Assembly (NCBI GenBank): GCA_009779975.1
Contig: WRAY01000004.1
Coordinates: 1-64,000, forward strand
Direction: 5' to 3'
DNA: 64,000 bases
DNA from: Bacillota bacterium
GTDB lineage: Bacteria > Bacillota > Clostridia > Christensenellales > Pumilibacteraceae
Shown piece by piece: positions 1-64,000 of the stretch (position 1 is the stretch's first letter; each line of letters begins with the position of its first letter). The notes beneath the pieces are model-generated. The model ran no database searches. It had not been told where the DNA came from and worked only from the letters and a program-made list of their open reading frames with translations. The translations under genes and the position numbers were made by a program.

Positions 1-88
1 ACCACCAACCACCAACCACCAACCACCAACCACCAACCACCAACCACCAACCACCAACCACCAACCACCAACCACCAACCACCAACCA
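1..88. repeat. Tandem heptamer array (CCACCAA)n
   Basis: About twelve perfect head-to-tail copies of the 7-bp unit CCACCAA run from the window edge to the base before the coaX ATG. The left end is cut by the window, so the true copy number is unknown. No Shine-Dalgarno sequence fits between array and ATG. The unit resembles arms of the interspersed heptamer repeats found elsewhere (for example near 16360, 54830 and inside the gene at 5630). It is not a CRISPR: there are no spacers. Confidence 0.95.
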
Positions 89-961
89 ATGATACTAACC
101 ATCGACATAGGCAACACCAACATCAAAGCGGGTGTTTTTAAAGATAACGAACTTATCGAGAGTTTCAAAGTAGCGGCACTTGCAAACAAAACAAGTGACG
201 AGTATTGGGCATTATCAAAAGATATTTTAAGAGGAAGGGGAATTGATGTTCGGGAAGTGAAAGGTGCAATAATTTCTTCAGTGAACCCCAATCTTAACTA
301 CACTATTGAAAATCTTATTTCCCACAATCTCGACATAAAACCATTTATAGTGGGTGCCGGAGTAAAAACCGGAATGAAAATTCACTACGACAACCCAAGA
401 GAATTAGGAACTGACCGTTTAGTAGGGGCAGTTGCAGCATATAATTTATATGGATTTTCTGTAGGGGCGCGCTCGCTGTTGGGTTCGGAACAAAACAGCG
501 GGCGGTCATTGACCGCATCTAAAAAAAATCAAAACAACCATAATTTCTCATTAAATTCCCTCGTTCCCTTAATAACAGTTGATTGCGGAACGGCAACAAC
601 TTTCAACGCAATCAGTGAGAAAGGAGAGTTTTTAGGCGGAGCAATCAGTATCGGTCTCAAATCGTGTGCTGACGGTCTCTCGACTGCCGCCGCCAAACTT
701 CCAAAAATTGAACTCTCACCCCCAGCAACAATCATCAATAAAACAACAATTTCAAACATGCAGGCAGGCGTCATCTATGGTTTTTGCGGAATGGTCGAGA
801 GCATCATAATGAGAATGAAACAAGAGTTAGGAGGGCGTGCAAAAGTCGTTGCAACGGGAGGCCTAAGCGAAGTAATAAAAGGGCACACCAATATTATTGA
901 TGTTGTCGACAGGGCATTGACTTTGAAAGGATTGAACTATATATATAATCTTAACGCATAA
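89..961 (+). CDS. coaX: Type III pantothenate kinase (CoaX)
   Basis: Phosphorylates pantothenate, the first step of coenzyme A synthesis, in the cytosol. The ASKHA-fold signatures are present: DIGNTNIKAG near residues 6-15, GTDRLVG at 107-113 and VDCGTATTF at 164-172. Family members are usually about 255 aa; this one is 290 aa because residues about 123-158, between the GTDR helix and the VDCGTA strand, are a low-complexity insert encoded by a repeat element. The ATG directly follows a heptamer array with no visible ribosome binding site. The stop codon lies inside another heptamer family unit (ACGCATA), so repeats touch both gene ends. coaBC, a later CoA step, lies at 60.5 kb but is not in the same operon. 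Function is well supported; whether the insert is tolerated is inferred from the intact frame. Confidence 0.93.
   Translation: MILTIDIGNTNIKAGVFKDNELIESFKVAALANKTSDEYWALSKDILRGRGIDVREVKGAIISSVNPNLNYTIENLISHNLDIKPFIVGAGVKTGMKIHYDNPRELGTDRLVGAVAAYNLYGFSVGARSLLGSEQNSGRSLTASKKNQNNHNFSLNSLVPLITVDCGTATTFNAISEKGEFLGGAISIGLKSCADGLSTAAAKLPKIELSPPATIINKTTISNMQAGVIYGFCGMVESIIMRMKQELGGRAKVVATGGLSEVIKGHTNIIDVVDRALTLKGLNYIYNLNA
455..562 (+). repeat. REP-like element inserted in-frame in coaX
   Basis: The stretch starts TGTAGGGGCGCGCTCG and contains GCGGGCGGTCATTGACCGC, the same words as the intergenic GTAGGGGC/GGTCAATGACCGCCC palindromes. It keeps the coaX frame and adds about 36 residues rich in Ser, Asn, Lys and Gln. 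Exact borders are approximate because the A-rich right part has no second copy to align. Confidence 0.8.
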
Positions 962-1051
962 ATGCATATCACATAACGCATAACGACAGTCAAATTGTTT
1001 TTACTAAATTCTAACATTCATTATGCGGTGTGCGTTTAGCGTTATGCGTTG
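953..1051. repeat. Heptamer inverted repeat (ACGCATA family), terminator-like
   Basis: The left arm (953-985) is built of units such as ACGCATA and ATGCATA; the right arm (1019-1051) holds the complement GCGTTAT GCGTTGA. The right arm is followed by a T-rich run, so the hairpin could terminate coaX transcription. The first unit supplies the coaX stop codon. Termination is inferred from shape only. Confidence 0.75.
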
Positions 1052-1100
1052 AATTTTTTTTACATATTTTTTTTCCCATTTACTCATAATACTTTTATTC

Positions 1101-1201
1101 AGCAACAACGCACAATGAACCGAAAAGTTATTTCTAACAATTTCTTTCATTGAGCGTTGACTGTTGAATAATATTCAACGCATTATGCGTTATGTGTTGA
1201 A
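1101..1201. repeat. Second ACGCATA-family heptamer cluster
   Basis: Degenerate units CAACGCACAATGAAC on the left and CATTGAGCGTTGACTGTTGAA plus CATTATGCGTTATGTGTTGA on the right, with an inner palindrome GTTGAATAATATTCAAC. Together with 953-1051 it fills most of the coaX to 1396 gap; the remainder is A/T-rich leader and promoter. Confidence 0.65.
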
Positions 1202-1254
1202 AAAACTAGTTTAGAAATTTTCAAAAATTTATGTTATTTTATATGTTATTTTAG

Positions 1255-1283
1255 TTGACATAAATTGTGTAAAATACTACACT
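1255..1283 (+). promoter_or_regulatory. Sigma-A promoter for the 1275-aa surface protein
   Basis: TTGACA (1255-1260), 17-bp spacer, TACACT (1278-1283). It gives an untranslated leader of about 105 nt before the ATG at 1396, which has a good ribosome binding site (AAAGGAGAG). A second TATAAT-like hexamer near 1305 lacks a clear -35. Confidence 0.65.
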
Positions 1284-1395
1284 AGTCTATGATTGTAATT
1301 AATCTTATAATGCAATGGTGTTGTTTTAGTGCAAAAAACTAGAAAAAAACACCAAAAGAGTACCTAGTGCTCAAGATAAAGGAGAGATAAATCAA

Positions 1396-4300
1396 ATGAA
1401 AAGAATTAGGCAAATGATAGCATTGATGCTGACCATGGTGTTAGCAATAGGCTTGCTTGTTGGAGGCGGTGTTTTGGCTATGGCAGACCCCGCTCCGAAT
1501 TTTGGGGCAACAGTTATTACTCCAAATGAATTGACCATTCAACAAACAGCCGCTCTTGGAAGTTTTGTTCCTATTGGAGTGGAGTCTACTGCGAATACTC
1601 TTGACCTTGCGGAAGTTGCTAATGTCACAGTCACTGCGCCAAACGCAGAAACTGCACTGCTTTCAAGACAATACAGAGAAACAGTAAGTGATGTTCGTCA
1701 CTATGATTGGGGCTTTTTTGCAACAATGACAGGTGTCTATAATGTTCGTTTTTCTGCCGGAGATGAGGCTTTTGACTTTAGCGTTCGTGTTAGCGCCGAA
1801 GGTGACTATGAGTTGAGAATTGCGCATGGAGGTGCTGCAATTCCATCGTTTTTAGCACATGGCGATGACATCTCTTTGGCAAGAGCAAACCTCTATTTCA
1901 GAGGAACTAGGCAAGGTGACGAATTTATTCGCTTGACTGAAGGCGTTGACTATGATTTGGAAATCCGCATCAACGGCCGCCCGATTCCTCGTGTTGACGG
2001 GAACTTGCCTGAGTATTATGAAAACGCTCAAGCAGGAACAAGAATAGTTGAATATGTTGCAAGACTTCGTGCTGAGAACGGACAACCTGTCGGCAGAGTT
2101 TTCACTCAGCAATTCACAGTTCGAGTTCAACACGGCTTTGAAAATGACAGCAATCCCTCGCTTTCAGTAGGAGCAGTTCCTGTTCATGCTTCAATCAACA
2201 CAAGAGTCACTCTTCCGGCAGCAACCGGAACTGACACTTTTGATGACAGAGTTTTCATCCAAGTTCGTGTGTTTGACCCAAGCAACAATCCTGTCAGATT
2301 TCCTTCTTATGTCAACAGACATGGTTTTAACGAAGGCGGAAATCAAGCGAGAGATAATAACGGCAACCTTCTCTATACCGGAACAGATCCAAACCGCACT
2401 CCTGTTTTAACAGATATTATTGAGTTTGACAATGTTCACCATATGTATTTCTATCCGTCAACAAACGGAACCTACAGAGTTGAATTCACCGCAATCAATG
2501 ACCAAGGAAGAACAAGTGCAACAATCACAAGAACTATTGAAGTTCGTGACAGAACTGCTCCGCTTCTTTATCATATTGATGAACACATGATTCCAAGAAA
2601 CTGGGGACACAATGTTTTGGTTGCAAACCCTGACCAAAATGCACTTGTCAGACATGTTGCATTAAGTCCAACCGACAGAACAATCAGAATTCCTTTCCCT
2701 CACTATGTCGACAATGTCCTAGGGACAAGACCGATTGTTTCTTTCACAATCAGAGACACTGTCAACAACAGAAACATCTTGACAATCAACAATATCAATC
2801 ACAGAATTTGGAACGAAACCTACAACAGATATGATGTCGGAACAGACGCAAGAGTTCAATTCCAAGCACAACACGCAACAAACGGTTGGGTTAATCCCGG
2901 TCACATTAACTGGATGTATTTCACTGATGACGGTTTTGATTTCAACTTCGATTGGTATCGTCCAAATCAAGCCGACGCTTCAGTTCGTGCCCCTGCCGGA
3001 AGATATGTCTTAACTTTCCAAGCAAGAGACATTCAACCAAACATCACAACACGAACCTATGACATCGTCCTTCATGAAACATGGACAGACACTCAAGTGC
3101 CCAGTATTGAAGAGTTCTCAACAGAAAGACTTGTGTTCTTAACTGATGAGGCAGTTTCTCATCAATTGCCGAATGCTCTAATCGTTGACAACGACGACAG
3201 ATTGAACATTGTCTATGGGGTTGTTTTCCAAGACAACAACGGAAATCCTGTCGGAACAAGAGAAAGAGTTTATGTCGGTCGTGGTGTTCATAGAATTCAC
3301 TATGATATCAATCTTGTTCTTGAAAACGGAGCAAACATTGAACTTTCTCAAAACTACTTGTGGTATTGGCCAAGAGGCTATGCCAGAAACTATGCAAACA
3401 GAGTTCCTGTTTCACTTAACGGTGTTTATCAAATGAGAGTTGTTGCAATGGTTGCTGACAGCGTTGGAAACACTGCAATTTGGGGCAACAACAGATCTCG
3501 CAATAGTGCCGGTGTCATGGAAGACAGAGATCATGGAACAACAATTGAATTTGTCATGGCAGGCAGAGTTCAAGCGGCAGTTGACCTTGACATTGACTAT
3601 AGCGGCTTTAACTACTACTATCAAGACCCTGTTGATTATCCATCGTTCCCTGTGAGACAACAGGCAGAACTTGGAAGACTTGAGTTTAACACCGGAACTT
3701 CGTTTGACTACAGAAACTTTAACGGCTTTGAACTTGTTCTGCGTCAAGACGGCAGTGACAGACCTATTCCTTTTGATTTCACAACTTGGACAAGAAGAAC
3801 AGGTCCTGCTGATGACCCAAACACAACAGCAACAGTAGTTGTTGAAAACATTGCTTTCACTCCCGGTGCCGACGGTGAATACACTTTGACTGCTCGTGCA
3901 TTTGACATCACCGGAAGAAGCAAAGTTCAAGTGTTTAGATTCCATGTCGGTGCTAATGGAAACGGAACTCCCCCTATCGTAGGGCATTCTTCTCCGGGAC
4001 TTCCAAGAACAGGATATATTCATGTGACTTATAGGCTTTTGCATGAAAGAGCACCTTTTAGTGAATTCTACGACGATAGTATTGAGCCTTATATCGTCAG
4101 AGAATTCAAAGACGCAGGACACTTCAGCCTCATGGGACTGGAACTTACTGCTCTTTCTGCGACAAGAACAATGCGTATCACAACCGGCTACAGAGCGGCT
4201 CTTCATGGTGATTTGCCTCATGAAGTTAGACCGGGTCACGCCGGATGGCGCAGACTTGGGCTGACAGACGAGTTCACTGCAACCGAGACAGGAAATCTTG

Positions 4301-5223
4301 TCTTTGCATTGCAAGGCGCTATGCCGACCTACAACTATGTTATCGTTCGTGACAGGTCGGGAGATGACTTGAGAAACTATGAAACAGACGATTTCATCAA
4401 CCACAGAGTTGTTCTTCCTCAAATCGTTGCTCACGCTGAACATGTGAATGCGCTTGATATAAGAGTTGAAATCAATCATCAAAGCAGCATCAGTCCTCTT
4501 ATTGTTCAAGAAGGGGTTTGGGAAAATCTCTACAGAGTCGGCGATACTCTTCATGGCTACAGAGTTGTTGACGGAGTTCGCTCTGCAACAAGCGAAGAAC
4601 TGGAACGCTCTCAAGCCGTCAGACATCGTGGAAATTCATTCTCATTCGAGCCGACTGAAAACGGTGAATTCACTATCACTTATATTGCAACAGTCGGAAG
4701 TTTGCCTGAAGTAAGACAATCTTTCAACATCAGAGTCGGAGCAATCACTCCTCCTCACTTCAATATTGTCGGAACTCACCAAGGTCTCAGACAAGGAAAT
4801 GAATTCAGGTTCTTGCCTTTGGAAATTATCGGTGATGATGATGAAGAAATAACTATCACAAGAAGATTAATCTCTCCTGCGGGTAACCATATTTATGATT
4901 TTTCAACAATTACGACAGACACTGATTTCTTAACAAGAGTAAGTGCTGATGAAGAAAATCCGTTTGAAATCAATGAAACAGGTAACTTTGTTGTTGAATA
5001 CACCGCAATCGACCGTCACGGCAACCGTTCTTATATAAGAAGAACAATCACTGTTACCGGAGATGGACCTTCAGGCGGAGGACCGCTTCGTGTTCTTCAA
5101 GTTGTCCTAATCATTGTTGGTTCGCTTCTAATTGCCGGTGTTCTTCTTTATTTCGTTCGATACAGAAAAGTTAAAGAAGTTCCGAAAGCAAAAGTAACAG
5201 AAACTGAAAAAGAAACAGAATAA
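1396..5223 (+). CDS. Large membrane-anchored surface protein with Ig-like repeats
   Basis: 1275 residues. A signal peptide (Lys/Arg, then hydrophobic, with MADP near residue 30) exports it. The long extracellular part is beta-rich and looks like repeated Ig/cadherin-like (DUF5011 or HYR-style) domains: segments ending in patterns such as EVRDRTAP and TYDIVLHE recur. It ends with a Gly/Ser linker, one membrane span (about residues 1233-1255: VLIIVGSLLIAGVLLYF) and a short charged tail of Lys and Glu. There is no LPXTG motif, so anchoring is by the span rather than sortase. A promoter and AAAGGAGAG site precede it and a hairpin terminator follows, so it is monocistronic. It shares its layout (ectodomain, span, inward tail) with the proteins at 16404 and 22648. 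Ligand and role are unknown. Confidence 0.85.
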   Translation: MKRIRQMIALMLTMVLAIGLLVGGGVLAMADPAPNFGATVITPNELTIQQTAALGSFVPIGVESTANTLDLAEVANVTVTAPNAETALLSRQYRETVSDVRHYDWGFFATMTGVYNVRFSAGDEAFDFSVRVSAEGDYELRIAHGGAAIPSFLAHGDDISLARANLYFRGTRQGDEFIRLTEGVDYDLEIRINGRPIPRVDGNLPEYYENAQAGTRIVEYVARLRAENGQPVGRVFTQQFTVRVQHGFENDSNPSLSVGAVPVHASINTRVTLPAATGTDTFDDRVFIQVRVFDPSNNPVRFPSYVNRHGFNEGGNQARDNNGNLLYTGTDPNRTPVLTDIIEFDNVHHMYFYPSTNGTYRVEFTAINDQGRTSATITRTIEVRDRTAPLLYHIDEHMIPRNWGHNVLVANPDQNALVRHVALSPTDRTIRIPFPHYVDNVLGTRPIVSFTIRDTVNNRNILTINNINHRIWNETYNRYDVGTDARVQFQAQHATNGWVNPGHINWMYFTDDGFDFNFDWYRPNQADASVRAPAGRYVLTFQARDIQPNITTRTYDIVLHETWTDTQVPSIEEFSTERLVFLTDEAVSHQLPNALIVDNDDRLNIVYGVVFQDNNGNPVGTRERVYVGRGVHRIHYDINLVLENGANIELSQNYLWYWPRGYARNYANRVPVSLNGVYQMRVVAMVADSVGNTAIWGNNRSRNSAGVMEDRDHGTTIEFVMAGRVQAAVDLDIDYSGFNYYYQDPVDYPSFPVRQQAELGRLEFNTGTSFDYRNFNGFELVLRQDGSDRPIPFDFTTWTRRTGPADDPNTTATVVVENIAFTPGADGEYTLTARAFDITGRSKVQVFRFHVGANGNGTPPIVGHSSPGLPRTGYIHVTYRLLHERAPFSEFYDDSIEPYIVREFKDAGHFSLMGLELTALSATRTMRITTGYRAALHGDLPHEVRPGHAGWRRLGLTDEFTATETGNLVFALQGAMPTYNYVIVRDRSGDDLRNYETDDFINHRVVLPQIVAHAEHVNALDIRVEINHQSSISPLIVQEGVWENLYRVGDTLHGYRVVDGVRSATSEELERSQAVRHRGNSFSFEPTENGEFTITYIATVGSLPEVRQSFNIRVGAITPPHFNIVGTHQGLRQGNEFRFLPLEIIGDDDEEITITRRLISPAGNHIYDFSTITTDTDFLTRVSADEENPFEINETGNFVVEYTAIDRHGNRSYIRRTITVTGDGPSGGGPLRVLQVVLIIVGSLLIAGVLLYFVRYRKVKEVPKAKVTETEKETE

Positions 5224-5241
5224 CATTAAATTCAAAACTCT

Positions 5242-5272
5242 TAAAGCGGTTCTGCCTTATTGAACCGCTTTA
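5242..5272 (+). terminator. Rho-independent terminator after the 1275-aa gene
   Basis: AAAGCGGTTC and GAACCGCTTT form a 10-bp perfect stem with a 9-nt loop, 20 bp after the stop codon, followed by a short T-containing tail. Confidence 0.8.
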
Positions 5273-5357
5273 ATTGTTGTTTGCAGCAACGAACGCATAA
5301 CGATTGAATTAATTAAAGCAGTACTAAAATTTGATATAAAAATGATTTTTTGTTTTG

Positions 5358-5548
5358 CGTCATTGCGAGAATTTGCAAAGATATTAGTTGTGAAAGGCGG
5401 GGGAGCATTATTGCAAATTTGAAGCAATCCGGTTAAGAGAGTTGAAAGAAAATCATTCTCTCCGCTGTCATAACTGATTGTTTCTACTTTGCGGGGCAAC
5501 TCCCTAGTTCTCTCTCATCTAACTACTCCACAAAACCTCGCAATTACG
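5358..5548. repeat. MITE-like element with CGTCATTGCGAG ends
   Basis: CGTCATTGCGAG (5358-5369) and CTCGCAATTACG (5537-5548) are terminal inverted repeats with one mismatch, bounding 191 bp. The inside holds GAAGCAATCCGG, a word that often accompanies CATTGCGAG in bacterial interspersed repeats. No open frame lies inside. It is the only copy in this window, so mobility is inferred from the ends. The rest of 5224-5629 shows only A/T-rich DNA and a heptamer word near 5290. Confidence 0.6.
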
Positions 5549-5629
5549 AGTTATCTCATTTTGTCATTATTATTCAGCACGCTCTGAATTAATTTTAAAT
5601 ATTTTATTTTTCGTCATGCGCTAAAAACC

Positions 5630-7183
5630 ATGAACATAACACTAACAATCAAAGATTTCTCTAGTGAGAAATTATCCGCATTCATAAACACTGTCGAAAA
5701 GGCAAGCGAATTCAAAAGGCTTGTCCACTTTTCGCATGACGAAAAGAGCCACTTCGATCGCTTTGGCTACACCTCTAAAGAAGGAAAGTTGAGCATAGTT
5801 TTCGACACAAAAGCACGCCTTTTAACCCTCACGGCAAGTGAGATGATAATCGAAAAATTCAAACCAAAACTTGAACTCCTTGAAAATCTTCCAACTCATC
5901 ACAAATCAACTCTTCCGCAAGAAAAAAAGCCAACCCTTCCTCAGAAAAAACCTCAAAGTTTCCCTCAAGAGAAAAAGTCAACTCTCCCTCAAACACCTTT
6001 TAAATCAACAAAGGAAATAGTAGTATCAAAAAAAACAATCCTCTGCGACAAAGAAAACCTTGGCAACAATCCAACAGAAGTTGTTAAGGGAGTGGGATTA
6101 ACAACACCGAAAAAAAGAAACGACAGCAAACCCATAGGTGTTGGCAATATCCGACCGCCTGTTAGTGCCGCAACGAACAACGGGCGGACAATGCTAGTCA
6201 CAAACACTGCTCAAAAAACAGCAGATCACCAACCGCCAACTGCCCAAAACACTCCCGAATATAAAAACGGCTTTTCACTAAAAAATTATCCTCCCGAAAA
6301 ACTCAACTCAGCGCTTGATAAAATCAAGTTGTTAAAAGGTGTTTTTGTTCGAGTTGACTATGCAACCCAAGACGCAACTTCCTACACTATCAGTGACAAC
6401 AAAAAAAACCGCATCTACTTAAGATACGCTGTGAAAAACAAGTCACTCCAAATCCAAGGAAAGGCATCCGACCTCTTTAAAGAGATTCAACTAATAGTCT
6501 ATAAAGGCACTGACTACAAAACCGCCGTTTCATCTTATATTCAGCAAAAGCAATCAAGCGAAGATGAATGGACAGAGGATGGCAGAGGTGCAGGGACGGA
6601 CACTGACCGCCCGAATAAAAAAATTATCAACCACCAACCACCAACCACCAATCACCAGCCGCCAAAACCAAAACCACCAACCCAGTCTGCAACAAACATT
6701 GAAAAGAAACTAAAGCGCCTAATTCCAAACGCATTTGACTATCTTAGTGAGCAATCAAAAAAAGAATTTACATTCGCCCTTATCGACATCCACAGCGAAC
6801 TGACAAGACTTAGTGACTACTCAGGTCTTCTCGTTTCGCCTTATCGCGGACTGGAAAGGCTTATCTATGATTTGCAGCAAGTAAAAGACATCAATGTCAA
6901 AATGATAGGACAAGGTTATGAAAAGAACGATGACGGCTCGTATACTCTCAAATTCGGATATCGCAAAAAAATCGATAGTTTAGTCTACAACGAAGTTATG
7001 TCAGCACTTTATTCCGAATACTTTGAAAAACGCAACTTCTATCTCCACTCCGACAACACTCTCTTAGGAGAACATCGCCGAATAAGCGAAAAAAGCGATG
7101 CCAAGAAAATCTTTGACAACCTTTTAACTCTCATTGACTACAATTGCAAAAAACTAAAAGAAATTGGGGTAGGAATAAAATAA
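5630..7183 (+). CDS. RnlA/LsoA-like HEPN RNase toxin, orphan
   Basis: 517 residues in three parts. Residues 1-87 and about 213-305 resemble each other (both open with an F/Y-x-x-EKL motif and have a beta-alpha TBP-like rhythm), as do the N-terminal and N-repeated domains of RnlA. Residues about 365-517 match the character of the Dmd-binding/catalytic domain: LIPNAFDYLSEQSKKEF, then SDYSGLLVSPYRGLERLI, then RNFYLH at 468-473. RNFYLH is the RN-x3-H form of the HEPN ribonuclease motif. The family cleaves mRNA and is neutralised by RnlB or phage Dmd. No antitoxin-sized gene lies beside it. The two inter-domain linkers are Pro/Gln/His-rich and made of repeat words (CACCAAC heptamers, ACTGACCGCCCG). 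No Shine-Dalgarno is seen. The family call is from remembered motifs, not alignment. Confidence 0.6.
   Translation: MNITLTIKDFSSEKLSAFINTVEKASEFKRLVHFSHDEKSHFDRFGYTSKEGKLSIVFDTKARLLTLTASEMIIEKFKPKLELLENLPTHHKSTLPQEKKPTLPQKKPQSFPQEKKSTLPQTPFKSTKEIVVSKKTILCDKENLGNNPTEVVKGVGLTTPKKRNDSKPIGVGNIRPPVSAATNNGRTMLVTNTAQKTADHQPPTAQNTPEYKNGFSLKNYPPEKLNSALDKIKLLKGVFVRVDYATQDATSYTISDNKKNRIYLRYAVKNKSLQIQGKASDLFKEIQLIVYKGTDYKTAVSSYIQQKQSSEDEWTEDGRGAGTDTDRPNKKIINHQPPTTNHQPPKPKPPTQSATNIEKKLKRLIPNAFDYLSEQSKKEFTFALIDIHSELTRLSDYSGLLVSPYRGLERLIYDLQQVKDINVKMIGQGYEKNDDGSYTLKFGYRKKIDSLVYNEVMSALYSEYFEKRNFYLHSDNTLLGEHRRISEKSDAKKIFDNLLTLIDYNCKKLKEIGVGIK
6145..6245 (+). repeat. Repeat-derived linker 1 in the RnlA-like gene
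   Basis: CGACCGCCTGTTAGTGCCG then AACGAACAACGGGCGG resembles a decayed REP palindrome, and GATCACCAACCGCCAACTGCC resembles the CCACCAA heptamer family. Both are translated in frame between the first two TBP-like domains. Confidence 0.5.
6595..6665 (+). repeat. Repeat-derived linker 2 in the RnlA-like gene
   Basis: GACACTGACCGCCCGAATAAA followed by ACCAACC heptamers (CCACCAA CCACCAA CCACCAA TCACCAG) encodes a His/Gln/Pro-rich linker before the HEPN domain. It matches the array at 1-88. Confidence 0.75.
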
Positions 7184-7350
7184 TATAGAGGGGGGGGGCT
7201 TATTGTTTATAAGGCATACCTAAATGAAGTTAGCAAAAGCGTGTTGAAATCGGATATGTCGGACGAAAAACTGTAGGGGCGGCATTCTGCCGCCCGCACA
7301 ATGTTATTCGTTGTTCACGAACCACCATCAAATAACGAACCAACAAAACT

Positions 7351-7436
7351 GTCACGGGGACTGACTCACTGACACGAAGAGCCCCGAAGGGGTTGAGGCA
7401 ATCCCTTGCCTCAATCAGAGTGTCTGTCCCCGTGAC
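7351..7436. repeat. Multi-hairpin element, copy 1
   Basis: Outer stem GTCACGGGGAC with GTCCCCGTGAC; inner hairpins GCCCC-GAA-GGGG and TTGAGGCA...TGCCTCAA. Copies 3 and 4 (9266 and 38566) are nearly identical; copy 2 (7550) differs by paired changes. Confidence 0.85.
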
Positions 7437-7549
7437 ATGAAGTGGGTAATTCGGATATCAGCCAGACACTACGGGGGCGGGTCAGTGACCGCCCGCACAA
7501 TGTTGCTTGTTGTTCACGAACCACCATCAAATAACGAACCAACAAAACT

Positions 7550-7637
7550 GTCATGGGGACTGACTCCTTGACACGATAGTGCCCCGAAGGGGTTGAAAAA
7601 TCTTGCATTTTTCAATCAAGGTGCCTGTCCCCATGAC
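7550..7637. repeat. Multi-hairpin element, copy 2 with compensatory changes
   Basis: The outer stem here is GTCATGGGGAC with GTCCCCATGAC, so the C-G pair of other copies is T-A. The second inner hairpin is TTGAAAAA...TTTTTCAA instead of TTGAGGCA...TGCCTCAA. GCCCC-GAA-GGGG is unchanged. Both stem substitutions preserve pairing. Confidence 0.85.
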
Positions 7638-7832
7638 ATGGAGTGGGTATTTAGGTGTGCCAAAAAAATTACTTGACGGGGTGAGCAACGCGAACCCGAA
7701 AAAAATAACAATATATTGTTGAATTATTTAGATACGCATTGTCACCCTTGCAAATGCTTTTAAAATGAAAATCACAACCATTTGTTTTTATATTGCATAG
7801 CATTTTACTTTTTACTCCTTACCTAAAATTTT

Positions 7833-8321
7833 ATGATAATTCTCGGAATTGATCCCGGTTATGCAACTCTTGGCTTCGGGGTGATAAAAAAAGAGACAAA
7901 CTCACTTGTCCCGATTGAATATGGTGTTGTGACAACTCCAAAGGACGAGAGTTTGCCTGTGCGGCTTGCGATGATTGATGAAAAAATCACTAAACTGCTC
8001 GCAAAACACAAACCCGATGCAGTCGCTTTGGAAGAATTATTTTTCGCTAAAAATGTGAAAACAGGAATTCAAGTTGCTCAAGCAAGGGGAGTTGTCGCAG
8101 TGTGTGCAATAAAAGCATGCGGAAACCTCTTTGAATACACCCCCCTTCAAGTAAAGCAGGCACTAACCGGAAACGGCAGAGCCGACAAACACCAAATCCA
8201 ATTCATGACAAAAGCAATACTAGGACTAGAGTGTATCCCTCGTCCGGACGATGCCGCTGATGCCCTTGCTGTTGCAATATGCCATGCAAACACGAATGAC
8301 TACTCGAAACGATATTTTTAA
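7833..8321 (+). CDS. ruvC: Crossover junction endodeoxyribonuclease RuvC
   Basis: Resolves Holliday junctions by paired nicking, working with RuvAB. 162 aa, normal length. Catalytic acids are visible: D7 in IDPGYATLGFG, the EE pair at 67-68 in ALEELFFAKN, and the PDDAADALAVAICH motif near the C terminus (the last catalytic Asp). ruvA and ruvB follow on the same strand, the usual ruv order, but 235 and 349 bp of repeats separate the genes, so co-transcription is uncertain. No Shine-Dalgarno sequence precedes the ATG. Confidence 0.97.
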   Translation: MIILGIDPGYATLGFGVIKKETNSLVPIEYGVVTTPKDESLPVRLAMIDEKITKLLAKHKPDAVALEELFFAKNVKTGIQVAQARGVVAVCAIKACGNLFEYTPLQVKQALTGNGRADKHQIQFMTKAILGLECIPRPDDAADALAVAICHANTNDYSKRYF

Positions 8322-8405
8322 ATTACAAAGGACAGTGGACAAAGGACAAATAAGGACAAATTAAATAATTAACATTTGTTCTCTGTCCACTGTAATTTGT
8401 AATTT
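8321..8405. repeat. Heptamer inverted repeat (GGACAAA family) after ruvC
   Basis: The left arm has units TTACAAA GGACAGT GGACAAA GGACAAA; the right arm is TTTGTTCTCTGTCCACTGTAA followed by TTTGTAATTT. The same family recurs at 10516-10587. The long hairpin could fold in RNA; the 7-bp period is plain. Confidence 0.85.
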
Positions 8406-8418
8406 ATTTATAATAGAA

Positions 8419-8535
8419 GCAAACCAAAGGTTGGTTTGCGACAACCTCAAAAGGTATAAAGCCCCGACGCTTGCGTCGGAAGGAAACGCCGAAGGCGTTT
8501 CGGGTGTAGGGCTTGCCCTGCGGTTTATTACCTTT
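8419..8535. repeat. Run of short hairpins upstream of ruvA
   Basis: Four small palindromes in a row: GCAAACC...GGTTTGC, CGACGC-TT-GCGTCG, AAACGCC-GAAG-GCGTTT and GTAGGGCTTGCCCTGC. They are open in the ruvA frame, which creates a false 42-residue N-terminal extension of ruvA from 8431. Confidence 0.65.
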
Positions 8536-8556
8536 TATTTTGTAATTTTATTTATT

Positions 8557-9135
8557 ATGATATCCTTACTTAACGGCACAATCGCCAATATCTCAGAAAA
8601 CTCTCTCATAATCGATGTCAATGGTGTCGGCTATGAGGTCTTTTGCACAGGTTCATGTTTGACATCTTACTCAGTGGGTGACAATGCAAAAATTTTCACT
8701 CACACCCGTGTCACACAAGACGACATTTCTCTTTTTGGTTTTTCTTCAATCCAAGAAAAAAACATGTTTCTCCGCCTTATTTCAATTTCAGGGATCGGTG
8801 CAAAAGTTGCCGTCAATGTCCTCTCATCAATGTCGGTTGCGGACTTATCAAAATTCGTAACATTCGGTGACACAACCAACATTTCCCGAATTAAAGGCAT
8901 AGGAAAAAAAACAGCGGAAAGAATTGTTCTGGAGTTGAAAGACAAAATATCGGACGAATTTAAAACTGTATTGCCTGAGAGATTAACTCAACAAAACATA
9001 GACACCGACGATGAGGCAGTAATTGCACTCATCTCTTTAGGCTACTCAAAGTCCGACGCAATTAGATCAATTGCTAAACACTTTGTTGAAGGAGCAACAA
9101 CAGAAGAACTCATCATGAAAGTCTTGAAAGGCTAA
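8557..9135 (+). CDS. ruvA: Holliday junction branch migration protein RuvA
   Basis: DNA-binding tetramer that holds Holliday junctions and loads RuvB. The start is set at the ATG of MISLLNGTIANIS (192 aa), which matches the family N terminus; the frame is open 42 codons further upstream but that part is repeat sequence. Domain I (OB fold) covers residues 1-63, helix-hairpin-helix motifs lie in LISISGIGAKVAVNVL and ISRIKGIGKKTAERIV, and domain III is the C-terminal DDEAVIALISLGYS region that contacts RuvB. The Shine-Dalgarno sequence is absent or weak. Confidence 0.96.
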   Translation: MISLLNGTIANISENSLIIDVNGVGYEVFCTGSCLTSYSVGDNAKIFTHTRVTQDDISLFGFSSIQEKNMFLRLISISGIGAKVAVNVLSSMSVADLSKFVTFGDTTNISRIKGIGKKTAERIVLELKDKISDEFKTVLPERLTQQNIDTDDEAVIALISLGYSKSDAIRSIAKHFVEGATTEELIMKVLKG

Positions 9136-9169
9136 AAAAAGAAGTAAAAAGTGAGGTCAAATTATATAC

Positions 9170-9259
9170 GCCTTCGGCTAGATTCTTCACTTCGTTCAGA
9201 ATGACTCGCTTTTTAATTTTGTGTCATCCTGAGCGAAGCGAAGGATCTAGCGATAGCGT
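9170..9259. repeat. Inverted pair of GAGCGAAGCGAAGGATCT-type repeats
   Basis: CTAGATTCTTCACTTCGTTC on the left is the inverted partner of GAGCGAAGCGAAGGATCTAG on the right, with GTCATTCTGA/TCATCCTGAG words. This word family is widespread among unrelated bacteria. A single half copy sits at 41571-41606. Confidence 0.8.
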
Positions 9260-9265
9260 AAAAAT

Positions 9266-9351
9266 GTCACGGGGACTGACTCACTGACACGAAGTGCCCC
9301 GAAGGGGTTGAGGCAATCCCTTGCCTCAATCAGAGTGCCTGTCCCCGTGAC
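9266..9351. repeat. Multi-hairpin element, copy 3
   Basis: Same as copy 1 except GAAGTGCCCC for GAAGAGCCCC and AGTGCCTG for AGTGTCTG. Outer stem GTCACGGGGAC/GTCCCCGTGAC intact. Confidence 0.85.
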
Positions 9352-9382
9352 ATGAAGTGGGTATTTGGATGTCAGATAGACA

Positions 9383-9458
9383 CTACGGGGGGCGGTCAAT
9401 GCCCGCCCGAAACAAAACTATAAAACAAACAAAACGGGCGGTCAATGCCCGCCCCTAC
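9383..9458. repeat. Two REP-like palindromes upstream of ruvB
   Basis: GGGGGGCGGTCAATGCCCGCCC and GGGCGGTCAATGCCCGCCCC, 20-odd bp apart, ending CTACAA. With the two previous elements they fill the ruvA-ruvB gap (9136-9484). Confidence 0.8.
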
Positions 9459-9484
9459 AAATCCACTAATTATTAATCGTCAAT

Positions 9485-10516
9485 ATGGAAAATCGTTTCA
9501 TCACCCCCTCAAAAAAAACAACCGATGCTGAGTTGGAAAACTCACTTCGTCCAAAGTCTCTTGAACATTATGTTGGTCAAGAGATGTTAAAGTCGAACCT
9601 AAAAGTTTTCATTGAGGCGGCAAAAGGAAGAGGTGAGCCTCTTGACCATGTTTTGCTATATGGTCCTCCGGGTCTTGGCAAAACAACTCTTGCTCACATC
9701 ATTGCGAACGAAATGGGGGCAGCATTTAGGATAACAAGCGGTCCTGCAATCGAAAGGGCTGCTGACCTTGTTTCAATCTTAACAAACCTAAATGAGGGCG
9801 ATGTTTTATTTATTGACGAGATTCACGGACTATCTAGGGCGGTCGAAGAAGTTTTGTATCCTGCGCTTGAAGATTTTTCTCTTGACATTATCATCGGAAA
9901 AGGACCTGCTGCAAGAAGCATGAGATTGGCTTTGCCTCGCTTCACGCTGGTTAGTGCAACAACAAGAGCAGGACTTTTGACAGGACCTCTTCGTGACAGG
10001 TTCGGAATAGTATGCCGGCTTGAGATGTATAACAAAGAAGAACTCTCTCAAATACTTCGCCGCTCAAGTTCAATCCTAGGACTTGAAATGAACGATGACG
10101 CATGTCTTGAACTCTCGTCAAGATGCCGCGGAACTCCGAGAATTGCCAATCGAATTCTAAAAAGAGTAAGAGATTTCGCCCAAGTTAAAGGGAAGGGGGT
10201 TCTTGATTTGGAAATTGCAAAGCATGCCTTGAGCCTTTTGGATGTTGATGAAATCGGACTTGACACAATCGACAGAACTTTTTTAAAAACAATCATCGAA
10301 AAATTTAACGGCGGTCCCGTCGGCTTAGACACTCTCTCATCCTCAATCAACGAGGACTCAGGAACGCTTGAAGATGTTGTTGAACCATATCTTATGCAAC
10401 TGGGCTTCATCGCCAAAACCCCAAGAGGAAGGGTTGCGACAATGCTCGCCTATAAACATCTGGGAATTACTCCAAAAGGCAACGCTCAAATAACATTTGA
10501 TGACATGGAAAAATAA
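9485..10516 (+). CDS. ruvB: Holliday junction branch migration helicase RuvB
   Basis: AAA+ ATPase motor of the RuvABC resolvasome. 343 aa, normal length. Walker [10 protein letters not shown] begins at residue 60, Walker B DEIH at 111-114, sensor I region SATTRAG, the arginine-finger region GPLRDRFG, and the winged-helix domain at the C terminus ([16 protein letters not shown]). No Shine-Dalgarno sequence precedes ATG 9485. The queA gene follows after a heptamer repeat. Confidence 0.98.
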
Positions 10517-10587
10517 ATTACAAATTACAGTGGACAAAGGACAAAGAAGGACAATTTAATTTATCAACATTTGTAATTTGTAATTTT
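10516..10587. repeat. Heptamer inverted repeat (GGACAAA family) between ruvB and queA
   Basis: TTACAAA TTACAGT GGACAAA GGACAAA on the left, ACATTTGTAATTTGTAATTT on the right. Second copy of the family at 8321; the queA ribosome site AAAGGAT directly follows. Confidence 0.85.
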
Positions 10588-10599
10588 AAAGGATACTCA

Positions 10600-11682
10600 A
10601 TGAACAAATCTGATTTTAACTACCACCTTCCAAAGGAACTAATTGCCCAAACTCCTATTGAGCCGAGAGACCACTCTCGTCTTTTGGTTTATAATCGTAA
10701 AACCGATAAAATTGAGGACAGGCATTTCTATGATATTGTGGACTATCTTAATGAGGGAGATGCGTTAGTCATAAACACAACAAGAGTTCTTCCTGCCCGC
10801 ATTTTCGGGACACGAGTGTCTTTTGTCGGGATTTCCAAAGAGGAACAGACTGCTCGAGAGTGTGCTAAATCTAGTGAGAAAACAGGCGCTCATGTTGAAT
10901 TTCTTCTCCACAAACGCATTACAATGGACACATGGCACATTCTTTCAAAGCCTGCAAAAAGAGTAAAGACAGGCGATGTTTTCACATTCAGCGAAAAACT
11001 AAAAGCAGAAGTTTTGGAAGAGTTGCCCGACGGCGAGCGAAAAGTCAAATTCATCTATGACGGAGCATTCGAAGCGGCACTCTCTGAAGTCGGTCAAATG
11101 CCATTGCCGCCTTATATCACAAAGAAACTGGAAAATAAAGAACGCTATCAAACGGTCTATTCAAATCAAGAGGGAAGTGCAGCGGCACCTACCGCCGGAC
11201 TGCATTTTACTCCCGAACTAATGCAGAAACTCCGTGACAAGGGCGTTAATTTTGTTGAAGTTCTTTTGCATGTCGGACTGGGAACATTTTTGCCGGTAAA
11301 AACCGACAAAGTCGAAGACCACAAAATGCACGAAGAATACTTTGAAATAACCGAAGATGCTGTTGAAAAAATTAATAAAGCCAAACAAAACGGCAAAAAA
11401 GTAATAGCACTTGGAACAACTTCTGTCCGAGTCTTAGAAAGTGTTGCAAACAACGACGGAACACTCTCGGCAAAAAACGGTTTCACGGGAATATATATTT
11501 ATCCGCCCTATAAATTTAAAGCGGTTGACGCATTGATTACCAATTTCCATCTCCCTGAAAGCACCCTTATCATGCTAGTTTCCGCTTTTTCAACCCGAGA
11601 AAAAACCCTGGAAATCTATAACCACGCAGTCAAAGAAAAATACAGATTTTTCAGTTTCGGCGATGCTTCTTTGTTTTTGTAA
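10600..11682 (+). CDS. queA: S-adenosylmethionine:tRNA ribosyltransferase-isomerase QueA
   Basis: Transfers the ribosyl moiety of SAM to 7-aminomethyl-7-deazaguanine in tRNA to give epoxyqueuosine. 360 aa, slightly long for the family. Signatures: YHLPKELIAQTPIEPRDHSRL at the start, LINTTRVLPARIFGTR-like segment, AAPTAGLHFTPEL, HVGLGTFLPVK, and TNFHLPESTLIMLVSAF near the end. An extra loop of about 20 residues follows RIFGTR. It has a Shine-Dalgarno site (AAAGGATACTCA) and lies just upstream of tgt, the preceding enzyme of the same pathway. Confidence 0.97.
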   Translation: MNKSDFNYHLPKELIAQTPIEPRDHSRLLVYNRKTDKIEDRHFYDIVDYLNEGDALVINTTRVLPARIFGTRVSFVGISKEEQTARECAKSSEKTGAHVEFLLHKRITMDTWHILSKPAKRVKTGDVFTFSEKLKAEVLEELPDGERKVKFIYDGAFEAALSEVGQMPLPPYITKKLENKERYQTVYSNQEGSAAAPTAGLHFTPELMQKLRDKGVNFVEVLLHVGLGTFLPVKTDKVEDHKMHEEYFEITEDAVEKINKAKQNGKKVIALGTTSVRVLESVANNDGTLSAKNGFTGIYIYPPYKFKAVDALITNFHLPESTLIMLVSAFSTREKTLEIYNHAVKEKYRFFSFGDASLFL

Positions 11683-11688
11683 AATAAA

Positions 11689-12989
<1,301 letters not shown>

Positions 12990-12993
12990 ACGC

Positions 12994-13022
12994 TTGCAGA
13001 AATTTAAAAAATGTCATATACT
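12994..13022 (+). promoter_or_regulatory. Sigma-A promoter of rpsU
   Basis: TTGCAG (12994-12999), 17-bp spacer, TATACT (13017-13022). The leader is about 42 nt and carries the AAAGGCGGTG ribosome site. Confidence 0.8.
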
Positions 13023-13070
13023 ATATTAGCAAAATAAAGGCTCATTAAGAGTAAAGGCGGTGAAAAAAGA

Positions 13071-13253
13071 ATGTCACAAATTAAAGTTGGCGAAAACGAA
13101 AGTTTGGAAGGCGCGCTAAAACGCTTCAAACGCAAATGCCAAAAAGACAATATTATGGGCGATATGCGCCGCAAAGAACACTATGAAAAACCGTCTGTCA
13201 GAAGAAAGAAAAAGGCAGAAGCGGCAAGAAAACGCAATGCGAAAGGCGGCTAA
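13071..13253 (+). CDS. rpsU: 30S ribosomal protein bS21
   Basis: 60 aa. Matches bS21: an acidic-then-basic N terminus with [16 protein letters not shown], and a Lys/Arg-rich helix [17 protein letters not shown]. Own promoter and terminator. It binds the small subunit near the anti-Shine-Dalgarno region of 16S rRNA. Confidence 0.97.
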
Positions 13254-13275
13254 AATTTTGCTTTGGCAAAATTTT
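13252..13275 (+). terminator. Hairpin terminator of rpsU
   Basis: AAAATTTTG-CTTTGG-CAAAATTTT begins at the stop codon. The T-run after the stem is weak, so efficiency is uncertain. Confidence 0.6.
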
Positions 13276-13293
13276 AAGTAAAAAATTAAAAAT

Positions 13294-13332
13294 AAAAAGT
13301 GCGGTCAACAACAAAAAATTGACTGCACTTTT
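13294..13332. repeat. Inverted repeat AAAAAGTGCGGTCAA
   Basis: AAAAAGTGCGGTCAA pairs with TTGACTGCACTTTT with one mismatch. It lies between convergent rpsU and the minus-strand gene and could act as a bidirectional terminator. AAGTGAA-type heptamer words continue to 13378. Confidence 0.65.
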
Positions 13333-13377
13333 AATTTATCAATATCTTTCACTTCTTACTTTTCAAATTTCACTTAT

Positions 13378-13800
13378 TTACATTCTATATCTAGATAACT
13401 CTTTATTATATCTTGCACTCATTTCTCGAAACTTTTTTGATAACTCTAAAATATAGCGTTGTTTGTTGTCATCGTCCAGTTTGTCATAGACATCGTGTTC
13501 AATCAATTTTCCAATCGGATTGATTGAATCTTCGTCATCATCGAGAATTTTGCGAACTTTTTCAAAAAATTCCTCTTCTTTCAGAACTTGTTTGTTGCCC
13601 AACTCCTTGTTCATTTCTCTCTCAAACTTTTCCTTGATTTCATCTTTGATGAGTTTTTCCATTATTGTGTTTCCGTTTTCTTTTGTCAACTCAGAACTTT
13701 TTTTCTCATGCACTTGCTGCCAATAGCCGATTTTTAGTCTATGTTTTGCTAGCAGTGCTCGCTTTTTCAACTCTGAGTAGTCTTTCTTTTGGGTTGCCAT
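13378..13800 (-). CDS. Hypothetical charged helical protein
   Basis: 140 residues, not recognised. Very rich in Lys and Glu with long predicted helices; no signal peptide or membrane span, so cytosolic. The middle holds an acidic DDDEDS patch and the end is ELSKKFREMSARYNKELSRYRM. A strong ribosome site (TAGGAGGAA, read on the minus strand) lies 10 bp before the ATG and a TATAAT (13859-13864, minus strand) about 60 bp upstream, supporting a real gene. The 268-bp gap to 14069 carries this promoter and, divergently, that of the next gene. Confidence 0.75.
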   Translation of the reverse strand: MATQKKDYSELKKRALLAKHRLKIGYWQQVHEKKSSELTKENGNTIMEKLIKDEIKEKFEREMNKELGNKQVLKEEEFFEKVRKILDDDEDSINPIGKLIEHDVYDKLDDDNKQRYILELSKKFREMSARYNKELSRYRM

Positions 13801-13989
13801 TATGTTTAAATTCCTCCTAAGTTTCTAGTGACATATGCTCATGTCTCTATTTACTCACATTATATCAAATAACAAAACAAAAATATCAAAAAAACAAAAC
13901 TCGACAAAACAAGACATATTATTTGTTTTAAGGAAATGTTGATTAATCAGCGCTTCCTTAAAAAACAAAAATTTTTCTGACTGAAACCC

Positions 13990-14018
13990 TTGACAAATCG
14001 AATAACAACAATTATACT
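13990..14018 (+). promoter_or_regulatory. Sigma-A promoter of the RCC1-type lipoprotein
   Basis: TTGACA (13990-13995), 17-bp spacer, TATACT (14013-14018); ribosome site AAGAGGAAAA before the ATG. Confidence 0.85.
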
Positions 14019-14068
14019 TATTAAAGTAAGGGTTATATCAAACACTTTAAAAGAGGAAAATAAAAATA

Positions 14069-15487
14069 ATGAAGAGAAAGATTATTGCAATTATTTTGAC
14101 ACTCAGTCTTATGATGGTTTTTGTTCCGTTTGTTGGCTGTGGAAACTCTTCGAATATCGAAGGGGTTAGATTTTCTAGTGTTGCAGCAGGGACTCATTCG
14201 TGGGGGCATAGTTTGGCAATTGACACTGAAGGCAATTTGTGGGAATGGCGGAATGTTGTCTATCGTGGTTCAGGTTGTGCTTCAGTCAGATACAGCACAG
14301 GTTTTTCTAATATATTAAGCGGAGAAGATTTCAGAGGCGGAGATATTTCAGTTGGCGGCAATCATAGTCTGGCGATTGACAGAGATGGAAATTTGTTTGC
14401 ATGGGGAAACAACGCCTATGGTCAAGTCGGCGATAGGACTTTAAGAAATCGCGCAAACCCTGTTCGTATTATTGAGGGAACACAATTTTCTTCTGTCAGT
14501 GCAGGACTTCATTTTTCTTTAGCAATAGACAGAGGCGGGAATATTTGGACATGGGGAAGAAACAGCAATGGTCAACTTGGAATAGGCAGCGGTAGCGGAG
14601 TTGTTTCAAGGCAAACAATTCCTATTAGATTGGCAGTGCCGAATGTGACATTTATTGCCGTCAGTGCCGGCGGAACACATAGTTTGGCTCTTGACAGCAC
14701 CGGAGGGCTTTGGGGTTGGGGAAACAATTTTAACGGTCAAGCAGGGACGGGGGCGGAATATCTTAACTACTTGATGCCGAGTGAATTGTTGACATCTTCA
14801 AGAAACAGAGACGATATTAATGCTCCGCAAAGAATAAAAGAGGGAACAGAATTTATTGACATCGGAACAGGCAGCACTCACAGTGCAGCCCTCGACAGCG
14901 ATGGCAATGTTTGGGCATGGGGAACTAACAGCGGAGCGCAACTGGGAGTTCAAGATTATTGGGCTGAGCCTTCTTGCAATTGGTATCCATGCAGATGTGA
15001 GCAAGAAATGGAATGTCCAATAGTATGCGGATGTGCAGACAATTGTTGTGATGAAGCAGGAGAGTGTGGGGAAGAGTGTGTCATAAGATGCTCGTGCAAT
15101 CCTTCCAACACAAGAAATGTTCCGGACTTCACAAGAAATCGTTATGCTCCTAAACGAGTCAGAATTGCTGTCGGTGAAGAGGAAGTCAGAATTGTTTCAA
15201 TTGGTGCAGGGCATCAACACACAATGGCAATCGACAATAACGGCAACCTTTGGGCATGGGGGCAAAATGGAAGCGGAAGACTTGGTAACGGTCAATTTGA
15301 AACAAGTGCAGTTCCTGTTATGTCGGCATTTGCCCAAGGAACAATAGTGAACACTTTCAGTGCAGGCTATTCTCATAATCTGGCAATTGATAATCTAGGA
15401 CATCTTTTCATGTGGGGTTCAAACCCCGGAGGAACTATCGGAGGCGGAGTGTCCGCCCCTAATATCACGCCGTATAGACTTACCTGA
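14069..15487 (+). CDS. Lipoprotein with RCC1-type beta-propeller repeats
   Basis: 472 residues. A lipoprotein signal ends in FVGC (Cys24). Seven or so RCC1-like blades follow, each with a pattern like SAGxxHSLAIDxxGNLWAWGxNxxGQLG. RCC1 repeats form a seven-bladed propeller; in bacteria they occur in secreted proteins of mostly unknown role. Residues about 303-344 interrupt the propeller with a loop holding 12 cysteines in roughly 41 residues (including CRC, CGC, CC and CSC), which could bind metal or form disulfides. The N-terminal region of the 2029-aa protein at 16404 shows related RCC1 motifs. TGA is used as a stop here. Confidence 0.88.
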   Translation: MKRKIIAIILTLSLMMVFVPFVGCGNSSNIEGVRFSSVAAGTHSWGHSLAIDTEGNLWEWRNVVYRGSGCASVRYSTGFSNILSGEDFRGGDISVGGNHSLAIDRDGNLFAWGNNAYGQVGDRTLRNRANPVRIIEGTQFSSVSAGLHFSLAIDRGGNIWTWGRNSNGQLGIGSGSGVVSRQTIPIRLAVPNVTFIAVSAGGTHSLALDSTGGLWGWGNNFNGQAGTGAEYLNYLMPSELLTSSRNRDDINAPQRIKEGTEFIDIGTGSTHSAALDSDGNVWAWGTNSGAQLGVQDYWAEPSCNWYPCRCEQEMECPIVCGCADNCCDEAGECGEECVIRCSCNPSNTRNVPDFTRNRYAPKRVRIAVGEEEVRIVSIGAGHQHTMAIDNNGNLWAWGQNGSGRLGNGQFETSAVPVMSAFAQGTIVNTFSAGYSHNLAIDNLGHLFMWGSNPGGTIGGGVSAPNITPYRLT

Positions 15488-16102
15488 CTTTGTCGTGTCT
15501 CAAATCTTGTATGGATGGGATAGTAGTGTCGCCTTGCATGAAAAGAATTCGTCAAGATAACTGTGGGGGCTGTCTTAGTGACCGCCCGCACAATTTGAAA
15601 CGACAACTACGAACCCACTTTCTCAAAAAATGAACCAACAAACTTTTACTTGCTTTGATATGTTATGTGTGATAATCGAATAACATTGTGCGAATATTAA
15701 TAATTGCTCCTACAGTATTCTGTCATGCTTCAAAAAATATAGTGGCAGAACTCTGCTGACTGCATCTTGAAAAAATATTCATTATCAAAAAAACTTCCAT
15801 TCCGGCGGTCGCTAACTGCCCATTTTTTTTTATGTCTTTTGAATATCTCGCAATAAAAATATTGTTTAATGGGGGGGACGCTTGTCTGACGAACAAAGTT
15901 TAGGATAGCCGAACCCATTATCAAATAACGAGTCAATACGATATATGTTGTGCATGGATAAATCCCCATTAAAAATTTGTTAAAAAATGAACTCCAAAAA
16001 ATTATTTAACAAAATATGGCAAAAAACGCACAAAAACTACATTTTTTGTTCACAATTTGTTTAAAAAGTTTTAAGTTTTTTATGAAAACATGTAAAAAAT
16101 CA

Positions 16103-16131
16103 TTGACTTGTGTAGAATTTTGTTATATAAT
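16103..16131 (+). promoter_or_regulatory. Sigma-A promoter of the giant scaffold cluster
   Basis: TTGACT (16103-16108), 17-bp spacer, TATAAT (16126-16131). It lies 270 bp before the 2029-aa gene, leaving a long leader that includes a heptamer inverted repeat. Confidence 0.85.
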
Positions 16132-16280
16132 GTGGCTATGTGTGTAGTGGGAGAACTCACAAATATGTGAACAAAGTGTGAATAATTATGAACGATTGTT
16201 AATATATTTAAATTAAACACTAAACAAAGCATTATTAAATCTTTATATGCACAAATTACATATAACTGTATGTTTATTTA

Positions 16281-16383
16281 TAGTGGTTTGTGGTTAGTTA
16301 ATGTTGATTGGGTAAGGAGAAAATTTTTTTGACAAAAAAATTTAACTAACCACTAATCACCAACCACTAATCACCAACTGCCA
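16281..16383. repeat. Heptamer inverted repeat (GGTGATT family) in the 5' leader
   Basis: GTGGTTTGTGGTTAGTTAATG on the left and CTAACCACTAATCACCAACC plus CACTAATCACCAACTGCC on the right. The A/T loop includes TTTTTTTGACAAAAAAATTTA. It ends 20 bp before the start codon, so it would fold in the mRNA near the ribosome site (AAGGAAAA). Confidence 0.8.
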
Positions 16384-16403
16384 CCAAAACAAGGAAAAAA
16401 ACT

Positions 16404-19400
16404 ATGAACACAAAATCATCTTTCATCCACAATAAAAAACGAAGGTTAGCGCTATTTTGTTTTATTGCGTTATTTGTTGTTATGTCTATTTTCACAATGG
16501 GCAATTTTAGTGTTGGATTTATCCAAACAGAAGCGGCTGAAAATCGTTTGATTTTTGTTCAAGTTGAAGCAGGCGAAGATTTTGCAATCGGACTGACCAT
16601 TGACGGTGAGTTATATGGCTGGAGTTTAACAAGAGAGCAAACAACATTTAATCAAAACATTAATCATATATTTTCAGGAGACGATGAATTTGAATACACA
16701 AGAAGAATGTGGAACTACACATTAGGTGATTTTTATCCGGGCATACCAACAAGAATTCCTGTTAACTTTAGAGAAATGCGTTCAAGTCCAAGTTCATACG
16801 GAGGCTTGGCAATCGGTTCGGTTAACACAATAACAAACGACAGAATTGTTCAAATCGCAGCAACAAGAACAGCGGCAGCATTTGTCACTGACAGAGGTTT
16901 TGTCTACACTTGGGGAATTGATGTTCCAAACATGGGGGTAGAAACAGAAGTTATGGAAAGGGGACTGCATCTTCCTTGGCAAAGCGGATTGCTTCACAGA
17001 AATGTTTTAGCGCGAAGTGAGAGCAGAGAAACTCCCGGAGAAGGTTTAGTCGGCGGTATTAATGAATACTTCCCAATGAGTCAGCCTTCATTTTTTGTTC
17101 CTGATTTAATTGACTTTAGAACTTTTAGATATTTTGATGCAGCTGGAAGACATGCCAGCGGAAGTGATACATTTGGAATTGCAATAGACAACAACAATAT
17201 GGAAAATGACATTGGTGCCCGCGCTCGTCGTGCTGTCAGCATTTGGGGCGGAACGGATAACTTTGTTGTTCAGCGCCATGACGGTCAATTTGCCGCTTGG
17301 GGCAATTTGACTTATATGCAAATACCTGATGACACATTCCGTCCTCAGCCATGGAGTGCAGGCACACCGGTGTCTCACTTGGGAGTAATGGGCGGTAGCG
17401 TTATTGCAGGAGCAGGTTATCTTGCCCATATCAACGGAAACGCTCTTTCAATTCAAGGACGCAATTACCATATTCCTTATTTTGGCGCTCAAGGTATTCC
17501 TTTGGGTGCGGGAGCAGGAGCGTTTTTTGAACGCAACACTTCCCATAATCCGGGTCACACGCTCTATGGAAATTTCAATCAAGGATTTTTCCCGTTAATA
17601 AATGCAAACGGTCAAGATATTTTAATGACTTTTGACGGGGCGGCAGGTGATTATTACTTGCATTGGGACTTTGACGACAATCCATTGTCTTATGATTTTG
17701 GAACATATCGTCAATCAGGCTTTCGCCGCAGACCGGACAATCCGGTGGCAATCAGAAATGCACTATTCAGTGATTTCCAAACAACAGGCGTTGCTGTTCG
17801 TTCAACTAATCCGGCAGTTCCTTTCTTTGCGGGCAGGGCAGACCAAGATTTTGCTGACGCAAGACTGCGTATGCAAAACAACACCTCTGCGAATGTTGCC
17901 CTTGGAAACGGCATAGTTTATTTTATAGATTCAACTAACAATGTCCGCTTTTTCGGAACAGACTATAATCTTGGCCATAGAGTATCTTCCGGGCATGTTC
18001 CTGCAAATCAAACTTCATTCACAGGCTTGCCGAACGCTTTTAACGCAAGACAAGTTGTCGCAGGACAAGTGCCGCTAGGCAGCAATGTTTTGTTATCAGA
18101 TGATTTCTTTGTTCCCGGAACAGGAAACAGAGAGGCATATGACACTTTGTTCAGACGAGGAGGAGATATGTTGCTAGGGGACGGAACCAGCGATCCATGG
18201 AATTGGGGTCATAGTTACGGGGATTCTCCAAGTCAAGAAGGAAGGGGCGTATTCAACAATGTCACTAACCGTTTGAGCATGAACTCAATTTTGTATGACC
18301 GTTCTGACGAGGCGCATATTTCTGCGGCACTTAGAAATGACGGACTTCAAGTTTGGGCATGGAACAGAGACGGAGACAGCACCGGCAACATGCCGGCGTT
18401 TTCCGGCGGAGCAGTTCATTTTCACAATTTCAGACTATCACCTAATCATCAAATTTCAACAATAACTTCAGGATATGGCAACAATCTTTTTGCCATCTCT
18501 TCTCAAGGCGTTATGTTTCGTATTCAATGGGAATATGACTTTGAATATAATGGCGTCACAGGATTTTTTGTTGCTCGTGCAATCGCTGACTTCCAAGATG
18601 AAAACGAAGGCACTCTTACCGGTTGGCAAACAACAGGATTGTCAAATGCACTAAGAGCTGACTTTAGAGTTAATGTCACTTGTGAGGACAACATCGGCCG
18701 CAGTTTGGGCGAGATTGCAACTGATAATGCCGTTAGAGTTCATATTGGATATTTAACTCCGGGAAACGGTATTTCACCTCATGACTTAACAAGATTGGGT
18801 TTTGGTGCGGAAAGATACGGACTAAGTTCCGGCAGATTTAGTGACTATGAAGAAAGTAAACTCGGTCATGCCTATAGATTGCTAACCGCTCCTTCAATGA
18901 CAAATCATGTGCCTTTTAATGCTATTGATTTGAATGTGACAGAAATTGATGCCAACAATCCAATTCAACCGCTTGTTCCGATTGGACAATTCGGCATGTT
19001 TTTGAAAGGAGGCAATGCAAATCAATTGGGAGAGAGAATGCCTCTTAATCCTTTTAATAATCAATTTTTTTCAATTAACATTAACCCTTTGGGAGGCTCA
19101 ACAAATCGAATTTTAAATTTTGATATAACTCCAAATCAATCAACTCAAAACGAAATAATAAGACTTGTGTTTTGGATTGGCAGAGTTGACAATATTGCAG
19201 CAATGGGCTTTGATGACGTTGACCTGATTGTCTATGAAGCAAGACCTGTTGTTTTGGATATCTACATCGGCAACACTCCTTTTGATGTTGTTTGGAACGA
19301 TGAGTTTTTAACAGATGACGGAAACTTTATTGACGGAAACTCAAGAGTTCCGCTTCTTGACCCAAATGTGACTTATGGCAGACACTATTCAGTTGCAGTC

Positions 19401-22400
19401 CACGATGTAACAGGCGGTTTCAACACTTTGAGCGGAAGAATTGCCGGCATTGCAGGAGGTGTTCACACCCAAGCAACCGTTCTTCCTAATTTCAATCTGG
19501 CAGCATATCGTGCAGATGAAGGTTTCCCTTCAAGAACCTACACGGGACTTGAAAGAAACGCAGTCGGTATAATACCAAATGCTACTCCATTGTCAGTTGC
19601 AACTTGGCAAAACGGACTAAACAGGTCAGACCAACTTGCCTACACTCTGGGAGACAACAGAGCGCAGCAGCAGTTCAACAATATCTATTCATATATGATT
19701 AGTGACATTGACGCAGATTTAGTGATGCTTCCTTCATCAATAGCAGATGACCTAAACAGCCCTGTTCGCCAACTAGTCCGCACTGTTCAGTTGAGAGTTG
19801 ACTTGAATGAAATACTCACAACTTCTCAAATGATAACTGACTTTGCTAATTTCCTTAATGTGTCTTATGGAGAATTTTTCCGTGAGTTTAACAACAGATA
19901 CGGTTTTTTCAACATCAGTTTCATAACGGAACAAAACTTTGTTCCGGGCGGTGTTCCAATCGGCACTTTGGTTTTGCATTATCAAGTTTTGATTTTCTCA
20001 GCAAGACCTAACACTGTCGGAACAAATTCAGTGACATATCTTTTCAACAACCTTGCACTGCCTGAGTTCACTCCTGTTGAAAGAACAACACCTTTGCAAA
20101 ACTCAAATGCCCACAGGTTCAACGCTCTTTTAATGGAAAGCACAGGAAGACTGCCTTCAGTAATGCCCGGGGCTATGAATATTCCTGTTATAACTGAACC
20201 GAGACCTGTCGGACTTGCTCCTCTTCCTCATATCACCGTTCACTCTCAAGCATCACTTCGCCTAGCAGGAAACTTCAGAAATGTTCCGAACATAAGCGTT
20301 GACGCTGTCGGAGTAAACGGTCAAAACATCGCAGGAGACTCTCAAGCAAACCTTGTCAGAGGTGTTGAAGGAGATAACGATGTGACTGTGAGAATTGATG
20401 CAGTTGTCGGTCGTGAGCAAACGGTTGAACTAAGTCATTTGGTCGGAGCAATTGCCGGACAAAACGACAACACTCTTGTCAGATTTGCATTTAATAACAA
20501 TAACAGTTCTTTTGGGGCTTTTGAAGAAAATATCAGAAATTCGACCAGAAACCATATGGATATTAGTTTGTCGAACACTTCATTCACATTCACTTCATTT
20601 GCTCAGATAAATAACATTAACGGTCAAATACCCGATGTCACCTTTGTTCTTAACATAATGCGTTTTACTTATGCTGATGGACAGTTTGTTCCTTTTTATG
20701 GCAGCACCGAAACGCTGACAGTGAGATTCACAATAAGAGTTGTGACTCCGCCTTTGTTCGTAAGACGCAGCGATGTGAGCAATTTGCATGTTGTCAGAGA
20801 GGACGGAGACAGGCTAATTAATCTTACAGGGATAGGCGGCAGACTGAATATGGACAGTTATTCTCAACAAAGACTGAGAGTTTTGAGCATCACAGTAAGT
20901 GACAGCACAGTCGCAACTCCGTCAATTGTTCATCAAGAAGTTTTGGACTACTATGGAAATCCTGTTCAAACACAAACTGCCGAGGCTATTTATTTTTCAG
21001 CCCACAGAAACGGCAGAGCATTTGTTGAAGTGACCTATGGATTATATATTCCGGGACTTTCACAATCGTTTTGGACACAAATAGTAGACACATTCACGAT
21101 ACTTGTTGAAGTTGATGTCCTCTACAGAACTATTCACATCACAGGTCACACCCACATTGACCACTACAACTTGGCAAGAGCAATAGAAGACGGAAATCCG
21201 GGAGTTCAGTTCACCGGACTAAGCCACAACAGAAATTTCGGTGAAAACGAACAAGGCTTTGAAATTCAAACAAGAGAAGGTGCGACTGCTCCATGGGTGA
21301 CAGTTCCAAGAACCCAATGGCCGCTGTTTATCCAAGAAATCCGCTATGACGGCGCTCGCACCAGAATTGACATAAGGCCGTCTCTTAATCAAATTGAAAC
21401 AAGGATAATGTTTAGTTTTGCCGGAACGGTCAGCATTGAAGGCGTTTTTGGACTTCGCACTGACAACTTCTTTGTCTATGCTATTCTTTCGCCGATAACA
21501 AGGCATTTGATAGTCGACGGAGACATCTATACAGTCAGGCTCTCCGGAACAAATAACCCCAGAACTTATAGTTTGTTATCTCATGGCGCTTTTGGAGTAA
21601 ACGGACTTTTCGACAACGCTGAATACGGATTAGACACATTCTTTGGCTACAACCCAAGAATAATGAGAGCAAGGTATGCAGAAAATTACCTAAATCAAAG
21701 AGGCAGATATTTTTTTGACTACAATCTGAACAGCGACGGAACAGAAATAACCTTCTATGGGTTGTGGCCGACTAAAGTTGGAGACACGCCTTTGACAGGA
21801 GAAGAATTGCCAGTTTTTGCGCTGATTATTCACGACACAAACGGTCAAGCATTTAATGTTTTGTTCAATGTCGAAGTTGTTGACATTCTCGTTGACCTAA
21901 CAAGACAGCAATATGTCAATATCTTGTGGATAACAGCATTGTCGCTTGTTATCATAGTGTTTATATTCTTCCTCATCAGTCTTTTGGTATACTGGACAAA
22001 ACGCGCTCGACAAAGACGAATTGTTGCGAAAAACCAAATGATTATCAAAATGCGTGACAAAGTTCACAATAAAGAAACCCACACTCAAGCGAATGTTGTC
22101 AAAGCCAGAATGAACATGGACGACCCGAGGTATCAAAAAATGTATACCAAACTTAGAGAAGAAAAAGAACTCGAGGCGGGAATAACACTGACGACTATTA
22201 ACGCTCAAAAAGCCGAAAAAGGAACAAAAAAGAAGAAAAAAGGCGGCAAGCGTTCAATTGAAGAACTAAAAGAAGAATTGGCGGCAAAAAGGGCTCAAGT
22301 GACTGCAATGCAAACTGAGACAATGCAGCAGCCAATGGACGATCCATGGGCAAACAGCGGAATGGATATGGATACAACGCAGGGCAGCCCCTACAGAGCG

Positions 22401-22493
22401 GAGTTAACAAGAGAACAAATTGAGCAGCAAATTAAAGAAAAACTAGGCTCAGAACCAATGATAGAAGTAGAAAGCGAGCCAATCATAGAATAG
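16404..22493 (+). CDS. Giant single-span surface protein with RCC1-like N terminus
   Basis: 2029 residues. A signal/anchor segment (about 16-40) exports the chain. The first few hundred residues contain RCC1-type motifs (EAGEDFAIGLTIDGELYGW, RTAAAFVTDRGFVYTWG); the rest of the ectodomain is beta-rich and aromatic/Asn-rich without a family I recognise. A span at about 1838-1862 (ILWITALSLVIIVFIFFLISL) is followed by a cytoplasmic tail of some 165 residues with a Lys cluster (KGTKKKKKGGKR), predicted helices and an acidic end. The next gene has the same topology. Both precede two cytoplasmic acidic/coiled-coil proteins, so a membrane-to-cytoplasm scaffold is inferred. The Shine-Dalgarno AAGGAAAA supports the start. 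Confidence 0.85.
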   Translation: MNTKSSFIHNKKRRLALFCFIALFVVMSIFTMGNFSVGFIQTEAAENRLIFVQVEAGEDFAIGLTIDGELYGWSLTREQTTFNQNINHIFSGDDEFEYTRRMWNYTLGDFYPGIPTRIPVNFREMRSSPSSYGGLAIGSVNTITNDRIVQIAATRTAAAFVTDRGFVYTWGIDVPNMGVETEVMERGLHLPWQSGLLHRNVLARSESRETPGEGLVGGINEYFPMSQPSFFVPDLIDFRTFRYFDAAGRHASGSDTFGIAIDNNNMENDIGARARRAVSIWGGTDNFVVQRHDGQFAAWGNLTYMQIPDDTFRPQPWSAGTPVSHLGVMGGSVIAGAGYLAHINGNALSIQGRNYHIPYFGAQGIPLGAGAGAFFERNTSHNPGHTLYGNFNQGFFPLINANGQDILMTFDGAAGDYYLHWDFDDNPLSYDFGTYRQSGFRRRPDNPVAIRNALFSDFQTTGVAVRSTNPAVPFFAGRADQDFADARLRMQNNTSANVALGNGIVYFIDSTNNVRFFGTDYNLGHRVSSGHVPANQTSFTGLPNAFNARQVVAGQVPLGSNVLLSDDFFVPGTGNREAYDTLFRRGGDMLLGDGTSDPWNWGHSYGDSPSQEGRGVFNNVTNRLSMNSILYDRSDEAHISAALRNDGLQVWAWNRDGDSTGNMPAFSGGAVHFHNFRLSPNHQISTITSGYGNNLFAISSQGVMFRIQWEYDFEYNGVTGFFVARAIADFQDENEGTLTGWQTTGLSNALRADFRVNVTCEDNIGRSLGEIATDNAVRVHIGYLTPGNGISPHDLTRLGFGAERYGLSSGRFSDYEESKLGHAYRLLTAPSMTNHVPFNAIDLNVTEIDANNPIQPLVPIGQFGMFLKGGNANQLGERMPLNPFNNQFFSININPLGGSTNRILNFDITPNQSTQNEIIRLVFWIGRVDNIAAMGFDDVDLIVYEARPVVLDIYIGNTPFDVVWNDEFLTDDGNFIDGNSRVPLLDPNVTYGRHYSVAVHDVTGGFNTLSGRIAGIAGGVHTQATVLPNFNLAAYRADEGFPSRTYTGLERNAVGIIPNATPLSVATWQNGLNRSDQLAYTLGDNRAQQQFNNIYSYMISDIDADLVMLPSSIADDLNSPVRQLVRTVQLRVDLNEILTTSQMITDFANFLNVSYGEFFREFNNRYGFFNISFITEQNFVPGGVPIGTLVLHYQVLIFSARPNTVGTNSVTYLFNNLALPEFTPVERTTPLQNSNAHRFNALLMESTGRLPSVMPGAMNIPVITEPRPVGLAPLPHITVHSQASLRLAGNFRNVPNISVDAVGVNGQNIAGDSQANLVRGVEGDNDVTVRIDAVVGREQTVELSHLVGAIAGQNDNTLVRFAFNNNNSSFGAFEENIRNSTRNHMDISLSNTSFTFTSFAQINNINGQIPDVTFVLNIMRFTYADGQFVPFYGSTETLTVRFTIRVVTPPLFVRRSDVSNLHVVREDGDRLINLTGIGGRLNMDSYSQQRLRVLSITVSDSTVATPSIVHQEVLDYYGNPVQTQTAEAIYFSAHRNGRAFVEVTYGLYIPGLSQSFWTQIVDTFTILVEVDVLYRTIHITGHTHIDHYNLARAIEDGNPGVQFTGLSHNRNFGENEQGFEIQTREGATAPWVTVPRTQWPLFIQEIRYDGARTRIDIRPSLNQIETRIMFSFAGTVSIEGVFGLRTDNFFVYAILSPITRHLIVDGDIYTVRLSGTNNPRTYSLLSHGAFGVNGLFDNAEYGLDTFFGYNPRIMRARYAENYLNQRGRYFFDYNLNSDGTEITFYGLWPTKVGDTPLTGEELPVFALIIHDTNGQAFNVLFNVEVVDILVDLTRQQYVNILWITALSLVIIVFIFFLISLLVYWTKRARQRRIVAKNQMIIKMRDKVHNKETHTQANVVKARMNMDDPRYQKMYTKLREEKELEAGITLTTINAQKAEKGTKKKKKGGKRSIEELKEELAAKRAQVTAMQTETMQQPMDDPWANSGMDMDTTQGSPYRAELTREQIEQQIKEKLGSEPMIEVESEPIIE

Positions 22494-22640
22494 TCAACGC
22501 ACAACGCATAATGCACAATGATTGTTAGAATTAATATTAAAATATTCTATACTTAGCATTGTGCACTATGTATTGTGAATTAAAAAAAATTCTGTCTTTC
22601 ATTATGCGTTATGCGTTATGCACTATGCATTGAAAAAAGG
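22494..22640. repeat. Heptamer inverted repeat (ACGCATA family) between the giant genes
   Basis: The left arm is CAACGCACAACGCATAATGC then ACAATG; the right part is GCATTGTGCACTATGTATTG and later CATTATGCGTTATGCGTTAT then GCACTATGCATTG. The 7-bp unit is clear. It abuts the ribosome site of the next gene and creates a false 10-codon upstream extension from 22618. Confidence 0.85.
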
Positions 22641-22647
22641 TGTCATT

Positions 22648-25600
22648 ATGAAAACAAAACAATTTTCAATAAAACGAAATATACTGATAGCGGCGTTTGC
22701 AGCGCTCATAAGTGTTTTGATAGCGCTATCATTTTCCATTGTCTTTAATAACAACAGGGCAATAAATGCAACTGCGAGCGGTGAAATATCAACACCCGAT
22801 GCAAATGTTACCGTTTGGAATATTGTGTTGAACATCAACGGAGTTGCAAATCCTGATGTTGAATCTGTGAGAGGTTCATCTTTTGTGCCCGGTTCTGTTA
22901 TTTATAATAACGGAGCAGGTATCAATCCTGCACGGTTTAGGGAAAGGACTTTAACCAGCAGCCTTTTTACTGACAATGATGCTTTGGGGGTTGAAGTTGG
23001 GGTTTTTGAAAACTGCAGCACCGGTACTCTTCAAGTTTATAACACTTTTGGAAATTTTTTCAGTATAGTTCCGACAGGCGATTCAACTAATGGTCATTTC
23101 ACTATCACTGCTCATCGCAGAATTGACAGCGCAACAGCAAGAATTTTGGTTGGAGCAGGAAGCAATCGCAGAGCGCACTACTTGCACATAGAAGTAACGA
23201 ATGCTTTTGAAATCACAAATTTTTATGTCGGACACTCGGTAGGGTCATCTCTTTACACAATCCCTGTTCGTAATTTTGAGAGTTTTTCATTTGACTTTAA
23301 TCAAAGGCTGTTAAATCGTAATCTTTTTGAAGATTTCAATGAAGCCGGCTTCGTTGACCAAATACTAGAGGGCGGAGTTTCATCTCCTTCAAGGCAAATC
23401 AGCAGTTTGCAAGGATTGAGAGTGACAGCAGTAAGAATGCGTTCATTCAACAACCAATATTTCTTCGGAGGTCCCGCTCCGAACAACACTAATGAATTTG
23501 TCGATGTTTCTTCGCAATTCAGAGCAGACGGAACGCCTTCACTATATATGGGTTTCAACCTCAACAACAGTGTTTTATCAGTTGCAGGTGACAACAGAGA
23601 AGATCTTTGGTTTTCTGAAAATTTCCGCAATATTCATGTTATGGAAATTGTCATGAACTTTGACGGAATAGGCTCGTTCACAGCCAAATATTTGATAAGG
23701 TTTATTCAGCAAACAGTTCCTAGTGCGCTAAATCCTTTTAGAGTGGCAACAAGACTTAATGCCGGAATTGAAAGAAGCGACCCTAATCACACTTTCTCAA
23801 ACCCAACAGACAATCCAAATTTGCCGGGCCGTTCTTTTTGGCAAACAAGAGTTTATGTCAGGTCTTTGGTTGTGTTCTATGGTATTGAAGATGCAAGATT
23901 TTGTGATGTAAATCCATGGGAAGCGCCAAGTGATGATGACGGCGCTTATTCACGAATTGAAATCAGCGGACCATATCTTGATGCGTTCGGCGAAGAGTTT
24001 ATTCTAGTCAGTTCAGCAGACCCGGTTGAAGTTGACCTCAATCTTATTGAAGGGCCTGCTCCTGTCAGATTTCGTATTGTTTTTCCAAGAGTTGATGAAG
24101 GAAGCGGAAGTATTTCTCGTCCTTCTAACCTCTACACTGTGAATTTCCAAGTCTATGGAATTCATTCAGTTGACCGTATAACCGTCTATAGAAGCAGCAT
24201 AGACATGGATGTTTCAGGAATTACTCCGCTGGCAGAGTTTGTCAGAAGAAACTACAGGCTTGACTCTGTTGAGATTGACGACGCTTATAGCATCACTGCT
24301 CAAGTTATCAGAAATCACAGAACAATAAGTTTCAGAAATGCTGTTGACGGCGAATCTGTGGAGGCTACTTTTGTCTTCACAAACATGGAAGGAAGAACAA
24401 TTCGTGCTCCCGGGACGATTGTTGTCAACTTTGGCTACAACAACTGGTGGGCAGGATTACAATCTTGGCAACGAGTGCTATATATTGTTTTACTCGCTGT
24501 TATCATCCTGCTATTGATTTTATTCTTTGTTTTCTTGTTCTTAAGAGGATTGATGAGAGCAAGAAGGGAAGAGCAAGAGGCAGTAGTGCCGCAAAGTGCA
24601 TATTTGGTCAAACTCAATCAAACGATTGCCGCGGCTCAAGCACAAAGGCGAATGACTCAAACAACTCATTCTCATGTTCAACTGAATCCGGCAGTATCAA
24701 GAGATATGTCAAACTCATCTCACAACTATGATGTAACTCATAATACTAATATTTACAGGATAGGCGCCGGCGGACAGCATCCGGCATCAGGCACGACAAC
24801 AACAACCGACACTCAAATGCTGTCGTCCGGAGTTTCTCATGGGCATAGTCATGGCTATGGTTATCAACAGCCAATCAACAGTTATGCACACACACGCATG
24901 GAAGACATCTATATTCCAATAACTGACGAAGAACTCCTAGAGAGAATCTATAAAGAAAAATACGCACCTCGCGGCATGACAGAACGCTCTTTTGAAAAAT
25001 CAAGAGATTTGCAAGACAGAGAGTTGGAAAAAGAAAAGAACCGTATCAGAGAACTCATCAAAGCAGGCGTGCCTGTTGATGAAGCGTGCAAAAGCGAAAA
25101 ACAACTTGAAGCCGAAAGGGAGGCAATTATGTTCGGAGAAAACCAAAATAGCGGTGTAATGGGTTCAAGCACGACGGCGATTATCCATATTCTTGGATTT
25201 GACCCTCTTGCCCCAACTGTTTCTGAAGAAGAATTTGAAAAAGACACTACCTCTTCATCGCCTCAAATGATAGTTGATGAGTTTGGCGAAGAAAGACTTG
25301 TCTTTGACGAAATGATGCCTGAAGATACGGCATTCAACGAGGCTCAAAGAGAACTCAAAAGGCAGCAAAAAATTCTTGCTGAACTTGCAAAAAGAGATGA
25401 AAAAATTGATGAAGCGGTTGCAAACTATGAAAACATGGTCAAAGCAAAGCAAGACGAATTGGGTCAACTTGATGATGACATAAGAAGTTTGACTGAAAAG
25501 TCTGCTGATTTGGATGTCCTGATTGCATCTTCAAGAGGTAAAGAAAGAGAGAAGTATATCAAAGAAAGAGAAATCGTTGAAGAGCAACTTGGCAATGCCA

Positions 25601-27951
25601 AAAAGAAAAGAGACCAAATTGCGAATGAACTCAATGAATGTGAACCGATACTTGAAGAGTTGAAGAAAGTTCAAGAACAGAACAAAAAAGATATTGCAGC
25701 AGCACAGACCGCTCTCGTTGTTGCGGAAAGAGAACTTAAAAAAGCAGAGAAGGCGGCAAAGGCGGCAAAAGAAGCAAGGATTAACGGACAGTTATACACT
25801 ATGCTTGAATCTGTCGCAAGAGTGGACAGAGATTTGTCTGAAGCAAACAAAAAAATCGCTGACTTAACTGAAAAGAAAGGTGAAGCAAGAGATGAGATTT
25901 CTCGCCTTCAAACAAAACTTCTGTCAACTACTGACCCTGAAGAAATAGCGGCAATCAACGCTCAAATTGAAGCGAAAAACAATCAAATCAAAGACATCGA
26001 CAGAGAACTCGAAAGACTAAGCAAAGTCAAGAAAGACAAAGAAAGAGAGTTGACGGCCGGTGTCAGACAGTCTAATGACTTTGTTATCAAAAACAAAGTT
26101 CCCTATGAAACTGTTGTTCGGCTTGAAGATGAAGCGCTCAAAGTTGTTGCGGCAGAAAATGCTTCAAGAGTTGCCAAAGAAGAACTTGAAAGGGCAAAGG
26201 TTGCCTTTGAAGAAAGCCAAAGAAAATATGAAAAACTCATCGCCGATATTGATGACGAGTTGGCAGCGGCTCAAAACGCTTTGAATGAACAGTTAAAAAT
26301 TATTGAAGAAGAAGCGGAAGCATTAAAAAATCAACTTGAAATGATAGATGCTGAAATGGAGAATGCGACTGAAGAAGAAAAACTTGATTTAATGCTAAAA
26401 CGCATGGAACTTGCAGAGCAACTTGAGCAAAAGCAAAGAGAAGCGGAAGAAAAACGAGAAGAAGGCATCAAGAAAAACCTTGAGAAAAAGGCAGAACTTG
26501 ACGAGAAGTTGAAAGATGCTGAAGAGCGGATGGAAAATGCGAAAAGAGCGCTCGACAACGCTGAAGAGGATTACAAAATGGCTCTTCAAAAATCTTCTGA
26601 GGACTCACAAGCAACCTTCATTCCATCAGGAAGCGGCATAGTTTCTCAAGAAAGACTGGGTCAAGAAATCGAAGAAGCAAGATCTCGCTACAACAGAGCA
26701 ACAGACGAAGTTGAAAAAGCCGAACACTATGCAAGGCTTACTGCTCTTCAAGCCCACAAAGCAGCGCTTGAAGCAGAAAGGGCAACTGATGCAAATCGTG
26801 AAAAACTTGAAGAAAGAGCAAAAGATGCTCAACGAGAAGCCGACAAAGCAAGAGCGGACTATGAGGCTATCAAACTTGCAAAAGAGAGAGAAGAGCAACT
26901 CCGCAAAGAAAGACTTGCCGAGGCTGAAAGAGAGGCTGAACTTCGTGAGAGAGAGTTGAAAGTTCGTGAAGCGGCACTTGCAACCGAAAGAGAAGAAGAG
27001 AAACTAAAAGCAGAACAGCGTGCTTTAAGAATAGCAGGACTGGAAGAAGAAGAGGCATTGACAGAGGCTGAAGCAATTCGCAAAGCAGAACGAGAAGCCG
27101 AGATGGCTCGTCAGCAAGTAGAGAAAGATGCTGAAATATCTCGTCAGCAAGCAGAACTGGACGCAAAAAAGACAATGCTTGATGCTGAAGGCGAGGCTGC
27201 AAAAATGATGCGTGAGGCTGAGGTTGAGGCTGCGAAATTGCGTCGTGAAGCAGAAGAAGAGGCTGCAAAACTTGCTCGTGAGCAAGGCATTGTTGCCGGT
27301 GCGCCTTCTGCAACTGACTCTGACAAAATAGCAAGAAGAAAGCATGAAATTCTCACCAAACGAGAAAAACTAAAAGACATCAAAACCGAAAAAGAAGGAC
27401 TTGACTTAAAAGAAGATTTTGTCAACACTCAAATGCGTTTTGATGACGAGGAAAAGACTAATCTTGATTTAGCACTCTTGATTGAACGCTCAATTGCTGA
27501 TGCTCAACTTGCGGCAGAACGAGCAAAATACAACGAACTTGCGAACAAAGAAAAAGAAGTTGTTGAAAGAGTTGTTGAAAAAGAAAAGTTAGTTGAAAAA
27601 GATTCTAAGCCTTATGAGAAAAAATACACTAAAAAGGTCGTAGAACGAGTCAACAAAATCCATCGTGAAGTGCCGAGCGGCAAAAAGAATGTCAAGAAAG
27701 TTCCTCGCCCTGCTTCCGCTGGCGGACGCCCAAAACCCGGTTCAAAAACAAGACCGGGAACAAGACCGGCAAGACCCGGGGCAAGGCCGGTAAGACCGGG
27801 AACAAGACCGGCAAGACCTGGGGCGGCAAGAAGACCCGGTTCAAAAGCAGGAGCAGCAAGAAGACCCGGAGCGGCAAAAAGACCGGGAGCAAGACCGGCA
27901 AGACCCGGGGCAAGGCCGGTAAGACCGGGGTCAGCAAAACCAAGAAGATAG
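22648..27951 (+). CDS. Giant transmembrane coiled-coil protein with basic RPG-rich tail
   Basis: 1767 residues from ATG 22648, chosen because AAAAGGTGTC precedes it and MKTKQFSIKRN starts the signal/anchor; the frame is open to 22618 through repeat DNA. Order: signal segment (11-33); beta-rich ectodomain to about 608; span about 610-634 (VLYIVLLAVIILLLILFFVF); His/Gly/Ser-rich linker about 670-755 (SHGHSHGYGYQQ); coiled coil about 885-1650 (heptad Glu/Lys/Ala/Leu with many EREAE-type runs); basic tail 1660-1767 with repeated RPG/RPA units. Topology puts the coiled coil and basic tail in the cytoplasm. The two following genes encode strongly acidic heads, so charge pairing with this tail is a reasonable inference. 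No enzyme domain is seen. Confidence 0.87.
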   Translation: MKTKQFSIKRNILIAAFAALISVLIALSFSIVFNNNRAINATASGEISTPDANVTVWNIVLNINGVANPDVESVRGSSFVPGSVIYNNGAGINPARFRERTLTSSLFTDNDALGVEVGVFENCSTGTLQVYNTFGNFFSIVPTGDSTNGHFTITAHRRIDSATARILVGAGSNRRAHYLHIEVTNAFEITNFYVGHSVGSSLYTIPVRNFESFSFDFNQRLLNRNLFEDFNEAGFVDQILEGGVSSPSRQISSLQGLRVTAVRMRSFNNQYFFGGPAPNNTNEFVDVSSQFRADGTPSLYMGFNLNNSVLSVAGDNREDLWFSENFRNIHVMEIVMNFDGIGSFTAKYLIRFIQQTVPSALNPFRVATRLNAGIERSDPNHTFSNPTDNPNLPGRSFWQTRVYVRSLVVFYGIEDARFCDVNPWEAPSDDDGAYSRIEISGPYLDAFGEEFILVSSADPVEVDLNLIEGPAPVRFRIVFPRVDEGSGSISRPSNLYTVNFQVYGIHSVDRITVYRSSIDMDVSGITPLAEFVRRNYRLDSVEIDDAYSITAQVIRNHRTISFRNAVDGESVEATFVFTNMEGRTIRAPGTIVVNFGYNNWWAGLQSWQRVLYIVLLAVIILLLILFFVFLFLRGLMRARREEQEAVVPQSAYLVKLNQTIAAAQAQRRMTQTTHSHVQLNPAVSRDMSNSSHNYDVTHNTNIYRIGAGGQHPASGTTTTTDTQMLSSGVSHGHSHGYGYQQPINSYAHTRMEDIYIPITDEELLERIYKEKYAPRGMTERSFEKSRDLQDRELEKEKNRIRELIKAGVPVDEACKSEKQLEAEREAIMFGENQNSGVMGSSTTAIIHILGFDPLAPTVSEEEFEKDTTSSSPQMIVDEFGEERLVFDEMMPEDTAFNEAQRELKRQQKILAELAKRDEKIDEAVANYENMVKAKQDELGQLDDDIRSLTEKSADLDVLIASSRGKEREKYIKEREIVEEQLGNAKKKRDQIANELNECEPILEELKKVQEQNKKDIAAAQTALVVAERELKKAEKAAKAAKEARINGQLYTMLESVARVDRDLSEANKKIADLTEKKGEARDEISRLQTKLLSTTDPEEIAAINAQIEAKNNQIKDIDRELERLSKVKKDKERELTAGVRQSNDFVIKNKVPYETVVRLEDEALKVVAAENASRVAKEELERAKVAFEESQRKYEKLIADIDDELAAAQNALNEQLKIIEEEAEALKNQLEMIDAEMENATEEEKLDLMLKRMELAEQLEQKQREAEEKREEGIKKNLEKKAELDEKLKDAEERMENAKRALDNAEEDYKMALQKSSEDSQATFIPSGSGIVSQERLGQEIEEARSRYNRATDEVEKAEHYARLTALQAHKAALEAERATDANREKLEERAKDAQREADKARADYEAIKLAKEREEQLRKERLAEAEREAELRERELKVREAALATEREEEKLKAEQRALRIAGLEEEEALTEAEAIRKAEREAEMARQQVEKDAEISRQQAELDAKKTMLDAEGEAAKMMREAEVEAAKLRREAEEEAAKLAREQGIVAGAPSATDSDKIARRKHEILTKREKLKDIKTEKEGLDLKEDFVNTQMRFDDEEKTNLDLALLIERSIADAQLAAERAKYNELANKEKEVVERVVEKEKLVEKDSKPYEKKYTKKVVERVNKIHREVPSGKKNVKKVPRPASAGGRPKPGSKTRPGTRPARPGARPVRPGTRPARPGAARRPGSKAGAARRPGAAKRPGARPARPGARPVRPGSAKPRR

Positions 27952-27954
27952 TTG

Positions 27955-28037
27955 GCAGTGATTGGTGATTAGTGGTTAGTGATTGTTGAAAGTTGATTTG
28001 TTTTATCAACTCACCAATCACTAACCACAAATCACCG
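27955..28037. repeat. Heptamer inverted repeat (GGTGATT family) before the 206-aa gene
   Basis: AGTGATT GGTGATT AGTGGTT AGTGATT on the left, CACCAATCACTAACCACAAA then TCACC on the right, with an inner GTTGATTTG...TATCAAC. The 7-bp phase is exact over four units. Confidence 0.9.
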
Positions 28038-28061
28038 GTCGCCGACAAATGAGGTGTCATT

Positions 28062-28682
28062 ATGGCAAAAAATGAAAACTACGAAGAATACGAAGAAGAA
28101 ATCATAGAGAGAGATGAGTATGTCGATGTTCCTGTTGATGAGGAAATCGAAGAATACGACGAGGACGACTATGATGATGACTATGACGATGACGAGTATG
28201 ATGACGATGAATACTACGACGACGAAGATGAGTATGACGATGAATACTACGACGAAAACGAAGACAGGTTTGAGCAAATCTTTGAGGAACTAAGGCAACT
28301 TAGAGCCCAACTATCTCATAACGCTCAGCCTTATCCCTATCATCAGCCATACCCCTACATGGGCATGGGCATGCCTTTTATGATGCCATATATGCCATAT
28401 CCTCAATACTATGGACCGTCTCCGAATGAGATAAACATGTATAATGAATTGGGCAGAATAAGGGATGATTTGACAAGGCAGAACAATGCGTTTGTCACTC
28501 ACACCGAAGTAGCAAGACTTCAATATGACATGTCAAGAGATCATCAAAGAAATGAAGATATGCTCAACATGGAAATAAGAAGGCTTAACGACAGGATAGC
28601 CCAAAAAGAAAGAGAAGTTCATTATCAACAACAAGCCTATCTGCCTCCGCCTCAACAAAGAGAAAGAAGGGAAAGATACTAA
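28062..28682 (+). CDS. Acidic-head, aromatic/Pro-rich cytoplasmic protein
   Basis: 206 residues, no signal peptide or span. Residues 1-67 are almost only Asp, Glu and Tyr after a shared opening (YEEYEEEIIERDEYVDVPVD). A short amphipathic helix follows, then a Pro/Tyr/Met-rich stretch (about 88-122, PYPY and MPYMPYPQYY), then a helical part with INMYNELGRIRDDLTRQ and an Arg/Gln-rich end. The opening and the YNELxRxRDDLTRQ motif are shared with the 2098-aa neighbour, so they are paralogous. The ribosome site GAGGTGTC is nearly identical to that of the 1767-aa gene. Acidic plus proline-rich composition recalls the APR segments of Mycoplasma cytadherence proteins, but no homology is claimed. Confidence 0.83.
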   Translation: MAKNENYEEYEEEIIERDEYVDVPVDEEIEEYDEDDYDDDYDDDEYDDDEYYDDEDEYDDEYYDENEDRFEQIFEELRQLRAQLSHNAQPYPYHQPYPYMGMGMPFMMPYMPYPQYYGPSPNEINMYNELGRIRDDLTRQNNAFVTHTEVARLQYDMSRDHQRNEDMLNMEIRRLNDRIAQKEREVHYQQQAYLPPPQQRERRERY

Positions 28683-28683
28683 T

Positions 28684-28742
28684 TTATTAACGAAAAACGC
28701 ACAATGCACAACGCACAATTATTGGGCGTTGTGCATTGAAAA
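28684..28742. repeat. Heptamer inverted repeat (ACGCACA family)
   Basis: ACGCACA ATGCACA ACGCACA on the left, GGGCGTTGTGCATTGAAAA on the right with an ATTATT loop. It may act as a terminator of the 206-aa gene. Confidence 0.8.
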
Positions 28743-28809
28743 TTTTAATGATTAACTAGTGTTGAACAAAAAATGAAAAAAATATTTTATGAAAATATGA
28801 GAAAGAGGC

Positions 28810-28838
28810 TTGAATTAAATAAAAATATGTGGTATACT
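28810..28838 (+). promoter_or_regulatory. Sigma-A promoter of the 2098-aa coiled-coil gene
   Basis: TTGAAT (28810-28815), 17-bp spacer, TATACT (28833-28838). The leader of about 50 nt carries (CA)n and the ribosome site GAGAGGAAGAG. Confidence 0.85.
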
Positions 28839-28894
28839 ATACTGTGAGTAATACTATATATCACTAAAAGCACACACACACGAGAGGAAGAGTT

Positions 28895-31800
28895 ATGCCA
28901 AAAGATAACAATTACGAAGAATACGAAGAAGAAATTATCGAACGCGACGAATATGTTGATGTTCCTGTTGACGAAGAGTATGAAGAATACGACGACGAAG
29001 AGGAATACGACGACGAATACGATGATGAAGATGAGTACTACGACGAAGAAGAGGAGTACGATGATGAGGACTACCCTGAAGAAGATGGGTATGACGAAGA
29101 CCATTATGACGAAAGGTTTGAGCAAGTGCTTGATGAAATTGATGACATCAAACGCAATGCTTCGCTTGCTCGTCCGGGTCAGCCCATGCCGCCGCAATAT
29201 CATCCTCATCCAACTGTTATCATGTCACCACCGCCACCACCGCCGCCACCGTCAAATGATTTGAACATCTACAACGAGTTGTCAAGATTAAGAGATGATT
29301 TGACACGCCAGCAAGGAGCACAAAACACTCACGCAGAAGTTGAAAAACTGCGTGGGCAACTTTTGAGTGAACATCGTAGAAATGAGGATATGCTTGTCAA
29401 CGAAATAAGACGATTACAAGACCGTTTTGATGAGTTAGCATCCAATCCGCCGCCGCCGCCGCAAAATCACTACAACAACCAATCACCGCCGCCTCAAAGA
29501 GAGGAAGGAGGGCGTCCTAATATGTATGAGAACAAACTGCATGCTGTCTTGATTGAACTGAAGAAAAAATTGTCCGAACTTGCGGACAAAGAGACCGCGC
29601 ATGATTTGCAAAAAAAAGTGGAAGAACTAAAAAGAGAAGTTGGAATTGAGCATGGTGCTCTCAGTGCCAAAATTGTTGAAATTCAGCATATTGCAGCAAA
29701 ACTTCCTTCGATGTTTGAAACAGTAGAAGCGTTGAGAAACGAAATAAAAACAATGCCGCAAGGCAATGTTGATTTAAGACCGGTTCTTTTAAGGCTTGAT
29801 GAAATAAGAGCACTTTTTGCAACTCCTTTGAAAGAAGCGGATTATTCTCCGATTTTGACAAAAATCGATGAAGTGACCGCACTGGTATTGTCAGACAGAG
29901 AAGTTGTTGACAAACTAAATGATTTGCAAGGAATTATTTCAACGGCAAACTTTGATGTCAATGAAGTAATCACAAGACTTGATGCAATTTGGGCGCATAT
30001 TTCTATTCCTAACAACGAAGAAGTTTTGGCAAAACTTGACGAGATTGAAAAAACATTCTCAAATGAAGCGGTTCTTGAAAGAATTGAAGAAGTTGCTCAA
30101 GAGGTCAGAGCATTTTCAAATTCAAGCATTAAAGTTGACCCTGAGTCTGTTCATGTTGACCTCTCTTCTGTCATTGACAGAATTGAGGAATTAAAACTTT
30201 TCTTAAACCAAGAAACCGACTTAGGTCCGGTCATGCAGAAACTCGATGAGATTTTGCTGAATAATTTGGTCGCATCATCATCACCAAGTCAAGACGAGCA
30301 AATGAGAGAAGTCCTTCAAAAAATTGAAGAATTGAAATTCTCAACTCCTATTGCAACTCTTGATGACGAGGGAGAGCCGGCGACACTGGATCTTTCTCCG
30401 ATACTTGAAAAAATTGAAGAAATCAAAATTTCTCAAAAAGAAGAGTTATATCCGATTATTGAAAGAATTGATGAATTAAGAGAGAATGCTGTTCATGAAG
30501 TTTCTTCAAAAAATGAAATTTCAACTTCGCAGTTGAGTGAAAAACTGGACAGAATTGTTGAATCTGAAACTTATCTAAATGAAAAAATCGACAGAATCTA
30601 TGAACAAGAAAACAACCTAAACCAAAAAGTCGACAAAATTTTTGAGCAAGAAGTTGCTATTCAAGACAAAGTCACCTCGCTTGAAGACATTATTTTAAGC
30701 GTTATTTCGCAACTTCCTGATGTTCAAAAAATTGAAGACACTAACGAAAAAGTAGACAAAATTTGCTCTCAAGAAGAAGAGACGCTGAACAAAATTGATG
30801 CACTGCAAGGGACTGTTTTGTCACTTTCTAATCTTGGGATAGAGAAAGAAAGAATCTATGAATTGCAAAAATCAATAGATGACATCAAAAATCAATGCAA
30901 TGCTTTGGAAGGAAAAGATGTTGATTTATCGCCTGTTGTCGAGCAAATAATCGACATCAAAAATGATATCTATCACCTTGCATCTCGTGATGAGATAACT
31001 CCTCTTGCTCAAACAATAAAAGAAGAATACAATGCGCTGCATGAAAAAATTGACACTATGCCTCATGGCGAAGTGTTGACCGAAGTTGTTGCGGTGCGTC
31101 AAAGAGTGGAAGATTTGCACGCTGAAGTTCAAAATTTCAAACTTGATATTCTAACTCAAGACAACCCAGACACTGTAACAAAAGACGACATAGGCGACTT
31201 AAAACACACTCTTGCAGTGGCTCATAACACCTATATCGACACCCACAAAAAAATTGAAGAGTTGTTTGCGGACATTGAATTTTTGAAATCTTCAGTTCAA
31301 AACAACCAAGAGCATATCGACATCATCAACAAAAATTGCGAAGTAACAAACGACAATTTTGAAAAAGTCCGCTCGGGTTTTGAAAAAGTTATATCCGAAA
31401 TTCAAGCAATAAAAGGTTCATTTGTCGAAGTTGAGAACGCTGACGGTGAAAAAACCGTTGTTCAAGACGAGGGTCTAAGAAGTGCTTTGAGTGAAGTTAA
31501 TGACAAACTCTCCTCCGTTCTTTATGGTTCTCCCGACACCGATGTTGACAATATTCAATTTATCTTAACTTCACTTAGTGACATCAAAGAAAAACTCGGT
31601 GCAACTCCCAGTGTTGACGGTGACATGAGCAAGATTTTGGATGACCTTGCTTATTTGAGAAACCAAGTTGAAGCAAACACAACAGATGATGACATAGATT
31701 TAGCTGCAACATTTACCAACGAAGAATTGGGAATGATTCATGACGAACTAAGGCAAATTACTGATCGTCTCATAAACCAAGACAGCAACAATTTGGTTGA

Positions 31801-34800
31801 AGAACTGTCCGCTATTCGTGACGAATTCAAAGCAACTCTAATACTTGAGCAGCACGATGTAATAAAAGAAATCGAGAGTCTAAAAAGTGAACTAGGCACT
31901 CTTAAAGATGACTTGGCACTAATTGCAGACCTCAGAAGTGAATTGAGTGTCTATCATGGTGAAGTAAAAGGCGTGACAGACGGCGTTATTTCAAAAGACG
32001 GCGAAAGTTTGACGAGCGGTGAAATAAACCAAGTTTTGCAAGAAATTGTTTCGCTTCGTGACGAGTTGCAACTTTTCAGAGACAGTCATAATGCTCCTAT
32101 TGAGAATGAAGAGGGTATTTTGCTTGAAACTCAAATGCCCGTTGCAGATGAAAATCTTACCATTCTTTTGGAAGAGTTTGCACTGTTGAAAGCGGAACTT
32201 CTTGATAATCCTGTCTTTAGTGAAATTGAGGAAATAAAAGAAATTCTACTCCGCAGAACAAGGTCACAATCTCTGTCCGATGAAGCAGTGAGCAATGAGA
32301 GAGTGACAGAAGAAGGCGAAGAGTTTGTTGTTAATGAACAAAGCATTTCAACAAATGCTTTAGATGTTGTTCTTGACGAACTTGATGCAATAAAAAAAGC
32401 GCTTGCAAACAAAGAAGAAGAAGAAACTTATCCGCAAGCAATATCGTCGGAATTGAGAGACGAGTTGGAGTTTATCAAAAGCCAACTCAGCGACATTCAA
32501 CTTTCTCGCATACTCACGCTAACTGACGAGCAAGATGGTGAAAACGAGGGGAATGCAGCAGCACAATCAACACTTCAAACAATCGCTCTTAGTGACGAAT
32601 TAAAAGAAGACCTAGAGTTAATCAAACGACAACTCGAAGCACTATTTGAAAAAAATACAGGAGTGACAAACGACATCGGCGAAGAAGAGAGCAGTCACTA
32701 CTTGCAGCCTTTGTCCGAAACAATAAGAGAAGACCTTGAATTAATAAAATCACAACTCAATGACCTTCAACTGGGTAACGCTTTGATGCAAGATGAAAGA
32801 GAAGAAGCAGTCTCTATTTCTTCCGGTAATGAAGTCCTCTTAGAGTTGAGAAATCTGCGTGATGAAATGATAAGCGAAATTCAAGGACTTTTGAGAAATG
32901 AGACTGTTGAAAAAGAAGATGTTCCGTTATTCGATGACCTTCGCCTAATAAGAGATGAAATCTTAGGTGTCAGAGGTGATATTCAATCAATAAAAGAAGA
33001 GCCTGATTTTAGCGTAATTAAAGAAGTATTGACGCTAAGAGAAGAATTCCAAGCATTCAAAGACGAACTCTATGAAACTCGTCAAGAATTGAAAAAACCG
33101 TCCAATGAAGATATTTTGACAGAGGAATTAAATCTCTTCAAAAATGAATTAAAAGGCGACATCAACGAATTGAAAGAGTTTGGCATTTCCTCGGCAATAG
33201 ACCCTGCAATTTTTGTTGAATTAAAAAATGATATTCTAGGCGAAATAAAAGAATTTTCAACTGAAACTGAACCGCAAGAAATTTTAAATATTTTGCGTGA
33301 TGAGTTTACTATTATTCGTGAACAGATTAATTCTTTGAAAGAAAAAGAAGAAAGGTCAGCCTATGAATTGGAAGGCAATTCTTATCAAGACGACATTTCA
33401 AAGCATGAAGAACTAATCGCAGAATTCAGAGTTCTAAGAGATGAAATAAATGAATTGAGAGTTGCGCCTCTTGCCGCTCAAGAAGAGACAGGCGAACAAG
33501 TGGACATCGCAAGTGAATTTAAGTCGCTAAGAGAAGAATTGTTTGAATTAAGAAATATTCCCGACCCGATTGCCCCCCAAGTTGTTGTTGAGCCAAGCGA
33601 GCAATACTTTGCCGTCTTGGAAGAGTTCCGTGCAATAAAAGACGAAATCACTTCTTTAAAAGTTGAAAGGGCAGAGGTTGCTGACACTGCGGCAGTTCAA
33701 CAAAATAACGAAATATTCAATGAACTTCGTGACGGTTTGTTTGCACTAAGAGAAGAAATAGCACTCTTAAAAATAGAGCAGCCTCAAGTGCAAGTCGTTG
33801 AAACAGAGCAAAATACGCAGTTATTTAACGAACTGAAAGAAGGTATTTTTGCTCTTAGAGATGAAGTCGCAACTCTAAAATCGGATCAGCCAAAAGCAGC
33901 AAACAACAATGACGAAATTCTTTCTCAAATAACAGATTTAAAAACGGAAATGCTTGCTCAAAGAGAGGCGGACTCAACAAGTGTTAGTTTCATGGCTGAG
34001 ATGGCAAGGCTTTTAGAGCGTCAAAATCAATATATTAACGAGTTATCAACCGTCCGCATGGCAAAAGAGATGGCAAATCTCAGAGATGAGATTGTTGCAT
34101 CACTTCCGTCAATTTTGAGAGATGAAATGCCTCAAGTTCCTAACTTTGAGGGAGAACTTGTTAAAATGAGAGAGGAGTTGACAGCGGCGAGCGGTGCAGT
34201 TGTCGACAACGCAACTATTCTTGACGCACTCTCAAAAATCTATAACGAAGTTTCAAATGAAAAAGACAGCGAAGAAAGAAGGTTAATCTTGTCAGAAATC
34301 TCTCGCCTCAATTCATCACTGACTCATATTTCGGACAGAGAAACAAAAAGCAGTGTCATCAACGAAAAATCTCTTTCTCGTGCGGTAAGCGATTTGAAAT
34401 CAGAGTTAAACAGCATTGCAGGCATCGTCAGAAATGAATCTAACATAACTGAAAATATTTTCAACAGATATGAAACAATTGAAAACAAAGTTCAGTCATC
34501 AGAGTCTAAAAAATCAGCAACCAGCAAAAAAGCACAATCAAGTTCAAAACAGTCATCAAGCAAAAAGTCATCATCCGCAAAAGGAGCAACAGCAAAAAAG
34601 CAGCCTCAACCGGAAATTAAAACTGAAAAAGAACCTGTTGAGATAGCGCCTGAAACTATTGAAAAAACTCCGCCGGCAAAACAGCCTCCAAAGCCAAAAC
34701 CAAAGCCGCCGGCGAAAAAAACAAAAACAGTAAAACCGAAAGATGAAGAGTCATCATTTTCACAATTTTTCCACGAAGAGCGCCATGAAGAAGAACACGC

Positions 34801-35191
34801 TTTCTTCCAACAAGAAATGTCGGCAGAAGAATTGATTAACAAAATCGAGTCGGAAAGCCAAGGCTTCAAAGGAGACAAAAAGACGGAGGAACTAGGTGTT
34901 ATTCCCGAAAGAAAAAGAACAACAGGGGAGAGAGCAACTTTGTCGAATGACGAATTGGAAATAGCATCTCGTCTTGCAAAGCAAGTTGCCAACAAACTAA
35001 TAATGGAACAACTGGTTCAACAACTAGGCGATGGCGGCGTTCCAAAAGCAAAAGTTGATGAAATTGTTCGTGACATCTTGCCGCAAGAATTCACAACTAT
35101 TGCAATGAATGAGCAAACCGACCAAGTCAGAAGAATAGCAAACCAACTAGTTCTTGACAAACTTCGTTCACGCTTGACAGGCAGAAAATAA
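28895..35191 (+). CDS. Giant acidic-head coiled-coil cytoskeleton-like protein
   Basis: 2098 residues, no signal peptide or span, so cytoplasmic. Residues 1-77 are an Asp/Glu/Tyr head with the same opening as the 206-aa protein; 100-120 is Pro-rich (a run of eight Pro); the shared IYNELSRLRDDLTRQ follows. Residues about 150-1860 are predicted helix/coiled coil with recurring LRDELxxLK-type and EDLELIKSQL-type units. About 1868-1960 is a Lys/Ser/Pro-rich linker (PKPKPKPP), and 2008-2098 is a compact C-terminal domain with LAKQVANKLIMEQLVQQL. The build (acidic head, rod, linker, end domain) suits a filament or tether. Own promoter, and a strong terminator follows. Role is inferred from composition and position only. 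Confidence 0.87.
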   Translation: MPKDNNYEEYEEEIIERDEYVDVPVDEEYEEYDDEEEYDDEYDDEDEYYDEEEEYDDEDYPEEDGYDEDHYDERFEQVLDEIDDIKRNASLARPGQPMPPQYHPHPTVIMSPPPPPPPPSNDLNIYNELSRLRDDLTRQQGAQNTHAEVEKLRGQLLSEHRRNEDMLVNEIRRLQDRFDELASNPPPPPQNHYNNQSPPPQREEGGRPNMYENKLHAVLIELKKKLSELADKETAHDLQKKVEELKREVGIEHGALSAKIVEIQHIAAKLPSMFETVEALRNEIKTMPQGNVDLRPVLLRLDEIRALFATPLKEADYSPILTKIDEVTALVLSDREVVDKLNDLQGIISTANFDVNEVITRLDAIWAHISIPNNEEVLAKLDEIEKTFSNEAVLERIEEVAQEVRAFSNSSIKVDPESVHVDLSSVIDRIEELKLFLNQETDLGPVMQKLDEILLNNLVASSSPSQDEQMREVLQKIEELKFSTPIATLDDEGEPATLDLSPILEKIEEIKISQKEELYPIIERIDELRENAVHEVSSKNEISTSQLSEKLDRIVESETYLNEKIDRIYEQENNLNQKVDKIFEQEVAIQDKVTSLEDIILSVISQLPDVQKIEDTNEKVDKICSQEEETLNKIDALQGTVLSLSNLGIEKERIYELQKSIDDIKNQCNALEGKDVDLSPVVEQIIDIKNDIYHLASRDEITPLAQTIKEEYNALHEKIDTMPHGEVLTEVVAVRQRVEDLHAEVQNFKLDILTQDNPDTVTKDDIGDLKHTLAVAHNTYIDTHKKIEELFADIEFLKSSVQNNQEHIDIINKNCEVTNDNFEKVRSGFEKVISEIQAIKGSFVEVENADGEKTVVQDEGLRSALSEVNDKLSSVLYGSPDTDVDNIQFILTSLSDIKEKLGATPSVDGDMSKILDDLAYLRNQVEANTTDDDIDLAATFTNEELGMIHDELRQITDRLINQDSNNLVEELSAIRDEFKATLILEQHDVIKEIESLKSELGTLKDDLALIADLRSELSVYHGEVKGVTDGVISKDGESLTSGEINQVLQEIVSLRDELQLFRDSHNAPIENEEGILLETQMPVADENLTILLEEFALLKAELLDNPVFSEIEEIKEILLRRTRSQSLSDEAVSNERVTEEGEEFVVNEQSISTNALDVVLDELDAIKKALANKEEEETYPQAISSELRDELEFIKSQLSDIQLSRILTLTDEQDGENEGNAAAQSTLQTIALSDELKEDLELIKRQLEALFEKNTGVTNDIGEEESSHYLQPLSETIREDLELIKSQLNDLQLGNALMQDEREEAVSISSGNEVLLELRNLRDEMISEIQGLLRNETVEKEDVPLFDDLRLIRDEILGVRGDIQSIKEEPDFSVIKEVLTLREEFQAFKDELYETRQELKKPSNEDILTEELNLFKNELKGDINELKEFGISSAIDPAIFVELKNDILGEIKEFSTETEPQEILNILRDEFTIIREQINSLKEKEERSAYELEGNSYQDDISKHEELIAEFRVLRDEINELRVAPLAAQEETGEQVDIASEFKSLREELFELRNIPDPIAPQVVVEPSEQYFAVLEEFRAIKDEITSLKVERAEVADTAAVQQNNEIFNELRDGLFALREEIALLKIEQPQVQVVETEQNTQLFNELKEGIFALRDEVATLKSDQPKAANNNDEILSQITDLKTEMLAQREADSTSVSFMAEMARLLERQNQYINELSTVRMAKEMANLRDEIVASLPSILRDEMPQVPNFEGELVKMREELTAASGAVVDNATILDALSKIYNEVSNEKDSEERRLILSEISRLNSSLTHISDRETKSSVINEKSLSRAVSDLKSELNSIAGIVRNESNITENIFNRYETIENKVQSSESKKSATSKKAQSSSKQSSSKKSSSAKGATAKKQPQPEIKTEKEPVEIAPETIEKTPPAKQPPKPKPKPPAKKTKTVKPKDEESSFSQFFHEERHEEEHAFFQQEMSAEELINKIESESQGFKGDKKTEELGVIPERKRTTGERATLSNDELEIASRLAKQVANKLIMEQLVQQLGDGGVPKAKVDEIVRDILPQEFTTIAMNEQTDQVRRIANQLVLDKLRSRLTGRK

Positions 35192-35214
35192 TTCCTAAAA
35201 AATCATAATAATTT

Positions 35215-35254
35215 AAAAGGGTATTAACTTTTGAAAAAAAGTTAATACCCTTTT
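35215..35254. terminator. Bidirectional terminator, cassette 1
   Basis: AAAAGGGTATTAACTT and AAGTTAATACCCTTTT form a 16-bp perfect stem. The flanking A and T runs serve both the 2098-aa gene and the convergent xre gene. A near-identical hairpin lies at 35887. Confidence 0.9.
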
Positions 35255-35257
35255 GTT

Positions 35258-35476
35258 TTAATAATCATCTATAAGACCAATTAAATAATCCGATGGGACA
35301 TCAAAATATTTAGCAATAATAGATAGTGATTCAATATTAGGACTATATTTTCCAGTTTCCCAATTTCCAATGACGGCATAGTGAATAGAAGTTTCTTTGC
35401 CTAATTGTCGTTGAGTTAGACCTTTTTCTTTTCTTAATTCCACTAATCGTTCACTAAAGATTTGCTTTGTTCCCAC
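35258..35476 (-). CDS. Xre-family transcriptional regulator, copy 1
   Basis: 72 residues, almost entirely one HTH_3 domain: LVELRKEKGLTQRQLGKETS, then the recognition helix around IHYAVIGNWETGKYSP, ending PSDYLIGLIDDY. The start is GTG at 35476. A minus-strand TATAAT (35483-35488) and TTGAAA (35505-35510, 16-bp spacer) put the inferred transcript start on the GTG itself. It is divergent from the small gene at 35590. Probable repressor of that gene and itself. Confidence 0.85.
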   Translation of the reverse strand: MGTKQIFSERLVELRKEKGLTQRQLGKETSIHYAVIGNWETGKYSPNIESLSIIAKYFDVPSDYLIGLIDDY

Positions 35477-35482
35477 AGCATT

Positions 35483-35566
35483 ATTATAGCAGATATATAA
35501 ACAATTTCAACAAAGCAGTTATTGCACTGCAAATTGTTTGACATCTTCCTAATTTTTTGTTAAATT
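35483..35566. promoter_or_regulatory. Divergent promoters with overlapping inverted repeats, cassette 1
   Basis: Minus: TTGAAA (35505-35510) with TATAAT (35483-35488). Plus: TTGACA (35538-35543), 17 bp, TAAATT (35561-35566). AAACAATTT (35499-35507) and AAATTGTTT (35531-35539) are a perfect inverted pair, each touching one -35 box; GCAGT-N6-ACTGC (35515-35530) lies between them. These are candidate Xre operators. Confidence 0.65.
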
Positions 35567-35589
35567 AAAAATAAGAGGATACCTATAAA

Positions 35590-35846
35590 ATGAACTTTGC
35601 AAAAGAGATGTTAATAAAGATACTTGAAAATGAGCAAATCAAAGTAAAAATAAGCATATCCAAAAAAGACTATGCGAAAATGTTTGCTGATGGCTGTTAT
35701 GTTGCGCTAAGTCAAATCAGGGAAATCATCAAAGACGACAAACTAAGCACTATCAGTGCATTGAGCGGATAGTTTGTATATTTGAACGACTTGAGCGGAC
35801 TGCGGGAGCAGACATGATAGGGGATGGGAAAACAAATTTATTCTAA
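35590..35846 (+). pseudogene. Small helical protein, copy 1, frameshifted
   Basis: Matches the intact gene at 36213 at about 96% over the first 165 bp, opening MNFAKEMLIKILENEQIKV. One G is missing after 35748 (AAGC-ACTATC against AAGCGACTATC), so the frame now stops at 35772 after 60 residues. Restoring the base gives DYQCIERIVCIFERLERT and a different tail to 35846. A ribosome site (AAGAGGATA) is present. The product may be a truncated but expressed protein; the function is not recognised. Confidence 0.75.
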
Positions 35847-35886
35847 ACAGACAGAAAATAAACCCTGAAAAAAACCGAAACAGTTT

Positions 35887-35925
35887 AAAAGGGTATTAAC
35901 TTTTTTTCAAAGTTAATACCCTTTT
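35887..35925. terminator. Bidirectional terminator, cassette 2
   Basis: AAAAGGGTATTAACTTT and AAAGTTAATACCCTTTT around a short T/C loop. The same stem as at 35215, which marks the left edge of the duplicated cassette. Confidence 0.85.
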
Positions 35926-35928
35926 GTT

Positions 35929-36138
35929 CTAATAATTATCTGTTCTGCCCAAAAGATAGTCGGCGGAAACATCGAAAAAATCGGCTAACCGTTTTAGTTC
36001 TTCTATGTTTGGAGAACTAAGACCTCTTTCCCAATTACTGATTGTTCCAAAAACAACATTCATTACTTTGGCGATATCGGTTTGTTTTAGGTCTCTTTCA
36101 AAACGCAATTCTCGTAGTCTTTTGCGGAAAATATCCAT
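35929..36138 (-). CDS. Xre-family transcriptional regulator, copy 2
   Basis: 69 residues, one HTH_3 domain: RELRFERDLKQTDIAKVMNV, recognition region VFGTISNWERGLSSP, ending SADYLLGRTDNY. It is clearly diverged from copy 1 (roughly 40-45% identical by eye) although the neighbouring small genes are near-identical. A minus-strand TATAAT (36150-36155) lies about 12 bp before the ATG, giving a very short leader. Divergent from the gene at 36213. Confidence 0.87.
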   Translation of the reverse strand: MDIFRKRLRELRFERDLKQTDIAKVMNVVFGTISNWERGLSSPNIEELKRLADFFDVSADYLLGRTDNY

Positions 36139-36176
36139 ATATTAATTAAATTATATCAAGTAACCATTCCAAAATA

Positions 36177-36206
36177 CTTGTAATTACAAGAACCTTTGAG
36201 TATAAT
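36177..36206 (+). promoter_or_regulatory. Promoter with 14-bp palindromic operator, cassette 2
   Basis: TTGTAA (36178-36183), 17-bp spacer, TATAAT (36201-36206), then ATG at 36213 with no room for a leader. CTTGTAATTACAAG (36177-36190) is a perfect 14-bp palindrome over the -35 box and a likely Xre copy 2 site. Confidence 0.75.
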
Positions 36207-36212
36207 TATATA

Positions 36213-36455
36213 ATGAACTTTGCAAAAGAAATGTTAATAAGGATACTTGAAAATGAGCAAATCAAAGTAAAAATAAGCATATCCAAAAAAGACTATGCGA
36301 AAATGTTTGCTGATGGCTGTTATGTCGCACTAAGTCAAATCAGAGAAATTATCAAAGACGATAAACTAAGCGACTATCAGTGTATTGAGAGGATAATCGG
36401 TATATTTGAGAGATTAGGAACTGATTGTGGATCTAGACATAGTGAGGTTAAGTAG
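36213..36455 (+). CDS. Small helical protein, copy 2, intact
   Basis: 80 residues, not recognised. Mostly helical and charged: MNFAKEMLIRILENEQIKV then a KISISKKDYAKMFADGCYVAL segment and DYQCIERIIGIFERLG. No signal peptide or span. Divergent from an Xre regulator with a shared palindrome, an arrangement typical of small self-regulated modules (repressor plus effector, or antitoxin plus toxin); the role is not shown. Predicted to be leaderless. Confidence 0.75.
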   Translation: MNFAKEMLIRILENEQIKVKISISKKDYAKMFADGCYVALSQIREIIKDDKLSDYQCIERIIGIFERLGTDCGSRHSEVK

Positions 36456-36556
36456 AGCCCAACATAAAAGATGAAAACCCTTGACAAGGGTCTTCGTACC
36501 CCTTTGTTGGGATGGTTACATGTAATAGCACTCTACGACAAGAGTGTTGAAAACAC

Positions 36557-36585
36557 TTGACAAAGAGTGTTAAATAAGTTAAGAT
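36557..36585 (+). promoter_or_regulatory. Sigma-A promoter of cutA
   Basis: TTGACA (36557-36562), 17-bp spacer, TAAGAT (36580-36585). The -10 overlaps an upstream in-frame ATG at 36584, so translation probably starts at 36596, a few bases after the inferred transcript start. Upstream, CCCTTGACAAGGG and short GAGTGTTGAAAACACTTGAC repeats fill 36456-36556. Confidence 0.7.
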
Positions 36586-36595
36586 GATAAATGAA

Positions 36596-36907
36596 ATGAA
36601 ACAATATATTGAAATAACAACAACTTTTAAAAACAGGGAAGATGCGGAATGTTTTGTTAAAGGTATTTTGGATGCAAAACTTGTTGCGTGCGTTCAAATG
36701 AGTGAGATTATGAGTTGGTATAGTTTTGAGGAAAAAAATTGTTCTCACAAGGAATATAGACTTGCAATGACAACTTGTTCATCACTTTTTGAAAAGTGTG
36801 AAGAATTTATCAAAAAACATCACCCTTACAAACTTCCGCAAATCGTTGCGAAAAAAATAGAATATATTTCAGTTGAGTATTCTGACTGGGCAGACGGACA
36901 AATCTAA
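36596..36907 (+). CDS. cutA: CutA1-like divalent ion tolerance protein
   Basis: 103 residues from MKQYIEITTTF. Matches the CutA1 trimer family: EDAECFVKGILDAKLVACVQM (the AACV-type strand), a central SEIMSWYSFEEK, and the hallmark HPYKLPQIVAKKIEYISVEYSDW near the end. CutA1 is linked to copper/divalent cation tolerance but its biochemical role is unsettled. The stop is directly followed by the ATG of the acyltransferase gene, so the two are an operon. Confidence 0.88.
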   Translation: MKQYIEITTTFKNREDAECFVKGILDAKLVACVQMSEIMSWYSFEEKNCSHKEYRLAMTTCSSLFEKCEEFIKKHHPYKLPQIVAKKIEYISVEYSDWADGQI

Positions 36908-37654
36908 ATGATAATTGACAGTGACGGAATAAAAAGGATTGAAAGATTTAGTGAAAAAAATTTTAGCAATCCTCAAAGAAAAAGGCGAAAGCAACTAAAG
37001 ACAAAAAAGGATATTTTCAACAAAAATCCTTTGAGGCTTTTCTTTGGGAAAATTCTTGTTTTTCTTTCGTTTTTGATTTTTTCACCTTTTATCAAAGCAA
37101 AGTATCGTTTGAAAATCGAAAACAGAAAGGCACTGAAAAAGATAAAGGGAAAGGGTGCAGTTGTTGTGATGAATCACTCAAACTATTCAATCGACGGACC
37201 GTCTTTGATATTTCAATCGCTTCCTCGAAGATGTTGGGTAACGGTTCCTGAAGTAGTTGCAACAAGAAAACTAAGCGTTATCCCATTCCCTCAAGACCTT
37301 GCAAACATGAGAGTGTTTAAAGAGGTTATTAATGAAAGACTGGAACTAAATCAACTTGTGACATTTTTTCCGGAAGTAACACCTTGGGAATACTATCGAA
37401 GCACTCGCCCGTTCAAAAGCGGAGCATTTCGATTTGCTGTTCAAAACAATGTTCCGATACTCCCGATAGCGATGTGTTTTCGTATTATCAACAAAAAAAA
37501 TGGCAGGAAAAAATATCGTGCCACAATGCATTTTTTTGAACCAATATATTCAAACAAAGAACTAACCGAAACAAAAGCCATCGAAGAACTAAAAAACAAC
37601 ACCTATGTTTTGATTCAAGAAAGGGTTGAAAAGGAAAGGGAGAAAGATGTTTAA
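36908..37654 (+). CDS. PlsC-like acyltransferase, 1
   Basis: 248 residues. An N-terminal hydrophobic segment (about 38-58) suggests membrane association. The acyltransferase motif I NHSNYSID (NH-x4-D) is present near residue 90; motif III is FPEVTPWE instead of the usual FPEGTRS, and motif IV VPILPIAM is present. The family transfers acyl groups to lysophosphatidate in phospholipid synthesis. It starts on the base after the cutA stop. A second family member with a more canonical PEGG motif is at 47064; the altered motif III here may mean a different substrate. Confidence 0.85.
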   Translation: MIIDSDGIKRIERFSEKNFSNPQRKRRKQLKTKKDIFNKNPLRLFFGKILVFLSFLIFSPFIKAKYRLKIENRKALKKIKGKGAVVVMNHSNYSIDGPSLIFQSLPRRCWVTVPEVVATRKLSVIPFPQDLANMRVFKEVINERLELNQLVTFFPEVTPWEYYRSTRPFKSGAFRFAVQNNVPILPIAMCFRIINKKNGRKKYRATMHFFEPIYSNKELTETKAIEELKNNTYVLIQERVEKEREKDV

Positions 37655-37656
37655 TT

Positions 37657-37744
37657 GAAGTAAAAAGTAAGAGGTAAAAAGCAAAAGTGATGTTGAGTTA
37701 TTTTTCTGTCAAGGAAGAGAAAAAGTGCTATGACATCACTTTTC
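37657..37744. repeat. Heptamer words and terminator-like hairpin between convergent genes
   Basis: AAGTAAA AAGTAAG AGGTAAA AAGCAAA then AAAAGTGATG pairing with CATCACTTTT at the mtnN end. The 7-bp period is clear in the left part; the outer stem suits a bidirectional terminator. Confidence 0.7.
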
Positions 37745-38444
37745 ATTTAACTATTATTTCCTTAACTATCTCAATCGAGCGTTTTGCGGCCATCTCTCCA
37801 AACTCTTCACATGAAATTGTTGCCTCATCATCAGCCTTGTCGGAAACAGTTCTCAAACACAAAAATTTGACTTCAAACAAATTGCAAACTTGGGCAATCG
37901 CTGCTGTTTCCATGTCAACAGCAATCGCCGAAAATGTCTCTTGCAGATATTTTACTTTTTCGTTGTCACTAATAAACTGATCGCCCGAGGCAACTGCTCC
38001 AAAGTGATAAACCGGCTCATTTAATTCTCCGATTCTGCCTTTTCTAAATCCTTTAATTTTTTTAATTAAATCTTTATCGTGAGCAAAAAAAACATCTGTG
38101 TATCCTGCAACTAATCCGACAGGCTCTCCGACAGGCGAGAGGTCATAGTCATGCTGAACGCTCTTGTCCGCAACAATAACATCGCCTTGTCTTGCTCCCT
38201 TTTTCAAGCCTCCGCAAATCCCAAGATTAATGACAAATTCAATGTCAGAATATGTATTTAGCAAAATCGCAGTCGCCGCCGCCGCCGCAACCTTGCCAAT
38301 CCCGCTTTTAACAATAACAACGGTTTTTCCGCTCAATTTGCCCTCGTAAAAAACAAGCGAGGCAATTTTTTTTGCCTTTGCATCCGCAAGTTCTTTCACA
38401 AGTCCGTTTATCTCAATCTCCATTGCACCGATTATGCCTATCAT
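37743..38444 (-). CDS. mtnN: 5'-methylthioadenosine/S-adenosylhomocysteine nucleosidase
   Basis: Hydrolyses MTA and SAH to adenine and a thioribose, in the methyl cycle. 233 aa, normal length. Motifs: GIIGAMEIEI (catalytic Glu12), NLGICGGLK, GDVIVADKSVQHDYD, AVDMETAAIAQVC (Glu of the substrate loop) and TVSDKADDEA (catalytic Asp). A minus-strand TTGACA/TATACT promoter with 17-bp spacing puts the inferred transcript start about 2 nt before the ATG, so the mRNA would be leaderless. Confidence 0.96.
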   Translation of the reverse strand: MIGIIGAMEIEINGLVKELADAKAKKIASLVFYEGKLSGKTVVIVKSGIGKVAAAAATAILLNTYSDIEFVINLGICGGLKKGARQGDVIVADKSVQHDYDLSPVGEPVGLVAGYTDVFFAHDKDLIKKIKGFRKGRIGELNEPVYHFGAVASGDQFISDNEKVKYLQETFSAIAVDMETAAIAQVCNLFEVKFLCLRTVSDKADDEATISCEEFGEMAAKRSIEIVKEIIVK

Positions 38445-38452
38445 ATAATTTT

Positions 38453-38481
38453 AGTATATTATTATTTTAGGTTGTTGTCAA
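38453..38481 (-). promoter_or_regulatory. Sigma-A promoter of mtnN, leaderless geometry
   Basis: On the minus strand TTGACA (38481-38476), 17-bp spacer, TATACT (38458-38453), and the ATG begins at 38444. Confidence 0.85.
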
Positions 38482-38565
38482 GCGAATGAAGTGCGGGCGA
38501 TTCTAAGATATTTAACAAAAATAAATCGTAGGGGTGTAATGTCCAAGAGGGAATCGAAACGAAGT

Positions 38566-38651
38566 GTCACGGGGACTGACTCACTGACACGAAGTGCCCC
38601 GAAGGGGTTGAGGCAATCCCTTGCCTCAATCAGAGTGCCTGTCCTCGTGAC
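38566..38651. repeat. Multi-hairpin element, copy 4
   Basis: Nearly identical to copy 3; the right outer arm reads GTCCTCGTGAC, giving one G-T (G-U in RNA) pair. It is followed by GAAGTGGGTATTTGGA and a decayed REP with the GCACAATG tail (38677-38702) and the CGAACCAACAAAACTGT linker. Confidence 0.85.
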
Positions 38652-38745
38652 ACGAAGTGGGTATTTGGACTACGGGGGTGGTCAGTGACCGTCTGCACAA
38701 TGTGAAACGATTACTACGAACTTCCATAAACGAACCAACAAAACT

Positions 38746-38824
38746 GTAGGGGTGAGCAACGCGAACCCGAATATAGATAACATAATAATGATAATTTAAT
38801 CGGGCTCGCGTTACTCGCCCCTAC
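38746..38824. repeat. Inverted REP pair, GTGAGCAACGCGAACCCGA type
   Basis: GTAGGGGTGAGCAACGCGAA and TTACTCGCCCCTAC-type arms (imperfect, about 25 bp each) around a 29-bp A/T loop. The same left word is at about 7679. Confidence 0.8.
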
Positions 38825-38879
38825 AATTTCATTCCCCCGAATATCACACGACAAAATAGAATCGTGTGAGGGGCTTATT

Positions 38880-38955
38880 GTTTATAAGGCACGCACCTTT
38901 TGCGTCAAACACACTCGTTTTTTAAATCTTTCCGCTAACTTCAGGTGTGCCTTAT
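38880..38955. repeat. MITE-like element with ATAAGGCACACCT ends
   Basis: ATAAGGCACGCACCT and AGGTGTGCCTTAT are inverted ends with small differences around about 45 bp. The left end plus GAGGGGCTTATTGTTT recurs at 7190-7220, and AGTTAGC/GCTAACTTC words join both copies. Confidence 0.7.
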
Positions 38956-38998
38956 GGAAATCGTTCCCCCGCACAATATAATAATGAGTGTTAGTTAG

Positions 38999-39027
38999 TT
39001 GCAATGACTAAAAAAACATGCTATAAT
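38999..39027 (+). promoter_or_regulatory. Sigma-A promoter of leuS, leaderless geometry
   Basis: TTGCAA (38999-39004), 17-bp spacer, TATAAT (39022-39027). The next in-frame ATG is at 39034, six bases after the -10 box, so transcription and translation probably start together. The upstream ATG at 39004 lies within the promoter. Confidence 0.85.
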
Positions 39028-39033
39028 AATTTT

Positions 39034-41541
39034 ATGATAGATTTTAAATCATTAGATAAAAAATGGAACGACTATTGGGACAAAGAGGGTCTCAACAAAT
39101 TTGATGTGAAAAATATTGACAAGAAATATTATTCTCTTGTTATGTTCTCATATCCATCGGCATCTAATTTACATCTAGGACATTGGTATAATTATGCTCC
39201 TGCCGATACATTTTCAAGGTTCAAAAAAATGCAAGGACATGAGGTCTTTGCTCCGATGGGGTTTGACAGTTTCGGATTGCCGGCAGAGAATTTTGCAATA
39301 AAAACAGGCACACATCCGCAAGACTCAACAGACAGAAATATAAAAACAATGCAAAAGCAACTAAAGGGAATAGGGGCAATGTATGAGCCTTCATCCTATT
39401 TAGAGACGAGTTCGCCCGAATACTACAAGTTCACTCAATGGCTGTTTTTGAAGTTATATGAAAAGGGACTAGCCTATCAAAAACTTGCACCGGTCAATTT
39501 TTGCATATCATGCGCAACAGTAATTGCAAACGAGCAAGTCATCGATAACAAATGTGAAAGATGCTCATCAGATGTAGAAAAGCGAGAAATGACCCAATGG
39601 TTTTTCTCAATCACAAAATACGCAGAAGAACTCTTAGAAAAACTAGATACCCTAGACTGGCCAAGCAAGACGGTTGCTATGCAAAAAAACTGGATAGGAA
39701 AGTCAACAGGAGGTGAAATTTCATTTGTTTTGTCTGATGCTTCTGATATGTCAAAAACAGATGCTAAAATAAAAGTTTTCACAACAAGAACAGACACTAT
39801 TTTTGGAGTGTCTTATGTTGTTCTTGCGCCTGAGCATCCTTTGGTTGAAAAGATAACAACAAAGGAGCATAAAAAAGAAGTTGAAGAATATGTCAAAAAG
39901 ACCCTAAAAATCAGTGACATTGACCGCCAAACGACAAAAGAAAAAACAGGTGTTTTCACAGGGGCGTATTGCCTAAGCCCTGTGAATGGCGAGAAATTGC
40001 CGATATATATTGCCGATTATTGTCTGATGAACTATGGAACAGGTGCAGTAATGGCAGTCCCTGCTCATGACGAAAGAGACTTTGAATTTGCGAAGAAGTA
40101 TGATTTGCCGATAAAAGAAGTAATCGTAGGGGCTGGTGGTCAGTTGGATAGTAAAAATAATTTGACCATCACCGATCACCGATCACCGACCACTGACCAC
40201 AATATACCCTTTATCGAAAAAGGAACCCTCATCAACAGTGGCACCTACTCAGGACTCGAGAGCAACAAAGCAATCAGACAAATCCTAAAAGACCTTGAAA
40301 AGAAAGGGCTAGGTCAAACAAAAACAAATTATCGTCTTCGTGATTGGTCGGTTTCTCGCCAAAGATATTGGGGAGCGCCTATTCCGATTATCCACTGTGA
40401 CAAATGCGGAATTGTTCCGGTTCCTGCATCAGACTTGCCTGTAAAATTGCCCTATAATGTCGTTTTCACAAAAGACGGTGTCAATCCTTTATCAAAGTGC
40501 GAAGAGTTCATAAACACTAAATGCCCAAAATGCAAAAAGAGTGCAAAAAGAGAAAGCGATACTCTGGACACTTTTGTTTGTTCAAGTTGGTATTATCTTC
40601 GCTATCCTGACGCTAACAACAAAAAAGAACCGTTTGACAAAAAGAAAATCGCTTCAATGCTGCCTGTTGACAAATATATCGGCGGAGCGGAGCATGCTTG
40701 CATGCACCTATTATATTCTCGTTTCATAACAAAATCTCTCCGTGACATGGGGTATCTCAATTTTGACGAGCCGTTCACCTCGCTTGTTCATCAAGGCTTA
40801 ATACTTGGCAAAGACGGCATGAAAATGTCGAAATCGCGTGGCAATGTTGTCAATCCTGATTTGTATGTTGATGAGCATGGGAGCGATATTTTCAGAATGT
40901 ATTTGATGTTTGGTTTTTCGTTTATTGAAGGCGGAGCATGGAATGATGACGGAATATTAGCGTTGAAAAAATTCTTAGAGCGAGTTTATCGCCTTGTTGA
41001 AAAGGTTTCCGCATCAATAAAAGAAACACCCTTTGCAACACTTGAATTTAACTTTGACTTAAACTATGCTGTTCACTATGCAATAAAACATGTTAACGAG
41101 GATTTGGAAAAACTTTCATTCAACACTGCAATTGCAAGGATTATGGAGTTGGTCAACGCAATCTACAAGCATATTGAACAAAACACAAGTTTAATGTTAG
41201 TGAACGAAGCAAACCAAACACTAATAAAACTACTTGCTCCGTTTGCTCCGCATATTGCAGAAGAGTTGCATCAAATGATGTGCGGTGACAACTGGGAAGA
41301 GAGTATATTCAAACACCCATATCCTGTTCACGACGAACAATCCCTAGTCAAATTTGAAACAGAACTAGCCGTTCAAATCAACTCAAAAATTAAATCAAAA
41401 ATCCTAATTCCAACAACTGCGACAAACGAGGAAATAGAAAAAATCGCCATTTCGGATGAAAAGGTAATTGAGGCAATCGCTGGTGCAAAACCAAAAAAAA
41501 TAATAATAATCAAGGACAGATTGGTTAATATAATTGTCTAG
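39034..41541 (+). CDS. leuS: Leucyl-tRNA synthetase
   Basis: Charges tRNA-Leu. Start set at MIDFKSLDKKWNDYW (835 aa) because the ATG at 39004 lies in the promoter; the family begins at this point. HLGH (class I HIGH) is in SNLHLGHWYNYAP; KMSKS in GMKMSKSRGNVVNPD; zinc-type pairs CISC...CERC and CDKC...CPKC; CP1 editing domain with GTGAVMAVPAHDERDFEFA. After PIKEVI a 26-residue peptide encoded by repeats interrupts the CP1 region before IPFIEKGTLINSG. No Shine-Dalgarno site is possible with this promoter geometry. The function is certain; the insert's effect is unknown. Confidence 0.95.
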   Translation: MIDFKSLDKKWNDYWDKEGLNKFDVKNIDKKYYSLVMFSYPSASNLHLGHWYNYAPADTFSRFKKMQGHEVFAPMGFDSFGLPAENFAIKTGTHPQDSTDRNIKTMQKQLKGIGAMYEPSSYLETSSPEYYKFTQWLFLKLYEKGLAYQKLAPVNFCISCATVIANEQVIDNKCERCSSDVEKREMTQWFFSITKYAEELLEKLDTLDWPSKTVAMQKNWIGKSTGGEISFVLSDASDMSKTDAKIKVFTTRTDTIFGVSYVVLAPEHPLVEKITTKEHKKEVEEYVKKTLKISDIDRQTTKEKTGVFTGAYCLSPVNGEKLPIYIADYCLMNYGTGAVMAVPAHDERDFEFAKKYDLPIKEVIVGAGGQLDSKNNLTITDHRSPTTDHNIPFIEKGTLINSGTYSGLESNKAIRQILKDLEKKGLGQTKTNYRLRDWSVSRQRYWGAPIPIIHCDKCGIVPVPASDLPVKLPYNVVFTKDGVNPLSKCEEFINTKCPKCKKSAKRESDTLDTFVCSSWYYLRYPDANNKKEPFDKKKIASMLPVDKYIGGAEHACMHLLYSRFITKSLRDMGYLNFDEPFTSLVHQGLILGKDGMKMSKSRGNVVNPDLYVDEHGSDIFRMYLMFGFSFIEGGAWNDDGILALKKFLERVYRLVEKVSASIKETPFATLEFNFDLNYAVHYAIKHVNEDLEKLSFNTAIARIMELVNAIYKHIEQNTSLMLVNEANQTLIKLLAPFAPHIAEELHQMMCGDNWEESIFKHPYPVHDEQSLVKFETELAVQINSKIKSKILIPTTATNEEIEKIAISDEKVIEAIAGAKPKKIIIIKDRLVNIIV
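40126..40206 (+). repeat. Heptamer/REP element inserted in-frame in leuS
   Basis: It begins GTAGGGGCTGGTGGTCAG and ends with ATCACCG ATCACCG ATCACCG ACCACTG ACCAC heptamers. GTGGTCAGT and ACTGACCAC form a 9-bp stem. It encodes VGAGGQLDSKNNLTITDHRS and a few more residues, with no frame break. Confidence 0.85.
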
Positions 41542-41570
41542 ATTTTTCAGGTGCTAGTTAGTTTTCTGTT

Positions 41571-41606
41571 GTCATTCTGAACGAAGTGAAGAATCTAGCG
41601 AAGCAT
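41571..41606 (+). repeat. Single GAACGAAGTGAAGAATCTAG-type repeat
   Basis: GTCATTCTGAACGAAGTGAA then GAATCTAGCG, a half copy of the inverted pair at 9170-9259, in the leuS-purK gap. Confidence 0.8.
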
Positions 41607-41634
41607 AAAAACAATTAGAGGAAATATTAAACTT

Positions 41635-42795
41635 ATGATAAATCAAATTAAAACAATCGGAATAGTAGGCGGCGGACAACTAGGTATGATGATGATACCC
41701 TATGCAAAAAGGCTAGGGCTTCGTGTTGTTGTCCTTGATCCAAGTGCGGACTGTCCTGCATCTCAATATATCGACAAAAACGATTTAATTGTCGCACCAT
41801 TTTCCAATAAAGAAAAATACAAAGAACTCGCAAAAAAAAGCGATGTCATCACTTATGAATTTGAACATATTGATGCCGGTATTTTATCTGAAATATCAGA
41901 CTCCTCAATTAAGGGAAGTAAAAATGTTTTTCCATCGGCAATAACTTTAAAATTAATTCAAGACAAATTAGTGCAAAAACAAGTGCTTGAAAATCAGAAA
42001 ATACCTGTCCCAAAATTTGAAGAAGTGAACAGATTAGAAGAAATTTATGCCTACTATGACAAACACAAAAAACCGTTTTTCCTTAAATCTCGAAAAGGCG
42101 GCTATGACGGAAAAGGGAATTATCATGTGAAATCCAGAGAGGATATTGAAGTTGGTTTCAATCAACTAAAGCATCCTTTAATGATTGAAGAACTGGCTGA
42201 TTTTGAAAAAGAGGTTTCAGTCATTGCAACAAGGGGAAGAGACGGAAAAATAGTTGTCTATCCGATTTCCGAAAATGTTCATGAAAACAGTATATTAGAC
42301 ACAACAACAGTCCCTGCCAATGTGTCTGAAACAATGAGAAAAAAAATAGGGGAAATTGCTGTTAGAACTTTGAATTGCTTTAGCGGCGTCGGAACATTTT
42401 GTGTTGAACTTTTCTATAATGAAAAAAAAGGCGAGGTTTCAGTCAACGAAGTTGCCCCCAGAGTTCACAACTCCGGACACTACACAATTGAAGCATGCAG
42501 AACAAGCCAGTTTGAAAATCATATCAGAGCAATTTGCGGTCTTCCGTTAGGCTCAACAGAAATGATAGTCCCTGCATGCATAATGAAAAATGTTATTGGT
42601 CACGATGACGGAAAAGCACAATTTGTCGGCATTGAAAAAGGTTATGAAATTGAGGGTGTCAACGCCCACATCTATGGCAAGATAGACACAAAAAAAGGAC
42701 GCAAAATGGGACACTTCACAGTAACAGGTGCTTCTACTAAAGAAGTTCAAGAAAAACTAAAAAAAGTCGACATAGAGTGCAATGGTGTGAACTAA
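41635..42795 (+). CDS. purK: 5-(carboxyamino)imidazole ribonucleotide synthase PurK
   Basis: ATP-grasp enzyme converting AIR, bicarbonate and ATP to N5-CAIR in purine synthesis. 386 aa. N-terminal GIVGGGQLGMMMIPYAKRLG; ATP-grasp region FFLKSRKGGYDGKGNYHV; E-x-N metal region with VNEVAPRVHNSGHYTIEAC. The ribosome site AGAGGAAAT precedes the ATG. purE, its usual partner, is not in the window. A decayed RAYT fragment begins 15 bp downstream. Confidence 0.95.
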   Translation: MINQIKTIGIVGGGQLGMMMIPYAKRLGLRVVVLDPSADCPASQYIDKNDLIVAPFSNKEKYKELAKKSDVITYEFEHIDAGILSEISDSSIKGSKNVFPSAITLKLIQDKLVQKQVLENQKIPVPKFEEVNRLEEIYAYYDKHKKPFFLKSRKGGYDGKGNYHVKSREDIEVGFNQLKHPLMIEELADFEKEVSVIATRGRDGKIVVYPISENVHENSILDTTTVPANVSETMRKKIGEIAVRTLNCFSGVGTFCVELFYNEKKGEVSVNEVAPRVHNSGHYTIEACRTSQFENHIRAICGLPLGSTEMIVPACIMKNVIGHDDGKAQFVGIEKGYEIEGVNAHIYGKIDTKKGRKMGHFTVTGASTKEVQEKLKKVDIECNGVN

Positions 42796-42809
42796 ATGTT
42801 TGAAAGAAT

Positions 42810-42944
42810 ATGAAAACTAAAACTAATGAAAAACTTAAATAAAAAATAAATCGTTTAGTGGTATAGGGTTATTCCCAGTCAGGAGTACATGTGACAATTT
42901 GCACTGGCAACAATTCACACTTGTTTGGAGAAATTAAAACAAAT
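42810..42944 (+). pseudogene. Decayed RAYT transposase N-terminal fragment
   Basis: Read from ATG 42810 in one frame it aligns end to end with the fragment at 11689: NEKL, NRL, then YSQSGVHVTICTGNNSHLFG EIKTN, with two in-frame stops (TAA at residue 11, TAG at 19). It joins a REP palindrome at exactly the same point (after IKTN, against VKLN in the first copy), reading on as VGA. No catalytic core remains. Confidence 0.8.
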
Positions 42945-42975
42945 GTAGGGGCGGCATTCTGCCGCCCGCACAGTA
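42945..42975. repeat. REP palindrome ending the second RAYT fragment
   Basis: GTAGGGGCGGCATTCTGCCG followed by CCCGCACAGTA. Identical core to the REP at 7272. Confidence 0.85.
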
Positions 42976-42996
42976 TAGTTAAAAAAGGTAAAAAAC

Positions 42997-43548
42997 ATGA
43001 AGAAATATTATGATGATGAAATTAAAGATGTCGTTAAAGCACATGGTGATTTGAATGATGATAATATTTCTGTTGTGCAAATAAGTTTTTTAAGAGAGGT
43101 TTTTCACAAACCTAATGATGCAGAGTTTTTGCTTAACACAGCGGGAAATGTTGCTATTGTCGCAGCAGCTATTGCGACTGGCGGTGATTTTAATGCTGGT
43201 GGCGCTGCTTTTCATAGTGGCGGCGATAATGAAATCAAAAATGTGTTTGCCATTATGTCAGTCAGCAAAGAAGGATTGAAAATTCATGAACAAAAAATTG
43301 AAAATATCTACACTGCCAAAAACATTAAAAAGACATATAATATTATATTTGAAAATATAACTGGTATCGCAATTTCTAATTTGTTTTTTGTTTGGAGTGT
43401 GGTAATGCATTATCGCTATAAAAAGAAAGAATATACACTCAAAATGAAAATACATAAAAATTCAAAACTGCTAGCAAATCAAAAAGAAGAAGCAAAAAAA
43501 ACTATTGAGTTTTTGAAAGAAAAAGAAAAAACTGTAGGGGGGGATTGA
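42997..43548 (+). CDS. Hypothetical protein with two hydrophobic segments
   Basis: 183 residues, not recognised. An Ala/Gly-rich stretch (about 48-75, VAIVAAAIATGGDFNAGGAA) and a hydrophobic stretch near 122-138 (TGIAISNLFFVWSVVMHY) precede a strongly basic C-terminal helix (KKKEYTLKMKIHKNSKLL). It may be membrane-linked. The ribosome site AAAAAGG is present. REP elements flank it on both sides, and the last residues (KTVGGD) with the TGA stop come from the downstream REP, so the native C terminus has been replaced. Possibly passenger or islet DNA. Confidence 0.65.
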   Translation: MKKYYDDEIKDVVKAHGDLNDDNISVVQISFLREVFHKPNDAEFLLNTAGNVAIVAAAIATGGDFNAGGAAFHSGGDNEIKNVFAIMSVSKEGLKIHEQKIENIYTAKNIKKTYNIIFENITGIAISNLFFVWSVVMHYRYKKKEYTLKMKIHKNSKLLANQKEEAKKTIEFLKEKEKTVGGD

Positions 43549-43643
43549 TGTCTGATAGACACACCCATTGTTAGCAGAAAACAATGGTTAGAGATGGGGT
43601 GTCTTTGAGACAAAAGAGGGTGGGAATCTCCCGTCCGCACAAT
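43533..43643. repeat. Composite REP block overlapping the 183-aa gene end
   Basis: GTAGGGGGGGATTGATGTCT on the left, TGGGAATCTCCCGTCCGCAC then AAT on the right, and inner pairs AACCATTG/CAATGGTT and AGACACACCC/GGGGTGTCT. It ends about 10 bp before the ispH-S1 start. Confidence 0.7.
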
Positions 43644-43653
43644 AAAATTCAAA

Positions 43654-45753
43654 ATGAAACCAATAATAACAATTGCTAAAAATGCGGGGTTTTGCTTTGG
43701 GGTGCAAAACGCAGTTAATATAGCCCTTGAAACTCTTGAAAAAAGCGAGGGTAAAGTTTTTTCATTTGGCAATCTTATTCATAATGAGTTGGTAACAAAT
43801 TCACTCAAAGAAAAAGGCATAAATGCAGCGCAAGATTTAGATACTATAAAAAGCGGCGACACTGTTATTATTCGTTCGCACGGAATTGCAAAATCTGTTG
43901 AAGAAGAGATGATAAAGAGAGGTTTTAATGTAGTTGATGCAACTTGCAAGTTTGTCAAAAAAATTCATCAAATTGTTAAAGAATACTCTTTAAATAACTA
44001 TCATATTGTGATAATCGGTCAGCACGACCATCCCGAAGTTATTGGAATTGCAGGGTATTGTGAGAAGAAGAATTTCACCATAATCGACAAAAAATCCGAT
44101 TTAACGCCGCTAAACGAGCATGAAAAATTATGTTTTGTTGTCCAAACGACATTTGACAGGGAAGAATTTGAAAATATAAAGAAAAAAATTTCCTCTAAGG
44201 TGTATAAATTAGTTGAACAATTCGACACAATTTGCTATACTACACATGAAAGACAGTGTGAAGCAGAAAATTTGGCAAAGAAAAATGACATAATATTAGT
44301 GATCGGTTCAAAAAAAAGTTCCAACACAACAAAGTTATTTAACCTTTCTCAAAGATATTGCAAAGACTCGTTTTTCATTGAAAGTATTTGCGACTTTAGT
44401 AAAATCACGCAAAAACTTGAGAATTTAAAAAAAATAAAAAACAATAAAACACCGCTCAATATTGGTATTGCGGCGGGGGCATCAACCCCGAAAGAGTTGG
44501 TGTCGGAGGCACAGAAAGTAATGGTGAAAAAGTTTGAGGAATCTCAAAACAAAGAGTTTCTAGATGGCATTGAGGATTCATTTGTCAACTACAAAGAGGG
44601 CAAACGCATTGTTGGCACTGTAATTTTTGCAAACAACGACGGCATTAAACTCAGCATCGGCGGAAAAAAAGACGGCTTTATCAGAAAAGACGATGTCACA
44701 GTTGAAGCCTATAATCCTGAGAACTATCCGCAAGGCATGGAAATTGAGGCAGTAATCACTTCAAAGAACGACCCCGACAGCGGCTGCGTTCTTCTCTCGA
44801 GCAAAAAAGTTCAAGAGCAAAAAATGGGTGATGAGACTGTTGAGAGTATTCGTGGGGGCGAAGTTTTTGAGGTTGTTTGTGAGAGTGAAACCAAAGGAGG
44901 ACTACTTGCAAAACTAGGGAACTACACTGTTTTTGTTCCGGCATCTCAAGTGAAAGAAAACTTTGTCAAAGACTTGAAGCCCTTTGTCGGAAAGCCTCTT
45001 CGACTGACTGTTGTTGAAATTGATGATGCGAAAAAAAGAATTATCGCATCTCAAAAGAAAGTTTTAGCCGCTGAGAGAAAAGAAAGAGAGGACGAGTTTT
45101 TTAAGCATGTCCAACCTGATGTTATTGTCTCGGGTGTTGTAAAACGCATAACTAATTTCGGAGCATTCGTTTCAGTTAATGATTTTGACTGTCTTGCCCA
45201 TATCGCAGACCTTTCTTGGAAACATATCAAAAGTGCCAGCGATGTTTTGAAACTAAATGAAACCTATGACTTTTTAGTAACGAGTGTTGACAGAGCAAGA
45301 GGACGAGTAGCACTGTCCTACAAACTGCTTCAAAAACACCCGTTTGAAAAGTTTTTGGAAGAAAACCCAATCGGCACAATCTGCAAAGGCAAAGTAAAAA
45401 GCGTTCTCCCATTCGGAGCATTCGTTGAAATTGCTCCTGAAATTGAAGGACTTGTTCATGTGTCCGAGGCATCACACAACTTTGTCAAAAGCATCAACGA
45501 AGTTCTAAAAGCAGGACAAGAAGTTGATGTTTGCATAACAAACATTGAACCCCACACTAAAAAAATCAGCCTCAGCATAAAAGCGGCAACCGAGGCTCCG
45601 GAAGGTGTTGATATGGCAGCAGACAGTGCTGACGGAAAACCTAAAAGAGCGGCAAAAGGAAAGTCGGCTGAATCTGTCGAATACAGCGACGGCGGAGCAG
45701 ACAACAATCCTTTCGCAAGTTTATTGAAAGGCATTGAAGTTGATGAGAAATAA
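43654..45753 (+). CDS. ispH: IspH-ribosomal protein S1 fusion
   Basis: 699 residues. Residues 1 to about 285 are 4-hydroxy-3-methylbut-2-enyl diphosphate reductase (last MEP-pathway step, 4Fe-4S): Cys in NAGFCFGVQNAV, VDATCKFVKKIH and DTICYTTHERQ, with GSKKSSNTTKL. The rest carries about four S1 RNA-binding repeats, e.g. GVVKRITNFGAFVSVNDFDC and GKVKSVLPFGAFVEIAPEIE. The fusion is a known Clostridia form. The end is an Ala/Gly/Lys-rich tail. No Shine-Dalgarno site precedes the ATG; a REP block sits directly upstream. Confidence 0.95.
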   Translation: MKPIITIAKNAGFCFGVQNAVNIALETLEKSEGKVFSFGNLIHNELVTNSLKEKGINAAQDLDTIKSGDTVIIRSHGIAKSVEEEMIKRGFNVVDATCKFVKKIHQIVKEYSLNNYHIVIIGQHDHPEVIGIAGYCEKKNFTIIDKKSDLTPLNEHEKLCFVVQTTFDREEFENIKKKISSKVYKLVEQFDTICYTTHERQCEAENLAKKNDIILVIGSKKSSNTTKLFNLSQRYCKDSFFIESICDFSKITQKLENLKKIKNNKTPLNIGIAAGASTPKELVSEAQKVMVKKFEESQNKEFLDGIEDSFVNYKEGKRIVGTVIFANNDGIKLSIGGKKDGFIRKDDVTVEAYNPENYPQGMEIEAVITSKNDPDSGCVLLSSKKVQEQKMGDETVESIRGGEVFEVVCESETKGGLLAKLGNYTVFVPASQVKENFVKDLKPFVGKPLRLTVVEIDDAKKRIIASQKKVLAAERKEREDEFFKHVQPDVIVSGVVKRITNFGAFVSVNDFDCLAHIADLSWKHIKSASDVLKLNETYDFLVTSVDRARGRVALSYKLLQKHPFEKFLEENPIGTICKGKVKSVLPFGAFVEIAPEIEGLVHVSEASHNFVKSINEVLKAGQEVDVCITNIEPHTKKISLSIKAATEAPEGVDMAADSADGKPKRAAKGKSAESVEYSDGGADNNPFASLLKGIEVDEK

Positions 45754-45788
45754 ATAAATGTCTACGGACATTCCGCAAAATAATAAAT

Positions 45789-45815
45789 GTAGGGGACGCC
45801 GCCAACGGCGTCCCG
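45789..45815. repeat. REP palindrome, GACGCCGCCAACGGCGTC type
   Basis: GTAGGGGACGCCGCCAACGG followed by CGTCCCG. It is open in the frame of the next gene and creates a false 29-residue extension from 45758. Confidence 0.85.
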
Positions 45816-45844
45816 TATTTATTTTTTTAAACACACTTTTAACT

Positions 45845-46081
45845 ATGGAAAACGAACTTGAATTCATAACGCTTGAACAAGCCGGAAAAGAAGTCTTTTC
45901 AAAAGAATTCTTTGAGCAGTTTGACAGTAAAACACTGGCAGAATTTTGCATTGAAGTGATTAAACAGCAGCAGCAAGCAAATGTTGCCCTAAAATGGATG
46001 CTAGGCAACAACAGAATGGGTGATGTTGCTCTTTCTGAAAACAAACGAATAGTCGATGAAATTTTAAAATCAAGAAGATAA
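45845..46081 (+). CDS. Small hypothetical protein downstream of ispH-S1
   Basis: 78 residues from MENELEFITLEQAGKEVF. Upstream in-frame codons to 45758 are REP sequence, so the later ATG is preferred. Helical, acidic, with a poly-Gln patch (IKQQQQANVALKWMLG) and a basic end. No domain recognised. No clear ribosome site; it may depend on read-through from the gene 90 bp upstream. Confidence 0.65.
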   Translation: MENELEFITLEQAGKEVFSKEFFEQFDSKTLAEFCIEVIKQQQQANVALKWMLGNNRMGDVALSENKRIVDEILKSRR

Positions 46082-46360
46082 AATGTATTAAACCTCAACG
46101 CAAAGAATATGGTTATAAAAGCCGTGGAGTGAGAGTTGCGAACAATCTTCTTGCTTGTTCATAATCGAATTACGAAATATTTTGCAAAGTATACATTTTG
46201 ATATCATCGCATTTTTGCTTTTACAAGCAAGGAAAAATGCTTCTCGCATAAACTGTCTAAAATTTGATTAAAACAAAATTTTTCAAAAATATAAAAATAG
46301 AGGCGTTTTTTACTTGATTTCATAAGTATTTTGTGCTAGAATAATTAAGCAATTTGGTGT
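46082..46360. other. Gap before the tRNA genes
   Basis: No gene seen. GCATTTTT...AAAAATGC (46209-46240) is an imperfect hairpin with an inner GCTT/AAGC; the rest is A/T-rich and ends with the tRNA promoter. Confidence 0.5.
46314..46342 (+). promoter_or_regulatory. Promoter of the tRNA pair
   Basis: TTGATT (46314-46319), 17-bp spacer, TAGAAT (46337-46342), 19 bp before tRNA-Val. Confidence 0.75.
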
Positions 46361-46436
46361 GGGAGCATAGCTCAGTTGGGAGAGCATCTGCCTTACAAGC
46401 AGGGGGTCGGCGGTTCGAGCCCGTCTGCTCCCACCA
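46361..46436 (+). tRNA. tRNA-Val (UAC)
   Basis: 76 nt with encoded CCA. Acceptor GGGAGCA pairs with TGCTCCC; the D arm is GCTC-AGTTGGGA-GAGC; the anticodon loop CTTACAA gives UAC; the T arm contains GGTTCGAGCCC. Confidence 0.97.
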
Positions 46437-46542
46437 AACCCTTGCAAAAGGTGGCTAGTCGATGGAGTGCTGGCAAATCTTTTTGTTCGTAAATAATGAA
46501 TTACTTACTCCACCAATGTGTCGACATTCATATATCGACAGC

Positions 46543-46617
46543 AAAAAAGTGAAAGATTGAATAAGTGAATAAATGAGAGGATACTTAATGCCGCTAACTT
46601 ATTCACCTATTTAATTT
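46543..46617. repeat. Heptamer inverted repeat between the tRNAs
   Basis: AAGTGAA AGATTGA ATAAGTG AATAAATG on the left and AACTTATTCACCTATTTAAT on the right. GAATAAGTGAATA and TTATTCAC words pair. It sits inside the presumed tRNA transcript. Confidence 0.65.
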
Positions 46618-46637
46618 GATTGCTTCAAATTGACCAT

Positions 46638-46712
46638 GCGGAAGTAGCTCAGTGGTAGAGCGATGCCTTGCCAAGGCATAGGTCGCGAGTTCGACCCTCG
46701 TCTTCCGCTCCA
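46638..46712 (+). tRNA. tRNA-Gly (GCC)
   Basis: 75 nt with encoded CCA. Acceptor GCGGAAG pairs with CTTCCGC; the anticodon loop TTGCCAA gives GCC; the T arm contains AGTTCGACCCT. Confidence 0.97.
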
Positions 46713-46714
46713 TT

Positions 46715-46751
46715 TTAAAAAACCATGCTATATTTAGTGTGGTTTTTTGTT
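46715..46751 (+). terminator. Terminator of the tRNA pair
   Basis: AAAAAACCAT and GTGGTTTTTT form a stem around an A/T loop, ending in a T-run. Confidence 0.8.
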
Positions 46752-46899
46752 ATATCCTAGTAAAAATAGATGATGATAAGCGGATATTGGATATTTCAAA
46801 CATTTAAATAAATTTGTTATTTAATGTCAAAAACATTGAGAATTAATTACATTTATTGGTAGTATTTAAAAATTTTTAAGAGCAACTGATTTGTTTCGA

Positions 46900-46928
46900 T
46901 TGACAGATATACTAAGGTATATTATAAT
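46900..46928 (+). promoter_or_regulatory. Perfect consensus promoter with embedded palindrome
   Basis: TTGACA (46900-46905), 17-bp spacer, TATAAT (46923-46928), exact consensus. The spacer is filled by ATATACTAAGGTATAT (46907-46922), an inverted repeat TATAC-N4-GTATA that a regulator could cover. The matching TATACTAAAGTATA lies upstream of the ABC genes (50995). Confidence 0.85.
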
Positions 46929-47009
46929 ACAATTAATACTGGGAGATTATTATAAACAGACTTTAAATTGTTTGCTTAAAATTTTCTAACATGGTAAAAT
47001 AATAAAAGT

Positions 47010-47047
47010 AAGGTGTAAGGAGGGGACTTATAAGATTTTTGCACCTT
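47010..47047 (+). promoter_or_regulatory. Leader hairpin holding a strong anti-16S sequence
   Basis: AAGGTG (47010-47015) and CACCTT (47042-47047) can pair around a loop with AAGGAGGGG (47017-47025). This strong Shine-Dalgarno word lies about 40 bp before the ATG at 47064, too far to serve it, and TAA closes the frame in between. It could be a control element or a relic. Confidence 0.4.
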
Positions 47048-47063
47048 TTCTTATTTCTTCTCC

Positions 47064-47756
47064 ATGAGCGAAAACAAAAAAAATAAAAAATCAACAAGAT
47101 ATAGTCGAATTTTGCTTTTACTTGCAAAAATCTTTCTTTTGCTTATATGGTTTGTTATTCCTCCGAAATATCACTATGAAGAAGGACTTAAAAAAAAGCC
47201 GGAAATAGAAAAAAGAGCAATGGTTGTTTGCAATCACAATAATTACTCGATAGACGGCTTTTTGATGTATTTGATATGGTTTCAAAGAAATATTTTTCCG
47301 CTTGTCACGAAAGTTTTTTTTGACAGAAAAAAATCGCTTTGGGCGTGGTATACTAGGAATGTCGGGGCAATTCGTATTGGACCCGATGTTGACAACCTAG
47401 CCTCGCCGTTTGAAAAAGTAAAGGATTATTTTGAACTTGAAAGAGTGATTTGTGCAATGCCTGAGGGCGGAGTGAACACAACAGGCGGCAAAATGCTCCC
47501 ATTCAAATCAGGACTTTTTTTAATGGCGTTTAATGCAAATGCTCCCATATACCCAACATATATCGGGCGATTGAAATTATTCAAAAGAACTCATATCTAT
47601 GTCGGAAATCCGATAACCCCGGAGATAGCAAAAGAAGAAAGTGAAAGAACAGGCGAAAAACCGGTTGACGCATTCATGCAACTAACAAGAAAAACAATGG
47701 ATAAGTTTGAGAATGAATACTTTGATTTAATTGAAAAAATAAAAACAAAAAAATAA
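47064..47756 (+). CDS. PlsC-like acyltransferase, 2
   Basis: 230 residues. A hydrophobic segment near 15-31 (ILLLLAKIFLLLIWFVIP) suggests membrane association. Acyltransferase motif I is NHNNYSIDG near residue 57; motif III is PEGGVNTTG; motif IV APIYPTYIG. Likely acylates a lysophospholipid or glycerol phosphate. It precedes a FakA-DegV fusion by 55 bp, so both probably act on the use of fatty acids for phospholipids. The promoter at 46900 is full consensus with a long leader. The start ATG has no adjacent ribosome site. Confidence 0.87.
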   Translation: MSENKKNKKSTRYSRILLLLAKIFLLLIWFVIPPKYHYEEGLKKKPEIEKRAMVVCNHNNYSIDGFLMYLIWFQRNIFPLVTKVFFDRKKSLWAWYTRNVGAIRIGPDVDNLASPFEKVKDYFELERVICAMPEGGVNTTGGKMLPFKSGLFLMAFNANAPIYPTYIGRLKLFKRTHIYVGNPITPEIAKEESERTGEKPVDAFMQLTRKTMDKFENEYFDLIEKIKTKK

Positions 47757-47811
47757 CAACAACTATGATATGCATTATTAATTATGCATTTCTTAAGAAC
47801 GGAGAAATCAA

Positions 47812-49674
47812 ATGAGAATTGGAATGAAAATTGACGGAGTTTTATTAAGAGGCTTATTGATAAGCGGCTTTCATAACTTGTGCAACAGCGTTGAATACCT
47901 CAACGATATTAATGTCTTTCCGGTGTCTGACGGCGACACCGGAACAAACATGAAAAGAACTTTCGAAGCGGGCATTAACGCAATGGTTGGAAGTGCATCT
48001 TTTTCTAAAGTTTTTTCATCTTTTGTTGAAGGAATGCTCTTAGGTTCGCGAGGTAATTCTGGGCTGATTTTGTCGCAGTATTGCTTTGGTCTTTATGAAT
48101 CAATAAAAGGCAAGGACAATATCTCCGCACTAGAGTTATGTGATGCGCTCATGGATGCTTATGATGCAGCCTATAAAGCGCTCTTAAAGCCGGTTGAGGG
48201 AACAATCTTGACCGTTATGCTTGAAAGTGCGAAAAAAACAAAAACCAGAATTGACAAAGATACATCTTTTGAAAATTTCTTTGACATCTTTTCTGCTGAA
48301 ATTTATTCAAGTTTACAGCAAACAACCGCAATGCTGAAAGTCCTTCGTGAAAACGGAGTAGTCGACAGCGGAGCGGCTGGTTTTTATTTGATTTTTGACG
48401 GAATCAGAAAAGGGATTTATGGTAACAACTTAGGGGGGGCAACGCTTCCGTCATATTCACAAGCACCCTCAAAAGTCAAAAAAATAACTAGGGAGGAGTT
48501 GAAATTCCGCTATTGCACCGAGTTTACTTTGAAATTGGAAAAATCCTATGACAGAGAAGAGATTGTTGATTTGCTCAAAGACAAAGGCGACTCAATCGTT
48601 ATCGCTGAAAACGGCGGAATTTTGAAAGTTCATATTCACACCAATGATTCACAAAGCGTTTTAGACGAATTCAAAAGTTTCGGCGGATTTATTGAAACAA
48701 AAATTGACGATATGGCTGAGCAGCAAAAATCAGACTACTCTTATGCAATAATCGGCGATATCACATGCGACTTGAGCGAGAATGTCAGAAAAAGATTTGG
48801 AGTTGACGGCTATATCAAAGGTCACATGACAATTCCTGACGGTAGTGAGATTATTTCAACTCTTGACTGGAGTTATATGCCTTCTGAAGAATTCTACACT
48901 CATCTAAAGGCAAACTCAAAAAAATATAAAACTGCCCCTGCAAGCGTTGGTGAAATTGTCCGTTATGGCGAACAATTCTTGCAAAATGGTAAAGACCTTT
49001 TGATGATTTCAATCTCGTCAAAACTCAGCGTGTCCTACAATCTTATGTTAAACGCTGCAAAACTTCTTGAGGAGAAATACCCCGATAGAAAAGTTTTAGT
49101 AATTGACTCAAAAAAATATTCGGTTGGAGTTGGGCAACTAATTTTAAAAGCATGTCAGTTAAGAAAAGAGGGAATGTCAATTGAGGAAAACGCTAAAGAA
49201 CTTGAATTAATCAAACATACAATCCACCAAATGGGGACAATGGATGACTTGTTCTTTGTTGCCTCAAAAGGACGAATTTCAAACGCAAAAGCGTTTTTAG
49301 GAACACTGATAAAAATTAAAACTCTCGGAGATTTTGATGCGGACGGAATGGTCAGCGTTATTGGTAAAATAAAAGGAAAAGGGCATGAAAGAGCCTATAA
49401 AGTGATTATTGAATACATCAAAAACACAATAGTTAACCCGAAAGAGCAAATAATCATAGTTGCAAATTCTCAAAGAGGCGAGCAAGCGAGAGTCTTAAAA
49501 GCGCTCATTGAAGAACATATTGCCCCCAAAGAAGTAATTCTTTCCGACATCTATCCCGCAACAGGAATAAACGCAGGTCCCGGACTTGTTGCCGCCTACT
49601 ACTTTGGAACTCCGATAACAGACTTGAAGAATGAAAGAGAAATCATGGATTCACTAATGAAAGGAATGAAGTAG
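47812..49674 (+). CDS. FakA-type DAK2 kinase fused to a DegV fatty-acid-binding domain
   Basis: 620 residues. The N-terminal DhaL/DAK2 kinase domain (1 to about 205) has NVFPVSDGDTGTNM (metal/ATP site), GSRGNSGLILSQ and LKPVEGTILTVM. A FakA middle segment follows (YCTEF near 233, then LKVHIHTND). From about 305 on comes a DegV/FakB-like domain (YAIIGDITCDLS, MISISSKLSVSYN, ASKGRISNAKAF) ending in INAGPGLVAAYY. In staphylococci FakA (kinase) and FakB (acyl carrier, DegV fold) are separate and make acyl-phosphate from free fatty acids; here both seem joined. Ribosome site ACGGAGAAA. A stress-linked DegV role is possible instead. Confidence 0.9.
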   Translation: MRIGMKIDGVLLRGLLISGFHNLCNSVEYLNDINVFPVSDGDTGTNMKRTFEAGINAMVGSASFSKVFSSFVEGMLLGSRGNSGLILSQYCFGLYESIKGKDNISALELCDALMDAYDAAYKALLKPVEGTILTVMLESAKKTKTRIDKDTSFENFFDIFSAEIYSSLQQTTAMLKVLRENGVVDSGAAGFYLIFDGIRKGIYGNNLGGATLPSYSQAPSKVKKITREELKFRYCTEFTLKLEKSYDREEIVDLLKDKGDSIVIAENGGILKVHIHTNDSQSVLDEFKSFGGFIETKIDDMAEQQKSDYSYAIIGDITCDLSENVRKRFGVDGYIKGHMTIPDGSEIISTLDWSYMPSEEFYTHLKANSKKYKTAPASVGEIVRYGEQFLQNGKDLLMISISSKLSVSYNLMLNAAKLLEEKYPDRKVLVIDSKKYSVGVGQLILKACQLRKEGMSIEENAKELELIKHTIHQMGTMDDLFFVASKGRISNAKAFLGTLIKIKTLGDFDADGMVSVIGKIKGKGHERAYKVIIEYIKNTIVNPKEQIIIVANSQRGEQARVLKALIEEHIAPKEVILSDIYPATGINAGPGLVAAYYFGTPITDLKNEREIMDSLMKGMK

Positions 49675-49676
49675 GG

Positions 49677-49745
49677 GATGGTGATTGGTGTTTAATAAAT
49701 TAAACTTATCCAACCACTAAACATCAATCGCCAATCACTAAAATA
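49677..49745. repeat. Heptamer inverted repeat (GGTGATT family)
   Basis: GGTGATTGGTGTTTAATAAA on the left, CCAACCACTAAACATCAATC then GCCAATCACTAA on the right. It ends 5 bp before the next ATG, which lacks a ribosome site. Confidence 0.85.
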
Positions 49746-49749
49746 ACAA

Positions 49750-50763
49750 ATGATGAATTTAACAAGCACTCTCTCTCAAACAGGATGGATAATTCTTGGA
49801 ACTGCTCTCGGATTTATGGTGTTTGCCGGGCTGTTTTTGATATGTTTAACTGCTTTTATTATTTTTAGAAAAACTCTCTACAGAAGTCCGAAAAAACCTC
49901 GCAAAAGGGAATACTCCGTTCACAAATTTCATGCTTCGACCGAAGAAAAAATGGCTGCTCCCAGAAAGATGTTTGATGAGGGAACTTTGTGGGCAGAGCA
50001 GTTTAGTGACATTACGGATGATTTGCATATCGTTAACGATAACTTAAATTTATATGGTCAATACATCAATTTTGGATTTGACAAATGTGCTGTTATCATT
50101 CAAGGAAGGACAGAGTCGCTTTTATATTCATATTATTTTGCAGAAGTTTACGCAAAAAACGACTATAATATTTTGGTAATAGATACTCGTGCACATGGCT
50201 TGAGCGACGGAAAATTCGTCACTGCTGGTGTTTTGGAATATCGTGATGTTATCAAGTGGATAGAACTGGTCAAAGACAAATATTTTATTAACTCTTTTGT
50301 AATTCACGGCATATGCATCGGAGCCGCAAACGCAATATATGCCTATAGTGAAATGAAAGCAAAAAATGACGAAAACAGCAGGCTCATCAAAAAAGTTGTT
50401 CTCGACGGAACATATTCAAGTTATTTTGAAATTTTTTCTCGGCATCACAAAGAAAGAAAAAAACCGGTTTTTCCTTTTGTCCAGTTGATATTTTTCTATC
50501 TATATTTAGCAACCGGGGCAAGATTGTTAAAAAAAATACCTTTAAAAGAAATCGCCAATCTGGATATCCCGACACTTTTTATCTACAGCAAAGAAGATAT
50601 CTATTGCACGCCGGAAAAAAACAAACAATTATTTGATGCATGTTCCTCGCATGACAAAGAAATCCGCATCTTCCCAAAAGGCAGACACTCCCATGTCCGC
50701 ATAAACCAACCCGAAGACTATGACCAAACAATAGATGAATTTTTAAAAAAATATCAAGAGTGA
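49750..50763 (+). CDS. Membrane-anchored alpha/beta hydrolase with Cys in the nucleophile elbow
   Basis: 337 residues. One N-terminal span (about 13-38) anchors it, with the catalytic part probably outside. The fold is recognisable: an oxyanion-type NILVIDTRAHGLSDG, the elbow HGICIGAANA (about 180), Asp in YSKEDIYCTPEKN and His in KGRHSHVR. The elbow is G-x-C-x-G, where most relatives have G-x-S-x-G, so Cys replaces the catalytic Ser as in dienelactone hydrolase. Substrate unknown. A terminator hairpin follows. Confidence 0.85.
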   Translation: MMNLTSTLSQTGWIILGTALGFMVFAGLFLICLTAFIIFRKTLYRSPKKPRKREYSVHKFHASTEEKMAAPRKMFDEGTLWAEQFSDITDDLHIVNDNLNLYGQYINFGFDKCAVIIQGRTESLLYSYYFAEVYAKNDYNILVIDTRAHGLSDGKFVTAGVLEYRDVIKWIELVKDKYFINSFVIHGICIGAANAIYAYSEMKAKNDENSRLIKKVVLDGTYSSYFEIFSRHHKERKKPVFPFVQLIFFYLYLATGARLLKKIPLKEIANLDIPTLFIYSKEDIYCTPEKNKQLFDACSSHDKEIRIFPKGRHSHVRINQPEDYDQTIDEFLKKYQE

Positions 50764-50769
50764 AAAAAA

Positions 50770-50812
50770 GAAAATAGGTTAGTTGGCTAAAAATAACCAA
50801 CGACCTATTTTC
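50770..50812 (+). terminator. Terminator after the hydrolase gene
   Basis: GAAAATAGGT-TAGTTGG and CCAACGACCTATTTTC form an imperfect stem around CTAAAAATAA, then TTTATT. Confidence 0.7.
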
Positions 50813-50890
50813 GTTTATTGCTTAGTTGCTGCACAATAAGAGAAAATTAAAGAAAAAATATTCTTTTTTCCGTTCTCTATAGTTTTTGAC

Positions 50891-50919
50891 TTGCATTATA
50901 TATTTTTTTTATATATAAT
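50891..50919 (+). promoter_or_regulatory. Sigma-A promoter of the ABC transporter genes
   Basis: TTGCAT (50891-50896), 17-bp spacer, TATAAT (50914-50919). It leaves a leader of about 210 nt that includes the palindrome at 50995 and a heptamer repeat. Confidence 0.65.
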
Positions 50920-50994
50920 TAATATTAACAGGTAAAATTTTGTCGAAAGAGTGAGAAATTTGAATTTTATAGATTTTAAAAACAACTTAAAGAG

Positions 50995-51008
50995 TATACT
51001 AAAGTATA
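50995..51008. promoter_or_regulatory. Candidate operator TATACTAAAGTATA
   Basis: Inverted repeat TATAC-N4-GTATA, differing at one base from TATACTAAGGTATA in the promoter at 46908. Same spacing and same TAA(A/G) centre. Confidence 0.5.
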
Positions 51009-51020
51009 GTAGGGAGAAGG

Positions 51021-51128
51021 AATAAGTGAAATGTGAAAGATGAAAATGAAAAGTAAGGTTTGATTCTATACAAATCGACAAAATAATTCGGCAATATTTT
51101 TCACTTTTCAACATTTACTTTTTACTTT
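51021..51128. repeat. Heptamer inverted repeat (AGTGAAA family)
   Basis: AAGTGAA ATGTGAA AGATGAA AATGAAA AGTAAGG on the left; TTTTTCACTTTTCAACATTT then ACTTTTTACTTTT on the right, ending 10 bp before the next ATG. No ribosome site is visible for that ATG. Confidence 0.75.
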
Positions 51129-51138
51129 TAAAAAAACT

Positions 51139-51996
51139 ATGTTAAAAGTTAAAAACCTTTTTAAGGTTTATAAAAATGCAAAATACATATCAGCAAGAAA
51201 TGTCTCCTTTGAGGTCAAAGAGGGCGAGATTTTTGGATTTCTTGGTGTTAACGGTGCAGGGAAGTCAACGACTATCAAATGCATAACGGGCATTATTCCT
51301 TTCACTGCCGGCAAAATTGAAGTTTGCGGTCATGACATAAAAGAAGAGCCGTTTGATGCAAAACGCAGTTTTGGTTTTGTTCCTGACAATCATGCGGTCT
51401 ATGACAAGTTGACAGGCAGTGAATACATTAGTTATATCGCAAGTATCTACAAAGTTCCTGTGGAAGAATATCAAAAACGCTTCGATACTCTTGTTGAAAA
51501 ATTCAACCTTAAAAATGCAATAAACAATCAAATAATGTCGTATTCACATGGCATGAAACAAAAAATATCAATCATCGGGGCATTAATTCATGAACCGAAA
51601 CTTTGGATATTGGATGAGCCTATGGTAGGACTTGACCCTCAATCGATTCTAGATGTTAAAAACTACATGAAGGAATATGCTGAAAGCGGCAATTCCGTCA
51701 TCTTTTCTTCCCACAACCTAGACACTGTCGAAAAACTTTGTGACAGAGCCCTAATCATTCACGGCGGAACTGTTATTGCCTTGATTGATTTAAAAGAATA
51801 TCAAAAGAAAGGAATTAGTTTAGAAGACGAGTTCATGAGATTAACAAAAGAAGCCAGTAAAGAAATCGACAAAGTTAGGGCAGACTTGCTTAAGCAAGAA
51901 GAAGAACTCGCCAAAAAAATGGGCAAAAGAAAAGCCGGAAAAGCAATGCAGAAAAAAATAAGAGAAGAAGTCTTTGCGCAAATGGAAATGAACTAG
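51139..51996 (+). CDS. ABC transporter ATP-binding protein
   Basis: 285 residues. Walker A GVNGAGKST (near residue 37), Q-loop region FGFVPDNHAVYDKL, signature YSHGMKQK (the usual LSGGQ is replaced by SHGMK, common in this exporter subfamily), Walker B LWILDEPMVGLDP, H-loop SSHNLD. A charged helical C-terminal extension (about 235-285) is unusual. It pairs with the permease 70 bp downstream to form an exporter; the substrate cannot be told from sequence. Confidence 0.95.
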   Translation: MLKVKNLFKVYKNAKYISARNVSFEVKEGEIFGFLGVNGAGKSTTIKCITGIIPFTAGKIEVCGHDIKEEPFDAKRSFGFVPDNHAVYDKLTGSEYISYIASIYKVPVEEYQKRFDTLVEKFNLKNAINNQIMSYSHGMKQKISIIGALIHEPKLWILDEPMVGLDPQSILDVKNYMKEYAESGNSVIFSSHNLDTVEKLCDRALIIHGGTVIALIDLKEYQKKGISLEDEFMRLTKEASKEIDKVRADLLKQEEELAKKMGKRKAGKAMQKKIREEVFAQMEMN

Positions 51997-52066
51997 TGGT
52001 CGGTGAATGTTAAATTTTTTAACCGCCAACCATTAGCCATCGACCGCCAACCATTGACTACCAACC
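51994..52066. repeat. Heptamer inverted repeat between the ABC genes
   Basis: GTGGTCGGTGAATGTTAAAT on the left; AACCGCCAACCATTAGCCAT then CGACCGCCAACCATTGAC on the right. 7-bp steps (ACCGCCA ACCATTA) are visible; the permease ATG follows with no ribosome site. Confidence 0.75.
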
Positions 52067-52067
52067 T

Positions 52068-53768
52068 ATGGATACAATCTGGACATTAATAAAACTTCAA
52101 TTCAGGGCAGGTGCGAGAATTGCTCGCGAAAAAAGCCCTGCCAGAACAGCCCTAAAATGGTTAATCATCATAGCGGTTGCGTCTGTCCTTATGGGCGGAC
52201 TTATTGCAGTTTACTACATGCTTTCAAATCAATTCACCATTATTGAAGGCGGTGTTGATTTGCTTAATGAATTTTTGACATTCACTCTTGCCGCTTTTAT
52301 GGCGATTCAAACGCTGTTTCTAATCCCTCTTCTAATCAAAGTTCTCGACATAAATAACGACAGGGAATTGTTATTAAAACTTCCATTATCATCTCGTCAA
52401 ATTTTTATCTCAAAATTATTAGTTGCCTATTCATTTGAATTGCTGTTTACTCTTGTTATATTAGGACCGCTTCTTATTGCATATGGTGCAGTGGCTTCTA
52501 TGGCGTGGTGGTTCTTTGTTTTTGCAATTCCTCTATTTATTATTTTCGTTCCTGTATTTCCGTTCTTTTTGACAATACTCTTGTTGTTTCCGATAATAAA
52601 ACTTGTTCAATTTTTAAAACAAAGAACGGTTATCACTATTTTGGTTTATTTGGGAGCGTTAGTTGGAGGAATTATTCTTTACATGCAGGTTGTTCAAGGA
52701 ATGGTTCATGCTATTGCCTATGACGGCTTTGCAGACACTCTTCAAAATAATGCCGGACAAATTCAAAACATATCAAGATACTTGTTTCCGGCACAACTAT
52801 TTGCGTTCATGGTAAGCGGCGGTGCCGGTTCATTCTTTGGATGGTTTGCAGTTGTTATTGCTGCGTCTGCCATTCTACTCACCGGTGCGTTTTATATCGC
52901 AAATCTCAAATACAAAAAATTCTACATGGAAGAGCATGGGACGATGTCAGGTTTTTCGGCGAAAGGAAAGTATAACGGACTTAATTCCTCGACCGCAGTT
53001 TTGGGAAAAGACAGCCGTAATATCTTCCGCTCCTCAAACTACACTTTCCAATTCCTTCTAATCGTTGCAATTACTCCGCTTCTTATTTTCTTTTCAAACC
53101 GTGTTGCAAACTATGCGGCTTTTCACTCTTTGGCAGAATATGGTCAAGCAAGCATGGCTGGCGATATGGGCTTTGAAATAACACTTTTAATTTCCATCGT
53201 TCTAATTCCGCTTGCATCTGCTTTTGCGGCATCAAACATATCACGGGAAGGTCACAACATCTATCACACAAAACTTATTCCTGTCTCATTCCGAAAACAG
53301 TTGTTCATAAAAGCAGGCATTGTTTTTGTTCCGATTTTTGCGACAACTTTGGTCGGAGTTCTCCTCAGCATGATAACTCATCGCAACATAGGAGGAGGCA
53401 GCATGTATATAGCAGGACTTCAAGGAACAGATGTTTTAGTCCTTTTGGTCATCACAACCTTTATGGCAATAGGCTATATATGTTTGGGAACCTATATTGA
53501 TTTGCGAAAACCGCTGTGCAATCAAATAGGAACAGGAGAATTAACAAAAGCAACAGGACATGCCAATTTCATCATATTACTGGGAACTATTATTGGTTTG
53601 GGCTTTGGTGCAGTAGCGCTTCTTGCCGCATTCGACATTAATATTGTCGACATTTCAAGACAAGGTTTCAGAATATTCCTTCTTATATTCTCAATTGTTT
53701 TTGGCGGCACCTTTGCAGCACTGTTGTTTGTTGACGGTCCGAAAAGATATTATAGATTAGAACAATAG
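52068..53768 (+). CDS. ABC transporter permease
   Basis: 566 residues with about a dozen hydrophobic segments (first LIIIAVASVLMGGLIAVYYML; later FFVFAIPLFIIFVPVFPFFL and ITILVYLGALVGGIILYM). It matches the layout of large ABC-2-type permeases (YtrC/ABC-2 group) encoded next to a lone ATPase. The Arg/Lys-rich N terminus lies in the cytoplasm. Paired with the ATPase at 51139. Substrate unknown. Confidence 0.9.
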   Translation: MDTIWTLIKLQFRAGARIAREKSPARTALKWLIIIAVASVLMGGLIAVYYMLSNQFTIIEGGVDLLNEFLTFTLAAFMAIQTLFLIPLLIKVLDINNDRELLLKLPLSSRQIFISKLLVAYSFELLFTLVILGPLLIAYGAVASMAWWFFVFAIPLFIIFVPVFPFFLTILLLFPIIKLVQFLKQRTVITILVYLGALVGGIILYMQVVQGMVHAIAYDGFADTLQNNAGQIQNISRYLFPAQLFAFMVSGGAGSFFGWFAVVIAASAILLTGAFYIANLKYKKFYMEEHGTMSGFSAKGKYNGLNSSTAVLGKDSRNIFRSSNYTFQFLLIVAITPLLIFFSNRVANYAAFHSLAEYGQASMAGDMGFEITLLISIVLIPLASAFAASNISREGHNIYHTKLIPVSFRKQLFIKAGIVFVPIFATTLVGVLLSMITHRNIGGGSMYIAGLQGTDVLVLLVITTFMAIGYICLGTYIDLRKPLCNQIGTGELTKATGHANFIILLGTIIGLGFGAVALLAAFDINIVDISRQGFRIFLLIFSIVFGGTFAALLFVDGPKRYYRLEQ

Positions 53769-53778
53769 TTGAAAATAA

Positions 53779-53859
53779 TTGTAGGGGACGCCGCCCTCGG
53801 CGTCCCGAAAAAAAGCAGACGATATTATTACGGGACGCCGAGGGCGGCGTCCCCTACAA
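53779..53859. repeat. Perfect inverted REP pair
   Basis: TTGTAGGGGACGCCGCCCTC (left arm start) and GAGGGCGGCGTCCCCTACAA (right arm end) belong to 29-bp arms that are perfectly complementary around a 23-nt loop. In RNA this is a very stable hairpin just after the permease stop, and may act as terminator or mRNA 3' shield. Confidence 0.9.
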
Positions 53860-53913
53860 GGACGAGTTCTTTTGTTTGTAGTTCTAGTTACTACTTATTT
53901 GAAGATATAGACA

Positions 53914-54768
53914 ATGAAAAAAACAATTCTACTATTCTTATTCATACTTCCTGTCATCATCGTTGTGTTGGTCTTTGCCATCGCAGGGGTTGTTGGTCGC
54001 AGGCAAATGGTTGTTCCGGTAGAAAGCGTGGAAATCAACAGGGCAATTTTTGAAGATAGTCCTCAAAAGCATTCGCCGTGGCATGAGCAATATGGAACAA
54101 ACAATCTAATACTAATTGTTTCTCCAGGTGAGGAAATTGAATTTGCAAGATACTTTGTTATCTATCCCGCTGAAGCCTCGCTAAACTTTTCTTTGTTTGA
54201 AATCTCAAACCCCGAGGTTGTCCAAATTAATGAACAAGGAAACATAGTTGTCCTTCAAAACATGCGCTCAACCGACCCGAGAGAGGGGATTGAAATAGTG
54301 GTTGTCGACGGAGCAACAAGATTCTTTTCAGTTTTCATCATCATTGATGTTGATGGAACAAGATTTGATTATTTCGGCTTTGACGGAGATTTGTTCAGAG
54401 AGGGAATAGGGCGTGACTGGGAAGAGTTCGGACTGGAAAACGCAGGTGATTTTGTCAGCATTGATTTTGAAAACCAATTAATAATTGAAAGAAATTTCAT
54501 ACCATATGAATTAGAATATGTAATTCCAATCGCTGCAATTTTAGAACGAGGTTTCAATGTTGCTCCGTTTGATTTGTTGTATGTTATCAATCCTTTAAGA
54601 GAACAGTTTTTGGCGTCATTGACATTTAGTTCAAGCAACAACAACATCTTGAGAATAACAGGCGATGGGTTTGCAGAAGTTCTTGGCACAGGCGAAATGG
54701 AAATAAGAATAACAACAAACTTCCTAAACTCAAATTTTGAGATTGTTGTCAATATAGTGATAATGTAG
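53914..54768 (+). CDS. Exported protein with N-terminal anchor and Ig-like end
   Basis: 284 residues. An N-terminal span (about 5-27, LLFLFILPVIIVVLVFAIAG) without a clear cleavage site anchors it outside. The body is beta-rich and acidic; the end (NNNILRITGDGFAEVLGTG, then EMEIRITT) looks like a bacterial Ig-like group 2 (Big_2) domain. Ligand unknown. It lies 91 bp before the giant lipoprotein and may be its partner. Confidence 0.75.
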   Translation: MKKTILLFLFILPVIIVVLVFAIAGVVGRRQMVVPVESVEINRAIFEDSPQKHSPWHEQYGTNNLILIVSPGEEIEFARYFVIYPAEASLNFSLFEISNPEVVQINEQGNIVVLQNMRSTDPREGIEIVVVDGATRFFSVFIIIDVDGTRFDYFGFDGDLFREGIGRDWEEFGLENAGDFVSIDFENQLIIERNFIPYELEYVIPIAAILERGFNVAPFDLLYVINPLREQFLASLTFSSSNNNILRITGDGFAEVLGTGEMEIRITTNFLNSNFEIVVNIVIM

Positions 54769-54853
54769 CGGTTAGTTGTTGGTGATTAATGGATAATGCA
54801 GGAATTTATTTTTCTTCCGCCAATCACCAACCACCAATCACTAATCACCACAA
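54769..54853. repeat. Heptamer inverted repeat (GGTGATT family)
   Basis: GTTAGTTGTTGGTGATTAAT on the left; CCAATCA CCAACCA CCAATCA CTAATCA CCAC on the right, ending 7 bp before the next ATG, with no ribosome site between. Exact heptad phase over four units. Confidence 0.9.
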
Positions 54854-54859
54854 ATAATC

Positions 54860-57800
54860 ATGAAAAAACATCTAAAAAAAATTATAATATTATTAATTGC
54901 TTTGGTGATGACACTTCCTGTTGTCATGCTTAGTGCGTGCAGAGGTGATGACAACTATTCGTATTTACTTTCAAGAACAAATTCAAACAGGATTTTTGAG
55001 TCGCCTTATCAAGAGTTTGTCTTGCCTTCTATCATATCTGATGACCCTGATTTCAGATATGAGTGGGGAGTCGGACTCAGCACGATTGAAAATCATTCTG
55101 TCGCAAATCTTCACACACGAGTTTTGAGAAACGAAGAAGGTGAAGCGGTTGGAGAAGAGGTGGTCTATCGCATTAATCTGATTCCCGCCCACTACACTCA
55201 AAGACGAGCGTCAACAACACTTGTTGCAACGGTTTTTGGCTCAGACGGTCCGGTTCAACTTTCCTACACTGTCAATGTGACAAGTTTGCTAACGGACGAA
55301 TTAACCCATATTTCATCTTCAAAACATGGTCATATTAACTACACCTCAAGAGGTATTGCAAGAAACAGAGTGTTTGGACTTCGTGACATTGTTATGCCTT
55401 CAAGCGGAGATGCAACCCCGGGACACTTTGACAATTCCGGAAATTGGATAGACGGAACATGGCGGGATGTTGAGTTTCAAAACTCGTCCAGTTCGTTTGA
55501 ATTGACATGGTCATATCGGGGGGTTCCAAACATTGAAGTTTGGCTCGAAGAGATGGATGCCCATGGAAATTTTGTGCGTCAAGTATATTCACAAAACAAT
55601 ATTGCAAGAGTTGTTCACGATCCGCTAAATCCAAGGTTTGTGACAGTCAATTTTCTAAGAGATGGAATTGTCAGAGTTGTTGCCGAGTCCGCAGGTGCTG
55701 TGAGACCGGGTTTTAGGCCAAGATACGAATTCGTTTATGAGATTGTTGACGCTGTCAATGTCCACAATTTTGAGGAAATAAAACTTCTTGAAAGGCTTGC
55801 AAGATATACTTATATTAGTGACGGTGTTTATTTGGGAGGAGGACAATTCCAAACAAGAAGAGACGGCACAACCCAATTAAGAGGAGCAGAAGCGATTGGG
55901 AGAACTCTTGGACACTACCTTGTTCCGAACAGCAACCCCAACGGACTTCTCAGCAGTCATTTTAATACAACATTAACCCCAACCCCAACGCACTATCTTG
56001 ATGCAACCCCCGGAGGCGTTCAATCATGGGAGGGCTATCGTGATGACGGAGCGTTTTTTGATGAGTTTCGTCACTGGTCTCCCGCATTCAGATTTCATAA
56101 TATTGTCATTCGCTCAACATCTCGTGACAGAGCGGAAGCAACCGAGATGAACGGAAGAATGGAAACATGGGCAGAAGGCACATGGTTTTTCGGTGATGTT
56201 CACGGAAACGGCTTTCACCTTGACGCAACGCCTTACACTCGAAGTGAAGAAGGGGTCTATCGCAACACCCACTCAATGAGAGGGCTTGTTGAACCATATG
56301 ATTGTTTGCAAGGACACGACAGTTTGGGCTTTGAAGGCAGAAGATTTTTCCCCGGTTATGGTTGGGGCGACATATTTATTTTCTATCTCTTAGCAAATAA
56401 CTCTGTTTTAGATAACATTACTTTAACGGGTGAAAATATTCCTCAAGGACCGACGGCAATCCGTCTTAATCAATACAACAAAATCGGAGTTCTCGGAACT
56501 TCATTTCTTTTGGGACAAACAAGAGATTTCTCTTTGGGGCGTGCCCACAATGACGGAATTTTTCATGATGGGCTCTACATTGAAGGCATAACAATTCAAA
56601 ACAGCATCATTGAAAAAGGCTTGACCCTAGTCGGTGCAGGCTTTGCCCCGAATGTCAACAACCCGATACGAGTTGACACTAATGTCCTAAGGTTCGGTGG
56701 TTTCACTGCTATTCTAGGGCAGTCATATGGAGCAGGCATAGGCATGGCAGACCCTGAAAACGGATATGCAGTTCGAAATGCTCCGAGAGCGAATTCACTC
56801 TCAGTCAGAAGAAACAGTGACGGAATTCCGTATCCCGAAAATTATCAGCCGATTCATCCAAATCCAAACGGCGGAAATTTTGGAAATTTTATTGTGACAA
56901 GAAATAATATTTTCCATGATATTTCAGTGTCTCCACTACTTACAATGCCGTCACAATCAGGCTCTCATATCAGCATAGAAGGCAACGAAAACCATTTCTT
57001 CACTTGGCTAAGAAGCAACGATATTCAATTCCCTGAAATGACAGACCCAAGCCATGAGGGAAGAGCAAGAATAGCAGGACAGAGTATTAACGGCATGATA
57101 CCGCCGCTTCTTAACAGAGTATTCACTAACAATCTTGGGCAAGGTATCCCAAACATTGACGACAGAGGACACACTCACGGCGGAAACTGGAGAAGTTGGG
57201 CAAACACTTACAGGGCTCAATACCATCAACAGCACGGCGTATTTTTAGTTAATATTCCTGTCATTGTCGTGACAGACGAAGGTCAGCAAAAAAACAACTA
57301 TTTCACATTTGAAAATTCAATCCTTGCTCCGGCAACAGAGCGGGCAATAGGATTAGTTTCTGACCACACTCGCTCAATCGGCGCAATGCCGCCAAGAGGA
57401 CTTAACCAACGCTTTGACATTATCATGCTGCAGTCTCCATTGATTGCAGATCCGGGTATTGGACTCATCAGAGTCAGCGAGATGAACACAGCAAGCATCA
57501 ACGCAAGAATTGCGGAAATGGTGCCGGCAGGAACACGCATCCCGACAATCGTTTCAAGAAGTATTATAAACCTTGACAACGGATTAAACTCAACCGGCGA
57601 GTGGACACTCCACAGTGCAACTGATGTGTCGCTGGCGGGACACAGAATTGAGTTGAACGGAACAGCAGTCAGTTCTTTGGAAGATTTTTGTGAATTGACC
57701 AATTCAATTACTGTTAGAATCGAAGACTTAATTGCAGCAGGCGTAGATGGTTTTGGATTATTCACATTTGATTTGATGAACATTGCTTCTCGCTCAAGAG

Positions 57801-60358
57801 AGCCTGTTTCAAGATTTAGTATCATTTTTCAAGGCACAATGGGCGGAGTTATTCCGAATGTCGTTCCAGGAACTATTGGGTTTAGTGAAGATAACAGATA
57901 TATTGAGATGCCGTTCAACCTTCCTGAAAGTGACATCATTATCAATATCAATTTGATGGGAGATGAGATGTTCCCTCAAAATCGTCCGATTGAGTTTATT
58001 TTTGATGACGGAGTGTTGAGGTTTGCAGGAATGCAATTAAGAGACGGTGAAAACAGACTGGAAGTTCAGACAAACTTCATGACGCTCAGCATAAGACAAC
58101 AGGTTCAAAGACCGTCTATCGGCGTTGAAGCCATGGCAATTGTTTTAACAGACAATACTCCGCCGTTCATCATGCATCTCATCGGGCCGATTGATATGAG
58201 CGGAATTTCAATAAGTATTGACAACACAACCTTAACCAGCACTCAATTCACCATAGATAACTCAACCATAATCGTCTGGAATTCAGTTGTTCGTGAAATT
58301 TTGGGCGAGAGATATGCCGCCGGAACAAATGCTGAAGTTCTTATCACCAACACAAGAGGACTGTCACTGGCAACAAATCTCATGATAATTGAGGAGCGAA
58401 GCGAATTTTTCTTTGCAACGAATGCAATAACAACACCTTTCAATTTTGCAATCGGAATGTATCAGTCATTTGTCAACATTGCACCCGGTCACAGGCATTT
58501 TAATGAAGTTCATGTGGAACTGCTTAACCATGTCGGCGACAATATTTTTGGAGTGAGTTTTGCTGACACCGCTTGCGAAATTGAAGCAAGGGAACAAATA
58601 GTGAGAGTCACTGATGTTGAAGGATTCAGAGTTGAGAGTTTTCTCCATGGCAGCACAAGGTTTGTAATTCCTGCCGCCGCAATTTTTGAAGCAGGAGTTG
58701 TTGCGGGAAGGTCTTATAGAATTTGGATTTTTTCAAGTTTGCATAGTGCAAGAACATCTGTTGTCGCTCACCAGCAATTGTGGATATTCAACGCAAATCA
58801 TGATGATTGGGTTGACAGAGCCCCTAATTTTGTTGAGGACAATCTAGTTGTCGACCTTTCTAATTTGAGCGAAGGCGGTGCAAGACTTGATTTTTCAGAA
58901 GCAGCATATTTGTTTGATAAATCGCTTGATGACATTAACAGCATTGCTGACATTCTTCCGCTTTTAGAATTAGGGGGCATTGAACTTCCTGAAAGACTGG
59001 CAACTCTGCTTGACTATATCGCAAGAATTGAGCAAGGCGATTTAAGCGTTGAAGAAGCAATAGAACTTCTGGAAATTTTAAGAGAAGACATTATTGATTT
59101 TGCCGAAGTTGCACTAGGGCATATAAGAAGATTTGTTGATATAATAAACATTGATGTTTTAGATTTATTTGAAAGAGTTGACCTTGATATTAGAGGTTGG
59201 TTTGAAGAAACAATTCAACATCTGCCTGCTGAATTCACTCCGTCACTATTATTAACACTCCTTGATTTTATCTATAACAGCGGATTTTTGCCTGAATATG
59301 CGGAAGAGTTTGTCGGCATAGTCATCACGATTTTTGAAATCGAAGAAATTGAGTTTGACACTGTTATTGATAAACTAAATTCAATCCGAGAACACTTTGA
59401 CCTAATCGAAGAGTTTGACAACTTAGCAGTAGTTTTGATTTCGTTCATTGAAAACGGAACTCTTCCAAACGATACTGAGTTTTTATTTGACTTGGTTGAT
59501 TTACTGAAAGAACATCTTGATTTGCCGAATGAAATCAATGCCCTTATTGAGGCTGTTGCGTTGTTTGTTTTTGATAATGTTATTCCAAATGACCTAAGAC
59601 TTCTCATTGACCTCATAGACCTATTGCGTGAACATGTTGATGTTCCGCAAGATATTGACTTTTCTTTGAATATCATGTTATATCTAATCGGCGAAGGAGA
59701 AAGACCCGAAGATTTAACGCCGCTTGCTGATATGCTAAGGCGAGCGCTAGACGAGTTTAATCTGCCGCCGGAAGTTGTCGTTTCAATCCATTTGATGATA
59801 ATTGTTATTGAAACAGACAACCTGCCCGATGACCCGACACTTTTTGTTGAGCCGCTGCTCTTAATTTTGGAAAGATTAATCACTCTTCCGACAATATCGT
59901 TTTTGGATAGTGATGATTTTAGTCAGTCTACATTCTCAGGAGAGGGAAGCATATTTGCAATTAGAAATGAGAGAGGGCAAATTCTCTATCAAGCAACCAG
60001 AGATGACATTTTCTTCGGTCGTTCACTTGTTTCGTTCTATTTGCCGGAAGATGGTTCAGGAAACAGGGTGGACGCAAGATTCCCTGTTGCTGTCATACCT
60101 TTCCTCAACGATCTTGACATTCCTTTGCCGGATGATATTTTAAGAATTTTGTCCGCATTCTTGCCAATCTTAGACACTCGTGAAATTCCAATCCCAATGG
60201 AAGTTCCGTCAGAAGCATATTATTTGATAGGTTTCACAATTTCACCAACACTATTGAATCGCCTTGGAGTAGGCTCGTTCACAATAGAAGTGAGAAACAA
60301 TTTCAACATAGCGTTCGCAACACTAACAATTGTGGATAGCGAAAATAACGGACACTAA
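54860..60358 (+). CDS. Giant lipoprotein with C-terminal 40-residue helical repeats
   Basis: 1832 residues. The lipoprotein signal ends in LSAC (Cys27). The first two thirds are beta-rich, Asn/Gly-rich extracellular sequence with stretches (e.g. NSVLDNITLTGENIP) that suit a right-handed beta-helix; no enzyme motif is recognised. From about 1496 the chain becomes helical with four exact 40-residue repeats beginning PNDTEF (1536), PNDLRL (1576), PEDLTP (1616) and PDDPTL (1656), each with a DLVDLLKEHLDLP-like core, plus a weaker one before. The end returns to beta. The repeat block may form a solenoid stalk. The role is unknown; possibly adhesion or polymer binding. Confidence 0.85.
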   Translation: MKKHLKKIIILLIALVMTLPVVMLSACRGDDNYSYLLSRTNSNRIFESPYQEFVLPSIISDDPDFRYEWGVGLSTIENHSVANLHTRVLRNEEGEAVGEEVVYRINLIPAHYTQRRASTTLVATVFGSDGPVQLSYTVNVTSLLTDELTHISSSKHGHINYTSRGIARNRVFGLRDIVMPSSGDATPGHFDNSGNWIDGTWRDVEFQNSSSSFELTWSYRGVPNIEVWLEEMDAHGNFVRQVYSQNNIARVVHDPLNPRFVTVNFLRDGIVRVVAESAGAVRPGFRPRYEFVYEIVDAVNVHNFEEIKLLERLARYTYISDGVYLGGGQFQTRRDGTTQLRGAEAIGRTLGHYLVPNSNPNGLLSSHFNTTLTPTPTHYLDATPGGVQSWEGYRDDGAFFDEFRHWSPAFRFHNIVIRSTSRDRAEATEMNGRMETWAEGTWFFGDVHGNGFHLDATPYTRSEEGVYRNTHSMRGLVEPYDCLQGHDSLGFEGRRFFPGYGWGDIFIFYLLANNSVLDNITLTGENIPQGPTAIRLNQYNKIGVLGTSFLLGQTRDFSLGRAHNDGIFHDGLYIEGITIQNSIIEKGLTLVGAGFAPNVNNPIRVDTNVLRFGGFTAILGQSYGAGIGMADPENGYAVRNAPRANSLSVRRNSDGIPYPENYQPIHPNPNGGNFGNFIVTRNNIFHDISVSPLLTMPSQSGSHISIEGNENHFFTWLRSNDIQFPEMTDPSHEGRARIAGQSINGMIPPLLNRVFTNNLGQGIPNIDDRGHTHGGNWRSWANTYRAQYHQQHGVFLVNIPVIVVTDEGQQKNNYFTFENSILAPATERAIGLVSDHTRSIGAMPPRGLNQRFDIIMLQSPLIADPGIGLIRVSEMNTASINARIAEMVPAGTRIPTIVSRSIINLDNGLNSTGEWTLHSATDVSLAGHRIELNGTAVSSLEDFCELTNSITVRIEDLIAAGVDGFGLFTFDLMNIASRSREPVSRFSIIFQGTMGGVIPNVVPGTIGFSEDNRYIEMPFNLPESDIIININLMGDEMFPQNRPIEFIFDDGVLRFAGMQLRDGENRLEVQTNFMTLSIRQQVQRPSIGVEAMAIVLTDNTPPFIMHLIGPIDMSGISISIDNTTLTSTQFTIDNSTIIVWNSVVREILGERYAAGTNAEVLITNTRGLSLATNLMIIEERSEFFFATNAITTPFNFAIGMYQSFVNIAPGHRHFNEVHVELLNHVGDNIFGVSFADTACEIEAREQIVRVTDVEGFRVESFLHGSTRFVIPAAAIFEAGVVAGRSYRIWIFSSLHSARTSVVAHQQLWIFNANHDDWVDRAPNFVEDNLVVDLSNLSEGGARLDFSEAAYLFDKSLDDINSIADILPLLELGGIELPERLATLLDYIARIEQGDLSVEEAIELLEILREDIIDFAEVALGHIRRFVDIINIDVLDLFERVDLDIRGWFEETIQHLPAEFTPSLLLTLLDFIYNSGFLPEYAEEFVGIVITIFEIEEIEFDTVIDKLNSIREHFDLIEEFDNLAVVLISFIENGTLPNDTEFLFDLVDLLKEHLDLPNEINALIEAVALFVFDNVIPNDLRLLIDLIDLLREHVDVPQDIDFSLNIMLYLIGEGERPEDLTPLADMLRRALDEFNLPPEVVVSIHLMIIVIETDNLPDDPTLFVEPLLLILERLITLPTISFLDSDDFSQSTFSGEGSIFAIRNERGQILYQATRDDIFFGRSLVSFYLPEDGSGNRVDARFPVAVIPFLNDLDIPLPDDILRILSAFLPILDTREIPIPMEVPSEAYYLIGFTISPTLLNRLGVGSFTIEVRNNFNIAFATLTIVDSENNGH

Positions 60359-60443
60359 TCGGTATTCGGCATTTTGATGAGAAGTGATTCAAGAGTAAAT
60401 CAGTCTTGAACTAGTAAAACCCAATAAAACTATTGAAAATAAG

Positions 60444-60484
60444 TTGACTATCCCCGCAATTTCTGCTAAAATTGTGGGGATATC
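60444..60484 (+). promoter_or_regulatory. Promoter of coaBC-priA overlapped by an inverted repeat
   Basis: TTGACT (60444-60449), 17-bp spacer, TAAAAT (60467-60472). ATCCCCGCAATTT and AAATTGTGGGGAT (13 bp, one mismatch) flank the spacer and -10, so this is a candidate operator. It could also serve as a terminator of the upstream lipoprotein gene. Confidence 0.65.
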
Positions 60485-60553
60485 TAATTGACCATAATAT
60501 TCATAACAAAAGCGTCGTGGACGCAAAGGAGCAGTAAATCCGTCGGATATGGT

Positions 60554-61798
60554 ATGCTTTTGAAAAACAAAACAATAGTTCTTGGCGTAACAAGTTCCAT
60601 TGCCGCCTACAAAGCGTGTGATTTAGTCAGTTTCTTGAAAAAAGAGGGTGCTGATATTCATGTTGTGATGACAAAAAATGCGTGTGAACTAATCACACCA
60701 AGAACATTTGAAACACTGACAAACAACAAGGTAACAACAGAGAGTTTTGAAAAAAACATCAACTTTGAAGTTGAACACATCTCACTCGCAAAAAGAGCAG
60801 ACATTTTTGTTGTTGCTCCTGCAACCGCAAACTTTATTGCAAAATTTGCTTGTGGTATTGCGGACGACTTTTTAACAACAACAGCCCTGGCATTTACATG
60901 TCCTATTATCATTGCTCCTGCAATGAACAGTGCAATGCTAAATCATCCGGCAACTCAAAAGAATATTCAAACGCTAAAAGACAGAGGAGTGAAAATAGTT
61001 GAAACCCAAAAAGGAATGTTAGCCTGCGGTGACATAGGTGATGGAAAACTTGCGAAAGTAGAGGACATAGTAAAACAAATAATAACAACTTGTCAAGTGG
61101 ACACTTCGGTTTTGCTCAATGCAAACTCAGAGGTTGTCAACCTTGTAGGGATTCCGCATAATATAAAAAACGATTACCTTGGAAAAACCGTTCTAATCAT
61201 ATCGGGTGCAACAATCGCAAAAATAGATCCGGTCCGCTTTTTAACAAACAATTCAAGCGGAAAAATGGGATTAGCACTTGCTAAGTCTGCAAAAAAAAGA
61301 GGAGCAAAAGTCATTTTAATAGAAGGAAAATCAAGCGTAGACTCATCAGAATTTAATCCGATAAAAGTTGAAACGACCCAAGAAATATTTGATGTTGCAA
61401 TGGCAAAATTGCAAGATGCAGATATAATTATTAAGCCTGCTGCAATAGGCGATTACACTATTGCTTTTCAAAAAAACAAAATTAAGCAAGAAAAACTAAC
61501 TCTTAATTTAGAGAAAACTGTTGATGTTGCAAGCGAAATCTCTAAAAAGAAAGGCAAGAAAAAACTAATCATTTTTGCAGCGGAAACTGAAAACCTCATT
61601 GAAAACGCAAAAGCAAAATTGATAAAAAAGAACGCCGATATGGTAGTTGCAAACGACATAACAAAAGAGGGTGCAGGTTTTAACAGCGAGACAAACATCG
61701 CAACAATAATCACAAAAACATCCCAAAAAGACCTAAAAAAAATGACCAAAACCGAATTAGCAGATATTATTTTAGATGAAATAATAAAATTGAAATAA
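60554..61798 (+). CDS. coaBC: Bifunctional phosphopantothenoylcysteine decarboxylase/synthase
   Basis: Makes 4'-phosphopantetheine from phosphopantothenate and cysteine in CoA synthesis. The start is set at MLLKNKTIVLGVTSSIAAYK (414 aa); upstream in-frame codons are leader. N-terminal FMN decarboxylase (CoaC) half: APATANFIAKFACGIADDF, APAMNSAMLNHPA, ACGDIGDGKLA. C-terminal synthase (CoaB) half: SGATIAKIDPVRFLTNNSSGKMG and a final MVVANDIT. It is followed by priA in the usual Firmicutes order, 22 bp away. AAAGGAG lies 23 bp before the ATG, an unusually wide spacing. Confidence 0.95.
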   Translation: MLLKNKTIVLGVTSSIAAYKACDLVSFLKKEGADIHVVMTKNACELITPRTFETLTNNKVTTESFEKNINFEVEHISLAKRADIFVVAPATANFIAKFACGIADDFLTTTALAFTCPIIIAPAMNSAMLNHPATQKNIQTLKDRGVKIVETQKGMLACGDIGDGKLAKVEDIVKQIITTCQVDTSVLLNANSEVVNLVGIPHNIKNDYLGKTVLIISGATIAKIDPVRFLTNNSSGKMGLALAKSAKKRGAKVILIEGKSSVDSSEFNPIKVETTQEIFDVAMAKLQDADIIIKPAAIGDYTIAFQKNKIKQEKLTLNLEKTVDVASEISKKKGKKKLIIFAAETENLIENAKAKLIKKNADMVVANDITKEGAGFNSETNIATIITKTSQKDLKKMTKTELADIILDEIIKLK

Positions 61799-61820
61799 CA
61801 ATTAACTGTGAATTGCAAAA

Positions 61821-64000
61821 ATGTTTCTAAGCGTAATAGTAGATATATCCAACTCTAATGTTGATAAAATATTTGAATATTCTACAGGCACTCATGATGT
61901 GAAAAAGGGACACAGAGTGCTTGTTCCTTTTGGCAATCAAACAATTGAGGGATATGTTGTTGACATTAAAAATGAGACCGAATTTGATAAAGAAAAAATA
62001 AAAGAAATAATTTCTGTCATTGACGACATGCCTGTGATAACAGAAGAGTTGTTCCTTCTCTCGCACGAAATGAGAAAAAAATACAATCTTCGCTTAGTTG
62101 ATGTTCTTCGCCTTTTTATACCTTCTCAAATGAGACAAGGAAGAGTGAAAGAGTTAAAAAAGCAGTTCGTTAGCATAAGTGAAGATTTCATTAATCAAGA
62201 CCCAACACAATTCATAAAATCTTCAGCAGTTTCTCAATTTGAAGTTTTTTCCCATTTAAAAAAAGAGGGAAGTGTTAGTTTAACTGAAATGAACAAAACA
62301 TTTTCAGCCTCCGCCCTAAGAAACCTCATATCTCGCGGAATAGTCATTTCGACCGATAAAACAGTCAAGAGAACACCATATGTCCATAGAGTTGACGAAG
62401 CGAAAAAATTAATCTTAACTGAAGAGCAGGAAGAAGCACTGAATAAAATAATAATGCAGAATGCAGAATGCAGAATGCAGAATAAAGGTGAAGAAAATGT
62501 AGGGGACGGCGCCCACGCCGTCCCGAATGAGAGTTGTTCCATGACAGACAGCGGGACAGCGTGGGCGCCGTCCCCTGCAAAAAGTCAAAAAAATTCTAAC
62601 AACAATTCGCCTCATTTATCATTCGCCTCATTTAATTCCGACCATCGAGCATCAACCACCTTCCTCCTCCACGGGGTCACAGGCTCGGGTAAAACCGAAG
62701 TTTATATGCGGGCGATTTCCCACTTTTTAACACTTGGTAAAACCGCAATAATGCTTGTTCCAGAAATATCATTAACACCACAGGTTCTTTCAAATTTCAG
62801 AGCAATTTTTTCTGATAAAGTTGCGATTTTGCACTCAGGGCTATCGGCAGGTGAGAGATTTGACGAATGGTGCAGACTTCGTGATGGGGATGCGTTAGTC
62901 GCTATTGGGGCAAGAAGTGCGATTTTTGCTCCTTTAAAAAATCTGGGACTAATCATCATTGATGAAGAGCATGATAGTTCCTATATATCCGAAACTAATC
63001 CGCGCTATTCAACGCTTGATGTGGCAAACTTTCGGGCGAAACAAAACAATTGCAACCTAATATTAGGAAGTGCAACGCCTTCAATTGAATCTTACTGCAA
63101 AGCAAAACAAGGCGAATTTCAACTTATCAAAATGACAAAACGAGTGAATGAAAGACAAATGCCTTCAATCAATGTCGTCAACATGTGCAAAGAAATCTAT
63201 GAGGGTAACACTGATGTTTTTTCAAGAGCATTAACTTATGAGTTAAACGAATGCATGAAACAAAACAATCAAGCAATAGTTTTTATCAACCGTCGGGGAT
63301 ATTCGTCATATATAATGTGTAGAAGTTGCGGTTTCGTTGCTAAATGCTCCGCCTGTGATGTTTCACTGGTTTATCATCAAGAAGAAAATGTTTTAAAATG
63401 CCACTACTGTGATAATCGTTTCACTAACTTAAATAAATGCACCGAATGTTCTTCGCCTCACATTAAACGGGGCTTTTCAGGAACTCAGCAAATTGCAGAG
63501 AAACTGCAAAAAATGTTTCCCGAAAAGGTTGTTTTGAGAATGGACAATGACACAACTCAATCTAAAGATGCCCATGAAAAAATTTTATCACAATTTAAAA
63601 AACGAGAAGCCGACATAATAGTCGGCACTCAAATGATAGCAAAAGGTCATGACTTTCCGGATGTCACTTTGGTCGGAATAGTTGATGCGGACATGAGTTT
63701 GCACCTTAATGATTTTCGTTCATTTGAGCGAACCTATCAACTTGTTACTCAAGTATCGGGGCGAGCAGGGAGGGAAGAGAAAGTCGGAAGAGTTATTCTT
63801 CAAACATATACTCCTCAGCACTATGTCTACAAATTCGCACTCAAGTATGACTATGAAGCCTTTTTTGAAAAGGAAATAAACCTTCGTGAAATCGCAAAAT
63901 TTCCGCCGTTTTCAACAATTATGCGTCTTTTAATTTCTTCCGAAAACGAAACAGATGCCATGGAAGTCTTAAAAGAAATTTTTGAAAAGTCAAAACTAAT
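61821..64000 (+). CDS. priA: Primosomal replication helicase PriA (partial, 3' end cut)
   Basis: Restarts stalled replication forks. 726 codons are inside the window, then it is cut at 64000. N-terminal DNA-binding part (MFLSVIVDISNSNVDKIFEY); Walker A in LLHGVTGSGKTEVY; Walker B DEEH in LIIIDEEHDSSY; zinc-binding cysteines CRSCGFVAKCSACD and CHYCDNRF...CTEC; helicase motif region GTQMIAKGHDFPDVTLVG. Residues 212-280 between EEALNKII and TTFLLHG are low-complexity and encoded by repeats; the usual protein joins these directly. No Shine-Dalgarno site is clear. Presumed co-transcribed with coaBC. Confidence 0.94.
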   Translation, partial: MFLSVIVDISNSNVDKIFEYSTGTHDVKKGHRVLVPFGNQTIEGYVVDIKNETEFDKEKIKEIISVIDDMPVITEELFLLSHEMRKKYNLRLVDVLRLFIPSQMRQGRVKELKKQFVSISEDFINQDPTQFIKSSAVSQFEVFSHLKKEGSVSLTEMNKTFSASALRNLISRGIVISTDKTVKRTPYVHRVDEAKKLILTEEQEEALNKIIMQNAECRMQNKGEENVGDGAHAVPNESCSMTDSGTAWAPSPAKSQKNSNNNSPHLSFASFNSDHRASTTFLLHGVTGSGKTEVYMRAISHFLTLGKTAIMLVPEISLTPQVLSNFRAIFSDKVAILHSGLSAGERFDEWCRLRDGDALVAIGARSAIFAPLKNLGLIIIDEEHDSSYISETNPRYSTLDVANFRAKQNNCNLILGSATPSIESYCKAKQGEFQLIKMTKRVNERQMPSINVVNMCKEIYEGNTDVFSRALTYELNECMKQNNQAIVFINRRGYSSYIMCRSCGFVAKCSACDVSLVYHQEENVLKCHYCDNRFTNLNKCTECSSPHIKRGFSGTQQIAEKLQKMFPEKVVLRMDNDTTQSKDAHEKILSQFKKREADIIVGTQMIAKGHDFPDVTLVGIVDADMSLHLNDFRSFERTYQLVTQVSGRAGREEKVGRVILQTYTPQHYVYKFALKYDYEAFFEKEINLREIAKFPPFSTIMRLLISSENETDAMEVLKEIFEKSKL
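62454..62660 (+). repeat. Compound repeat insertion in-frame in priA
   Basis: Three parts: GCAGAAT heptamers (62454-62484); an inverted REP pair GTAGGGGACGGCGCCCACGC / GCGTGGGCGCCGTCCCCTGC-type (62499-62578, arms 27 bp with two mismatches); then ATTCGCCTCATTTATC words and CATCGAGCATCAACCACC. 207 bp, exactly 69 codons, no stop. Confidence 0.85.

Follow-up and report, generated by a model that had tools for sequence, protein, structure and literature searches.

A co-conserved block of giant membrane-anchored and cytoplasmic proteins, placed in the dcw cluster of relatives, as a candidate trans-envelope scaffold

The four-gene block and its features

Four consecutive open reading frames were confirmed on the plus strand between positions 16404 and 35191 of the window, i.e., the whole stretch of 64,000 nucleotides that was analyzed. 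The encoded proteins have 2029 (A), 1777 (B), 206 (C), and 2098 (D) residues, and the first two are the single-span proteins that a sequence-only reading of this DNA had described. The genes form one apparent operon, with a promoter-like site, strong by consensus match, upstream of A and a terminator-like hairpin 3' of D; no strong plus-strand terminator was seen between the two, and an Rfam scan gave no match near the block. The host is a gut-type bacterium. The features are as follows:

16103-16131, plus strand: promoter-like site upstream of A (TTGACT-17-TATAAT, 11/12; consensus match only)
16404-22493, plus strand: gene A, with signal/anchor segment, RCC1-like propeller region, further beta-rich ectodomain, one span, and basic cytoplasmic tail
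16542-18683, plus strand: RCC1-like repeat region of A, about aa 47-760 (Pfam RCC1-type models, profile matches)
21921-21977, plus strand: membrane span of A, aa 1840-1858, then a conserved basic tail (YWxKxAxQRRIxxKNQ)
22618-27951, plus strand: gene B, with signal, ectodomain, one span, conserved cytoplasmic motifs, coiled coil, charged helix, and RPG tail
22750-24477, plus strand: ectodomain of B, aa 45-620, predicted tandem beta-sandwich domains (AlphaFold2 mean pLDDT 65)
24484-24540, plus strand: membrane span of B, aa 623-641
24589-25215, plus strand: conserved cytoplasmic region of B with the motifs SxYxxKLNxxIAAxQxQ, DEELLERIxxEKYxPRGM, and LGFDP (invariant columns, 14 orthologues)
25255-27297, plus strand: helical rod of B, a heptad coiled coil followed by a Glu/Ala/Arg-rich charged helix
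27319-27663, plus strand: conserved C-terminal region of B, last motif KKVxERVN
27664-27948, plus strand: basic tail of B with RPG/RPA repeats
28062-28682, plus strand: gene C, duplicate of the acidic head of D and the following helix
28895-35191, plus strand: gene D, with acidic Asp/Glu/Tyr head, interrupted helical/coiled-coil array, and conserved end domain
28895-29119, plus strand: acidic Asp/Glu/Tyr head of D, aa 1-75
34949-35188, plus strand: conserved 80-residue C-terminal domain of D (59-79% identity, 12 orthologues)
35214-35255, plus strand: terminator-like hairpin 3' of D (19 pairs, T-rich tail)

As read from the sequence, both A and B cross the membrane once, with a large N-terminal portion outside the cell and a C-terminal part in the cytoplasm, and D is cytoplasmic. 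In A, an N-terminal hydrophobic segment (aa 15-33) and the later span (aa 1840-1858) delimit an ectodomain of about 1800 residues; in B, spans at aa 24-42 and 623-641 delimit one of about 575, both sizes as previously described. The N-terminal part of A carries RCC1 repeats, the mark of an RCC1-like propeller: RCC1_2 scored above its cut-off, all 15 of the 15 A orthologues had RCC1-type Pfam matches, and the profile matched RCC1/HERC/UVR8 structures. What sets A apart from RCC1-repeat proteins is that its propeller is predicted to be extracellular and sits on a 2000-residue single-span protein. The AlphaFold2 model of aa 760-1900 of A reached a mean pLDDT of 57. Foldseek searches with the B ectodomain gave cadherin/Ig arrays and S-layer proteins as best matches, at low TM.

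According to the alignment, the true start of B may be the ATG at 22648 rather than 22618. The cytoplasmic part of B had been described as a coiled coil of about 750 residues plus a basic RPG tail. The tail is found in every full-length B with its 3' end in sequence, and the last 100 residues carry a net charge of +30; the coiled coil, in turn, holds only for about aa 880-1330, where the heptad signal appears in 50% of windows, and not for the charged Glu/Ala/Arg helix of about aa 1330-1560, which is without heptad signal.

Neither C nor D has a membrane span, and C matches the head of D with 57% identity (E=3e-36), which bears out the proposed pair of cytoplasmic proteins with a shared Asp/Glu/Tyr head. 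C is a local, partial duplicate of that head. The first 100 residues of D carry a net charge of -44, and a short proline run (about aa 92-120) follows the acidic, Tyr-rich head. The notion of D as a single 2098-residue coiled coil had to be abandoned: 44 prolines fall within aa 190-1850, the heptad signal (p<0.05) is patchy, being present in only 11-43% of windows per region, and the middle part is better described as about 1650 residues of interrupted helix. The end domain of D, traced by an order-wide search and by a phylum-wide search of 398 genomes, was in the latter confined to the group studied here plus one borderline match (E=0.009). The viral scan with this domain yielded no relatives, and a mobile or phage origin was set aside.

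Conservation and genomic neighborhood in relatives

The search of relatives recovered A-B-D, in the same order and with the same build, from a further 12 genomes of this family. Since order, length, and end features are kept at only about 20-35% protein identity, the observation is more than chance, and since the opposite result, no co-occurrence in relatives, did not occur, the earlier proposal of a co-conserved envelope-spanning scaffold is supported. That proposal counted four proteins; A, B, and D stand, but C was seen only in this genome and one relative (G020), so the conserved unit is three genes. In relatives, e.g., G018 and G027, A, B, and D touch or overlap.

In nearly all relatives, the block lies within the dcw (division and cell wall) gene cluster, between mraZ-ftsW and murA-ftsQ-ftsA-ftsZ and immediately before murA, a position kept across genera. 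In the present genome, the block lies outside that cluster, having moved without being lost, and the dcw link is therefore invisible from the 64-kb window. In G010, a recombinase comes after the block; in G009, the site is without B-D, and ftsQ, ftsA, and ftsZ are still present. In the outgroup families G043 and G044, ftsW and murA are adjacent, without B-D.

Relatives without A have a shorter B-D at the same site, where the smallest D has 122 residues. Short B'-D' pairs, or D' alone, stand between serC and murA in G008, G011, G012, G016, G023, and G024, as well as in G028, G029, G033, G034, and G035; these short forms remain at the dcw site although they lack an ectodomain. They are linked to the giant ones by two motifs common to both, LGF[DN]P in B and YESYNNIILDEI in D, and the most conserved residues of the system are in the cytoplasmic parts. 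Across the tree, A, the B ectodomain, and the giant forms were lost together, as seen in two pairs of sister genomes, one with G010 full and G024 reduced, the other with G020 full and G004 reduced.

The charges of the B tail and the D head change together across the phylogeny (contrasts, r=-0.86, p=9e-7), a correlation that rests on a few transitions between full and reduced systems, and the lengths of B and D are correlated as well (r=0.91, p=2e-8). Controlling for D length leaves a partial correlation of -0.62 (p=0.005) between the charges, and controlling for B length one of -0.46 (p=0.05); among the 11 full systems alone, the correlation of the charges does not reach significance (rho=-0.46, p=0.15). 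In addition, a pair with an RPG tail and an acidic head occurs in a second family (G066). Co-variation and recurrence lend indirect support to the match of basic tail and acidic heads suggested earlier.

Comparison with known families and scaffolds

Profile searches of A-D against Pfam, NCBIfam, PHROGs, and PDB identified only RCC1 in A, with no known family covering B, C, or D, and literature searches found no description of the system. An SMC/Rad50 ATPase head was not found; coiled-coil matches to SMC/Rad50 and to designed proteins were weak, far below cut-offs, and were dismissed as compositional. A scan of genome contigs with B gave a sole match, to an RPG tail in Tabrizicola, which was taken as chance.

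Some likeness to known division scaffolds is seen at the level of architecture. EzrA, the FtsZ-ring regulator of Firmicutes, shares with the short B' an N-terminal span followed by a long cytoplasmic helical region, and the short B' is encoded in the division cluster; however, no Pfam match to an EzrA/spectrin-like domain was found in B, its 14 orthologues, or the short B' forms, and full B adds an ectodomain and the RPG tail. DivIVA/GpsB and TipN/PopZ are likewise coiled-coil scaffolds for septum or pole, and divIVA is dcw-linked in many Firmicutes. A-B-D is far larger, has ectodomains, and shows no sequence match to them, the DivIVA domain (PF05103) included, which was absent from A-D; moreover, DivIVA-like genes are separate from the block in most of these genomes. 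Every sampled genome of the family has SepF, and every one except a single incomplete genome has MreB; separate weak DivIVA genes were present in 29 of the 37 relatives (none found in this genome); thus, the block is not an obvious substitute for any of the three. Given that they encode MreB and SpoIVA, the hosts are probably walled sporeformers.

A candidate trans-envelope scaffold and competing readings

Because relatives keep these genes inside the division cluster, we propose an undescribed cell-shape or division structure, namely that A-B-D forms a trans-envelope scaffold, specific to this lineage and connected with cell division or envelope morphogenesis, a reading to which we assign a probability of about 0.5, with the caveat that genes may inherit a common position without having a function in common. 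In such a scaffold, the RPG tail of B would bind the Asp/Glu/Tyr head of D electrostatically, and the conserved end domain would let D multimerize or dock. By way of the B rod, which is at most about 100 nm long, and the helical array of D, the attachment to the membrane would extend far into the cytoplasm, and the ectodomains of A and B would fix the structure to the wall or the outer surface. The assembly could serve as a mark or brace at the septum or pole and coordinate the building of the envelope with FtsA/FtsZ. Ancestrally, the system would have consisted of a small membrane-anchored B and a small D; the giant forms, the B ectodomain, the RPG tail, the acidic head, and protein A would be an added module whose parts were gained or lost together.

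The dcw cluster is among the best-studied bacterial gene neighborhoods, and an undescribed gene pair within it, kept across a whole family and ranging from 122 to >2300 residues, would be a previously unrecognized component of division or envelope building. In the intermediates, a possible evolutionary route to a giant cytoskeletal scaffold can be traced, and the charge match of tail and head would be a simple assembly rule. More tentatively, we would see here a walled, sporeforming lineage's own trans-envelope division or polar organelle, in which a 122-residue dcw protein and its small partner in the membrane were enlarged step by step into 2000-residue scaffolds with a charge-matched Arg-Pro-Gly tail and Asp/Glu/Tyr head, the extracellular propeller and beta-sandwich arms coming later, parallel to the Mycoplasma terminal organelle and not a relative of it.

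An adhesion or gliding apparatus like that organelle is an unlikely alternative. The A and B ectodomains, whose propeller and cadherin/Ig-like folds suit binding, would attach to surfaces, the B-D core would transmit force or hold adhesins at one pole, and the dcw site would reflect organelle duplication coordinated with division. In M. pneumoniae, the P65-HMW2 operon (MPN309-310) adjoins mraZ-mraW-ftsA-ftsZ (MPN314-317) (PMC7737663), a real parallel to the dcw location of the block in relatives. P65, which stabilizes the membrane protein P30 and the core protein HMW2, has an acidic disordered N-terminus, a coiled coil, and a C-terminal helical domain (PMC11940719), a build close to that of D, and giant helical proteins with single-span surface partners are common to both systems (P65, HMW1-HMW3, P30). 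However, no terminal-organelle model (Pfam/NCBIfam, EAGR box) matched A-D or the 14-15 orthologues of A, B, and D, the head of D is rich in Asp/Glu/Tyr and has no DPN(Q)AY acidic-proline repeats, and no motor or adhesin family was found. Unlike Mycoplasma, the hosts have wall and spore genes, RCC1 propeller and beta-sandwich ectodomains are particular to the present system, and the ancestral short B'-D' is at the dcw site without any ectodomain. The suggested resemblance is an analogy only, with no sequence family to link the two; the genomic evidence points to the division/cell-wall cluster instead of adhesion or gliding.

Somewhat less probable still is an S-layer-like or structural adhesin complex whose dcw position is historical, B-D only anchoring large surface proteins from inside. 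Large beta-rich ectodomains, SbsB/SbsC among the Foldseek matches, and a block that left the dcw cluster here without being lost are consistent with it; the persistence of B and D at the dcw site in relatives devoid of ectodomains, and conservation being highest in the cytoplasm, argue against it.

We consider the two remaining readings improbable. A sporulation-specific scaffold (septum, engulfment, or forespore tether) would fit with spoIIGA, sigE, and sigG downstream of ftsZ in the same cluster, with D directly before spoIIGA-sigE in G005, and with SpoIVA in nearly all these genomes, but relatives that lack A or the giant forms have SpoIVA just as often, and sporeforming Firmicutes ordinarily have spoIIGA-sigE next to ftsZ. 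Equally doubtful is that the RPG tail binds nucleic acid and B tethers the nucleoid to the membrane, the acidic head of D being a competitor or unrelated: nucleic-acid binders typically have tails rich in Arg/Pro/Gly or in Lys/Ala, genus g2 has a cytosolic B paralogue with a Lys/Ala-rich, histone-H1-like C-terminal tail, and B'-D' adjoins a divergent parA/soj in G006 and G022, but the charges of tail and head co-vary, and both ends recur as a pair in the second family.

Architecture and transcription of the gene block

The four consecutive plus-strand genes claimed in the sequence-only reading are all present, as confirmed open reading frames:

16404-22493, plus strand, gene A (2029 aa)
22618-27951, plus strand, gene B (1777 aa)
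28062-28682, plus strand, gene C (206 aa)
28895-35191, plus strand, gene D (2098 aa)

The genome (2.03 Mb, ~40% GC; the window is from its contig 4) carries Clostridia-type features, namely an IspH-S1 fusion and a FakA-DegV-type fusion. Since a promoter-like site lies 270 bases upstream of A and a terminator-like hairpin of 19 pairs directly 3' of D (both consensus matches only), and no strong plus-strand terminator was found between them in a consensus scan, A-B-C-D is likely transcribed as a single transcript. The block genes touch or overlap in relatives (e.g., G018 and G027).

Protein A consists of an N-terminal hydrophobic segment, RCC1-type repeats, a further beta-rich ectodomain, one span (aa 1840-1858) and a basic tail with a conserved motif. 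B starts with an N-terminal hydrophobic segment, an ectodomain of ~575 aa and one span (aa 623-641). This ectodomain is predicted to form beta-sandwiches in tandem (mean pLDDT 65). S-layer proteins and cadherin/Ig arrays are among its listed Foldseek matches, with low TM, so that the assignment goes no further than fold class. On the cytoplasmic side come conserved motifs and then a rod, which is in part a coiled coil, as first proposed, and in part a charged helix; B closes with a conserved region containing KKVxERVN and a basic Arg/Pro/Gly (RPG) tail. D has an acidic Asp/Glu/Tyr head at one end and a conserved 80-residue domain at the other; the helical segments between them (aa 190-1850) contain 44 prolines and make up an interrupted array rather than a 2098-residue coiled coil. 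By its sequence, C is a duplicate of the D head, found elsewhere only in G020. None of the block proteins was assigned to EzrA, DivIVA or SMC by the respective family models.

Conservation and location in the dcw cluster

A search of 61 genomes found A in 14 of them and long B in 13, all of the same family; neither was present in 24 other families of the order. Long B is always accompanied by A; in the one additional A genome, G001, the contig ends inside A. The gene order A-B-D recurs in 12 further genomes, bearing out the expected co-occurrence (D of G021 and part of D of G002 are on other contigs, and in G036 part of B and D are too). Complete copies measure ~1.75-2.03 (A), ~1.68-1.81 (B) and ~2.0-2.3 (D) thousand residues, and orthologues share ~20-35% identity despite these stable lengths. 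An RPG/RPA tail ends every full-length B and an acidic head starts every D. A-B-D is real and conserved, and no description of it was found in the libraries and literature searched. In G002 and G021, D contains near-identical tandem repeats of ~35 residues (L120:5322-7187, L119:4635-7904), at which both assemblies break; such repeats are a way in which the D scaffold lengthens.

In 11 genomes (G015, G018, G019, G020, G027, G030, G031, G036, G308, G343, G385) murA lies downstream of D, followed, where sequence extends, by ftsQ/divIB, ftsA, ftsZ, spoIIGA and sigE, with additional genes interspersed in G020 and G036; names in this division and cell wall (dcw) region were assigned from similarity and reading of products, not curated annotation. 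Upstream of the block, G018 has mraZ, rsmH, a penicillin-binding protein, mur genes and ftsW. The D end of G002 precedes murA-ftsQ-ftsA-ftsZ on a separate contig, spoIIGA-sigE come after D in G005, and in nine genomes A is flanked by a divergent serC. In the genome of the window, the dcw cluster is on another contig (C27) and A-B-C-D adjoins tgt, the block having moved out of dcw. In three dcw clusters of the family (L129, L131, L134), an insertion of serA-serC separates ftsW from murA, and murG was not recognised.

For relatives without A, FtsA was located first and the serC/serA-to-murA site was then examined. Short pairs, B'-D', were found in G012 (636, 636 aa), G034 (638, 651), G016 (672, 723), G028 (708, 841), G011 (354, 752) and G024 (314, ~740), and D' alone in G023 (1134), G033 (1030), G008 (983), G035 (129) and G029 (122); G009 has nothing at this site. 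B' has a single N-terminal span, no ectodomain and often an LGF[DN]P motif, and D' often retains YESYNNIILDEI. Since short forms occupy the site and two other families have ftsW immediately before murA, B-D is an insertion into dcw specific to this family, on which the giant A-B-D elaborates. B'-D' lies beside a divergent parA/soj instead of dcw in G006 (L074:6261-7073) and G022 (L075:3454-4269), and a small pair with a conserved D end domain is at another locus in G004. G013 has a further pair (667 and 264 aa; L159:294-3131) away from its dcw cluster.

In a second family, G066 encodes an RPG-tailed protein with a KVTER motif before the tail, then a D-like protein that has an acidic head and in which the D end domain is detectable (E=1.6e-6). 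Profiles of the D end domain and B end region gave no other convincing match when run on 396 genomes from the order and 398 from the phylum. In G066, the third gene downstream of the pair (L114:774-6302) codes for a protein of 1842 aa that has a zinc ribbon, coiled coil and several C-terminal spans; it may be an alternative membrane anchor for the same core.

Co-variation of the B tail and D head

Net charge in the C-terminal 100 aa of B is inversely related to that in the N-terminal 100 aa of D (Spearman -0.86, 21 pairs), and neighbouring control segments show no significant relation. Independent contrasts on the FtsA tree gave r=-0.86 (p=9e-7, 19 contrasts, 13/19 with the expected sign). B and D lengths also correlate (r=0.91, same tree), and the tail-head partial r is -0.62 when D length is controlled for and -0.46 when B length is. 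The pattern mostly reflects both ends being gained or lost together, separately in the sister pairs G010/G024 and G020/G004. Within the 11 full systems the proposed charge relation is not significant. This co-variation and joint gain or loss support a functional coupling of tail and head, which may bind directly. A rival explanation, nucleic-acid binding by the B tail, is touched by genus g2, where a cytosolic paralogue of the B end region (L157:7065-8612, L158:6734-8401) ends in a Lys/Ala-rich, histone-H1-like tail.

A putative trans-membrane scaffold

A-B-D most likely functions as a trans-membrane scaffold linked to division or envelope; for its specific role, the odds are about even. From their sequences, A and B would be secreted and inserted through single spans. 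Co-variation suggests that the B tail would grip D heads, and conservation that the D end domain may drive multimerisation. Judging by gene position, the scaffold would work together with FtsA/FtsZ at the septum or a pole. The B rod could reach up to ~100 nm and D farther if extended, both arithmetic upper bounds at 0.15 nm per helical residue. Since SpoIVA and MreB are present, these organisms are probably walled sporeformers. In the proposed role, PopZ and TipN would be functional analogues.

The suggested likeness to the Mycoplasma terminal organelle is an analogy without a family match, made firmer by gene location: as in A-B-D of relatives, the M. pneumoniae genes for P65 and HMW2 (MPN309, MPN310) are close to dcw genes (mraZ-mraW-ftsA-ftsZ, MPN314-317; PMC7737663). 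In P65, an acidic disordered head is combined with coiled coils and a C-terminal region that is helical (PMC11940719), a build that resembles that of D.

Just upstream of A, the window encodes a stand-alone RCC1-repeat lipoprotein (14069-15487, 472 aa), with a 58% identical copy likewise upstream of A in G001 (L060:206-1615); it is possibly a fifth partner in this genus. An 1832-aa lipoprotein-like surface protein (54860-60358), to which no family was assigned, has a leucine-rich helical stretch near its end. A 1275-aa surface protein (1396-5223) has a signal, beta-rich repeats, a C-terminal span and a short tail, and gives weak LapB-repeat and OmpL47 matches.
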